This document shows, in pieces, positions 1-64,000 of a DNA stretch of 64,000 nucleotides. The notes beneath the pieces were generated by a model, which did no database searches, was not told the DNA's origin, and worked only from the letters and a program-made list of their open reading frames with translations. The translations under genes were made by a program, and so were the position numbers. The first letter of the stretch is position 1; every line of letters starts with the position of its first letter. Source of the stretch: Geosiphon pyriformis (lineage: Eukaryota > Glomeromycota > Glomeromycetes > Archaeosporales > Geosiphonaceae); NCBI GenBank assembly GCA_016748015.1, contig JAAOMT010000695.1:1-64000 (forward strand), read 5' to 3'.

Positions 1-302
1 ACAAGGCAGTTAGGCCCCCATGATCCTGATGATGTTGCTATTTGTACAGCTTGACATCTCTTGCCCTGTCCTTGACAAAAGATTTGTTGTTGCCAATTAC
101 AAGATGCCCAAGGAAAGCTCTGGACCCCAAGACATTGAGGATTGAGTTGAAAGCCTTGTGTTTCACGAGTTGTGGGAGGCTGTTCAACGGGTTTGGTGGG
201 ACCATTATCGTCTTGAGCAGTCACAGTAAATGTGTTAAAAGCAATCAAAGCAAAAACTAAAAAGACCAAAACTAATTTTTTAAAAGTTGATTGGGGTGTC
301 AT
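1..302 (-). CDS. Small secreted Cys-containing protein, 3' end outside the window
   Basis: Reading the minus strand from an ATG at 302 gives an open frame of 100 codons that runs off the window edge without a stop. The protein begins MTPQSTFKKLVLVFLVFALI, a basic start followed by a long hydrophobic stretch and a small-residue site (TVTAQ), as expected for a secretory signal peptide of about 30 residues. The mature part starts acidic and Pro/Thr-rich (QDDNGPTKPVEQPP). Its remainder carries five cysteines in motifs such as PQCLGVQ, WASCNWQ, IFCQGQ, KRCQAV and PNCL. I do not recognise a family. Size, signal and cysteines are those of a small secreted protein. The plus-strand open frame overlapping it (42-260) is a shadow. 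The C-terminus and any later introns cannot be seen. Confidence 0.72.
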   Translation of the reverse strand, partial: MTPQSTFKKLVLVFLVFALIAFNTFTVTAQDDNGPTKPVEQPPTTRETQGFQLNPQCLGVQSFPWASCNWQQQIFCQGQGKRCQAVQIATSSGSWGPNCL

Positions 303-1659
303 ATTGAAGGTTTTTCTCAAAATGTTTTATTGTCTTTATGGAGAAAGTAGACTAAGGCAATAGAATTTTTTTACTTTGATAATTAAAGCTTGTTAATTTG
401 GAATTTAGAGAACGAGAGCCCTTATTTTTATAAGAAAAATATTCTCGAATTTCGTTTATATGCTAAAGGATAAGTTAATTTGAAGGAAAGAGTGAAAGAT
501 TCAAAGATTATTTTCAATGATTGAATGAAAATAACTAAATTTGGATATAAGATTATCAGAATAAAAACGATTTTTTTTTCACGCTTATCTAACTCTCTCT
601 CACTTTTTTTCATTTTTATTCCCAATGCTTCATTGAGAAAGAGTAGGTATTCACTATATACATAGCGAATGCTTGAAAAAATAGAATTTTCATAGTTGAA
701 TGTGCAGATCCCTTGTGATTACATTTCGATCTTCTGTCGATTTTACTATTTTACTATTTTCTGCTAGAATACAAAAAAAATTTTATCTCGGACATGATAA
801 AATTTTCAAGTAAAGGTAGAAAAAGCTAGAAACTTTCAATCAGTTCATTGAACAAATAAGTTCATTATATTAAATATCAGGAAATCTTTAAACTTATTAA
901 GATCTATGTATTTTGTATTATTTCTAGTAAAGAAGGCTACCGGAGCAGTTTACACCAAATGATTATTTTATAAGTAGTATGCTATTATTTTTTGGGATTA
1001 CAAGATACAGCTAACATACATTTAAACATATATGATGTTTAAACTGTGGATTATTTGTGCCTCATATCATTATTATTTAAGATAAAATAAAATAAAATAT
1101 ATTGGCTAACATACTTGATTTAAAACATATTTGAAATATGTTTTATTAGATAATAGATTAAATAAACTATAATTAATGAACATTCTTGAAAACCCCCATT
1201 GAAAATCTTACCAATTCTACAAAATGAATTAATCTATTTATCGAAGATATTCAAACAAACCAAAAAGCTTTGGTTATTTAGAAGTTGAATCAGGTCTTCA
1301 AAGTGAGCCACGGCCAAATGTATATGAGTGTCTAGTACCTTTAACACTGAAAGATATAGGTTAGAATCGCCCGAAATGAACGTTGAAAAATTCAATTTCT
1401 GCTTTAGAAATTTGTAATGCAGATGCTTACGGAGATATGGACACAGTTATTATGTTTCATTTGAGTCATTATTTTGGTCATTTAATAAGTATTGGCAATA
1501 TGTAAATGTAATAAAAAATTCAGGGCTATATGAATGTTGTGTCTAAATAATATTGAATGATTTTGACGGAGCCAAGGTTGTATAAGCTATTTGAAAACTG
1601 AAATTGCCTATCCTAAAATTTAGCAATTGGAAAATTCGTTGAAAACTATGTCTTAAAAC
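303..1659. other. Intergenic, no gene seen
   Basis: AT-rich DNA with no open frame showing protein-like composition. The first part is the presumed promoter of the secreted-protein gene. Only short chance frames such as 428-625 are present. Confidence 0.5.
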
Positions 1660-3040
1660 ACCATCTAAAGTTTATAAGCTTAATTAGCGAGGAAAAACAA
1701 CTATGCATTTAAAAGTGATATTTCTAAGCTATTCAGCTAAAAGCGTTTTATGGTTCTAACCTGTGATAGAAACTTTAAATTCAGAGATCACTTTTTATCA
1801 AAAACGACTTTTAAGTTCTAAAGTTTTCTTGATGTTTAAAAAATAGATTCAGTGATGTTCTTTTAACTTTATTGTGAAGATAAAAATGGTAGCCTATAGA
1901 ATATTCTGCCAGTAAAAATTTCCGATGAATCAAAGCGAATTTATCTTTTGATAATTTGAAAAACTTCATACTCCTCAACAAAAAATCTTACCCGTTGATT
2001 TCCTAACCCAGGCATTATAGGATGCTCATAATCTGTTGTCTTTTGACAAAAGCACCCTGGACTATTTTTAAAATTATAGCTATTTAATGCTATACTGCTA
2101 TCTGCGAAAGAAGGCCCATAATTGAACCCACCATAAGGTCCATATGTGCCAACAAATTTGCTAAGTTTAGCATTTCCAGCTTTGCCATCTCCAAGGGAAA
2201 AAATGAAACTTCCTTCTCCCTCCAAAAAACCATTCCTAGAATGCCACCATTGTGGATTATAGCCGCCAATTAGCTGTCCCGTTCCTTTCACTTTGATTAC
2301 GCTGACTGTTGCTCCTTTATCATCACATAATCGATGAAAATCGGCTGGAGTGAATCCGTCTCGACTGCCTTGAAGTAACAACTTAAAATCATTTACAAGT
2401 TGATTTTAAAAAGGAGTATTTTTCATCTTTGTCTTGAACCCAATGATTAAGCTGTTTTATATTATGTGATTGAAGAAGCTTTGAATCAACATTTGATCGT
2501 AATGGCTGAGCATCTACGGACTTTTGATGACTACCCGGTACGAGATAATGATGTAAAAGATCTTCGTATAAAGTTCCAGGTAAGATTCTCGCAAATGGTT
2601 TTACTTTGTTATAGAAGTCAACTGAAGATATGTTAAAGAAGCGGATTAAAGGTAGAAGTCCTTCAATATATTCCTTCAATGCGTTAAAGTTTTCATCTGT
2701 CCAGGTAAAAACTTCTTTCATCTGAATATTTTTATCCAATTTAGCAACTCCCCATTCCACAATCTTTTCCCATATCTTAAATTCTTCTATATTTAGATCA
2801 TCCCGAGTTAAAATTGAGGAAGGAGCATTTTCACTAAGGGAGGTGAAGTCTTGGGAATTGAAGACTATAGCTGGATTGTTACCAGCTATTTCTGTGCAAA
2901 AATTTTGTAACTTTTGAAAGAATCATGCATAAATGAAGTTGTCTGCAAAGTGACAAAATTTTCCTCTAGTTCTTTTGAATGGTGTTCAATCAAATAGTCT
3001 TCAAGGGGATCAATAAGATTCTCTAAAATAAATTCGTCAG
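1660..3040 (-). repeat. Copy 1 of a duplicated BTB-BACK-TLDc block, inverted against 58432-59815
   Basis: The minus strand here matches the plus strand at 58432-59815 through most of the coding region. The match continues past the stop codon into the 3' flank: both have a run GCAGAATATTCTATAG, then an AAACCATAAAA stretch, then a GCTAATTA.A stretch. It therefore looks like a DNA-level duplication rather than a retrocopy. Copy 2 lacks the BTB exon. Confidence 0.72.
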
Positions 3041-3462
3041 CGGCAACAAGCAATTCTAAAATAATAGGTACTCCATGTTCATCAAGAGAGATCTCGCCTT
3101 TATAAATATATCTGTACAGGAAAATGAAACATATGAATTTATGTTGGCCAAAAATACTTTGAAGCAAATAAAAACCCTTACATGAGAATTATCTCAAAAA
3201 TTTTAGGTGAAATATTAGGTTTAGCGAAGATAATGGTATTATTTTCCCTTTTAACCCAATTACTAGAGAGTGCTATAGCAAAATATGGTGATCTTGCTGC
3301 TAAAATTTGGGAATGAGATTGAAAAGTTCTGATATTAGACGTGTCTCCAACAACAATCCTAACATCAGAGAATTTCTGACTCTCTAGTAAATTCCCAAAA
3401 TTATTGGATAAAAGGTGAAAGAATTGCTGGAGTGCCATTGATAATGAAAGATCTTTTCCCAC
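1941..3462 (-). pseudogene. BTB-BACK-TLDc protein gene, frame broken twice
   Basis: Exon 1 (3462-3182) encodes a BTB domain: SDVRIVVGD, FQSHSQILAARSPYFAIALS, then NNTIIFAKPNISPKIFEIIL. An intron at 3181-3112 (GTAAGG...TACAG) joins it to YIYKGEISLDEHG, the usual BTB end. A BACK-like helical part follows, then a C-terminal TLDc domain (LLLQGSRDGF, GYNPQWWHSR, SFIFSL, ending EEYEVFQIIKR). The frame is broken near 2912-2915, where the A-run of TTTCAAAAGTT is one base shorter than in the related copy at 58.5 kb. It is broken again near 2419-2423, where an A-run is one base longer, and this is followed by an in-frame TAA at 2406-2408. Such proteins are usually Cul3 adaptors (BTB) with a possible oxidation-resistance-type TLDc domain. 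This copy is probably dead unless both A-run changes are sequence errors, and the TAA would still remain. Confidence 0.75.
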
Positions 3463-4756
3463 GTACTAGTATTTATCAATTGAACAATTAATTCTGATCT
3501 TCTGACTCCCTATTACATTTTGGTCCCTTAAATATATTGTCTGCATCAAATCGCCTTCGAAGATTAAACCTCTAATCGAAAAGTATGAAATATCAAAACG
3601 AATTTTCGGTTTTTTTGATCAAGTAAACAGTTGAGGTAAATAATAGCATGCTCAAAAAGATATTTATCATTTATATTATTTAATAAAACCCCCATCCCAT
3701 AATTAAAAAATATTGCTCTCTGATAATATTTAATAATATGATGGACCCTGATATTGATATAACCACTATTCAATCAATTCACTTAGAATTACCCTTACAA
3801 TTTTATTTAATTGTCCTTCTTGTTTTGAAACTGATATGAGTCAAAGAATAAATAAACAACTTCATTATATTAAACTTATTTTTATTATCATAAAAATATG
3901 CCTAAAAAACCTTGAACCGCTATATGATAACATCATATTTCCTCATATTTATCAAATAAAAATATAACAATACGCATAAATAAACGGCTAGCCTTGTAAA
4001 TTAAATGGTTTAATTTTTAATAATTTGAAACCTTGTAAAGATTTAAACCACCATTCTTTTCCTTATTTTCTATGAATAGAAGTGCATGCGGTAAGCTAAA
4101 AATAATTTCTAAAAATAAATTTTTTTTGCCTTTTATAATATTGATGTTAATAAAAACAAAATTTTCAAAATACATATTAATTATAATGAATATGTAAATA
4201 TAAATATAAATATAAATATAAATATCATTGATAAAGAAATGTTTTATAATCAATAGGCATCACAGTCAAAAGTATAAGAGTCAAAATAACCAATCTTTAA
4301 CCGATAATATAAAGCTAAAAAGGATAAAACAGATGACAATTAAGAATACTTAGAAACTAATTGTTGAACTCAAGGAAAACTTCACTAGTGTTATTTTAGA
4401 AGCTAGATATGAAAGCAGAAGATTGAAATCAAATTAATTGACAGATTTTCTCATGTTAATTTATTAAAAACCAGTTTCTAAATAATGTTTAATTAAAAAT
4501 TATTTTCAGAAGCGGCTAGGGGTTAGAAAAGACCTTTAAAACTAGATTATGCATATTATGCATTTAATGAGCTATTGAAACCAGCAATCACCAATCAAAG
4601 TGCACTAAGGCAATGAGTCAATTTGAGTTCCAGACGATCTCTACCCGTAAAAGTAAGCGTCAATTTTTCGTCAATGTGATGAAGGATTAAAATCCTTATT
4701 TATTAGCAAGACGACTCTTTAAATATCCTTCTTTTCCCAATACAAAATATTCAATC
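3463..4756. other. Divergent intergenic region between BTB-TLDc and Sel1-kinase genes
   Basis: No gene is seen. It should hold both promoters. A TATA-like TTTAAATATCC lies about 40 bases before the ATG at 4757. A short hexanucleotide repeat sits at 4192-4225. Confidence 0.5.
4192..4225. repeat. Hexanucleotide tandem repeat (AAATAT)n
   Basis: About five successive AAATAT units. It accounts for the Ile/Tyr-rich minus-strand open frame at 4017-4253, which is not a gene. Confidence 0.8.
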
Positions 4757-7611
4757 ATGTCTTCAACTTCAATTGAAAACGCAGCTTCACCCCTCGACTG
4801 GCTTGAAGAAGCATTGATTGTCATCAAAGAAAATTTGGCCATTTACCCAGTTAGAGAATATTCAAAAATTGCTAACTTGGTGAAAATATATCTTAGGCAC
4901 AATCAGAAAACACCTGAAGACTTATTCAATTGCTTGAATAATAAAAGTTTAAAGCGTTCGATAGACAATATTTTACTCGGCTTTTCTTTAGAATATGGGA
5001 TTGGAACTCTTCCTAATTTAACAAAAGCCTTTTTAGAATTTCAGAAAGCAGCAAACGCAGAAGATTCTTTTGGACAATTCTTCCTAGGACGTTGTTATGA
5101 TGATGGAATCGGTACTTCACAAGATCGAGAAAAAGCATTTAAACTCTATTCAAAAGCAGTAGAGGCGGGAGATACGAATGCTCAAAAATCTCTTGGAAAT
5201 TGTTATTTTCATGGATGGGGAACAACGAAAAGTGACGAAAAAGGATTTGAACTTTATTCAAAAGCAGCAGAGGCGGGACATTTAGGCGCCCAATACAATC
5301 TTGCAGTTTGTTATGCTAATGGATGGGGAACGACGAAAAATTCGGAAAAAGCATTTGAACTCTATTCAAAAGCTGCAGAGACGGGATATTTAGATGCGCA
5401 ATACAATCTTGCAGTTTGTTATGCTAATGGAGAAGGAACGATAAAAAATTCGGAAAAAGCATTTGAACTCTATTCAAAATTAGCGGAGGCGGGAAATACA
5501 AGACCACAATACAATCTTGCAGTTTGTTATGCTAATGGAGAAGGAACGATGAAAAATTCGGAAAAAGCATTTGAATTCTATTTAAAAGCAGCAGAGGGGG
5601 GAGATTCAGATGCACAATACCATCTTGCACGTTGTTACGATAAGGGATTAGGAACGACGAGAGATTCAGAAAAAGCATTTGAACTCTATTCAAAAGCAGC
5701 AGAGGCGGGAAGTTTACTTGGGCAAATCGGTCTTAGAGCATATTATCGAAATCGATTGGAGACAACAGAAGATCTGGGAAAAGAGGAAAATCCGAGTCCA
5801 CAAACTAGTATTGGAACGTATTATCGAAATGAACGTGGAATAGTGAAAAATCTAGAAGAAACATTTCAATTCTATTTAAAAACAGCAGAGGAGGGAAATC
5901 AAAATGCACAATATAACCTTGGATGGTGTTATCAAAATGGATGGGGAACCGCAAAAAATTTAGAAAAAACATTTGAACTTTATTTAAAAGCAGCAGAAGC
6001 AAATAACTTATGTTATCAAAGTGATTTTCCAGATTTGAATGTCCATGAGCTTACTTTAGAGGATCAAGATAATCTGGAATATACCATTTTACGATTCCAA
6101 AATCGAGGCTTCAAATACCTAGATCATTTGAAAGGAGAATTTTTAGATTTTGAAGCTTTCTTTGACAAGCTTTCAGATGAATTCAAGTGTTTTAAATGTG
6201 GCAACTTGGGTATAATCATTAGTGGATCTCCTATATGTCCATTTTGCGATACTGATAAAAGTGATAATATCGTTAAAGCCGGGTTGCCTAAATGTCTAGA
6301 ATGCGATGGAACATTAAAAAATCCACTCTGGTGTAAATCTTGTGAATATCTACGATATTCAGAGAGTTGCGGAACATGGAATAGTGGAAATGATAATATT
6401 GATCTGTATATAGATCATGTACAAAGAATTTCTGCAAGCTGCAGGGAATTTTTAGAATGGATTTCTCCTGACGAGATCACATTTTTAGATGAGGTGGGAA
6501 CTGGGGGATTTGGTATTGTTAAAGAAGGTAGATGGGAGAGAGGCAGAATTCTATTTTGGGACAAGAAAAATCAAAAATATGAACGAACTGGGGTTACTAA
6601 AGTTGCTTTAAAATGTCTTAAAGACAGCCAAAATATAGAATATATCAATTCAGATGAGGTATTGCTTTTTAAGTAATCTATGTGATTTTTATTGTCTCTA
6701 TTTATCCTCTAAAACCAAAAAATTCATTGAAATAGTTTATTGCACATCTTACAAGTGCATCTTGCAAATATATCCTTGAATGCTATGGAATAACCAAAGA
6801 TGTTACAACCGATGGGTTTGTTATGGTTTTACCATTTGCGGAACACGGGGACCTCAGAGCTTTTCTCAAGTTAAACGAAGATATTCTTACTTGGGACATG
6901 TTTCTTCGTATTCTTTTTCAAATCGCTGGTGGCCTAAGATTTATACATGAATCAAAACTGGTCCATGGGGACTTGCATCCTGGAAATATCCTTGTTTTAA
7001 AAACAAACCCCTTAAAAGTTGTCATTTCTGATCTTGGACTCTGTCGTCCAGCAGATTACGCTCCACAGTCTGAGAAAATTTATGGTGTACTTGAGTATCT
7101 TGCGCCCGAAATTTGCAAAGGGGGTTCTCATACTAAGTATAGCGATATATACAGCTTTGCTATCATTTCATGTGAAATTATATCGGGAGAAAGACCTTTG
7201 AATAATACAGATTCTATTTACGTGCGATTTGATGTTATTGATGGAAAGCGTCCTACAATCAAGAAACATACACCTCAATGTATTCAGAAAATAATTGAAA
7301 AAAATTGGCAATATGATTCGTATTGTCGTGATAGTGCAGAAGAACTTCAACAAAGAGTTATTGCTGCTCGCAATAACTGTAACTTAAATGAACCCGTCCG
7401 TGAGAAAAGACTTAATACCGAAGAGATAGAAGGAGCTCAACATGATTCGACAAGATATAAAAGTCAATTAATCTCAAACTCTACATTTTCAATGAGTGGT
7501 AAGACTTTCATTTATCATATTTTAATGGTTAAAGAAATTTTTTAATTTAAACGTTTTTTTCCAGATCTGGATTGTGCTATTAGCATCAGTTATATGAAAA
7601 AAACACGTTGA
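4757..7611 (+). CDS. Sel1-repeat protein fused to zinc ribbons and a protein kinase domain
   Basis: Three exons (4757-6658, 6736-7498, 7565-7611) give a frame of 903 residues; both introns are GT-AG. Residues about 70-425 hold roughly ten Sel1-type repeats, with units such as YNLAVCYANGEGT and KAFELYSKAAEAG. Residues about 485-540 carry paired CxxC motifs (CFKCG, CPFC, CLEC, CKSC), a likely zinc ribbon. The kinase domain starts with EVGTGGFGIVKEG near 577, has VALK with Lys619, the catalytic loop HGDLHPGN with Asp713, and DLG (Asp733) instead of DFG, followed by the APE-equivalent APEI. The core Lys, loop Asp and metal-binding Asp are all present, so it is probably active, although HRD is HGD. 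Sel1 arrays bind proteins and may supply substrates. This architecture is typical of kinase families expanded in arbuscular mycorrhizal fungi. The short last exon (SDLDCAISI...) is supported by strong splice sites only. Confidence 0.88.
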
Positions 7612-9612
7612 CCATATCAGTAAGCACTTTCAATTTATTATAATAATGATATTAATTGTTTTTATTGATATTTAACTATAGCATGGTATGAAACAGATGA
7701 AGATAGATATAGTTAATAAATTGTAATAAAAATTTTTCTCTAATCTCAAGAATTATTTTGAATACTTCCTTAAATATCTATAAAAACATTATTTATTTGA
7801 ATTAACAACCTATTTAATTTAATAATTTTAAACCATTACTTTGCAATGATATAAAAACTTAATATGAAAAGAAAAACTTCACCCGTAATACATATGTTAC
7901 ATATATCACAAGCTCACAAAAAAAACATTATTTTCTTATTCTTGCTTAAAAAATAAAATTTTCTCAGGCACAAAAGGTTAATCCAACATTTTCTAATATT
8001 ATATTAGTAAGTCAAATTTGGTGTAGAAGAAAATTCCCAATTTAATGATAGAAAATGTAATATTCAAACAAAAATCTGATAATTGGCAAATTTTCATTTC
8101 AGCATTCATCGAAATAGCAGTTTAAAATATAAAAGTATCATAAGTTTCTGACGGCTAACCCTTTGATAAATAATTTGAAACTTTTGGTTTTAGTTTCAGT
8201 TTCCCGAAAACTTGAAAAATCTATTTAAATACGATATATTGTCAATTTAAAATTAAATTCAAAATTTTTGGTCCAAAATTTCTTTTATTTACAAATTAAA
8301 AAAAAAACAATTCGACAATTAAATCTCTGATTTAAAAATTATTTAGAAAAAAACCATTTTTAGATAATTTAAATTTGGCTTTTTCCATTAATACATTTGA
8401 AAAAGGTTAAAAACTAAATAAATAAAATTTCTTAAAAGATAATAAAATATATATTTATTAAAAATCAATTTTATTGGTCCGGAAATATTTTTCATCATTA
8501 AAAGTGAGGCATTTTTCGAAAATTTAAGCATAATTTAAACATATTGCATGTAATTTTTATTTTTTTTTATTTCAATTAAATAAAAATATTAATTTTCTAA
8601 TTAAACTTATTAATTTACCATCTCCAAAAGTAAGAAATTGTTGTTTTTCAATTTGACAAAAATAATCTCCAGAGTTATTATGATACATGAACAAATATTC
8701 TAATATTAGATGATGACCAATTTGAAACTATTATTCGTTAACATGGTATAGCTTTATAGCTTTAAAAAAATGGAACCTTTTTTGAATATGCTAGATATTG
8801 TAAATTATTATATATGCTTTTATTTTTATATACTATCAAATCATTTTTGGAACAAGAACAAATCCTATGATTAAGATTGCAAACAAGTAAAACATTGAAT
8901 AATGTGGCTAAAAAATCCATGGGACAAAGATTTCTTGCATTTTACAAATCTCTATTAATATTATTATCAAACAACTTGGAATATTGTATTCAAAAAATAA
9001 GGCATCTGATTATTGAAAGTGAGCACCAATATTCTGTTGTCCTTGAGGAAACCTTTAAGAACATACTACAACTTGAACCAATCTACCCTAAAAGTCCCAA
9101 AAATATCTTCAATCACAAGAAACTACATGTATTAAAAGGTCATAATCATTATATAGTTCGTTTAGTATTGAAATAATTAAAGATTTTCATGTTAAACTCG
9201 ATTTTAAAAGAGAAAATTATATAATTAATAAGCTAATATCTTGTATTGAGTGTAGAGTTTAAGCTTTAACATTTAATCTTTTAAACTAAAAATATAGATA
9301 TAAGTTTAAATTTTTCTCGGAAAAATAAAGAAATTCTTGGTAAAAAAATCCAAATAATTAATCAAAGCATAAACATGTCAACTGACATCATAAAAATTCG
9401 TCAAGGCTTGTGCAAAAATCAACAATTTTCTACTTTTTGCAGCTGTCTTAATAACTATCTTATTAAATAATAATAAGAAAAAACATATAATAATATAGTA
9501 AGCAAAATCATGTTTTTAGCTGAACAAAATTACATTATTACCAAATAAAAATGTTTTGCAATTGTATAAATAACAAATTATTGAATTTATAGAGTTGTTG
9601 TGTTTATTCTCG
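7612..9612. other. Long AT-rich intergenic region
   Basis: No gene I can support. A frame from ATG 8920 to 9176 (85 residues, beginning MGQRFLAFYKSLL) has no recognised motif, signal peptide or splice-supported neighbour. It could be chance or a gene relic. The rest is poly-A/T-rich spacer. Confidence 0.4.
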
Positions 9613-9662
9613 CCTATAAAAGTACTGTTAATTCTATCCTATAAAAGTACTGTTAATTCTAT
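9613..9662. repeat. Perfect 25-bp tandem duplication
   Basis: The unit beginning CCTATAAAAGTACTG occurs twice in direct succession (9613-9637 and 9638-9662) with no mismatch seen. It is the only clean minisatellite-like repeat in this gene-poor stretch. Confidence 0.85.
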
Positions 9663-9967
9663 CAGAAGATTATTCAATAATAAACAAATTTAGACCACAT
9701 ATAATACGGTAGTTTTGAATTAAAAAATGTGTTTTGGCTTTTTAACTCTTTGGCAGTTGAAAGATTAAGAAAAGAAAAAACCAAAATATTTAATAAAAAA
9801 AAACGATTGATTAGATGATAAAATATATTAACATTGCATGATTATATTATATAGGGCGTTAAAAAGATTTAAAACTTCATTGATACGAACCAAACATATA
9901 TAAACACTCACCTTGTGGTACTATCGCAGACTTTCAATGACCAACCATAACAAACACGCAGGCAAGT

Positions 9968-11406
9968 AATTAAACTTTTTAAGAGCTTTGATTATACTAA
10001 GGCCTTGGGCTTTGTAACTATATTAGCTCTGCACTCGAACGGTCTCCCAGCGCGGACTCCTTCTCTGAACGAGTTGAGAACGTGACAAAATGGTGCTGGT
10101 TGTATGGACTATTTTTTGCGAAAGTCACCAGTTTTAGTCACCAATATTGACCTAAGTTCTTGCAGAAACAGTGCTGCTGTTCTTATATTTTTTCTACAAT
10201 GTATCAGTTGCTTATCAAATAACTAATTTTTTTATTCTTAGTTTAGTTTTCTAATGAATTCTCACGAAAATTGGCTTGCCGACAAACTACAGGCCATGAT
10301 AGCTGCTGGGCGAAAATCCAATAGTATTTAAAATTGATTCGTTTTGCTGCTTTGCCATCTATTTTCGGATAATAAATTTTTATCTTTTCTAGGAGCCTCG
10401 CCGTGAGTGGAATCTTGTTGATTAAACAAGAAAGTCTGATCCAACATCTAGATCTGAATATGATCTTATCGCAGCGGTTAACATGATAGAGAAGTCTATA
10501 TCTCCTTCATCGATGGAGTATTTGTTGTCCTTTGTTCAATGTCTTATAAGTTTATATTTTGTTAATTTTTTTAAGGAAAAAAAACAACTAATATTATTTA
10601 TTGAATCATTAGACGGATCCTGGTCAACTTCGCGCTCTTGTTGACAAGACCCCATGGATTACTTATGATATAACCAAGCATTATGATCTTTGGGCGATCA
10701 AAAATGCAATGAATTTAATGTAAGTGGATTTTTAAATTAGTTTTTAATAAAAAATTAATATTAACAACTATTTTTATTTTCAGACTTACCCATTTCGAAA
10801 TAATGCCATCTCCATTTTCTGATGATCTTTCGGAGGCATGGATCAGTACACATATATTGGTTCCGGTTATCGATTATGTCTTGATGGATGTGATTCTGAT
10901 TTCTCGGTAGGAATTTATTTGAATGACTTTTTTTCAACATGGATTAATTTATTTTTTGAATTTAGTGGTGAATGTAAAGGCCACAATATATATCATATCG
11001 GTATCAGTAGGCATAATGCTAATTATGAACTTTTAAAGGTTATAAAATTCAAAAGTGATGCTGCAGGCCAAATAAAGGCAATTCAAGATTCAAATGTGTT
11101 GTTTCGTGAGGTGAAGGATAGTTTGAATGTAATTTTGTTAACATTACCAAATACTGAGGAAGCTCGACAAATATTTGTTTTAAGAATTCTTTCATCTGGT
11201 ATTTATTTTAACTTATTATTTAATTAGCAGTATTTTTTTATGCTTATTATTTGTTTTTTTTAGCTGAAACTGGAAAGATTTATTTAATGGATAATTCATC
11301 ATGGCTTCAAACTTATCGCTGTTTTGATATCGGAATATTTTGGCTGCCTCGAACTTTTGGCAACAAGAATTATCTCCTTTTAACTTTAAAGGGTAAAGGT
11401 AAGTAA
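9968..11406 (+). pseudogene. Left arm of an inverted repeat: decayed multi-exon gene of unrecognised family
   Basis: Exons can be traced at about 10394-10551, 10613-10719, 10784-10906, 10966-11198 and 11274-11398, all with GT-AG borders. They join in one frame through KHYDLWAIKNAMNLILTHFE, SEAWISTHILVPVIDYVL, GECKGHNIYHIGIS and GKIYLMDNSSWLQTYRCFDI. An in-frame TAA near 10431 (WNLVD then stop) and lost coding upstream mark it as broken. A strong donor GTAAGT remains at 11399, where the gene meets its inverted partner, so the 3' part appears cut off by the rearrangement. The family is unknown to me; the text resembles hypothetical multicopy fungal proteins. The single open frame at 10838-11227 reads across an intron and is not the true product. 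Confidence 0.6.
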
Positions 11407-11489
11407 AAATGTTGAATGACATTACAACAAATGCTATTATGGCCTTTGACCTTCCGACATTTTTTCCTAATCGATGAATTGCGACTCAT

Positions 11490-12610
11490 GCATACACCGC
11501 TAAATTCAAAAAATTATTAATCCATGCTGAAAAAAAGGCATTCAAATAAATTCCTACCGAGAAATCCGATTCCATCAAGACATAATCTATAACCGGAGCC
11601 AATAAATCCTGCCTCCAAAAGATCATCAGCCACAATCTATATGGCGTTATTTCAAAATGGGTAAGTCTAAAACTAATTAATAAATCCACTTACATTAAAT
11701 TCATTGCAGTTTTGATCGCCTGAAGATCATAATGCTTGGTTATATCATAAGTAATCCATGAGGTCTTGTAAAAGTTGACCAGGATCCGTCTAATCATTCA
11801 AAAAAAATTAACAAAATATAAACTTACAAGATATTCAACAAAGGATAAAAAATACTCCATCGATGAAGGAGAGATAGACTTCTCTATCATGTTAACTGCT
11901 GCGATAAGATCCTATTCAGTTTGATCTAGATGTTGGATCAGAGTTTCTTGTTAACCAACATGATTCCACTCGTGGCGGGGCTCCTAAAAAAGATAAAAAT
12001 TTATTATCCGAAAATAGATGGCAAAGCAGCAAAACGAATTAATTTTACATGATATTGGATTTCCTCCCAGCATCTATCATCGCCTGTAGTTTGTCAGCAA
12101 CCGAAATGCTTCCTTTTATATCAGGAACACATTTACCACTTGCCGATTGAGCAAATTGGTCGCTCTTTTAGCAGTTCTACCATCATCCCATTCTTTTAGT
12201 TTCATAAGGGCAAGCATTAGATCTTGCTCCGCAATTCTTTGTTCGGTTTAATGATAGTGAAAATGCTCGTAAAACGATCTCCCAGAGAAAGGTTTCTCGT
12301 ACAGTTTGCTTGCAAGCCAATTTTCGTGAGCATACACTAGCAACTGATACATTGTGGAAAAAAATGTAAAAACAGCAACACTGTTTCTGGCAAGAATTTT
12401 GTCAATTTTGGTGGCTAAAGCTGGAGACTTTCGTAAAAATAGTCCATACAACCAGCATTATTTCGTCACATTCTCAACTCATTCAGAGAAGGAGCCCGCG
12501 CTGGGAGACCATTCGAGTGCAGAGCTAATATCATTGCCGTCGATACGCTAGAACGAAACCCGCCTTGGTATGATCAAAGCTCTTAAAGCGTTTATTTACT
12601 TGCCACCAAT
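11490..12610 (-). pseudogene. Right arm of the inverted repeat: second decayed copy of the same gene
   Basis: Read on the minus strand this repeats the left arm. The 5' part keeps a frame from about 12451 (LFLRKSPALATKIDKIL, then MYQLLVYAHENWLASKL). Later blocks match left-arm exons (PSSMEYFLSF, LLAPVIDYVLMES), but stops and small indels interrupt them. It retains about 200 bp around 12070-12290 that the left arm lacks, while it lacks everything corresponding to left-arm 10980-11406. The two genes face each other tail to tail. Neither copy looks able to make a full protein. Confidence 0.6.
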
Positions 12611-14689
12611 AAGGGCCTATATACACCCACACAAACTTCAAACCACCTAGGCTAATGATATAATTAAACAATCAAATCTTAAAAATAGTTGGAGATAGTG
12701 GAGTTGCTCTTATGGTTAGAATAAAAAATAAAAAAGTTAAAAATCGAAAGAATGGATAAATAAATATCTTCTCAAAATTATAGTTACCAATTGAATCAAT
12801 TCTCGATTTTTGGTTGAATTCAGAGCGAGAATCAGCTCAGTTAAAACGTTATCTTTTCAATAATTTTTTTTTGATATTTTATATTGGTTAAATTGAAATT
12901 CATATTTTTTTAACTTGAGAAGTATATTTTATCAGTATTAAGATATAAAGACAGTGTTGTATTTTATGTTTTCATTATTTAATAAAAAATATGGAAATGA
13001 GCAGTTGTCGTTAACTTAAAACGAGTAAAAAGTTAGTTTTAAAGATACTTGGCCACCAGTTTACAATTTGATAATATACTATATTTAAAAGCACGTAATA
13101 TTGTCATTTTGTAAACGAATGATTACCTACAGTCGAGAGCATATGTTATAATACTCAAAATCACATTTACAGAACTAATAGAACAAAGAAGTGAAAAAAA
13201 TGAGAAACATGCACAGTTACTGTACCAAAATAAAAAAGACTTTATTTACATTGTAAAATATATCTTCATGATTTGAAGATAAATTTTTTGCAGTTAAATA
13301 GTTCTAGCAAATACTTTTGCGCATTTTAAAATTGATAATCTACAAAAAAGTGCTGGCAAATAAACACATTAGAATTATCAATCAATTGGCTGTTTACATA
13401 CACTTGCAATGTTTTCAAAAACCAAGCTTTCGAATTTCATTGACCAAAGAATGGATTAGAAATTCTAGATTTTAATATTAACATGCTAAGATTGTTCACC
13501 TTGGGTTATAACACCATATATTTAAATTGTATAAAACAAAACAAAAATAATGTATGCCAAGAAATTTTTTTTATAATCATATACTATATTTCTATTTTTT
13601 ACATTTGAGATTGAGAATATTTTATTACTGCTAAATTAGAAGGTAGTTATTTGTCTTAATTTTGAGCTGAAATTTATGGTCGTTACCGTCTGTGTAACAC
13701 ATTTAAAATAGAAAAGTTTGTGGTCGTTGCTAATTTTTGTGTGTAGTATTCAAAAAATTTATGAATCAAATTCTTTTATTTTTTTAAAATTCTAACTTCT
13801 CCCTAACTTACCTTACTTTTCATATAAGAGTATATATATATATAAATTGTGCATAAGAAAATCTTAGCTTAAAAGTAACAAATTTCGGGGCTATTAAGAT
13901 CAGTATATACATATATCGTTATAATTGTCTCTCATTATATTAGATGGGTTTATAGAAGATATTTCTGTATTAAAATTTTGATATTTTAAAGATATTCTTG
14001 AATAAAATAGTACCTCAAATTTCATTGGAAAACGTTTTCGCATACATTTTCTTTATAGCTAGAGATATTCAAGTGGACAATAATATAAGCCTAGATTTTG
14101 TTGTACAAATATTCAAAGTAAATAAGATACAGAAAGCTTTCAAAGCGAATTCGAAAGGTCCATAAAAGAAATAATGTTTCATTCAATCTAGGAAATATTC
14201 AAGTCAAAAAAATTTAAATTTAGGCTGTAAAGATTAGAGATGAATTATTGGTTTGACAACATCAAATTATTACTATTTGTGTCTGGTGGGAGACAGTAAT
14301 ATTGTTAGTGCACCTTTGACAAATCAATAAGATATGCCAACAACAATCAAATTTGAAATAGAAAAATGATGGGTAATAACTCATGATATCTGTAAAAGCC
14401 ATGAGAGAATATTGTCTAAAAGGTTTTTGCCTAATTTCGAATAAAAAATGATTTGTAAAAAAACCTTTGGAATCACCTAAAATGACATTAGATACATGTG
14501 CTATGAAAAACTTTCTCATTCAGCAATTTCTAGGATTTTATTATTTAGATAGTAATTAATATAAAATAATTACTTGTATTTTTATGTTTGAATCATAAAT
14601 ATTATTGCAAAAAACCAGATTTTATGCATCAAATTTTCATAAAACTTTTCGTTTACAAAACTATTAGTAAACTTTTAAATAAAATTTAT
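12611..14689. other. AT-rich intergenic region
   Basis: No gene seen. Short frames (14262-14519 minus, 14588-14818 plus) lack motifs, and the second overlaps the last exon of the lipase-like gene on the other strand. A (TA)n run lies near 13834. Confidence 0.45.
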
Positions 14690-16260
14690 CTATTGATAAA
14701 ATACACTGCAATTACCCATGATAATACCGAAATAAGGGCCGTAATGTTCTTGAATGCTATTCTCGCCTGCGATAGATTGTCCAGAATTACATTCCTAAAT
14801 TTTTGTTTAATTGAATAATCAGTTCTGAAGCTTTTACTTGAACTCACAAATTTCGAATTGAAAAACAAGGTCAATGCTATAATTATAAACAAGGGTTATT
14901 ATCTTCTACTAACCTTATTCTCCCCTGTTAAATCCTCTCCAGGAATCCAAAACTTTTCCTTAATAAAGCGGTTCACTCTGAAATAATTTCTTTCTAATTT
15001 GAAAATTTCTTGGGATCTTCCGCAATCCCATACAGCTTCTCCATCAAATAAAACGGCATTTTTATTTTCAAGACAATCACAATCTATTGGTCCAAGCCAT
15101 ACTTCTCTTTCATGATGTTGCATTATTGAGCGCCTATTTTCAATTGGAAGAAAATGTGGAACGTAATCGTTTCGACGAGTAACTCTTGTGACCTTTACTA
15201 ATTCATTCATCATTTTGGCAAACAATGTATTTCCCGTTCTTGGTTGACCGTAGGTATAAATAGAAATATTAATTAATCTTTTAAATTGGTTGATTTCGGG
15301 TGGATGAGATCCAATAATATTCATAATTGCAAACGATAAACCCGCTATAGCCGCGTACGCTGTCAATTTTAAAAAGAAAAATAAATGAAAATTACTTTAG
15401 AAAAAGTTTTTGAAAACGAAAAAAATCTAAATCACTCACCACCACCCACTCCATGTCCACAAAAAGTAATTTTTGTTAACTCCTCGTCTTCTATATGACC
15501 ATATATATTTGATAGCATAGCATCCATCATAAGGGAGACCTCACCGAACCATTCTTTATCAACTAGTACTAATGCATTTGTCGACATTCCTGGAACACTA
15601 AATGGTACCAACTCATTTGTTCTATCTTCCCATTCGGCTTTGGTCAAAATAGGAGCTTTGAAATGTACAAAAATTTGTTCTAATTTCACATCCGTCAATA
15701 CGGTACCTGTTATATATGGAAATAGTGAAAAATTTATTCGAATTGAAGAGTCGTCAAGATTGGAAAAGAATTAGATTATTATAAATACCAAAGATATCTT
15801 TGCCATTTTTTACCAAGCTTCCAAGAGTATTAATTAAGGAATATGGAAAACAATAGGGCATATTAGCATATAGAGCTTGCATTTTTAATAATGCAACTTC
15901 ATCCCTTTGAGTGATGTCAAATAGTCGTTTTTTAAGGTATACTTCATTATCAAAGTCTGTTCTTTTGTAAAATAAATGATCGTCTATAATTTGTAACGTT
16001 TTTGCCGCAAATGAAAATCGAGATAATTTTGAAAGTTTCTTGATTGATTTTGAAATACTTTCAGTTGGATAAAGTTTATTACGTTTTAAATTTAGGAAAT
16101 TCTTCAAAATATTTCTCAATTTTAAACCATTCAAATGGAAAGAACTTCCAATTAAAATAAGGAATAAGAATATTAAAATTAATAAAATCGAATAAAATTG
16201 GTTTGATTTTATTGAAAAAAATCGAAAATTTTTGGTAGAATTTCCTTGAGCTGTATACAT
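14690..16260 (-). CDS. Class-3 lipase-like protein A, nucleophile serine replaced by glycine
   Basis: Four exons (16260-15789, 15706-15440, 15359-14914, 14794-14690) with GT-AG introns and consistent phases give 429 residues. Residues about 22-41 (FYSILLILIFLFLILIGSSF) form one hydrophobic segment, so it is probably a type II membrane or secreted protein. A basic linker leads to ANMPYCFPYS, the usual lipase YC. The elbow reads FCGHGVGG: Gly243 stands where GHSxGG has the nucleophile Ser. Downstream are YGQPRTGN, TRRNDYVPHF (Asp311 at the acid position), HHEREVWL, a CxC pair (DCDC), WDCG, ECNSGQ and EHYGPYFG (His412 at the probable His position). The class-3 lipase fold looks intact but classical hydrolysis should not be possible. 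Gene E is its closest relative in the window. Confidence 0.85.
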
Positions 16261-19200
16261 TTTTACTTAAAAAAAATTTGCACAATTTAATAAGACAGGA
16301 AAAATTAATTTTTTAGCTCTATATTTGAAGATGATTAGAAAGTATATTACAAAGTAAAATTTGTTGTGGGGTGTTTTGAAACAATTAAACAAATATTTCT
16401 CAATGATAGGCAAAAGTTTTTTGAAACTTGTTATTTGTTATGACATATCAATATCGGAATCTTGAACAATCCTTATCAATTTAGCATAAACCATTTAATG
16501 CAAGTAATTTAATTATTTTCTAGAGTACTTGAACATATATTTTTGTGAAATAGATAAAAGAAATATCTAATTTGTATATATTTTTTGCTAATTATTTATT
16601 ATTTTTTTTTATATCTAATGTAAATGGTATGAAATTTCTTTTGTCAATACAATCAGAAATAAACTTTTTTTTTTAGTAATTTATTCAAAAAAATTTTATT
16701 GTGCCTTTTATTTTTAGAATTATTTATTAACTTGAATAAAATTTAAAAATGTTTATAATAGAAATTTCTTTTAAATTTTATTTTAGAGAATGACAATTTT
16801 GATATAAAAATTGGTATAAAATTTTTTTATATATTTTATTTTTAAAAATGACTAAAAACTAATAACCTAAAGTTAAGATTAATTAGTTTCTAAAGAAGAC
16901 TAATAGCAAAATTTATTAAAATATAATTTAAAATTCCAAGTAATTTTGAATATTAATTCGATAAGAAAATTGTTTTATTCAAACTAATATTAATTTGTCC
17001 AAATTAAAATATATTTTGTTTAATTTACCAACATATTTTTATTATTCCTATTTCTTTTTAACATTTAAAATAATTGTTTCTCAAATATATCATTAAATGA
17101 TTTGGAATCACAAAAGAGTTACAACCAATGGAGTCTAGATTTTAGATGAGATATCGATGTTTTGGCATCTTATTAGGGGGTTTTTTAATTCCTAAAGAGT
17201 TCGACCTAGAACATTTATCAGTAATAGATTTTCTATCACAATTTTTTTAATGCTAATATTTTAATACAATTAGCGGACCATTTAATACTGCGCAATTTTT
17301 TGCAGTAGATATCCCATTCTTCTTAAACATTTCTACCTTATAACATTCATTTTTACTAAAATTAAAAAACCTATGTTTTGTTATTATAAATAAGCACACA
17401 CGTGCAATTTAAGGCCATTATTACTGCGATTTTCATGATATTGAGAAAAATATCCCAATTTTATGTGATTGTGTTTATTGATATATAAGTCAAGAATCGG
17501 TTCTTTCTAATGATATTTCTGGCTATAAAAAACTATCATATATAATATTTTTTGGTTAATGGGATTTGAAAAATGGTTATTTTGACACATATAATTTTGC
17601 TGTAGCTATTGATTAAAAAAATTTCTTATCAATGATATTATTAGATGAATAATTTCAAAATATGGAATACTCATTATAAATAATGTGTATTTTGGACAAT
17701 TTGCCTCTATTAACTTCAATATTGTAATTTTTTTTAAATTAAAATTTCTATTCATAAGATCAAAAATGGCTTCTGTTGTATTATAAAAATATTTTTCTAA
17801 TATGCTTCCTACTTTTAAAAATTATGAGATTTTTCTAGTCAAGTTCTTAAATTAGATTTTTCTGATCTAAATTATAAACCTCTTGTAGTTGGGTTGTTTT
17901 AAAAAATGCTTTTTCCATTAATCAAATTTAGAAACAAACGTAACTTCACAAAAATAAGTAAGATGATTTAACGAATGTTTCAGAACAATTAAATTCAGTT
18001 ATGTATTAGTTTTTTGTTGACTAAAACACTTTTTTTAGGAATTTAATTAAATTAATTTGCTGTAATCTTTGTAATTGTACTATCGTTGGTTTAGCTCAAA
18101 TAGATAAAACTAAATTTCTTGATTTGAAATTTTGATATATTTTGAGAGCCCCATTTAAATTAAATTAAATTAAATACCAATCAATCAATCAAGCATTTTT
18201 TTTTAAGATTCATTTATTCATATGTAAATTAACACACAAATATTCAATTATTTACAACTTTCTCAAACAATAAAAAAATTTAAAATTTAAAATCTAAATA
18301 CTAGATAGAATAAAAAATATTCATTACATAAAAATTTTTATAGCGTGATTTTTTATTTAAATTTTTTTTTAATAGTTTACAATTATTTTCAGGCTATATA
18401 AATTTGTTTGGATAAACAATAAATCATGTTTAATATAAACAACAATAAAAAACTTTTTGAATAAGATTAATTATTCCGGCAAAATTTTACAAGACTTAAA
18501 AAAACAATAATAAGTAAATTTAAATTTTAGTACATTTTAAAAAAAAAATTTAAATATAAAAATTTATTTCGAAATACAAAGCAAAGCAAGTTAACATTTT
18601 CAAAATATTCTTATCAAAAAACATTTGATAATACAAAAATTTCAATTTTGTATTAAAATTGTTATATCAATATATAATAAATAATAATTAAATAAATTGC
18701 AGTTATTTTTAATTATATAATTTATGAGAAAAATAATAATAAAAATTTTATTTTAAAATAATTAAACTTTTTATTTCTAATATTTATATTATTAATTATT
18801 AAATTTTACAATTATATAACTTTTATATGTATTTATTAAAAATAAAATAATATTTTTACATTTTTTAGAATTTGTATTTTATATTTGTATTAATATTTCA
18901 ATAATTATTTTTAGTCTTAATATTCAATTAGTTGTTTGATAATAATTCACACTAATTATTTTAATTACTCTGAATATTTTAAATTTATATTGTCCTACAA
19001 TATAACAAAATAGTTTTAATATTTGACAAATATATAATAAAAATATATAAATATAAACCGGCTTAATTATAATAACGCCTACTGCAAATGGTTTACCTAG
19101 AACTTTTAGTAAACAGAATTTTGATATCCTTAATTATTGAACTCTGAAAGGGATAAAAATAATGATATTTGATATTTGATTTGATTAAGTATGAAATTCT

Positions 19201-21362
19201 TATTTGGGTTTGAATTATCATTTTTATTGAAAAGATTGATATTTATTACCTCACAAAATTGATTTTTAGCTTTTTCAGATATTGAAAACCAAGTACATAC
19301 TTTAAACATAAAAATTCAAAGGATCAATATTTCAAGATAGCAGACTTGGCACATTTATTATTTAACCTAATTTTTGTGATTATGGTGTATACCACGAGTC
19401 GAACATTAGAAAGAAAAGTATACTGACAAAAAATTTGAAATATTGATTTTGTTGAAAATTCAGAAGTAAAAATAATTAACTTGCCAAATATAAAAATTGT
19501 AAATCTTTTCTATGATTTATAATTGAATTCGATATAGAGAATAATACTCATCAAAATTTAAAAAATTTGGCGAAAAAATTTTAAGTCTCAATATTTCTGG
19601 TCAGTTCTATGATCAAATATTTGATAAATATAATTGAACTGGAATTGTAAAAGACATTTGACTTTTAAGTGTTTTAAAAATTCAAAGTTGTTTTAATTTT
19701 GATGTTAATAGTCATAATTTAAGCTAAATACAGATTTTTGCTTGAAAATTTGAGATGGTTAATAATTGGGTTGTCAGTTTTCTAAAAATATTTGTGTACC
19801 TGTTAGAATAGGAAACTTTTCAGATATTGTAAGATAACTTTTATTTAGATCTTTGATCTCAAATTTCCTCTTGGATTTCAAATTTGACCGAATAATTTTA
19901 ATAAATAGGTTCTAAACACTACTTGTTTTAGGACGCTTCAAATTATCAAATACAATATAGTTTTATTGCTCCCCGCTGATTTTATCCACCAAATGATTCT
20001 CAAAAATAGTCTCTATCATTTATTTATTCTTGATGCCTACCGATTTGATTGAAAAGTGTAATCTTCTATATTTGAGGTCAATTTTAATGACGAACAAGAA
20101 AATTTTATGAATTTCACTTCTCTAAGACATGTATATTAAATTGGGCTTTACTTTTGATGCTTACTGTACACTGAAAGATAGACAAAATCTATTTCATCAC
20201 TTTTTATTTATGTTATAATGTGAAATGATACTAGTGTATGAGCAATGATCTTTGATGAAGTTCCCTCTTTCTTTTATTTACTTCCAAGCCACTAACAGAG
20301 ATGTGCAGTGTAAGGAAAAAATCACATGTGAATTTTTGTCATATTATTTAAAAAATATTCTCGTTCTGCATCTTATTTACTTTTATTCTCCTAATGAAAT
20401 TACATTCATAGATGAGGCCTCGAATGAATCACCAAAATTGTGCGAAAACTTACAGCTACTCAACTCCTTCACAAGATTTTATTTATTGTGTGTCTACATT
20501 TAACTTATGGCATCCTAAATTAGTACATGTCAAAGCCTTCATCGAATTGAAAAAAAAACTTTTAGAATACTTAGCAAATGCATTCTTGGAGAGATATGAT
20601 TTCGATATTTAAAGATTAATATGGTCATTTGAACTTCTCGATTTATTGAAATTCTTTCACAATCGACGAAACAACACTATGAATGATATATCAGAAGTTT
20701 GCTTTTGATCATCGATTATCTGATCCAATTACGTTTAGTGTATCTTAAATTTGGCTTTTACTTTTGCCAAACCATCAAATTTATTTCGCTACGTAAAAAC
20801 CCCTTAATCGCAAAATATTCAAGATGATAAAGGAAAGTTTTCATAAAGAATCAAGATTTTAAGTTAATTCTACCGGTCTAGACAGCCAGATAAAAGCAAA
20901 GATCATGCATCTCTGTGTCTTCCGAATTGTGTTTAAAGTTAAAACTAAAGATATTTACCGGATGAATTAAGAACCATTTTACAAGATGAAATGAATAACG
21001 AATTTAGCAAGCAAACTCTTTTGATTGATATTTGAGTTTATTTTCAGAGCTCGTCTTAAAAATATCATTAAGATTGTAATTTAAAGTTTTCAGTCTCTAT
21101 AAGAAATTTAATTTGAACTAATTTTTCAATGTTAAAAGCTCTGTAATTTTGATATTAAAAATTAAATTTTCCATCATCTTTCATTAAAGTGTAAGAATCA
21201 AGAGTTTTAATTTAAATCGTAATTACAGTCAAAAAAAAACATTCATTCTACATTTCTTAATGCAGGTAACCTATTGACTGAAAGATGCCAAAACCTTCTT
21301 CCAATAAAAGATAATGATCTTTCAAGACTCCCTTTTTTTTTTTGAGAGAAAGAAGCAAAGAT
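16261..21362. other. 5-kb gene-poor AT-rich region
   Basis: Apart from the transposon remnant at 17100-17300 I see no supported gene. A frame near 20252-20503 contains SPNEITFIDEA, which resembles the entry into the kinase domain of the 4757-7611 gene (PDEITFLDEVG). It stops soon after and could be a kinase relic or chance. Confidence 0.4.
17100..17300 (-). mobile_element. 5'-end remnant of a Tc1/mariner-like element
   Basis: On the minus strand this stretch matches the start of the element at 27290. Both share GGTCCGCTAATTGT.TTAAAA, then GATAAATGTTCTA, then GATATCTCATCTAAAAT in the same order. No transposase coding remains here. It lies in opposite orientation to the 27.3-kb copy. Confidence 0.55.
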
Positions 21363-22811
21363 TTAATACACTTCCTTGTCAAGCGCAAACCCTTCACAAT
21401 TCCCCATAGTTGTTCTAAGATATGGGCCAAAATGAACATCATGCTCTTTATCTTCTAATGAATCCACTGTGCCTAAGTTACATTCCTTCAAATTAAAAAG
21501 CAGTAAGTTTTCACAAGGTAACCCAAGCCAAAAAACAACATATTACGGTAAAATTTATTCCTTACATTGTTTTCATCAAAATCTAGCAGAGATTTCCTTC
21601 CGGAACAATCATATATCACATCTTTTACTTTTTTCACGTTTAAATTACAATTACAATCCTGATTTTCAATCCAATATTCTCTGTAGTAATGTAAAAAATT
21701 TCCTTTCGCCATAAAATCTCTTGGTATCCAATCATTTGAATGAGTGACGCGAATAAATCCATTATAATTTAACGTTCTCTTCAAGAATCTCACAAAATAG
21801 AAATCTCCAACTCGTGGCGCGCCAAAAGTTATCACCGAAATTTTAGAGACATCCATCTGAAATTTCTGAACCATCAATGTTTGAATATATGTGGCTGCCA
21901 GGATTGCGTATGCTTTCATAAAAAAAAATTAGTTTCAAAACATTGAAAATTTACATTGTATGAAACTTCATACCTCCCCCAATTCCGTGCCCAACAAAAT
22001 GAATCCTCCAAGGAGATTCGGTTTTTTTATTTCCCCAAAATTTTTTAAGTTTCTGGATGAGAGAAGGCATCATTTTTTGGACATGCTGATGCCACACTGA
22101 GTCCACGAGAGGTCTTTGCGAGAGATATTTTTCCACTTCAATAGGGAGAAGATCAATTGGCCGTTTTTTCCATTCATCTCGAGTATAATGAGGACCTCGA
22201 AAGTAGGCAATAATTACCATGCCTTCCAAGGTTTTCTGAAATGCATCGGCTGGATAAGTAAATTCAAAAATAAGTTATTATTTAATTTCAAGATATTATC
22301 CATATTCAGAGAATACATCTTATTAAACAATAAGAAACTTACCAATAACATTTTGGTCCAAAATGACTTTACCAATTTCATTATGCTCTGGAAAACAATA
22401 AGCGAAATTTGCATATTGCGCCATTCTTCGAAGAAAGTTAATTTGTGCTTTGTCAGTCAAACTTTCTTTATGTGGGGGTGGGAATACTGGTTCTTGTGAT
22501 AAATAATATTTGGTGGACCGTTTAGATGGTGGTTTTAATTCATTCTTTTTGAATTTGGTAAAAATTTTTAAGTTAAACTTAGTAAGTCTCTGTGAGATAT
22601 TCGACCATGGATTTATTTTTTGAGGGGAAAAAGACGAATCAATCCCCTTTGATTTTTCAATAGAGCATCGGTTTGCATTATTCCAAAGCTTAATTTCATT
22701 TTTGGAATGAAGATTTGATAGATTGGGTTTTGGCAAAGCTCCCGAATAGGATGAAATGTAGTCAAAAAATAAAAAGGCTGACAAAAATGAGAATTTTAAA
22801 ATTAATTTCAT
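21363..22811 (-). CDS. Class-3 lipase-like protein B, nucleophile serine replaced by glycine
   Basis: Four exons (22811-22343, 22249-21974, 21912-21566, 21485-21363) give 404 residues. Unlike its paralogues it has a clear cleavable-looking signal peptide (MKLILKFSFLSAFLFF...). Landmarks in order: ANFAYCFPEH; IIAYFRGPHY; the elbow FVGHGIGG with Gly245 in place of Ser; TFGAPRVGD; RVTHSNDWIP (Asp309); YYREYWI; DCNC; YDCSG; ECNLG; and VHFGPYLR (His382). Exon 4 is not visible as a long open frame in its own right. It was found from the conserved ECN start after ...GAAG and from the GPY motif. The hydrolase fold is evidently kept without a nucleophile. Gene C lies about 1.7 kb upstream, facing away. 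Confidence 0.83.
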
Positions 22812-24548
22812 TTGGCGAAAATAAAATTTATGTCAAACTTTTAATGGCCTCATTAATAAATCCCTGACTTATACATGTACAGTAACCGCCCGATTTAACA
22901 TATTGTAATCGGGAATTATTTTGAAATCGGGTGTTATTTTGAAATCAAAGGGTAGATCCAAATTTTTGCTAGTACGTTAATCCGAAAATTTCTGATTCAA
23001 ATTAGGATGATAATTGACTTTAATATCTGTAAAAATTAATGTACTGAACAAAATATTTTTTTAAAACATTTATTTTGATAATTATAGAGACATGAAATAA
23101 CAAATTAATATCCTAAATCTTAAAAGAAAGATTTCACATATTGAACATATTGAACATATTATAAATTTTATCATAGATTCAAAAACAAAAATACAATGAT
23201 CTCAATTTGACTCAAAAAATTGAACTTTTCTCAAATCAAAGAAGCCAATCAAACCATTTCTAAATAATATATATTAGCAAATCAACATACTTTTTAAAAC
23301 AATAAATTATTGATTAGGATCCTTAATTGAAAATCTAGTCTCTGTTTAATATTTGATTTGTTTTGCCAATGAAAATTGAGGAAAAGCTTAATACTTTAAA
23401 AGTTTTAATTAGAAATTTCCAATATCTTATATTTTACTTCAAATATTTGTTTTTATTGTCAAAAGTTTTTGTAATTTTAACATTTTCTAAAAGATAATTC
23501 TCATAAATGGACCCATTTTTATTTATTAAAAAATTTTCATTTCAAAAATCGCTTATTCTTACATTACATCCTAAATAAGATAAAAAATTATGAAAATTAT
23601 GAGAATTGATAGAATGAGGAAAAAATCTCAAAAAGCTTAAAAGAACTGAGAATTTTTCACAAAATTTCTTGTTTGAGAGATTGGGAAAAGATTATTTTTT
23701 GATTTAGTGTTGTTCTTTGGTTTTTAATAATAAGATGCGATGGAATTTTCTAAAGTTTATTAAAATTATTTTCCAACAATGGTCATTATTAAAACCAGCT
23801 ATATCGTAATAAATTTACAAAGAATGTATCAACCATATCGGTCAGGCTATATTAACATGATAAAGGGTCACGAGTGCGAGAAAATTAACAAAACTAAACT
23901 AATTGGAATCGAATTCAAAGATTTATTAATGTGTTTTTTTAATTGCTAATGGATAACCAAAAAATTTTGTTAGTTTTATATTTAAATGAAATCAACATTG
24001 ATAAATTTGAAATATTTTTATATTGTAAATTTCATCAATGAAACCATTTCATTTAAAAATTTATTTATACAGAATATTAATCAATCAATCAATCAATCAA
24101 AGAATTCTCAAAATTTCAAAGTGCCAAGAATAACTAAAAATTTTTTTTTTGAAAATATGATTCTGTATATAAGATTAAAATTTCAAATCTCTCTTGGAAT
24201 AAATTAGAAAGTTTTTCTTTTTTTAAATCAAATTATTAAAAAAAAGATTTTAAATAAAAATCTTTAAACGAAATTACAGGTCAAAAGATGAAATTTACAT
24301 TCGATTTACGGATATATAAATGGAGAGCACTCCTCAATATCAAAAAGTTTTTATAATCAGAACAAAATCTAGGTTTTGTTTTAATTTTTATTGTTGATTT
24401 TGGTGTTGACAACTAAAATATATACAGATTGTCAATGTTATTTCATTTTGCTGACCAAGATAATCCACTGTTTCATGTACATGTATAAAAGAAATGCTTG
24501 AAGCCCTCATATTTAATAGCCTTTTTAAAATAGAATCTTTCTCAATAA
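22812..24548. other. Divergent intergenic region between lipase-like genes B and C
   Basis: AT-rich with no gene seen. Near 22885-22960 a motif AATCGGG..TTATTTTGA is repeated directly. A tetranucleotide repeat lies at 24079-24100. Confidence 0.5.
24079..24100. repeat. Short tetranucleotide repeat (AATC)n
   Basis: Five to six AATC units in a row. A shorter run of the same unit occurs near 18179. Confidence 0.8.
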
Positions 24549-26074
24549 ATGATGTTAAATTATAATTACATTTATTCGTCTAAAAAAACTGTGGGAAAAG
24601 AAATTATTCTAGCGCTGTTTTTATCTTTTATTTTATTTAATTATTTGTCGCTTTTCAAAGATCAATTTACTAAATTTTTAAGAAAAACCACTCCCATCTC
24701 AGACAATTTGGCTCCAGCAAAATACACACTATTTTTACTCGAATTAAAATTGAATTTTACCCTTCAAGAAAAAATATATCAAAACGAACATGAAAAGAGA
24801 TCACTCTTTTCAAGAGCTACGGGATTTAACAATGATAAAAATTTTATCCCACCCAAGAAGTTTTTAAAAGATAAAGATCTTTTTAGACTTTTTACTACGA
24901 TGGCTCTCTGGGCAAATATTCCTTATTGTATTCCTAAGGCTTCAATATCAGGTCCAGGATTTATTGGTAAGATAGCTATCAAAATAAAAATTTTTTTTGT
25001 CGAAAATTTCACCATCATTCTTCTTTATTTATCAGGTGATGTTGCATACGATCCACAAGTTTCAATAATTTTTGGATATTTTGGCGGTAATTTTTGAAAA
25101 AAGTTTCTTTCTTTAAACCTTAAAGCAAAAAAAAAATTATTATTCCATTTTTTTTAAATTATTTAAAATTAGGGCCTAAAATAACCAAAACACAATTAGA
25201 AACTACCAAGTTTCAAATGATGAAATTGAGAGGAAATGGTTATTTTAAAGTTGATTTGCATTGGTGGACTATGTTAAGGGATCAATATTGTGATGCTTTT
25301 ATCAATAAAATAGAGCATGGAATTTACGAAATTAGAAATAGAATGGGATCAAAACAACGAATCGATATTTTTCTAACTGGGCATAGAGTTGGAGGATGTA
25401 AGAATTTTATAAAATCAATATTTTCATTCCAAAATTATAAAATAGATTTTAAATTGAAATTTTAACCATTCAATTACTATCAACTCAGTCTATGCCCAAA
25501 TATTAGGCTTTTTACTCCTGGGTTTCCTAGCTGTAGATGAAAATGTTAACATTCATGTTGTCACCTTTGGCTCTCCACGTCCAGGTGATTATCAACTTGC
25601 TAAACAAATCAACATTGGCTCTCCAATTCAAGGGAATTATCAAGTTTCTGAGCAAATTGACAAGCGAAGCAATAAATTAAATATGTACAGGGTTACGCAT
25701 ACTAATGAATTTTTTCCCCATTTCCCAAAATATTCGGTAACGGGTGTACAATATATACATCCTGGCACTGAGTATTGGATTGCGGGTATTGATTGTGATT
25801 GTAATGAGCCAATAGTTTATGAATGTCCAGGATTTTCAAAAAAAAGTCAAAAGAAATATGGTGAAAGTCTGGTATGTCTTCTTCTTTTGATTAAACTTTT
25901 AAAAAATTCTTAAGAATTAAAAGCTTAACAGTTTTGTTTTTTCTCATTTTGTAGCAATGTAATTTAGGGACAGATGGTACAGGAACAAGCACCCATGACA
26001 CCATTTATTTTGAAACTATATTTGAAGACTGCACGGAGTTTCTTGATGACCCTAGTTTTTTTCCAAGAAATTAA
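24549..26074 (+). CDS. Class-3 lipase-like protein C, most divergent member, Ser replaced by Arg
   Basis: Five exons (24549-24966, 25036-25086, 25173-25397, 25489-25871, 25955-26074) give 398 residues, all with GT-AG introns and consistent phases. One hydrophobic segment lies near residues 20-36 (IILALFLSFILFNYLSLF). Landmarks: ANIPYCIPKA; IIFGYFGG; the elbow LTGHRVGG with Arg228 at the Ser position; TFGSPRPGD; RVTHTNEFFPHF with Glu305 where the acid Asp is expected; IHPGTEYWI; DCDC; YECPG; QCNLGT; and THDTIYFE (His373). A 16-residue tandem duplication (GSPRPGDYQLAKQINI, then GSPIQGNYQVSEQIDK) widens the GxPRxG region. With two of three triad positions changed, it is the least likely of the five upstream genes to be an enzyme. 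It is the only family member here on the plus strand. Confidence 0.82.
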
Positions 26075-27289
26075 AAAGTAATGTGAAACTTAATATCCAA
26101 GTTTCTGGGACTATGAAAACTTTAAGAAAAATTGATTTTCGGAAAAAATATTTTCGGGTTCTTGGACGTTATAAAATAATTTTCTACAGAAATCAAAAAT
26201 ACCTTTTAATGAAGACCTTTCAAGAAATAAAGTCAATAGAATCTCATATGACTAATTTTATATATATATTACACAACAAGCAAATACAATTAATTTTTTA
26301 TATTTTGATAAAATAAGATTTGTTTAATAAAAATTTATTTATGGATATAAAAAGTTAAAATTAAGTTGTATACAATATCAATTCACTTGGAAAAAGGAAA
26401 TTGGTTAATACTTTAGATGAAATAATTTTTATGAGCTTGTGAAAATTATGATTATTTATTGATGAAAACAGAAAAATTCTTTTCTTTTAAATAAAAATAA
26501 ATATTATAAAAAGGAATTCCTATTTTGACCAAAGATAAAAATACAATTTTTTGATAAAAAACATAAACAATATCAAGAAATGGGAACTGTGTTAAAAGAA
26601 AGGGAGAGAAGTGTATAGCCAAAAAAAAAATCGATAAAATGAAATAGTCTTACATTGATTTTTAGAATTTTTTTGATAATGAGGGCGTAGAAGGATAACA
26701 ACAGTATTAATAAAGACTCCTTTATCTCAATGTCTTTTATTTTATTAGTAGGGTTTAAAGGTGAAAAAATTTTGAATATAATTTTTAATACTTTTAATTT
26801 CAAAGACATGGATTTTGAGAACATGGTCAAAATAATTTTAAAGTTTGACATATTTTCAGAAAAGAAAATATTAAAGTAACACATTTAAAAAATATTTCTT
26901 ATTTTCTAAATAATTTTCTTGTTTCACAAAGCGTTTCTATCAAAACTAATTCAAAAGTCTAAAATATAAAATATGTTGTATGAAGAATAATAATGTTTGA
27001 CGATATTTTTCTTTCTTTAAGGAGGTCTGACGAAAATTTTTTATAATTTTGTGTTTTAAGATAGCAATTTAAGTCACAAATTAGAACAATTTCTCAAGAT
27101 CGCAAAGAATTTTAAAGAGTGCAATAATATTGAAAGCTTTAAAATTATATCTAATTGGTTATTTTTATTAAAAAAATATTTATCTTTATATAATTTACTA
27201 ATTATTTAAAGAAAGACTTGAAAATTTGAAATGTATACAAAAATGCGTCTCTAAAAAAATCTTGTAAAAACGAATATTATACACACATT
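26075..27289. other. AT-rich intergenic region
   Basis: No gene seen. The minus-strand frame 26573-26884 is Phe/Ile/Lys-rich with no motif and looks like chance in AT-rich DNA. Confidence 0.45.
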
Positions 27290-28015
27290 ATTAGACGGTC
27301 CGCTAATTGTGTTAAAAATTGTTATAAATGATTAGAATCAACAAAAGTTTAGTAATCCTTTAAAAAGAATTAATAATGGTCGAAAATTTATTATTTATAA
27401 ATGTTCTAAAAGTCAAATTCTCGGGAGAAATTAAAAAAATTTAGTAAATAAGAAAGATGTCAAAACATCTGCTTACTGCCGATATCTCATCTAAAATGCA
27501 ACTTCTATCTCCATTAGAACTTTAATGAGAATTTTAAAAAAAAAAACAATATTAAACTCTTAAAAAGTGGGCTAAAACCTACAGGAATTGAACCAAGGAA
27601 GATTATCAACGCATTCTTTGAACAAAAGAATCCTTTAAAACTACCGATTCTTTTGAAAAATTTCATAGCATAGATGTACCCTTTCAAGTATGACTGGTGA
27701 AATATGTGGAGACCAATGATTATGACAAACAAAGAAGCAATATTCCAGCAAGATAACGCTCTAATTTATAAGTGCAAGTTTTTTAAAGAACTCCAAAATA
27801 ATCTTGGAATTGTGACTTTGGAATGGTCTCCAAAATTATCAGACCTTAGTTTAATAAAAAAAATATGGAGAAAATTTAAAAATTGGAATCATCAAAACCG
27901 AGAGCTACAAACAGAAACTGACTTGTAGAAGGCAGTCTTTACAGTTTGGAATTCTATTCCATTAAAAACAATTCTTCAATTTATTTATTAGATGCCGAAA
28001 TCGTATTAAAAAAGT
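27290..28015 (+). mobile_element. Tc1/mariner-family transposon relic with transposase C-terminus
   Basis: The coding remnant (about 27704-28015) reads IFQQDNALIYKCKFFKELQ, then LEWSPKLSDLSLIKKIWRKF. This aligns with the Tc1/mariner transposase block QQDNAPxH ... WPxxSPDLNPIExxW. The acidic residue of the final PIE is lost (SLIKK), and stops follow (ETDL stop; LQFIY stop MPKSY, matching the usual xxSMPxR tail). The presumed 5' end at 27290-27310 carries GGTCCGCTAATTG, shared with the remnant at 17100-17300. I could not find the inverted copy of that end on the 3' side. Inactive. Confidence 0.72.
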
Positions 28016-28184
28016 TATAAAAAGAAAAGTTTGTTTTTCAATAATAAAATTATTTTTATAACTTTTATCGGGTAAAAATAATAACTATTATTTTTTATCT
28101 TAAAAATATCCTCTTAATTTTATGTCACCAGTCTGAAAAATAAAGTAAGGATTTTTACTTTCTTTTCAAAAAATTTTAAACGAA

Positions 28185-29633
28185 TTAACTACAATCTCCC
28201 ATTCTAATGTCGAAATAAGGCCCATCATGAAAAAAATCATCCGGAACGTTGATGATTGATTGTCCTCCATTACACTCCTAAAGAGAAGAATTTTTTCAAA
28301 ATTTTATTGATTCAAAAGATTTTCTTTAAAAAAAAAAACCTACCATATTCTCACTATTCCATTTCTCAATCCATATTTCTCTTTGAGTCAATTTAAGTAA
28401 TCGATTATTACAATCCCAATATGAATATGGATGAAAATTAACATCATCGGAACAATTGCAATTTTCTAATGGCTCAATCCAGATTTCAAACCCAAAATGT
28501 TTCCACTTCAATAGATCACGAGGAAAGTGTGGAACATGGTCATTTCCATGGGTTATACGATGATGTGTAATTATATCATTTGCAAAGTTACTGAATTGGT
28601 TATTCCCAATTCTCGGAGCTCCAAATGTGATAATCTGTTGTCCAATGTTATTCACATCTATTTCAGGCCATAACTTCGATTGAGTAATCTCATATCTTTG
28701 AATAGCCCATCGGATACCAGCGATTGAGGCATATGCTATTATTTCAGAAATATAAAGTATTTCAGATTTTTGATTATCGAAACTGAAAAAAAAAAATCTT
28801 TAGTTTCCCAAACCTCCACCAATACCATGCCCAACGAAAAAAATTTCCCTCGTGTTGGGACTTTTTTTTAAAACTTCCCGCATCGTTTCTAAAATTCTGG
28901 GAAACATGGATTCAATAATTTCCGAGAATAGTTTATTAACACGGGCACCATGGTCAAATATTGGGAAGCCTTTCACTTCAAATAAAATTTGTTCATGGAT
29001 TATATTGGGCCAGGTAATCTTTTTTATTTTCTAAGAAATAAATAAATAAATTTCTATTTAGTGAATTTAATTCTGACATTCTATTTCAGGAAATAAAAAA
29101 TAATTACTGGTCCTCCAAAGTACACAACTAAAGCCGTATAAAATTCTTGATTTTTTACAAATCCCAATTTGACTAAAGAGTAAAAATTTAAGATAAATAT
29201 CAAAAAATAATTTTTGATATGAAGTTGACCTAAATCAATTGTTTTATTCTGAAAGGATCAAACCAGTTATAGATCCATTTGTTGAGTTGCAATAGGAGTC
29301 ACTTGCAAGGTATGCCAACTGTTTATAAAGTGAGAATAAATATTTGTCAGTTTCTATTAAAGTTTTAGGCAACGATTGAGATCGTTTTGTGACTCGATTA
29401 AATTTGAAAGGAACTTTAATTTGATTTTTCCAATTAACTATGATTGGAAAAGTGAGATTTTCATTCTGTTTGAAGAAATTTTGAATTTTTAGAGCTTTAT
29501 GAGAAACTATCCAATCTTCAAAATTTTCATGCGACCAAAACTGAAATGCAAAGTATATAAATATTGGAAGGATAATTTTTCTTCTCGATAAAATTTTGAA
29601 AGCTTTCATGGCAAAATCTTTAAAAGAAGTCAT
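28185..29633 (-). CDS. Class-3 lipase-like protein D, nucleophile serine replaced by glycine
   Basis: Five exons (29633-29264, 29172-29108, 29030-28814, 28735-28344, 28277-28185) give 378 residues. The start is the ATG at 29633 (MTSFKDFAMKAF); the frame open to 29645 uses a TTG. A hydrophobic segment follows at about 18-32 (IILPIFIYFAFQFW). Landmarks: ASDSYC; VVYFGGPK; FFVGHGIGG with Gly214 in place of Ser; TFGAPRIGN; RITHGNDHVPHF (Asp283); KHFGFEIWI; NCNC; YWDCN; ECNGGQ; and FFHDGPYFD (His365). The donors of introns 1 and 3 are GTTTGA and GTTTGG, weaker than elsewhere. The small second exon (65 nt) is supported by frame continuity and by similarity to VVYFGG in gene C. It belongs to the same serine-less family. 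Confidence 0.8.
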
Positions 29634-31608
29634 TATGCTCTTCAAACACCATAAATTGGGTTCCTAGTTATTATCTGCTTTAAATTGTTTTTCGGCAATT
29701 TATCATGTTCCGAGATAAAATAGAACATTTCAAACAAATTCATCAAAACAAAAACATATTTATGTATTTATTTGTATATTATCATGCGAACTGCCATTTT
29801 GGATCTTATTCCAAAATATTTGACAGCCAACAAGAAAATCTTTTAATTAAGAACATAACATATGCAAGACCCTTAAAAACATAATAAAATTCAAGGGAAA
29901 TCTCGCTGAATTTCAAAAAAGTATGTGTATAAAGGCCCTAAATAATGGAAAAGTAGATCTGAAGTTTAAGTAAATTAAAATCTGGAGTAAACAAATTTTG
30001 AAAAATAGCAAGGAAAAATCGAAGCCATTAAGTCAAAAAATTTGAATAGAAAATATTGTTTAAGATTTTTCACATGTATTTTTTTGATAATCTAGCCAAA
30101 TTCTTTCATATAAATATTTGAATTTTTTCTTTATGAATTAGAACAGCAAAATTTTTAGCTAAAAAAAATTCAAATAACATAATTAAAATACATATATATG
30201 TTCAATTTTTATTTTGAAAATAAACTTAGCTTGTATATTTTCAAATAAATTTAATTATAACTTGATAAGTAAATAGTTTTTTTCTTTTCGAAAAATAATA
30301 GGTTCAATAAATATTAAACTTTTTAAAAATTATAATTGATTTAAAAACTTGATTAATATGTAATAATAAAAATAGGAAATAAAAATAATATAAAATAGAA
30401 TAAAAGTTTTTCTATGTAAAAAGTATAAATAAAATAATGTTCAAATAGTTAAAAAATTAACAAATATGTTTGTTTAATTTATATTATATTATTAAATCAA
30501 TTAAAATTAAACTATTCAAAACAAGTTATGTATTTGCATAAAAATAAAAAGCTTTTATAAAAATTATTATTTTTCAACTATTAACATCTTTTATAATTTG
30601 AAAAATTAAAATTATGAACTGCAAACTTCATTTTACACTCGTAAAAATAATTTTTAACTATAATTTATCAATCAATGAATAAGCCTGTGGTTTTAAAATC
30701 CAGCTTCATCCAACATAAAAGCAAAAAAAAATTGAATTAACTTTTATCAACATTTCAATACAACTAATAGTTAATATTTTAAAGAAGAATATTTAAATAT
30801 TGCTTGAAGTTGTCTTTATTTTTTTTTGTTAATTATATCATAAATAATTCATAATTATATATACTAGATTTTTAGATATGTGATTTATTTATAACTTTTA
30901 AACTTTTTAAATAATATACATCCTAAGGAATATACATTCAGATACAGTTATAATGAATTATTTTTTTTATGCTTTTATTACGTTAAATCTTATACTGGTC
31001 ATCTATAACATCTATTGTAAATTTTGGTATAATCTAAAAAATACAATAAATTTCTAATTAAAAAAATATAAATTTAACAATTTTTTTAATATTGTCAAAG
31101 AGATAGCCCAATTATTTACTATTAAAAATAACTTTTATATACTTATAATACACAAATATCTTAGTTAATACTAAATTTTTTAATATATTGTTACAAAATT
31201 TTATTCTTAAATCTATTTTTTACCATTTTTAAAGCTATAAACAAAATTTTCTTATAATAAAAATATGAGAAATTTTTCTTTTCCAGCCAATAAACTTTAT
31301 ATTTTGAAATTCTTTTCTAGGTTGCATATGATCAAAGGTATATTGCTGTTTATGTAAATATGATAAGCTATATTTTAAAGCAAATATTCAAAAACTAATT
31401 GAAGTATTTTTTATTAATTAAGTATATTTTTTGAAACAAAATTTATGAAACTGAAAATAAGTTAATATCTTTTTTGTTTTGCAATATTCTAAAAAAAAAT
31501 CTATTATATCAAATAACTTAAAAGCTCTTAAACTGTATTTTTTGAGTTTTATTAAAAAGATGTTTATTTTTATTTTCCAATAACAGTTTCATTTCTATTA
31601 ATTCAAAG
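29634..31608. other. Very AT-rich intergenic region
   Basis: No gene seen. The sequence is largely A/T runs with no open frame of protein-like composition. Confidence 0.5.
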
Positions 31609-31761
31609 GCACCATTTTTGAAAACTGTTTGGGAACGTGACAAAAACGCTGCCCAAAACGTAAGAGATATTCTTCTTTATTATGTGACTAAGAGTGAAGG
31701 AGAGAGACGAAAAATTGTTTTATCGGATACAAATACAATTAACTACCCTTGGCAAGAATGA
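31609..31761 (+). mobile_element. Possible TnpB/Fanzor-like C-terminal relic
   Basis: An isolated 50-residue open stretch ending in TGA contains KTVWERDKNAAQNVRDILLY, followed by EGERRK. The RD-x-NAA-x-N pattern is what ends the RuvC domain in TnpB and eukaryotic Fanzor proteins (NRDxNAAxN). The stretch is richer in G/C than its surroundings. Nothing recognisable lies upstream, so it would be a short relic. The call rests on one motif and could be wrong. Confidence 0.42.
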
Positions 31762-33091
31762 ATAGCTTGTGGGCAAAAACGATGGTTCCCATGTTATCTA
31801 TAAAGTCGTAGTCTCTATCGAAGATGTATGCTTAATTTGAATATGTGAAGCTATGCATTAAGAAACTGGAAATTTTATAAAAACTCTAAAATAAGCAAAG
31901 ACCAAGCTGGAAACCACTAAGCCAAAAAAATAAATTCTTTGTATGTAATTGGAGGCATTTAAAATTTATGAAATTGAAATTTTTGAATGTAGTTTGTATA
32001 TTTAATATGAATCATATAATTAATTTATAACGGCTTATTTTATCTTTTCACTTTTATCAATATTAAAAATATTTGTATATTTTTTTTAATTTAATTAATA
32101 AATCTTTATTATGATGTTATTTTTTTATAGTTATTTTACTATATTTATTTAACTTATACTTGTATTATATTCTCTGAGAACTAAGAAACTTAAGCTTAAC
32201 TTTATTTTCACCTTAAGACACTTCAATGGAGCAGGTATACATTCATTGGAGATCCAGTAATTTATATGTGTCAAATACTTTTAAAATTTAAAATAGTGGG
32301 AACTGTGATATACTGCACTTAAAGCTCTAAATCTTATGATATTTATTCTAATTTTTTTTACTTTGTAAACTTCACAACTTCTTGATTTTTGATAGTATAA
32401 AGTGTAACAAACTTTCAGAAACATATGAAGAAAGTGAAACTTTTTTTTAAATTGTTTAATTCTTTCAATTTCATACTTATACAATCAATAGTTTTTAACT
32501 ATCTTTGAATATTTTTGATAAATTTTTACTGCCCTTTTTATCTACAAATATTTCTGACAAATTCGACCTTTCCGAAAAAATATTCTGTTCTGTTCGAATC
32601 TAGCAAATTAAAAAGGTCCTTTCTTTCAGCTGAAACTTACTATAACTGGCTCGTTTGAAACAGCGAAAAACATAACATGCTAAAGAGAAATCACAGTGAT
32701 TGAAAAAGTTACAGGGGTAAAATTTTTGCAAATTAGCTGATATGTTCGTTTGCATTGAAATTAACCGAAATATTTTCCATTTTATCATTTTTGCAGTGAA
32801 TGTCTCTAATCTTGGAACTTTTAAAGAAATCTCACTATTCTTATTTCTTTTAAGTCAGCTTTATCTATATAACGAGTAAAAAACACAATACTTAAAAGCT
32901 AACATTATATTTTTAGAATTTAGTTGAATAAACTTTAATTAGCTTGCATGAATAGGTAATCTCTAAAGAGAGATTATAATATAAAATTATAATGAAAAAA
33001 TTATTAAGACTCCTAAAAAACATTTGCCTCACACTCAAATCATTAATTGATATAAGGATGCTATTTCATTACATTGATTAATTAGCTCATA
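31762..33091. other. AT-rich intergenic region
   Basis: No supported gene. Minus-strand frames at 32281-32484 and 32600-32788 carry no motif I recognise. They may be chance or eroded repeats. Confidence 0.45.
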
Positions 33092-34567
33092 TTACATACA
33101 GTCACCCATCGTTATACCAAAATAAGGACCAAAGTGATTATCCCTGCTGGAGTCTGTAATTGTTTGTCCAGCGTTACATTCCTAAAATTATTATTTATTC
33201 ATAAAATAAAAATATAAAGTTTTATTAAGCTTATAAATTTCAGAAGAAGAAATAATTTATATTATAGATAAAATTATTTCTTCACGAACCATATTTTCCA
33301 TCGCTAGATTATCACCAGGAGTCCAAAACCTTTCCCGAATAAATTGTTGTATTCTAACTAACTTTTTTTCTTGATTATCTTCTAATTGTCCACAATCCCA
33401 TATAACCTTGTCTGTGTTTTGGGAACAATTACAATCTATTTCAATCCATATTTCTCTTTCATGATGTTGCATTATTGTGCTCTCATTTTCAATTGGAGGA
33501 AAATGTGGGAAATAATCATTGTAATGAGTTATTCTTATAACCCTTACTATTTCATTCATCATTCTAGCAAACATAATATTTCCGACTCTTGGTTGACCCA
33601 AAGTACCAATAGAAATATCAAGTGGTAAATTTGAATCCAAAAGATTCATTATTACAAATGATAGGCCTGCTATGGCGGCATAAGCTATTTGTTTTTTAAT
33701 TAAAAAGAAAAAGAGTGTCAAAATTAGTAAAATAAAAAATATGATATCCTTCCCTCTATTAAAAGAACTAACCACCACCAACACCATGTCCACAAAAAAT
33801 AACCCTCTTATATCCACTATCTTTTAGTAAAATATTAACTTTGTGGTTAAGAAATTTCATCATCAATGAAACATCATCAAACCATTCTTGATCTACTTTT
33901 ACTAATTCATTTTTCTTCATTCCTGGGACACTAAATGTTACAAGCTGGTTTTTTCTAGCTTGCCATTGTGTTTTTGTGAAATGGGGGCCTTTAAAATACG
34001 CAATGATTGTTTTGATTCCATCTGATTTTGTTACATCAGCTTTTAGATTTATAAGAATAAATAAATAAGGAAAAATTTTAAACCAGATTAATTTGGTTCA
34101 AAAATCAATTAATTGAATAATACTCAATTTCATGAAATACCAGTAATTTTATCCTGTTGCTTTATCGATTTTCCAATTTGATTATAAGGAAAGCAATAAG
34201 GAAAATTTGAAGCCGTAGCTATCAATTGTAATTTTAAATTGTAGAGTTCGTTATTGGTAAGGCTAATTACTCGTTTCTTAGGGTATCCTTCATTATTGTG
34301 AGCTGATTTTTTTGAAAAAAAATTAAAGCTGTTATTTTTAAATGTTTTTATTGGAAATGATAATTGAGGAATTTCTGGAATTTCATTGTAATTTTTTGGC
34401 TTTATAGTTAAGAAATGGAGTGAAAAAGAACATGGGAATTTGAGGTCATTGAAATAGTAAAAAATTTTGGCCAGAAAAATTATTTTAAATAACAATATTA
34501 AAAAGATAGAACAAAATTTCTTTGATTTGAATAAAAAGAATTCTTGCATTTTTAACATGATCTGCAT
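33092..34567 (-). CDS. Class-3 lipase-like protein E, nucleophile serine replaced by glycine
   Basis: Four exons (34567-34141, 34039-33773, 33684-33290, 33181-33092) give 392 residues; the exon plan is the same as gene A. A hydrophobic anchor lies at about 20-36 (IFLILLFKIIFLAKIFYYF). Landmarks: SNFPYCFPYN; IIAYFKGPHF; FCGHGVGG with Gly228 for Ser; LGQPRVGN; RITHYNDYFPHF (Asp288); HHEREIWI; DCNC; WDCG; ECNAGQ; and DNHFGPYFG (His379). The donor of intron 3 is GTTCGT, less usual. It is closest to gene A (AYAAIAGLSF, IMN and the HHERE block are shared), suggesting a duplication inside the cluster. Exon 2 contains the GHG motif in a different frame from the long open frame 33257-33817, which reads through the intron. 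Confidence 0.83.
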
Positions 34568-36062
34568 ACTCCTAAAAAGACTTTGATATAGGTGAAAATT
34601 TATTGTTATTTTTCTAACAAAAGTAAATATTGACTGAAAGCTATGCCTCCTCGTTATAAACTTTAAGTTTGCAAATACTGAAAATCCTCATTGCATGGTC
34701 ACCCTCGTTAATCCGAAGTTGATTGCCGGATTAAATCTACCTCAGTTTACAACAATATTATTGTTATTACCTCCTGTCACTATTAATATTGTTGTTACAT
34801 GTCTACTATAAAATTATAAGTAGGAAATTTTCATCTTAATTTTTTATTTCAAAATACCTATATATAAAAGTAAATAAACAAATTTATAATCAAGCGTCTG
34901 ATAATTTTATATTACATGTTTTTTTTTTAGATAATTACAATAATAATGGTAGGATTTGACATTTAAAAAAAATATTTTTAAGTATAAATTTTAATAATAA
35001 CACATAAAATACATTTCAAATTTTGAGATTTGTTAGAGATTGTACTTTAATAAGTTATTGAATTGATTTGTTTAGGTTTTTTGAAATTAATAAAATTTTT
35101 TAATTATTCAGGTATAAATTTAATATTGTTTTTTTAAATTGATAATTTGTAATTAATTAAAATAATTAAAATTATTTTTTTATTATAAAATTTTTAATCG
35201 TATTATTTATAAATGTAAATTATTAGGAATTTTTTATTTTAATTTTTTTTATATTATATTATGAATTTCTTGTTTTATAATAATAAAAAATAAAGTATAA
35301 TTTATATTATATTTCAATGTTAATAATTTAGTAAATTAAATTATTTATTGTTTACAATTTTAATTAAAATTATTAATAAAAAAATATTTTTTAAAACTAC
35401 AATTTATTGTTGAATTCAAAATAATTGAAAAACCATCTTTAATCATAATAACTATTAATTATATACTTGAATTAGTTAACAGTCAGCTTGCTTTTTCATG
35501 TTGAAAATGATGAAAAGATCAAAAGTTTTAATTTGTTGTCACATTAAAAATTTGGTCAGATTTATGTGTAACAAGAAGAAAATTACAAATCACAAAAAAA
35601 TGCAAGATTTCTCAATTTGATATTATATATAGACAAAATTTTGATTAAATAAAGTTTTCAAACATAAATTTTATTGTCTTTTAAATAATTTTTTAAATCA
35701 AATATGTCGGCTTTATTTATACACCATAATGTGTATGTAATTTTAAAAATTTAAATTTATTAAAACTAAAAAATTTAAATTCATTAAAACTATCATGATA
35801 GGTAAAGAAAATAATTTTTTTTACGTGTAAATTTTTTTGAGTTGTGATCTTAAAGTTAAACATAATTCTGTTTCATAATGTGATTAAAATTAAAAAAATA
35901 TTGTAAAGATAAATAAAATTATTCAATATAAGAGAAATAAAATATTAAATGTTATACTTAGAATACTAAAAATAATTTAAGTTGTGAGTGCAATACAATA
36001 TTCAATAATAAATTATGTGAAAAAGAGTTTTTTCCTTGTTAAACATATCAACCTAAAAATAG
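34568..36062. other. Very AT-rich intergenic region
   Basis: No gene seen. Long A/T-only stretches dominate, especially 35080-35400. Confidence 0.5.
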
Positions 36063-36708
36063 TGTTATGGTCGAATGTAACACGCTAATGAATAACAATG
36101 GAGAACAATATTTTTAATGGTGATAAAAATAATAAAAGGATAATTCAACTTTAATGAGTCAATTGAATTAGTAAGGATTCAATGTGCAAGATAAGTCTCA
36201 TAAATATCTCAGTTCCTATTCTTTCCAAAAAGGTAACAAGGGAATCTGAAGGTAGAAGGATAGTCTGTACTGTCAACAAAAGATAACACAATGGTATAAT
36301 TTTACGTCTCATGTCGGTGCTTTTAGAATTCAATATCAGGTATCAGTTGTACTTACCAGTAAATGTTTATTCAATATACTTCACAAAAACTAACAAATCA
36401 TACAAATCAAGAAAAGAAAAGGGAAAAGAAATAGTGAAAAGGAATTAAAGGAGTTTATATCGTTGTATTGATCTTTGTTTTAAATGAATTGATCTGATTT
36501 TGAATGAATTTCTACAGCTTTGGAAAGTCTCACTTATAAACTGTTAAAAAGGGATCAATTATCAGGTCATTGATTACAAGTCAACGACTAAGTTAATGAT
36601 CAAGTCAATGATATAATTCTAAAAATAGGGTGGCTAATTAAAGACATCAGTGGCTAATACATGTGACTAAATAAATAAAATTAAAAAGTAAAAGTTTCAA
36701 CCGTAACA
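36063..36708 (-). mobile_element. Probable solo LTR (646 bp) with target-site duplication
   Basis: The ends are imperfect inverted repeats: TGTTATGGTCGAA at one end and, on the other strand, TGTTACGGTTGAA. They give the TGTTA...TAACA termini typical of LTRs. The four bases ATAG flank both sides (36059-36062 and 36709-36712); because of a shared A, a five-base AATAG reading is also possible. Read on the minus strand it has a TATA-like TTTATAAGTGAG near 36540 and an AATAAACA near 36370, the expected order in an LTR. No internal retrotransposon coding is seen, hence solo. A non-autonomous terminal-repeat DNA element is the alternative. Confidence 0.6.
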
Positions 36709-37288
36709 ATAGTGTGTAACGGGAAAAGTAAGATTCATATAAAATGAATATGATAGACTTCATTTTCATTATTTCAATTTCCAGCTTTGTAAATAATTTA
36801 CATTAAAAATGAACTTTTTCAGTTAAAAAACGTAGCAAGTTAAAGCTATTATGAGGGGGGTAACGTTCCTTAGTAAACTCACTAAGCTAGTGATCTTTCA
36901 CTGTACAATAAAATGCTCAAAAGTCGGGATAATTGAGCGCAAAGGCAGTAATGGTTGTATCAAAGAGATTACGCTACATGTATCAAGAAAAGTAGGAAAA
37001 TATTTTTACATAAATTCTTGGTCTCTGTAAATGATTTCTATTAATTTAGATACAGAGAGAGAGTAGAAATTTTATATCGCACAATTGACAAATAAACATT
37101 TTAAAGCATTTAGATATATGAAAAACTTACTAATTACTACGCGAATGCCCATAAAAATTCAAAAGCAGAAATCTGTTTGAATGAGCCAAAGTTCATCTTA
37201 GAAAACCCTTATTTTCTGATGAAACGGCATTGCAACTATTTCCAAACACGATTGAGCACTAATAAAATGGGAAAAAATTAGTTTGTCC
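36709..37288. other. Spacer between LTR and transposon relic
   Basis: No gene seen. It may include the eroded 5' part of the Tc1/mariner element that follows. Confidence 0.4.
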
Positions 37289-37720
37289 AAGCTTTTTGGT
37301 CGAGCGGCCTTGTGTGAAGGGGAAAAACGAGCTTATTTTGTTTTCAGCGTATCATGGATCCTAAGTTTTATGCTGAAATTTTGCGACAGTATGTTGAGGA
37401 AATTAATCATATACTTAGGAAGAAGTAGCACTTTCAACAAGATAATTATTTCAAGTATACAATTCGAGTAACTAAGGCGTTTCTTGTGGAAAATGTACCC
37501 AAACTTATTGACTGACCGTCGTCTAAATCCTATTTAAAAATCTGTTAAACGTGAAGTAGAAAAAAGAATATCGCAAAATGTGAATAATTTGGAATGATTT
37601 ATGGTTGAATAATCGAATTCATTACCAAAAAACCATGTTAAAACAATTTGGTCAATTCAATGCCGCGACGTTGCGAGTTGATTATCGAGAGTAAAGGCGT
37701 ATCAATTTATAAAGTTGGAT
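37289..37720 (+). mobile_element. Second Tc1/mariner-type transposase relic
   Basis: The middle frame reads IMDPKFYAEILRQYVEEINH, stop, HFQQDNYFKYTIRVTKAFL, VENVPKLID, stop, PSSKSYLKI. Further on in another frame it reads MPRRCELIIESKG. These match the Tc1 transposase order: ...YxxIL..., QQDNxxxH, WPxxSPDLNPIE, xxMPRRxxxVIxxKG. Several stops and frameshifts make it inactive. It differs in sequence from the 27.3-kb relic, so it is a separate lineage. It ends about 0.65 kb upstream of the Argonaute gene. Confidence 0.72.
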
Positions 37721-38381
37721 TTTACAAGGATTTGATTTGCAAAATCTAGCAAGAGAAATAAAATTTGGCCTAATTTTTATAGGAATTAAGTAATATTTCT
37801 TTGGAAAACTTTCATTTTACTTATTTTCAATTGAATTTAAGCTAGAATGGAACCTTTTCCTATCACTATACACAATAATTGAGAGATAAATTTCAAAAAC
37901 TTCAAGCAGAAGCAAATAATATCAAAGTGTAAAAACTCAGACTCTATTTTCTACTTCACAAACATGAAACACTATATTTTGTTAGAAAGGAAATTTTCGC
38001 TTTACTAGCGGGATCACTTTTTCTTGTCATTGAATTGAAAGTTATTTGTTTTCCATAAAAAAGTACTCGATTGAATTAGTTTTACTGATTAGCACAAATG
38101 ATCGTTTAATTGAATTTTTTGTTCAATGACTTGGATTGCTGACGAGAATACAAATGTCATTTTCTAAATGAATAGCTTCGTAAGAATAAGTCATCAAAAA
38201 AATTCATGACTCTGTCTCTTAGTATGACATTGTCCTAAATATAGACCATACAGGCGACTCGTGAAATCTTCAAAATCTAATATATACGGTGGATCCCCAC
38301 ACTTCTCTGGAAATTTACTTTTAATTCAAACTTTCAAAACTTTATTGATATTATTGGTATTCCTATTTTTTAATCAACAAA
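37721..38381. other. Upstream region of the Argonaute gene
   Basis: No gene seen. It probably holds the Argonaute promoter and 5' untranslated region. Confidence 0.4.
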
Positions 38382-41300
38382 ATGTCTAAGCGGCATGAAC
38401 CAGAAAAATCCTCCCCGATTCGTAAGGAAGGCATCAAGAAACAAAAAAACAAAGATCTTGAACTCTATTTCGAAATCAAGGTGTCGAAAAGACCAGGAGT
38501 GGGGACATTGGGAAGAACAGTAGCACTCAAGGCGAATTATATACGCATCGTTCAAGTAATTATTTCCGTGGATTATAAATTCTTTAAATCGGAAGGTCAT
38601 GATTTCAACTGTAAAAAAAAATTTAATACAGATTTCACACTATTCGCCTCTCAGCTACTAGATCGCTTGATCTATCATTATAATTTTCTCGTAGAACCTC
38701 CAGTTAAAACTCCTGTCGCCCTTACGATTTTTTCCAAAATTGGAACTGATGGAACTTTTAGTGATGTCTGCCCCGTGTTTGATGGGAACAGCTCTATCTA
38801 TTCTTTTCGACCTTTGCCTATTGGCAATAAGGAAATTGGAGAAAAGATTTCGGTTAATTTTTGAATTTTTCGTTTCGTTTTTGCCTCGCAACCTGTAAAT
38901 TTTAAATCCTGCGATTATAATAGGTCAGACTTGGCAAGATAAAAACTTTTCATGTTACCATCCGAAAAATTGAAGAGTTGGAACTTAGACCTGTATTTGA
39001 CTACATTTCCGGGAAAACTCCCCTCAATAGCCAAATTGCTAATTGCAGGGCCATATTAAACACTATTTTTAATTATAAACCCCGAAGCACATTTGCTACA
39101 TTAAAGAAAGGTATATTTCCCGAAGTTAATAACCAAAAACCAATTCTTTTGTCCGGAGGTATTCAGCTAAAACTTGGATTATTTCAAGCTTTGCATTTAG
39201 GCTGGGGTAAGTAAAAGCATAATTATTTTAAAAATGACTATTTTAATTAAATCAAATCTACAAATTTTAATTTTCTAGATCATATGTATCTTAATGTGGA
39301 CGTTTGCGCAGCTACTTTTTATCCGAGTATGTGGCTCATCGACGTTATAGGCCGCTACTTGGAAAAAAATCACCGAGACGATTTGCGACGTGGTATAAAT
39401 ATCCAGGAAAAAAGAAAAATCGAAAAGGTGGATGGAATTAACAACAATTTAACATCTTCGCTTCAATAATTTCAATTAATTTCATGTTTATAATTTTGAT
39501 GGGATATGGAAGTACTTCCATGGAGTTCAAATAAGAGTAATCCATCGTGGAGAGCAAAAACGTAAATACAAGATTGAAAGGTTTTCACAAATGGCGACGG
39601 ATGAACAGACATTCCTAAAAAATGGGAAGCATATCACAATTCTTGAATACTTCTCTCAAACCTATGGAAAGCGATTAGAATATAAGGCTTTACCTTGCAT
39701 TGTCGTCAAAAAGAATGTACTTTTGCCGTTGGAGGTATGCGAGATAACTCCAGGTATTTAGGCAATTTTGAATATATATGTGAGCTTCTTATAATTATTT
39801 CAAGTATTGAAAGATTATGAAATTCGACATCTCAAATGAAGGGCAATCATTTAAAAAAGAGTTAAGTGATAAAGTCAAAGCTGAGATAGTTAAAACAACC
39901 GCAATGAAACCCCAAGAAAGGTTCCGTTTTATCGAAAATGGCATTCAAAACTATTTCAAGTATCAAGAGGATGAAAATCTTCAACAGCTTGGCGTCCGAG
40001 TTGAGAACCAACTTGTTACTGTAAATGGTGGATAAGAAGAATTTTCTTTTTTTCTTTTCATTATTTATTTCTTTGAAAGTTTATATCATCTAAATATGTT
40101 ATATCAGGGCGAGTTCTCGACACCCCAACTGTTACTTTTCATCCAAAATCACAAGCTAGAGAGGAAGCTCCCCGCAGTGCAAGATGGACCCTTAATAACA
40201 AAATTTTTGTAAAGGTAAATCAATTTCAACTGTTTCCTCCATATTAGGATGGCTTCTAACTGCCAAAATTCATTAAGGGACGCCAATTAGTAAACTGGGG
40301 AATTCTTGTCGTATGTGGTCAACAGGATGCTCCACAACAAAATGTACAAAGGTTCATTCGTGAAATCAAAGATGTCTTGAGGGAAAAAGGGATCGTAAGT
40401 ATTTCAGTAGTAAGCAAACAAATTTAAAGGTTTTTTATATATTAATTCCTTAAAATGTCTTATAGATGGTTGCAGAGAATCAAAATCCTTACCTTCAATA
40501 TAATGATCCAATTCATAAGAATTTAGAAGAGGTATTATTCATTATACCAATCCAAAATTATCAAAATGTTTACTTCAAATTATTATTATATCCCTTCAGG
40601 CGTTCAGTCAAACAATTGAAAGATGTCATGTTAACAAAAATGGTCCACCCCAATTGATCATCTGCATAATTGCGAAGAAATCCAATGAGCTTTATGGTCG
40701 TATAAAGATGTTATCAGACCACAAATTTGGCATACCAAGCCAAGTCATTATTGCTGATAAACTGCGAAGGGCGAATAATCGACCATGCTGGCAGAACATT
40801 GCTTTGAAAATTAATGCAAAACTTGGCGGGCATAATTGTTTTTTGAAGCAAGATCAATTAAGATATTTATTAGAGATGCCTGTAAGTAACTTTCAATTCA
40901 GAAATTAACGGCAACTATTGCTGATGATATATAATATTGATTATGATTTTGATATGAAAGACCATGATCATGGGAGCAGATATTTCCCATCCTGGCCCAG
41001 GGACTAACCAGAAAAGCGTTGCCGCCTTATGTGCCTCAATGGAACCATCTGGCACCACCTATTACGGCCGTTGCAGTATAAACCAAATTCTACGCAATGA
41101 AACAATAGAGAGCTTAGAGGATATGGCCTTTGAATTATTGAAAATTTTCTGGGAGAAGAACAAGCTTCTTCCTTTGCGCATTCTTTTCTATCGCGATGGT
41201 GTTTCGGACTCGCAATTTCGTGCAGTCCTAAATAAAGAAGTAATAGCCTTGAAAAAAGCTTTTTCGAGGATATGCGGTAACAATTCAAAAATACCAACAC

Positions 41301-41991
41301 TCACTTATATAATAGCACAAAAAAGGCATCACACTAGGTAATTAAAACTAGTATTACAACCCAATCATTTACTTTGTTGATTTGTTCTTACTTGACTCAA
41401 TTTTCAGATTTTTCCCAACAAATCTTCGGGAAGGTGACAGAAACGGAAACTGCCAACCGGGCACAGTAGTAGACACAATGATTGTATTGAAAGGAGAATT
41501 TGATTTTTGTATGTTTTTCATAAAGTGATATGATTCTGCGTAATAATCAAATAAATCTTTGTTACTGACTCAATTTTATTAGATCTTCAAAGCCATTCTG
41601 GTATTCATGGCACTACTCGTCCAACACACTATTATGTGTTGTTCGATGAGAATGATCAAAAGCCTGATGCTTTCCAAACCTTAACATACCATTTGTGCTT
41701 TTTATATGCACGGTAAGTATAACATTTTGACTACTTTTTTGAAAATGAACTATTGCACGTATTCCAATCTAAATATCAATGTTATCTACCTTATTAAGGT
41801 GTTCCTCGGCCATTTCAATTGTACCACCTATTGCCTACGCCCACTTGATCGCCCAAAGAGCTCGACTTTATCCAATGAATGAAGATGACCACAATTTTGG
41901 CAATGAAAATCATTCTGAAACGAATTCTCTCTCAACAGTTAGCCTTCCAACACTTCATGAGCAACTTTCAAAGGCAATGTATTTTGTTTAA
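38382..41991 (+). CDS. Argonaute (PAZ-PIWI) protein with complete slicer tetrad
   Basis: Fourteen exons give 867 residues: 38382-38555, 38655-38852, 38924-39206, 39279-39427, 39513-39753, 39842-40027, 40108-40214, 40278-40394, 40466-40531, 40600-40881, 40961-41337, 41408-41508, 41583-41712, 41799-41991. The N domain opens with KRPGVGTLGRTVALKANYIR. A linker, PAZ (YFHGVQIRVIHRG ... ALPCIVVKK) and MID (YGRIKML, NIALKINAKLGG) follow. PIWI has MGADISHP (Asp608), NETIESL (Glu648), YRDGVS (Asp680) and AYAHL (His819). Their spacing matches the D-E-D-H tetrad of slicing Argonautes, and the protein ends in the usual MYFV. It should bind small RNAs and cut complementary RNA in the silencing pathway. 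Exons 1 and 2 are also joined by a 99-nt stretch that stays open in frame. I treat it as an intron because removing it restores the NxxR...YHYN spacing. Confidence 0.9.
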
Positions 41992-43575
41992 AAACCAGAT
42001 GATCAAATTCCATTTACGTAAAGTTAATATGAGTATTTGGTAAAAAAATCTTTTGAGTAACTTCCAAAGAATTCATGGTCAGGTCAAAAATGATTCAAAT
42101 TTCTCGAGAAAATTTAAGTATATACTTGAGATAGCAAAAAAAATTCAGAAATATTTCAATTATAAAAAAATTATATCATATTTTGATCTAACGAAAATCT
42201 TATCAAGGGAAAAATATTTTTATGCTCTAATTTTGTCAAATTCCTACATTCTTCTTTTTAATATTAAATTTTTAGCGTGTACCCTTATTAACATATTTAT
42301 TAGCTGTTAAAATCCGGAATATTAGTTAAATTCAATGTTTTTTAAAAAATTTATCTGTTTTAAATAATAGGAATAATGGTAATATATAAATTTCGCTAAA
42401 AAGTATTATCGAAATATTTTATATTATCAAGTTTAATTTTATAAATTCGCATGCTAAATTGAAATTATTACTATTTTTAATTTTCGAAATAATTTGAAAA
42501 GTCTCAATCTTATATATTATTAAAATAATAAAATGTGAAATGTGTAAAACTTAAGATATAAACCTGAAAAGTTTTATCTACATTGATAAGTTTGATAATA
42601 AATAATAACCACAATTGTGTTAGTTTACTCTAAAATTTTGTATTCTATACTTGTTTTTATATTGCAATTACACAGAATTTTTTATTAAAACAAGTTGGTA
42701 AAAAAATTCAAAAAAGGAGGCAGTTAACATGATGGTGCGGATAATTCAATTTTTATGTTGTTTGCACATCCAATGAATGGTATTTATTTTATTTATCAAT
42801 ATTTAGGCATTTTAATTTATTTGGCGTAATATTTGTAGATACAAAAATATAGTACCAGTAGTTAAATCCAATAAATATGGCTAATTTTTAATTTTTATTA
42901 ATAAGATCGCTTAAAATTTTGGCCAAAATTAAGAATTTATAACTAATGTCGGCCAAATTTATAATTAATGTTTAGCCAAGCTATTCAAAATTATTAATAC
43001 AATAATTTTCAATATATTTGAAATTTGAAGTAATGATCGTTGGTTTGCAAAATCACTTTCTGATGATATAATGCGAATTGTACAACAATTATCACTATTA
43101 TGTTACTTATATATAATAGTAAACACACCCCACCCCCAAATTTATTATGTAATACTTGCAACCCAAATTTCGCAGCAAAATATAAACAATTAATAGTATC
43201 ATTGTTTGCAAAAGTGGTATAATTTAGTAAGATCCAATGTTTGTAGTGATTTTCTTTGAAATTAACTATTCATTAACCAAAATATTGAATATTAGATAAA
43301 TAAATTGGAATATAGACCTCCAACTTTTAACATGTACAATTCGATAACCCCATCTAGGTCTCTCCTAATCAAGTCTACTATGCAAATAGATCGTATACTC
43401 AAAAAATTTTATTGAATAAATGTATTTTGAAGTTGAATTTGAAAATAGACTGCTTTGAAAATGGTCTTCACCTAAAGGAATTATTAAAATTTTACCCATT
43501 ACCCCAAGCTTTGGCTTATAAATAATAAATAAAATATAGGTTATCTTTAACAATTTCCTAAGCTACTTCGACCTT
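41992..43575. other. AT-rich intergenic region between convergent genes
   Basis: No gene seen; the frames at 42053-42310 and 43365-43553 lack motifs. This is the 3' flank of both the Argonaute gene and the minus-strand gene that ends at 43576. Confidence 0.45.
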
Positions 43576-44274
43576 TCATCCACTGCTGATACGTGAATCA
43601 GTTACGACTTCACCCTCTGTAAGGTTAAAAAATCATGACGATTATTATGTTTAAACGCACCAAATAAAGTAATAAATGACAAACCTTCATTAATTTCTAA
43701 AGGTTGACCAGTAATCTCCTCATGCAATGCTGATGCTTTCTCTGCACTAGCACGTTTGGCATCTGGACTTCGACCAACTCGATGAGAAGCAGCAACCAGG
43801 GATGATCTATTCGGTTAAGATAAAAATAAAAGAATGGAGCTATAAAACGAGAGCTTCGCAATGATGAAAAACAAGGCTCTATTTTATATGAGGAATTATG
43901 TACAATTGCCGGGAAGAATCTGGATTTTTCTCAGAATCTTTAGCGGTCAATGATGGACCTTCCTCGAATTCATCTTCGCCTTCGGCAAAGATACCAGGGT
44001 TTTCACGAGTTGCAACAGTTGACTCACGAAGAATAGGGGGTGTCTTACGGGTGGGGGTTAAATCGATAGGCTCTTTTCAAAAGATTAAATTTTTAGTTAA
44101 TTTTCCTGCTGTAAACTTTTCCAAAAGACTATTTTACATGGTGGAATTTCGAAGTTTACCTTCACTTTGTTGATTAGGATCATATTCTTCGTGCCCATGT
44201 TCTTCGTTCAAAATGTAAAGGTCATCCTTTACAACACCTTCCTCAGTAGAATAGTCTTGGTCAGGAGCTGGCAT
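43576..44274 (-). CDS. Small acidic hydrophilic protein of unrecognised family
   Basis: Four exons (44274-44160, 44072-43904, 43806-43685, 43616-43576) with GT-AG introns and matching phases give 148 residues. It begins MPAPDQDYSTEEGVVKDDLY, continues with the charged IDLTPTRKTPPILRE and FAEGEDEFEEGPSL, then ASHRVGRSPDAKRASAEKAS and EITGQPLEI, and ends TDSRISSG. It has no signal peptide, membrane segment or cysteine, and is probably largely disordered and cytosolic or nuclear. The block SPDAKRASAEKASALHEE has the Pro/Ala-Lys/Ala pattern of fungal conidiation-type (Con-6-like) or LEA-like stress proteins, but one weak block is not enough to name it. The plus-strand open frame at 43898-44173 is a shadow. 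Confidence 0.6.
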
Positions 44275-45074
44275 TTTTTATTTTGAAACGTTGGGCAATT
44301 TTAAGTGAGAGAATTCAAATTCTTTTTGAAAATAAATTGCTTTTTAAATAAATTATCGGGGATAAATCAACCAAATAGGTAGCGATTTAATAAAAATATG
44401 ATGTATTTTTTACGATAATTTGACGAAAGCATGATCGATTGTGTTGATAGATCGAGATGACTCAGTTTTACCGAATGTTGTGAAAAATATCTCATCAAAA
44501 AATATTTTTCACATGGGGATTGTCAATTTAAATTTTTTTTTGATATAATAATTTATAAAATCGAAAATATAGGTTATTTAACGATATTAATTGCTTTAAA
44601 AAAAGAATTTCACCCTTTTATTCAAAGGATTAATAACAAATCTCAGTTGTATTCTTTTATTACTTAATCTGTTAATAGGAATAAAAAATAGGTATTATTG
44701 AAATCTTTTAATTTTTTAAAAAAAACTAATCCATATTATTTTAATGTACTTGGTATAATCAAATAATATACATATATAAATATCAAAATTAATTATACAC
44801 GGAGTTATAAATCATGATTTTATTTATTTATTTTTCTACCTAATATAAAAACTTGGTTTTTGAAAAATAATTGTATTAATAAATTAAATTATATGATAAT
44901 ATTATGTTAGATTTTGTGCTCAGATAGTAAAATATTTTCAAAAAACTAATTCAATAAAAACTTAAATGATGACGCTATTTTTATTGGTTGGTTGCCAGGA
45001 AATGTGAGTGGTCTCTGAGAGAACAAGTCTGCAACACAAATAAAATAATTGAACTTTTAAATATATCTCTATTC
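44275..45074. other. Intergenic spacer between two minus-strand genes
   Basis: AT-rich, no gene seen. It contains the promoter of the gene starting at 44274 and the 3' flank of the next. Confidence 0.45.
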
Positions 45075-46152
45075 TCATTGTCGTCTAGGAGTCTTTTTCT
45101 TTGATGACGTGTTTTCGACGCAAATTTTTACTCTTTGTATCATGCGCTTTCTTGATCCGCTATCTTTGTAAAGAAAATCAACTTCTGAATAAATTGAGCC
45201 GGATACCTTCTCTGCATGTCTGAAACTCATCCACGAATCAATATCCAAGTTCTGTGATTGCTGATTGATCGATTTTGTCGAGAATTCACTTCTAATTGAG
45301 TATTTCTGTTTGGAAATCATGGAATACTATAAATATACAATTCATTTTATATTTGAGAAATCGCAATAATTCCTTCGAAATTTTCTAAACGAACCTCCAA
45401 CTCGATGCTCAAGTTGTTTAAAGTGTCCATTCCTTCCGATATCACTTCTAGAAATGATCAGCTCAATGTTCTATGGTTGCTAAATATATTCCAAAAAGGA
45501 TAATAATACCTGAAATGTTATACCTGGTAAGCATACATCTGCAACATTGTTAGGAAAATCATGTTTTGTATTGGTTCCACTGGGGATAACCTTCAGATTT
45601 TGCCGAGTGGTATTGATAATGCCAAGCTACATGTTACGGATTTGCCAATTAACTTTATACAAGATAAAATGACCGAAAGGATGCGAATATATTATAAAGC
45701 GTTAAAACTCAACATTTGCTTTGTACCAAAGTTTTTATCATGTCTGCTTTTTCCTCAATATTGTCTTTTGATGGTCCATCTTTTTTTTTTTGCATAAAAT
45801 TCACCAGCTTTTTTGGCGAACAAGCCAAGACCGGCTGAGGAATGCGACTAAGATCAAATGATTTCGACCCACGCGTTTTCTGTATATTACTTTCGTTCAA
45901 TTCTAATGGAGAAAAGGCTCTAGAAGATCTTGGTGGTGTTGGCTGAAAAATTTTTGCCGTTGTCCAAGGATTACGATCACCCTCGATAATAGCTCTCTTC
46001 TTTATTAATTCTTTGTCCATCAATTTTCTTTGATCATAGATAAATTCTAAAATCAAAGCCTCGCGTACGGCTTCTTGTTCTCCAAAGCTCGAAGAGTATT
46101 TTTGAAGATTTTTCTTTGTAAGAGGGGCTGATTTTGGTATTTCTAATGTCAT
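45075..46152 (-). CDS. Hypothetical basic protein, four exons, unrecognised
   Basis: Exons 46152-45727, 45626-45524, 45447-45395 and 45326-45075 join in frame to 277 residues. The start MTLEIPKSAPLTKKNLQKY leads into a charged helical stretch (EQEAVREALILEFIYDQRKL ... IKKRAIIEG). After that comes a Pro/Ser-rich part (RNPWTTAKIFQPTPPRSSRA, with several SP/TP sites) and LSRIPQPVLACSPKK. The later exons read TRQNLKVIPSG, SEGMDTLNNLSIELE and DIDSWMSFRHAEKVSGSIYS, ending basic (SSKKKTPRRQ). The many Ser-Pro/Thr-Pro sites and basic tail suggest a nuclear or cytoskeletal regulated protein, but I recognise no domain. The exon 1 donor (GTACAA) is the least certain border. The plus-strand frame at 45561-45797 is a shadow. 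Confidence 0.55.
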
Positions 46153-47466
46153 GAGTTTTGGAAGTTGTGAGAATAGAACAATATTTGATTAGATTCTAAA
46201 TATAGATAACAATATTAACCTTTGTCGTAATTGATATCATTTTTGATGACAATTGAGCATATACTATCAAAAAATTGTGAAGCACATGATTTCTTAGCAA
46301 AGGATTTATAATATGATATCATTTTGTGAATCTGAGATAATGGGTACCATAAATTATATGTTAAAAATTTTAAAGTAAAAAATTTCAAACTACAGTTACT
46401 TGTAATTTTTATATTTTGAAGCACGTATAAATCTAATAGAGTTACTATTTCAACAAAAATTAAATTAGTAAAAACTTTAGGTAGTCAGAGGTTATTATTA
46501 ATAGAAATTGAGGTAAAAAAACCTTTGTTTTAAAAATTGAAGTAACTCTGTTTTTGGGATTAGATGTTGTTGAGGTGATTGTACCAGTTAAAATATTATC
46601 TGGAATCCAAATAATACGAGTGAAAAATTCACAATCTAGAGGTAAACAGTCAAGGTAAAAAAATGTGGTATAAATTATATTGAATCCCAATTACCAAGTT
46701 AACAAGCAATGGTTTTGCGCAAAGATACAAAGCAGTAAAAGGCTATTAAAAATTTTTCCAACATTTAGAATAATGTTAAAAAAAAAACGAAAAGAAGAAT
46801 TGAATTTTTAAGAATCCCACACCTAAATTTGATAAAGTTGAATATTCAAAGATTGATTTTTGGTAAACCTCACCCAGGTTGCATTAGAGATATAAATTAT
46901 CCAAGTTTCTTTAATAATAAAAGTGAAACCTAAATATTTGTTGTTGCTAACCCCTTAACCTTTTTAGGCTGTTTGAAAAGAGAAATAATAATATATAGAG
47001 CTTTTTTGCAATAGCTTGTACAAATTTTCCAAGCAGCAGACTACTCATCGTGGATAAAAGTTTTACAAAGAATGATCTACATTTTTTCTGCAAAATATTT
47101 TTCTTTATAACTTTAAAAAATAATTTAATTGCTCAACCCCTTTCTGTGAAACTCGTTAGTTCAGATAAGAAGCTTCTGAAATTTGAGCATTATCAAGTAA
47201 ATCAATTTAAAAATCTAGCTATAGCTTCTTTTGGGTGACAAGGTTTTTCTCAAGGAAATACCTTCTATTGAACGTTTTCATGGTAAACTTTTAGCTAACT
47301 GATCATATAGGAGCAAAAGTAACAAAAAGGGTGGATATCATTTAATTTATATAAAGAGAGATACATAATTTTAAAATGATAAAGAAGATTACGATGGAAG
47401 TGATGACAATATAGCCAAAGATAAAAAATTAGCCATTAAAAACTTCCAGCAATATAATCGTTTTTC

Positions 47467-47514
<48 letters not shown>

Positions 47515-48315
47515 GCTACTCTCGTACCACTTTTCTCAATCTATTTTCTATTATGATTTTCAAATAAATCATTAAAACAGCCACACACTTGGTTCAAATT
47601 GGTATAGAAACACTCAATATCAAAGAATAATATCATTATGCGTATCATTGAAAATCTCCCATTATATTATACTGATTTTTTATCACCACGCTCAGCTGTC
47701 TGGCACGAGATCACAATTAAAGTAGGTTTAATTTGAGTGCCGTGGGAAATATGTAATGTAAAACTTGGATGACCACCGAAAATCGCTCCTTAACAGGGTT
47801 GAATGAATGTGGATTTCGGCTAGCGACGACGGTTCAATTGTTAAATTTGGTGTGCTGGTAAATTACGTGTATGACGGAATAATAAATGTACGACATCATT
47901 CTCAAGGGGTTTGCTGTTATTAATGCTACTTATCAGATTTTTATAAATCCAATGTATAGAGTGATGTCATTAGTATTCTATCACGTTTAACGGTGGGAAA
48001 TAAGATTATGCGCATGATCAATTGGATGGTAAAAGGGAGGCAAAATGCGAAATGTAAATATACATAAAGAGAGGCTGTCTGAAAGTTGGATATAGAAGTC
48101 TCAAAATCTGATGCTTTTAGGAATTTAAAATTAAGAAACCCTTAGACAAATCCCATTTTTTATCATTTTATTCAAATTACAAAAAGTCTTCTCCCTCTTG
48201 ATTTAATTCGGATCGAGATTCCACTTTTGAGATCTTTGTAATAGTTTTCAGGCGTGTAGACTCGTCAATAAACGATATTCACACATATTGAGAAATTTGA
48301 TCCCGACCAAAAAAA
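46153..48315. other. Intergenic region upstream of HPPD
   Basis: No supported gene. A minus frame at 46460-46690 (LDCLPLDCEFFTRIIWIPDN) is somewhat protein-like but isolated and unrecognised. The part from 47700 to 48300 is less AT-rich and probably includes the HPPD promoter. A trinucleotide array is at 47467-47514. Confidence 0.45.
47467..47514. repeat. Trinucleotide microsatellite (TAA)n
   Basis: About 16 perfect TAA units in a row, expected to vary in length between strains. Confidence 0.92.
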
Positions 48316-50009
<1,694 letters not shown>

Positions 50010-51276
50010 TTTTTTATGCCACAATGATCGATTTTTTATCATTCTTTAATACCTCTAAATTAATCCATTTAATTTTAAGCTAATAAGATATCCAGTGTTT
50101 GTCATTTGTCTATATATCAAACTAGATATTCTCAGATTCTTGGGAAATTCGTTAAAAAAAATTGTTTTTAATTTTTAATCAACTGTTATTTTCAGGATCA
50201 ATCTAATTTTAGATTATAATCTTTAAGATTTTCAAAGAAAACAACAAACAATTTATCATTATACGAATTTTGAAATTTCTCATCTATAAGCAAAATAGTC
50301 TCCAAGTTTGAAATTAGTTTCGGAAGAAACTAGATAATCCTGCTTCTTCTTTAGCTTCAAATCACAAAATCTTTCAAAAGTTACTTTATAATATAACTAG
50401 GTTATTAATTCGTAAAAATATTTAAAATATTATTTTTGTTTAATATAGAATCAATTAAAATTTTTTTTTCACATTAATTATACAAAATTCTTGTGCCAAT
50501 AAATCTTTCCAATGTTAAATGTTGCCCTTTCCTAATGAATTCACGTTTTAGGAAACGTGAATATTTAATAGTAAATATCCATAATTCCTAAAATATTTTT
50601 TTCGAACATTCTAAAGATAAAATTATTTCAAGATTGTCAATTTCACCTGGTTTTCTAGAGAATATTATTAGTTGGATTTGGAAACAATGATTCAAATTAA
50701 CAAATACTAATAATTAGGAAGATAAATTAACTTTTTGCTCTAATTCAGATTTCATTGATCCATGGAATCGGAAACAAAATGTTATTTCTTTGGGAAACTC
50801 AAAAAAATTATATAGTTTAAGTTTATAATTTAGATAATTTTCCTTCATTCGGTTGTAAAACTATCAGTTATTATTATTCTTTTATTTGTAGACTCAATAA
50901 GAAGTGGAGGGGAGGTCTACTCTTTTTTTAATAAGTTTAGGAATTTTTAAACTATTTATTATGTTTTTTGAAAGAATTTCAGTAAAAAAAAAAAAATGGT
51001 TACACTCAGAATACAATAATGAAATAATAATGCAAATTTGATCAGATAATTAAGACTCTTGACAATATATTTATGACTTTACTCACCCTTTTTAGAAAGA
51101 AATTGAAGAAAGTTTTAGGCGTAATTATCAGTTAACATTTTAATAATAATGATTATAAATATTTTTTTATAATTGAAATTTTGAGTTTATACATGTGAAC
51201 CGCCATACATTATGATCAAAAAATACCAAACAATAATAATAATAATAATAAAAATTTGAATACCCTCCCACCCCCC

Positions 51277-51310
<34 letters not shown>

Positions 51311-51803
51311 ATAAAATATGACCCTATCGATAATTCATAAGCGAAAGGGTTCCCCGTGTGACCAACTTTCAAAATCATTAAAAAGGACGAGTTATTATTA
51401 CCATTATTATTATAATTTGACATGTGATCTTGATAATTGAACCAGGGGAAAGTATTGATAATTTATGACTGACCAACAATATGATAGGGTAAACAATTTA
51501 TTTCGTAAATCCTCTTGATTTATTTGATCAATCATGAGGTGTTTTAAAGAAATTATTATCCAGACACGTAAGACAATGAGTGATTTGAAAATTTTAAAAA
51601 CGTCTACAAGATTGGCAACGCAATTTTTATCAATCCTTGGGATGCTTTAAACAGTTTTTCTTTGAAATAATTTTGGAGAGACGATTGAACATTTTTTTTT
51701 TCAAAATTTCTCAATATCAACGCGTGTAATCAATCTTTTCAAGAAAAACAGCAACAGTAATCCCTCCTAATTTAATTTCAGCTAAAGAATTTTATCAAAA
51801 GTA
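50010..51803. other. Intergenic region between HPPD and the lectin gene
   Basis: No supported gene. A minus-strand frame at 51187-51423 is mostly built from the microsatellites at 51231-51308. Confidence 0.45.
51231..51308. repeat. Compound microsatellite (AAT)n and (CAA)n
   Basis: An AAT array (about 51231-51250) is followed, after a short C-rich spacer, by about ten CAA units (about 51278-51308). Both strands read as homopolymeric amino-acid runs, which explains the false open frames here. Confidence 0.88.
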
Positions 51804-52644
51804 ATGCGAGAAATTACAAAGGTATTTTAATATTAATTTCAGTAATAAAATGTAGAAATTTTTACGAAACAAATTCAATGAAAATTTTTGTGAATTTTAC
51901 CGCGTAAACGTGGTTATCATAAATAAATTACTCAAGTTTGAAACGATCGTTTCTGTAATACTTTAGAACGTTATTAGAGTTGCTGCTGCCAAGGAAACGG
52001 ATGGAATTCAAACTGATTATGGATCATTTTTGCCAATTCTAGCCGCTTCTTCTTTCTCTTCATCTGGTATAGGTAGTCAGGGCCTAATAAAATCAACCTT
52101 ATATGGTGGTAATAGTGGTGGCCATAAGTTTCAAACTTTATTTTCCTCATATCTCGGTATTCAAAATGTCATTTCACCAAACGGTACCACCCCTGCACGT
52201 CTTGCAAAAATTGAAACACGATTTTGCAACACAATCCATTCCATAAAGATGTATTGGTCAGATAATTCTTCAGTTAGTTATGGTGGGGAAGGAGGTTGGT
52301 TAAAAGGTTCTTTCGAATTTCGCGAAGGTGAACAAATAAGCGCGATCGTGATCCGGACGAATGGTATGCACTTGAAAGGGTTACAAATAACAACAACTGA
52401 ATGTCGACTCAGTCAACGATGGGGTTCCGTTGATTTTTCTGGCGATGAACAAGTGTTGAAGGCTCCAAGAGGATATGAGATTATTGGGTTACATGGAACT
52501 ATATATCAAGAACGGATCCAGAGCTTGGGAATCATTGGTAGTTGGGTTGATGCTATACCATTATTTCCGAGTGTTTGTACTGATGAAAGCGCTAATTCAG
52601 TTACCGAACGAGATGATGAATCAGAGGGCTCACATCAAATTTGA
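51804..52644 (+). CDS. Jacalin-like lectin domain protein
   Basis: The main exon (51967-52644) is entered through an acceptor TACTTTAG and reads RVAAAKETDGIQTDYGSFLP onward. A small first exon, ATG at 51804 to 51821 (MREITK), with donor GTATTT, completes a 231-residue model. The exon 1 choice is the least certain part. The core has the jacalin pattern: RFCNTIHSIKMYWSDNSS, YGGEGGWLKGSFEF, GEQISAIVIRT, LKGLQITTTE, RWGSVDFSGDEQ, then PRGYEIIGLHG and IQSLGIIGSW. The usual G-G near the start and the GlhG loop are present. It has no signal peptide, so it is probably cytosolic, like most jacalin-related lectins. Sugar specificity cannot be read. The tail is acidic (TERDDESEGSH). Confidence 0.75.
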
Positions 52645-53928
52645 TTCAAGTGTTTTATAAAATACTTGTTATATAAGCTAAACTAACAAAGAAAAATGTA
52701 TTTTTGATAATTATAATTTGGGTTTCTATGTAAATTGTGATAAATATTTGCTATGTAAAAATGGAATTCAAGTTTTTCTAGGCCTTAAATAAACGCGATA
52801 TTATATATTAACCAATCGAAGTCTAAGTATATTCCGGGATATAGTTTTTTTCACATAAAAAAAGATTATCAAAAATTGATTTGAACTTGGTTTTTTAAAA
52901 AATTCAAATATATCCATTTATTTAGGTCCAATTAATTTTATATTTATTTTGATGAAAAAAGTTCAGTAATAAATACCGCCAAGTAGATCAACTCATTTCA
53001 TAGGATAATTTTCAATTGTATGAAAGCTAACATTTTAAAATTCATGTTGAATCTCGGATTTTCGCCACAATTGGGAGTTTTTTTTTAGTAAAAAATTCGG
53101 AATAACAATCATTTCGATCGAACAACGCAACACATACTCCTAGGGACATCGTTTTGTGTTGCGAACGTGAGAAAATCTTTGTATATATGTGGGAACGGGC
53201 ACATATTTAGACATTATTAAACTGAATGAATTTTTATTTGTAAATAGAAAAAATGTAAAATCCAGTCACACAAAATACAGATTAATAATTTATTTAAACA
53301 AATCTATAGTTTTTCAAAAACTCTTATTAAAATCTAAAATCTAAAGAGAAATTTAAAGATAACGCTCGAATTATCATTTTTTGCTTTGGATTTTTCAAAT
53401 TTTTAGTTAAATTCTGCAAGTCTTACAATCAATAATTGAAGAAACATTATGTAATCTAATTGTATTTACATATTTAATAAATCACAATTTCGTCTACTTA
53501 AATTTAAAAGGGATGAGATAAGGATATTCAAAAAAAAAATGGGTGTTTTACTTAACAGATATGCGGAAATGAGAAGAATTTTTTTTATTGATCTCGAAAT
53601 TGTTTCAATATTACCCCCCTGATACTAAGGGAGGTTCCTGTGTCATACATTTATTTAAGAGGATAAAATTTGAATATCATTGACTTGGTCTGACGGGAAT
53701 AAAGCATTATCAAGAGCTTTAGATCTGCTAACTATAGAATAGTCTAAATTATTATTAAGAAACAATAGTTTCGATGCTATATATGAGTTTTAAAGTATTA
53801 AATTTTCAAAGATGAAAATTTGCTTCTCTAGAACTTTTTCATTAGGCTCTAGAAATTTCATTATCGCAAGTTATACCAGATAACCATTTTCCTTCAAACC
53901 TTATTCTCCTTAATTTTTTTAAAAAAAA
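52645..53928. other. AT-rich intergenic region with one short hairpin
   Basis: No gene seen. Near 53126-53163 the arms CGCAACACA and TGTGTTGCG could pair as a 9-bp stem with a 20-base loop, in a locally less AT-rich patch. Confidence 0.45.
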
Positions 53929-55447
53929 TTAATGGCCATTACCACCCTTAACTTGATTTACAAACGGTGGAAAATCTTGAAGTTGTTCGCAGTTTTGTGG
54001 ACTACCCATCGTCTCCCCAAGATAAGGACCCCGAAACGAAGCTATTCTTTCATCGATATCCGCTTGCATTGCCAAAAGACAATACTTTGAATTAAGAATT
54101 TTTTCAAGGTTAGAATAAATTCTTGATCACAAAATACATTGCAAACCCCAAAAAAATTGCCCAAGAGCTATATACCTGGGATTCATAATTGGGAACTTGA
54201 TAGGGTTCCTTGTTGGGGAAACATTCATACACAATAGGAGGGTTTTGTGGATCGTCTAAGCAATCACATCCTTCGGCAAATGGAATCCAAAATTCTTTAT
54301 GATGGTGTACGTATCTAGATAAGATACCTGTTGCTGGGGATCTAGGATAGGTTGGTGCAATATCGGCTCCAAATGTAATTCGATAAAGATTGGGAAGTTG
54401 TTTGCTTACATATTCACCAAAAAAGTCAATCCCAAGACGAAATTGGCCAAATGTGTAGACAGTAATTGGAAGTTCAGGAATTTTTCTACGGTAATGCAAG
54501 GCAAGGAATACTGCATGACCTGGAAATTATAATTTGAGATTCGTTTTGAATTTTTTATTGGTATTTTGTAAATTAGAATATCTAAAAGATAATTCGAAAA
54601 CAAACCAGCCCCGAATCCATGTCCGACAAATGTGATACGCTTTCTTTTTTTAGGTTGAGCTAATTGATCGTCCACCATTTGAATCAACCGGTTTTCAGCT
54701 TTTAGATATTCGTCATATAATTTTTGATGGACGTATAAACCTTTAACTATATACGGGCTGACTTCGGTATCAAAAACGGTCGAATCATTTATATTAAAAT
54801 CGGGGCCTTTAACTCGAATGAACACAATAATCTCATTATAGGGAGTCAAAATCGCCTTAGCTATATTTCAAGATTTTGTGGTATATTGAATTATTTGAAA
54901 CGCAAAATTAGAAAAATTTTCAAAATTTTCAAAGAGGTTTACCATAGTCTCCTATCGAAATCTGATCTTGCGATGAGCTCAAACAATAGGCTCGATTCGC
55001 AAAGTAGGCATATTTCTTGAAATCCCAGAGTACCCTTTGATTCTTGATCTGAATTCGATAGTCCTCTGGGTTCTCGCCTGCAGGTGTTTCAGGTAAAATA
55101 TTACGTTTGAATATTTTAGTTGAACGAATTTCGCCAAGAACTTTTGATAATTTAAAGGCAAATTGAGGTATCACCAATGTTTTATTAAAAATAGTGAAAT
55201 TATGATTTATTTTAAAATTTTTTGATAGATTGAAGTTTCCAAAATCATGAAAACCTGACTCTAAGAAACGATCATGATCCTTAATTTTCTTATGAGCAGC
55301 CCAAAGTTCATGGAAATTTGAAACGAACAAAGAAAAAAGAATTATAATAAAGAATAAAGGAATATAAATTTTTTGTATCAAATAATTATCTTTGACCATT
55401 TTTTGATTAAATTTTTTAAATTCCAACGAGTACAATTTCCCATTCAT
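53929..55447 (-). CDS. Class-3 lipase-like protein F, Ser and His both missing
   Basis: Four exons (55447-54943, 54860-54606, 54519-54176, 54084-53929) give 419 residues. The N-terminus has one hydrophobic segment at about 27-45 (IYIPLFFIIILFSLFVSNF). Landmarks: ANRAYCLSSS; IIVFIRVKGPDF; FVGHGFGAG with Gly250 for the nucleophile Ser; TFGQFRLG; RITFGADIAPTYP (Asp306 at the acid position); HHHKEFWI; GCDC; YECFP; YCLLAM; and IASFRGPYLGETMG, where Phe385 replaces the His. So two of the three catalytic residues are gone. The PxxR-G block also reads GQFRLG instead of GxPRxG. The C-terminus is longer than in A-E. It is paired with gene G about 0.6 kb upstream in the same orientation. Confidence 0.83.
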
Positions 55448-56036
55448 GTTTTAAACAAGAGTTTTTAGAAAATTAGCAAGCTTTTTTATTATTATTATTA
55501 TTATTTTTATAATCACTTTTTTATTTCGTGGGAAATCGATAAATTAGATTATTAGTGATGGGGTAAACTTAATTAAACTCAAATATTTATCATTCCCTTT
55601 TAATATTTCAAACCCGAGATATATTAGATATTAGATATTAGATATTAGATATTAGATATTAAATTTTAGATATTAGATTTTTAGATATTAGATATACTTT
55701 GTTTCCATTAAAAGATGGTATCGCCATCTTTTAATCTTTATAAATATTTTAAATATGAAAAATAAATAGTTATGATGCTCCTTATATTGAATTTTTTTTT
55801 AATTTACGATAAATCTTTAATAAAATTCATGAATACTTAACAACATTCCTATATTTTTCTTTTCATGGCCAAAATTTTGATTTTCAAAAATTAATGGTCA
55901 TAAAAAAAATATCAGTATAATAAATTAAATACTACTACATTTAATTATAAGAGTTCATTCAAAAAAAAAAAAAAAAATTTTTGGAGTGATATGATCAAAA
56001 AATTCACCGTTGTGGATGCTCAAGCAAAAATAGCAT
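55448..56036. other. Spacer between tandem genes G and F
   Basis: AT-rich; it holds the promoter of gene F and an octanucleotide tandem repeat at 55616-55695. Confidence 0.5.
55616..55695. repeat. Octanucleotide tandem repeat (ATTAGATA)n
   Basis: About nine units of ATTAGATA, the first five perfect and the rest with small changes. It lies roughly 170-250 bases upstream of the gene F start codon. Confidence 0.88.
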
Positions 56037-57550
56037 TCACAATGGTGGAAAATCTTGAAGTACTTCACAATTTTTCGGCATCCCCATCGTCTCCCCAAAA
56101 TAAGGCCCCTGAAATGAATCCAATCGCTTTTTTAAATCTGCTTTCTTTCCATTAAGGCAATACTAAAATTTTTAAAAAAAATTTGAACAATTTGATCTCA
56201 AACATATCTTTCTTTCGGAAATAGAAAACACAAAATTGAAAATTATATCCCTACTTGTGATTCATAAGATTTATGCGCAAAAGGATATTGCTCAGGCAAA
56301 CATTCAAACACGGTAGGAACGTCTTGCTCATCGTTAAGACAATCACATCCTTCCGTAAATGGAATCCAAAATTCTCTATGATGTTGTACGTATTTAGGTG
56401 TAACAGTATTTTCATTGTTCAGGGGATAGGTCGGTGCGATATCGGATCCAAAAGTGATTCGATAAAGATTGGGAAGTTGTGTGCTTACGTATTCACCAAA
56501 AAAGTCAATTCCAAGACGAAGCTCACTGAATGTATAGACAGAAATTGGAAGTTCAGGAATTTTTCTACGGTAATACAAGGCAAGGAATACTGCGTGACCT
56601 TTTAAATCAATTTGTAAACTTTTATTTTATTTTATTTTATTTAAAAAATGTGGGATTCAAAAAATTTAGAAATAAATAATAAGTGATAATTCAATAACCC
56701 ACCAGCTCCAAATCCGTGTCCAGTGAATGAAATTTTTGTTCTATTTTTGGCTTGATTCAATTGAGCGTCAACAAGCTCAATCAATCGTTCTTCGGCATTG
56801 AAATATTTGTGATAAAATTTTCGATGTACATATAAACCTTTAACTGGATAAGCACTATAATCCGGGCCAAAACCAGTGCCAAAAATATCCGGATCATATA
56901 TATTAAAAGTTGGACCTTTGACTCGAATGAATACAATGACTTCATTATAGGGAGTCAAAATTGCTTGAGCTAAGTTTTAAATTTTTTGGAATGTATAAGC
57001 AATAAAATTTTATTGGAATTTTCTTAAACTGGCAGAATTTTGAATTTCTGAAATGGGAATTACCATAGGCCTCCTTTGAAAGTGCATTCTCGGGTGAATT
57101 TAAACAATAAGCTCGGTTCGCAAAGTAGGCATATTTCTTGAAATTATAAAGTACCCTCGGATTTTCAATTTTAATTCGAAAATTTTCAGGTTTTTCGCCT
57201 TGAGGTAGTTGAGGTAAAGATCCACGCTTAAAAATTGTAACTGGCAAAAATTTATTAATATTTTTGGAGGTCCTATATTCGTAATAATTTTTTGTTAATG
57301 TATAATTAAGTTTGGCAAGATTGCTTGGTCGTTGTAGAAATATTGATCTATTTTGATTCCTAATATTATTATTAAAATCGGTCTCCTGGAATGTTTCATG
57401 ATTTCCAAATTTTTTTTCGACCTTTAAAAATGCGTTAAAAGATGAAACTAAAAAAAAAATTAAAAGAGCGGTAAGAAAGAAGGAGAGAAAGTTTTTTCGA
57501 ATCACCAAATTTGTTTCAAAAATTTTGTTATTAAATATTCGAAATGACAT
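56037..57550 (-). CDS. Class-3 lipase-like protein G, Ser and His both missing
   Basis: Four exons (57550-57064, 56969-56703, 56598-56255, 56162-56037) give 407 residues. The anchor segment is at about 20-37 (FLSFFLTALLIFFLVSSF). Landmarks: ANRAYCLNSP; VIVFIRVKGPTF; FTGHGFGAG with Gly248 for Ser; TFSELRLG; RITFGSDIAPTYP (Asp304); HHREFWI; GCDC; FECLP; YCLNGK; and LDSFQGPYFGETMG with Phe383 for His. Exon 3 is almost identical to that of gene F at the protein level (RRKIPELPI, IDFFGEYVS, QLPNLYRITFG), while exon 1 and the C-terminus differ more. This suggests a recent tandem duplication, or gene conversion limited to the core. Exon 4 ends earlier than in F. Confidence 0.83.
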
Positions 57551-58431
57551 ATTTCATTGCAATAAAATTCTAAAAAGGGAGACTTTAGAAGGATAAGATA
57601 ACCTTTTTATAATGATTCTTTCAAAAAAATTTCATCATATGTGATTAATAACAGTAAAATAAAAACTTTTATTAGTCGCGAAACCCTATAAATCAGCAAT
57701 TTTTATTGATAGAAACGATAAAAGATCCCGGTTAATCATTCCCAAATAATCACAGCTAATGATCAAAGTTGGGGATATGTTAGTTATCGGATTTACACAT
57801 GTTTGCATAAATATATTACGAATATTAAAATTTAAAAAAAAATTAAAAATTGATAATACAAACAAAAAAAATTTTTGCTTAAAGTTTTCTGTATATTTTT
57901 AATATTATATATTCTTTAAGGCAAATTGGTAAAGATTTTCTTCAAAATATTTAGATCTAATACTTTATTTTCATAGGAATAGCCAAATTCTATTTTGCAA
58001 ATACTGCATCTTTTCATTAAGGCGTTCTTTCATTAAGGGGTTCATTTTTATATATCAATAATCGAAAGTTAGGATTAAATATACCTCTTGAATAATTTTT
58101 TTTTTGACTAATTTCGTGAAACTTCTATAAATAATAGATCATTCAAATCATTTCCAATTATCGATAATTAATTTTTTTAATTGAGAACTATAGTTTAAGA
58201 ATGTTTTGAGATCTTGATCATGTTTGTAAACAGTATAGTATGATTTTTATAATTAAAAAAAAATTGAAATTCATTCCTATTATTTGTAAATATTTATATT
58301 CATTTGAATTTTAGCTTTTAATAAATATCTACCTGGATATCAACTAATTTCAACATTTAGTCAAGCAAATATAAATATATAATTTTAATCAATAGAATAT
58401 ATTAATTATATTGAATATAATTTTTCTAACA
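57551..58431. other. AT-rich intergenic region
   Basis: No gene seen. It should contain the promoter of gene G. Confidence 0.5.
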
Positions 58432-59500
58432 CTTGTTAAATATTGTAATCCCCTTGAAGACTATTTTAATGAACATTATTCAAAAGTACTAAAAGAAAAT
58501 TTCGCTACTTTGCAGAGAACCTCATTTATGCATGATTCTTTCAAAAAGTTACAAAACTTTTGCACAGAAATAGCTGTTAAAAATTCAGCTATAGTCTTCA
58601 ACTCGCAAGATTTTACCTCTCTTATTGAAAATGCTCTTGCCTCAATTTTAACTTAAGATGACTTAAATATAGAAGAATCTAAGATATGGGAAAAGATTGT
58701 GGAATGGGAGTTGCTAAATTAGATCCGAATATTCAGATGAAATAAGTTCGTGACTGTACAGATGAAAACTTTAACGCCTTTAAAGAATCCATTGAAAGAC
58801 TTCTACCTTTAATCCGCTTCTTTAACATATCTTCAGTTAACTTCTATCACAAAGTAAAACCATTTGTGAGAATCTTGGCTGGAACTTTATATGAAGATCT
58901 TTTACACATTATCTCGTATCAGGTAGTCATCAAAAGTCTGTAGACGCTCAGCCATTACGTTTTTCCCAATTAAATATTGATTCAAAGCTTCTTCGATCAC
59001 ATAATATAAAACAGCTTGATCATTGGATTCAAGGTAAAAACAAAAATACTCCTTTTGAAGATCAACTTGGAAATGATTTTAGATTGTTACTTCGAGGCAG
59101 TCAAGACGGATTACTCCAGCCAATTTTCATCGACTATGTGATAATAAAGGAGGAACAGTTAGCGTAATCAAAGTGAAAGGAACTGATCAATTAATAGGTG
59201 GCTATAAACCACTGTCTTGGTACATGAAAAATTAGATGGAAAAGGAAATTTTATTTTTTCTCTTGGAAATGCTACATTTTGCAAATTTGTTAGTAGATTT
59301 GGACTTATAGTGGGCTAAATTATGGACCTTGTTTTGGAGGTAGCAATATTATCTTGATTTGTAATAAATTTAAAAATATTCCAGGGTGCTTTTGTATGAA
59401 GACAATAGATTATGAGCATGATATAATGCCAGGATTGCACAATCAAAAGAGGAATTTATTTTTCGAGGAGTATTAAGTTTTTCAAATCATAAAAAGATAA
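58432..59500 (+). pseudogene. Degenerate, 5'-truncated second copy of the BTB-BACK-TLDc gene
   Basis: It starts abruptly inside the BACK region (CNPLEDYFNEHYSKVLKENF) with no BTB part. It continues TSFMHDSFKKLQNFCTEIA, NSAIVFNSQDFTSLIENA, a stop where copy 1 has R (ILT stop DDLNIEE), then many stops and shifts through the middle. TLDc fragments can be followed (FRLLLRGSQDG, FIFSLGNATF) to EEY stop VFQIIKR and the final TAA at 59498-59500. It preserves the A-run length that copy 1 has lost near 2912, so each copy has independent damage. No functional product is expected. Confidence 0.8.
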
Positions 59501-59815
59501 ATTTACTTTTATTTAATTTAATTTATACATTATCTGAAGGTTTTACAACTTATCTTGGGAATTTTTACTAGCAGAATATTCTATAGCATTTTATTTTAAA
59601 CCTCACAATAAAGTTAAGATAATAACACTCTATATATTTTAAATCAGAAACACTTTAGAAAATTTAAGTTGCATTAATAAAAATTATTTTATAAGTTTAG
59701 GTTTTTATCACTGGCGAAAACCATAAAATGTTCTTTAACTGAATAATATTAGAAATGTAACTTCCAAATGCATATTTGTGTGTTCCCCGCTAATTAAATT
59801 ATAAATTTTAGATTT
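58432..59815 (+). repeat. Copy 2 of the duplicated BTB-BACK-TLDc block
   Basis: Inverted relative to 1660-3040. It includes at least 300 bases of non-coding 3' flank that can be aligned by eye. The two copies lie about 56 kb apart. Confidence 0.72.
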
Positions 59816-62800
59816 TCACTATGTGCTTATATATAAAAATACTTTTAACTTCTTACTTATATTAATAAAGTTGTAATTAATTTATTTTCAATAAAGAAAC
59901 TTTGAGAACTCAATTTCCAAATAAGATATAATCGCAGCTTCGAGATAGTAATTCTTGATTAAACCAAAATTTTTATTTATAAATTTTTTTAGTATTAAAT
60001 TATTTTCTTATATATTTAAACATTACAAACTTTCTTTTTTAATTGACTGTAGTAGAAATTCCCATTATTCAAAAGAAATACAATTGAAAATGCCTTTCAA
60101 ACTATTAGTAACGTTAATTTTCTTTGCTCTGTTCTCTCATAATCTCATTTTTGCATTTAAAAAAAACAAATTTCTTGAATCAAAATTTAATTAATAAAAT
60201 TAGTGAATGTGATGTTAACTATTAAATCGACTAGAGTTAATGTGACAAAAACAATTGCAAAACTATTCCCTTATATAATATGAAGTTTGATAGAAATTAA
60301 ATATTGAAGATTAATACATGCTCACTCATGTTTAATCTAGAACTGAAGACTTCATATGAATGCTAATGGGAGAAAACCATTCATTTTGGATCACTTGTTC
60401 AAGAAATTTGAAGCCATAATATGTTCTTGGGCTAATAATCCTAATTTCGAGTTATTATAATTAATAATTTTGATATGCTCCCTCTTAATTAAAAAGTTTA
60501 AAACTAATTAATTTTTAAATGTCTCTAATATTGTTTTTATTTTCAGTAGAATTGAAAACTTCTTTGATTTAGACAAAAAAAACTAAATAGTTTGGCTTAA
60601 AATCAACAATAACTATTATGTATTTTATTTAGATAGTATCATTCAAACTTTTTTACCTACATGTCTGTTTTCTCAATATTATGATTCTAAAAAATTCAAA
60701 TAAAATGGATAAATAAATTTTAAATTGCCAAATATTTGCCTAATAAGCTAGATCTACTGTACACTCATCATAAAATTATTACAAAAGATAATAAAATTAT
60801 TTTTATATAATTAATTAAATATGCTTTCAATAAAATTTCTTTTTTTTGTAAATTTTCAATTTCGCTGTTTTACTTATTTTTACATGACAATATTGTAACT
60901 TTACAAATATAGTTTGTCATAAAATTGATCCAGTGTTATTGTTATTAAATAATAAGCTATAAGATACCATGTTATGTTTTTTTACAGACTAAGTATAATT
61001 TGTAGCACAATTTATTTGAACAGCACAATATTTAATACCAAAAAAACATGTATTTTTATTATGATAAAATAAAAATGAGAAAAAAAATCACCTGTTTTGG
61101 ATCACAAAATATAATATATAATTAATATATTATTATGTTTACACTATAAAAATAATTAACAGTAATATATTGCAAATGAAAATTTAAATTTATGTTCAAA
61201 TTTTATATGAGTGCACTATTATAAGTTAGTCTGTAATCTTAATTAGTGATAATATTTAGTTCAAAAAAATTTTATAACTACTTTTAAACACATTTGTTTT
61301 AAATTACTATTTTCTTGTAATGCATATTTACTTTAATAAAATCTTATTAGATTTGTTTCTAAATTTTTTTGGCTGCATAAAAAATAGTTTATTCTTTAAT
61401 AACAAGTTTAAAATCTTGGATTATATTAAAAAAGAAATAAAATTAACAGTTAATAATATGTATATTAATAATAAAACATGTAAAAAAAAGCAGATAAGTT
61501 GCTTCAAAACTTATAAAACACTGGTTTACTTTATTTTATATTAAAAAATTAATATTTAATTAAAATAAAGTTATATACATCATAAATTAATATAATTTTA
61601 AAGAAATAAAAATAAAAAACTTTTTGTTAGCTTAGATGTTAAATTTTTTATTTGCTATAGTCTTAAGTAAAACTTATTAAAAAAGTCAATATTTAATTAA
61701 AATAAAATTGTACACAATATAAGTTAATACAATTAAAAAAAATATATATAAAAATATTAATTTATTATTTTTGTTTGGCCTATTGCAACACAATTAAAAA
61801 ACTATTTATTAGTTTTGTATTAAATTATTTGTTCACTGTGATTTTATGTGCTCTTTATATATAATATTGAGTATTAATAAAGTGTCTTTTTAGACTTCTT
61901 ATAACACATTTAAAAAAACTATTTATCAGTCTGGTATTTAATTTATTTATTATAGTCTTATTGAAAAAGTTAATAAGATTACTTAATTCTCTAATTTTGT
62001 TGATTTTATTGACTTGTAATTTGTTTTATCAGTCATGAAGTTAAAACTATAAAGGTAGGTTTTTTTAATTTGTTCTAATTTAAAGAAGACACAACTTTTA
62101 AAAATTAGTTTATGTTTGTAAATATATTTATAGCAATTTATTAGAAGATGTCTTGCATTACAAGATAAAAAAAATAAGATCCAGAATTATGTAAGTATAT
62201 GATTGAAAAACATTTGTTTTATTATATTCTGTCCATAAACAATTGAAAGAAATATGAAAGTGAAATTGAGATAAGTACATAGTTGCTTTTTTTCCTGGCA
62301 ATCTGGGTTAATTTGAATGTCAAAAAAGCTAAGTTGTTGCTTGGCCTTAATTTTACTGTGGCGTGGCATGTTATGTCATGTCAAGAGCATAAAGTCATAT
62401 TTTGTGCCAATCTGATAACTGATGACATTCGGCATTTTTGCTGGCTTTAAGTGGGAAGCATTCTATGATTTAGACCTTAGGTACTTTTATATTAATGCAG
62501 AATGAGATGAAATATAAAAGGACAAAAAGAATCATGAGAATAAGAAAGAAGAGCTATTATTGATGAACCTTTTGATATGTTTTGGTTTCTTAATTTTAGC
62601 CTTCAGAAAAAGCAAACAAATGATCATTATTCACAAATTAAAGATTCCTTGCAAATTTAGTTTATTCATTGTGGGAATATTTATTTAAATACTATATAAG
62701 TGATGAATTCTATATTCAGAATATATATTGCCCCCCCTAAAAGCACTATTCATCGCTACTATAACCCTGATTTGTTGTAATAACCGAAAGTGATCATTAT

Positions 62801-64000
62801 GCCGAAGTTTTATCAATTTAATAATGACCAATCTGTGTAGACCGGCGGGCTAGAATAATTAACTAGAATGCAACTATTTCATAAATGTGTACAAGCCCCT
62901 TTGGGTGGTGGAAAACTCTTAGTAATTAAAATTTCTGGCATAAAAATAGATGAATAAAGAAACAAAGTTTTAGATAGTATCAATGTATTTTAAAGCAAAA
63001 ATTTTTTTAAACTAAATTGGAAATAAGAATTAAAAGCCTTTACTATTTGAATTGAAAGTTCTTTTTTAAGATAATATAAGTGATGTAGAAAGCAAATTCA
63101 TTCTGTATTGAAATTAGAAACAAAGACAATAAGCAATAATACAATAAGCGATAAAAAATTCAAAAGCTTATATTTTGTACTATCATAATATTTGCAAACA
63201 AATAATATTTAATAGCATATTTTTCTTGGTTTTGTTTGTGACATGGATACAATTTTAATCATAATGGCAATCGAAATTCGAGATTTCTTACTGATTGGTA
63301 GTAAAATTGAGACTTATGTTGTTTACATAATTCAAAAACTAGAATTTTAACGAAAAAAGTCGATGGATGACCGAAACTATTCATTTATTTACTTATAAAT
63401 ATACAGTAAAAATTTGAAAAATAATTCTTAGAACAATGTTTGTTACAAAAAATATTATGATACAGATCAAAATTAACAATCAAATGAATTAAAGAATGTT
63501 AAATTTAGATTTGTAAATTTATTCAAGTTTTTACTTTCAAAAAAAATTATGCTAGAAAAAATAAATGAAATATGTAATACAACTTTTAATTTCTAATAAT
63601 TAGAAAGATCAAAGTTTAAGAAGTTGAATGGATCTAAATGCATTTTTAAAAACCTCTAATCGTATCTAGAAGGTTTTCGTAACACTAATTATGTCAGCAT
63701 TATTTCACCTAATAAAATTGGCTATTTATTATAGCTCTTTTCAATACTTATTTAAAAAATAGAGGTTTTTTTAAAATATTTATAAAATTTATGAACAATT
63801 ACTTTATTTAAGATTCCTTAAGTAAAAATCACATTGTTAATATTAAAAAATCAAATATTTACTATTTTATAATAATCCAATAATTTTAAAAAGTTTTTAT
63901 GTAAAATAATGTCAAATTTAAAATATGAATTATTTTATACAAATAAATAATTATAACAATTTAACCTTAAAGTGTAATTGAAAAATTTATTGATCCAAAT
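59816..64000. other. Gene-poor AT-rich end of the window
   Basis: Apart from the small signal-peptide frame at 60090-60194 nothing is supported. A locally less AT-rich patch at 62250-62960 contains a minus frame from ATG 62369 (MPRHSKIKAKQQLSFFDIQI). This could be the start of an eroded mobile-element protein, but no later motif confirms it. Confidence 0.4.
60090..60194 (+). CDS. Tiny signal-peptide-like open frame, possibly a relic of a secreted peptide
   Basis: The ATG at 60090 gives 34 residues beginning MPFKLLVTLIFFALFSHNLI then FAFKKNKFLE, a convincing signal peptide followed by almost nothing. In another frame just downstream, Cys-containing pieces (ISECDVNY, CDKNNCKTIP) are separated by stops. 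This fits a decayed small Cys-rich secreted protein, or a gene with an unseen intron. Chance is also possible given the AT-rich context. Confidence 0.3.
   Translation: MPFKLLVTLIFFALFSHNLIFAFKKNKFLESKFN

Follow-up and report, generated by a model that had tools for sequence, protein, structure and literature searches.

Glycine in place of the nucleophile serine in a large family of class 3 lipase-fold genes of an AT-rich fungal genome

Why would a fungus carry seven genes with the fold of a class 3 lipase, close to one another, if none of them encodes the nucleophile serine of such an enzyme? The question is raised by the window, the whole stretch of 64,000 nucleotides analysed here (GC content 28%), in which a first-pass annotation had recognised seven class 3 lipase-fold genes, A to G, at positions 14690-57550. 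The positions were found to be right. The genes were spliced by hand at GT-AG introns, their outer limits agreeing with those of that annotation, and all seven gave proteins above the cut-off for the Pfam family Lipase_3 (PF01764; 45-68.9 bits against 22, gene E being scored on a variant of its 3' end). No domain besides Lipase_3 came above cut-off in a Pfam scan of the window proteins of 373-429 aa. An N-terminal hydrophobic stretch is present in every gene, judged by eye only, and fits the suggestion that the products are secreted or membrane-anchored.

Gene A (14690-16260, minus strand, 429 aa) consists of four exons at 15789-16260, 15440-15706, 14914-15359 and 14690-14794, and its elbow reads GHGVGG, with the Gly codon GGA at 15450-15452. 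Gene B (21363-22811, minus strand, 404 aa) also has four exons, at 22343-22811, 21974-22249, 21566-21912 and 21363-21485, and the elbow GHGIGG (GGA, 21984-21986). Gene C lies on the plus strand (24549-26074, 398 aa) with five exons at 24549-24966, 25036-25086, 25173-25397, 25489-25871 and 25955-26074, and here the elbow is GHRVGG (AGA, 25385-25387). Five exons were likewise placed in gene D (28185-29633, minus strand, 378 aa; 29264-29633, 29108-29172, 28814-29030, 28344-28735 and 28185-28277), the elbow being GHGIGG (GGT, 28824-28826). The remaining three genes are on the minus strand and have four exons each: gene E (33092-34567, 392 aa; 34141-34567, 33773-34039, 33290-33684 and 33092-33181) with GHGVGG (GGT, 33783-33785), gene F (53929-55447, 419 aa; 54943-55447, 54606-54860, 54176-54519 and 53929-54084) with GHGFGA (GGA, 54616-54618) and gene G (56037-57550, 407 aa; 57064-57550, 56703-56969, 56255-56598 and 56037-56162) with GHGFGA again (GGA, 56713-56715). 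The layout is shared. An exon with a YC motif is followed by one, exon 2 of this layout, which contains the elbow and ends just past it, the intron starting 10 bases beyond the nucleophile codon; the next exon encodes TFGxPRxGN, RxTHxND, HxxExWI and a CxC region or close variants of these, and HxGPY follows in the last exon of genes A, B, D and E.

The hand-spliced models agree with the first-pass annotation that the Ser of GHSxG is absent from all seven genes, Gly standing in its place in six and Arg in one, and the codons are those that it had read. By the logic of the sequence, splicing from within a GGT codon would still leave its leading G in the transcript, and neither kind of Ser codon (TCN or AGY) could be formed. 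The oxyanion motif is FKAP in A, FRGP in B, FGGP in C and D, FKGP in E and VKGP in F and G; a profile alignment placed FKGP on FRGS of the solved lipase 1dt3, indicating that the oxyanion position is Pro, and not Ser or Thr, in all seven. The catalytic Asp is kept in six genes, C having Glu at this position. The catalytic His, read by eye, is kept in A (HYGPYF, in the last exon), B (HFGPYL), D (HDGPYF) and E (HFGPYF), is ambiguous in C, where HDTIYF is without the GP, and is replaced by Phe in F and G.

Other open frames share the window with the lipase genes. To their left are frames with BTB, BACK and TLDc domains (1944-3465, minus strand), and peptides resembling these were seen by eye to their right in the opposite orientation (58396-59164, plus strand), the part at 58895-59164 (plus strand) giving no Pfam match. 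A Sel1-repeat frame is followed by a frame with a protein kinase domain at 4691-7542 (plus strand). Between genes E and F lies a frame with a Piwi domain (40958-41338, plus strand), and the open frames from 38349 near it may share one Argonaute-like gene with it. An N-terminal domain of hydroxyphenylpyruvate dioxygenase (HPPD) was matched just above cut-off at 48563-49114 (plus strand), and a 225-aa frame with a jacalin-like lectin domain (51967-52641, plus strand) adjoins gene F.

The first-pass annotation had supposed that the seven genes were part of an expanded family, and a tabulation of elbows across the genome bears this out. The elbow with its splice donor, expressed as the pattern GGNCAYNNNNTNGGNGSNNGT, occurs at 370 sites in the 124.7 Mb genome against 15 in a reversed control. 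The elbow codon is Gly at 250 of the sites (control 9), Ser of the AGY type at 37 (control 1) and Ser of the TCN type at 7 (control 0), making 44 for Ser, and other residues account for 76 by subtraction; 326 of the 370 sites are without a Ser codon. The pattern misses exons in which the elbow or donor departs from it and lipases that do not have this intron, so the share of Gly is valid for this family and not for the lipases of the fungus as a whole. PF01764 itself gave at least 163 matches, 150 of 750 candidates having been scored. From their sequences the window genes belong to a predicted lipase-fold family of several hundred members in one AT-rich fungal genome.

Among the places listed, all 44 with Ser, 81 of the 94 non-window places with Gly and 15 of the 17 non-window places with other residues were fetched, the Gly and other samples being positional, ordered by contig. 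Two of the other places, C100:125375 and C200:57670, were left out of the sample because they looked like chance matches. An exon 3 scoring above 40 with a model built on the window genes was present at 80 of the 81 Gly places fetched which, together with the excess over the reversed control, indicates that the pattern matches do not arise by chance. Protein spanning the elbow and exon 3 was aligned from 134 of the 140 places (80 of the 81 Gly places, 41 of the 44 with Ser and 13 of the 15 with another residue), and with the seven window genes this gave an alignment of 141 rows. Two places were dropped for having no exon 3 match (L010 and L053) and four for scoring below 40 (L038, L043, L050 and L066). 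As L038 and L043 resemble other proteins, the 44 Ser places include no more than 42 members of this family.

The family is, on the evidence of these alignments, homologous to ordinary lipases of the Rhizomucor type encoded in this genome, nine of which form a classical clade with the oxyanion motif FRGT (support 99). It shares with class 3 lipases of the Rhizomucor and Thermomyces type (PF01764) the fold region, TFGxPRxGN, RxTHxND, HxxExWI and the tail with the His; in contrast to them, Gly predominates at its elbow (250 of 370 sites) and the oxyanion Ser/Thr is mostly replaced. At the VHxGF site of the classical copies the Gly rows mostly begin VD (Asp in 63 of 83) and 50 of 83 have Trp in place of the Phe, while the first Cys of CxC is found in 81 of 83 Gly rows but in none of the nine classical ones. 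One classical copy aligned end to end with 1tgl (2.1e-36), and its last-exon His fell on the His of HLSYFG in the chains 1tgl, 4tgl, 5tgl and 6qpr, which, if residues are numbered backwards from the end of the chain, would be His257 of Rhizomucor. In the best PDB match, 6a0w, the last-exon His was printed one residue off the His of the chain, and a PDB search with the tail as query gave no match. The conserved His of HxxExWI, in alignment column 424, is presumably His215 of Thermomyces and not the catalytic one.

The partners of the missing Ser are nearly always retained in the copies sampled. The catalytic Asp is present in all 86 aligned Gly rows (80 sampled and six from the window), in 39 of 41 Ser rows, the other two having a gap and an Ala, and in 10 of the 14 rows with another residue at the elbow (13 sampled and gene C). 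These 14 rows, with Ala in 4 and a bulky or charged residue in 10, still align well. In six such copies (L046, L047 and L056-L059, on contigs C28, C177 and C204) the nucleophile is replaced by Phe, Tyr, Asn or Glu; they group with tree support of 85 and 89, and five of the six have the catalytic Asp. The catalytic His is located in the last exon. It was sought with a model having X at that position in 38 Gly copies, every second of 76, and in five long Gly loci, and was present in 42 of these 43, the exception being L192 with Asn; it was present also in all five classical and all ten other Ser loci. The residue that follows the His takes ten different letters, read by eye, in the same 43 Gly copies. 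That the products are pseudoenzymes, as had been proposed, is likely and no more than that, since almost every Gly copy sampled retains both Asp and His.

For the oxyanion residue one set position in the aligned segment was used, so that single rows may be misassigned. Among the 56 of 83 Gly rows that were readable there were 25 with Pro, 9 with Lys, 4 with Glu, 4 with Ser or Thr and 14 with other residues. All seven readable classical rows (of nine) have Thr, and none of the 19 readable among the 30 other Ser rows has Ser or Thr; the segment gave no reading for 27 of the Gly rows, 11 of the non-classical Ser rows, 2 of the classical rows and 4 rows with another elbow residue. A compensating nucleophile was looked for among the polar residues enriched in the Gly rows, and these included no Ser or Thr. 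The enrichment is in columns of Arg, Asp, Asn and Cys, the Cys pattern looking like that of disulphides.

Trees were built from 136 rows with the elbow column removed, a further five places (L011, L040, L061, L114 and L132) being omitted, and the second tree was rooted on the nine-row classical clade. Within the remaining 127 rows, a clade of 75 (63 Gly, 6 Ser and 6 other) has a support of 99, and of 98 in the first tree. Genes A to E lie inside this clade and F and G outside it, so that two lines or more are represented in the window. The two trees need 22 and 23 changes of the Gly label, of which 9 and 10 are forced by well-supported branches; 61 of the 132 branches of the second tree have support below 80. 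The loss of Ser had been described as old. A deep clade rich in Gly agrees with this, but a single loss is contradicted by the at least 22-23 label changes and by the copies with Ser or Ala inside Gly clades (L001, L006 and L045). L001, with AGT, lies inside a clade of seven (support 99) in which the other six have GGT, and this nesting suggests that Gly has reverted to Ser. A close pair, L011 and L127 on contig C227, has AGT for Ser and GGT for Gly respectively, with a dS of 0.15 over 106 codons; L011 is without a clean start of exon 3.

That Gly is kept under selection, as the first-pass annotation held, seems to apply to the genes more than to the residue. Parsimony puts at least 27 changes at the elbow and 4 at the catalytic Asp, with a median of 51 over 135 columns and no change at Arg385, Glu428 and Cys470, so Gly itself appears only moderately constrained. 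For 20 pairs without overlap, chosen by hand and with dS between 0.04 and 0.61, dN/dS was 0.08 at conserved, 0.35 at middle and 0.92 at variable columns, the conserved columns being judged from distant relatives only and the Nei-Gojobori method possibly inflating ratios in an AT-rich genome. The corresponding values for 16 hand-picked pairs of Gly copies were 0.09, 0.40 and 0.90, and the Gly copies thus look constrained. The low ratios at conserved columns suggest that the genes are maintained, and the pattern can be read as that of a core which is maintained while outer sites change fast.

Given that Ser has mostly become Gly while its partners Asp and His are nearly always kept, it is probable that their role is to bind fats, or molecules related to these, and not to digest them. 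Our preferred reading, to which we would give an even chance, is that these lipase-fold proteins are secreted or membrane-anchored, do not hydrolyse, and have kept a pocket for acyl lipid while varying outside it. In the aligned copies Pro or another residue mostly stands in place of the oxyanion Ser/Thr, and the nucleophile has been lost several times, mostly to Gly, while the core of the fold is kept along with the His and Asp of the catalytic site and variable sites have changed almost freely. Most copies would then be without ordinary ester hydrolysis. The pocket with its His-Asp pair would be kept for an acyl lipid, which is the simplest case, or for some other small ligand, and variation of the surface would give the copies different partners or ligands and hence many specificities. 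The elbow of the alpha/beta-hydrolase fold is strained and Gly relieves the strain once Ser is not needed; as Gly is also one transition away from an AGY Ser, it may be the favoured replacement.

The main rival is a scaffold without a ligand, in which the fold would be a stable, cysteine-rich module for display or protein interaction, the old active site would be empty, and Asp and His would hold loops. This is possible, if doubtful. The Asp, with its 4 changes, is no more conserved than the three columns with none, and as it sits in this structurally conserved frame, Asp and His may have been kept for structural reasons; variable sites evolve near-neutrally, and the 14 rows with other elbow residues align well, 10 of them with the Asp. 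Nevertheless, the last-exon His in 42 of 43 Gly copies, beside a residue that takes ten letters, is much to retain with the partner Ser gone. The retained pair could still perform other chemistry, the His-Asp pair serving as general base towards water or a proton of the substrate in the absence of a Ser nucleophile, as suggested by the Asp in every Gly row and by the nearly constant His; cofactor-free dioxygenases of the alpha/beta-hydrolase fold use a His-Asp pair and have a dispensable Ser. We regard this as unlikely, since Pro at the oxyanion position of 25 of 56 readable Gly rows would remove a backbone NH, no Ser or Thr is enriched in the Gly rows, and the enriched Cys look like disulphides. 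It is similarly improbable that the family switches reversibly between enzyme and receptor, one base change between GGY and AGY toggling the nucleophile while the His-Asp pair performs nucleophile-free chemistry or reads host acyl lipids in a fungus without fatty-acid synthesis. The least likely reading is that the copies are relics, young duplicates drifting into pseudogenes with Gly fixed by chance. Some pairs do have ratios near or above 1 over the whole aligned stretch (L078/L079, 1.00; L084/L085, 1.57), and 11 of the 140 places gave no usable model, among them the two that resemble other proteins, but the ratios of 0.08 and 0.09 at conserved columns argue against drift. The usable open spliced frames at the other 129 places also count against it, weakly, as the donor was part of the search pattern and frames below 60 aa were not considered.

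Binding by a lipase fold without hydrolysis has precedents. Plant EDS1, PAD4 and SAG101 use the class 3 lipase fold with no need for hydrolysis, and profile matches to EDS1 and PAD4 chains were obtained over the lipase region; EDS1 and PAD4, however, keep the Ser nucleophile that the present family has lost, and their C-terminal EP domain had no match in the seven window proteins (Pfam, E 0.1). The yolk proteins of flies and other inactive neutral lipases have a lipase fold with the Ser replaced and serve in binding or storage. They belong to a different Pfam family, PF00151, which the seven window proteins do not match (E 0.1). Among fungi, the insect pathogen Entomophthora muscae has 348 Lipase_3 genes, a number comparable with that of the present family, and these are treated as host-tissue enzymes with the elbow unmentioned in the retrieved portion of PMC11105155; the genome studied here gave no match for trypsin. 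Glomeromycotina mycorrhizal fungi have a mean of 189 lipases, again with no mention of the elbow in the retrieved portion of PMC12574304, and the word 'lipase' is absent from the retrieved portions of PMC11134847, PMC10386755 and PMC10234402. No description of fungal class 3 lipases with a Gly elbow was found among titles and the openings of abstracts, though one may be in print.

The genome itself gives mixed signals about the fungus, which is probably an arbuscular mycorrhizal one of the Glomeromycotina; this assignment draws on the fatty-acid synthase result below, on the missing trypsin match and on the Sel1, kinase, BTB, BACK and TLDc domains of the window. The central domain of the beta subunit of fungal fatty-acid synthase (PF08354) had no match in it, compared with 8.9e-276 for acetyl-CoA carboxylase as control, and although a gene may be present here without giving a profile match, the lack of a detected type I synthase fits a fungus of the Glomeromycotina. 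On the other hand, a large expansion of genes bearing Hint domains is described for Glomeromycotina in the retrieved portion of PMC8778642. Only one Hint match was found here and the AML2 primer site had none, which speaks against a typical member. To a fungus dependent on fatty acids from its host, a large set of surface proteins that bind or sense lipids would be useful.

Annotation based on Pfam enters genes of this kind in the lipase count, from which comparative studies are apt to infer digestive capacity. If the copies bind host lipids, they would be candidates for the capture or sensing of plant lipids by a symbiont that depends on fatty acids. The retention of Asp and His in many diverged copies that have lost the Ser amounts to a natural experiment on the roles which this pair may have besides hydrolysis.
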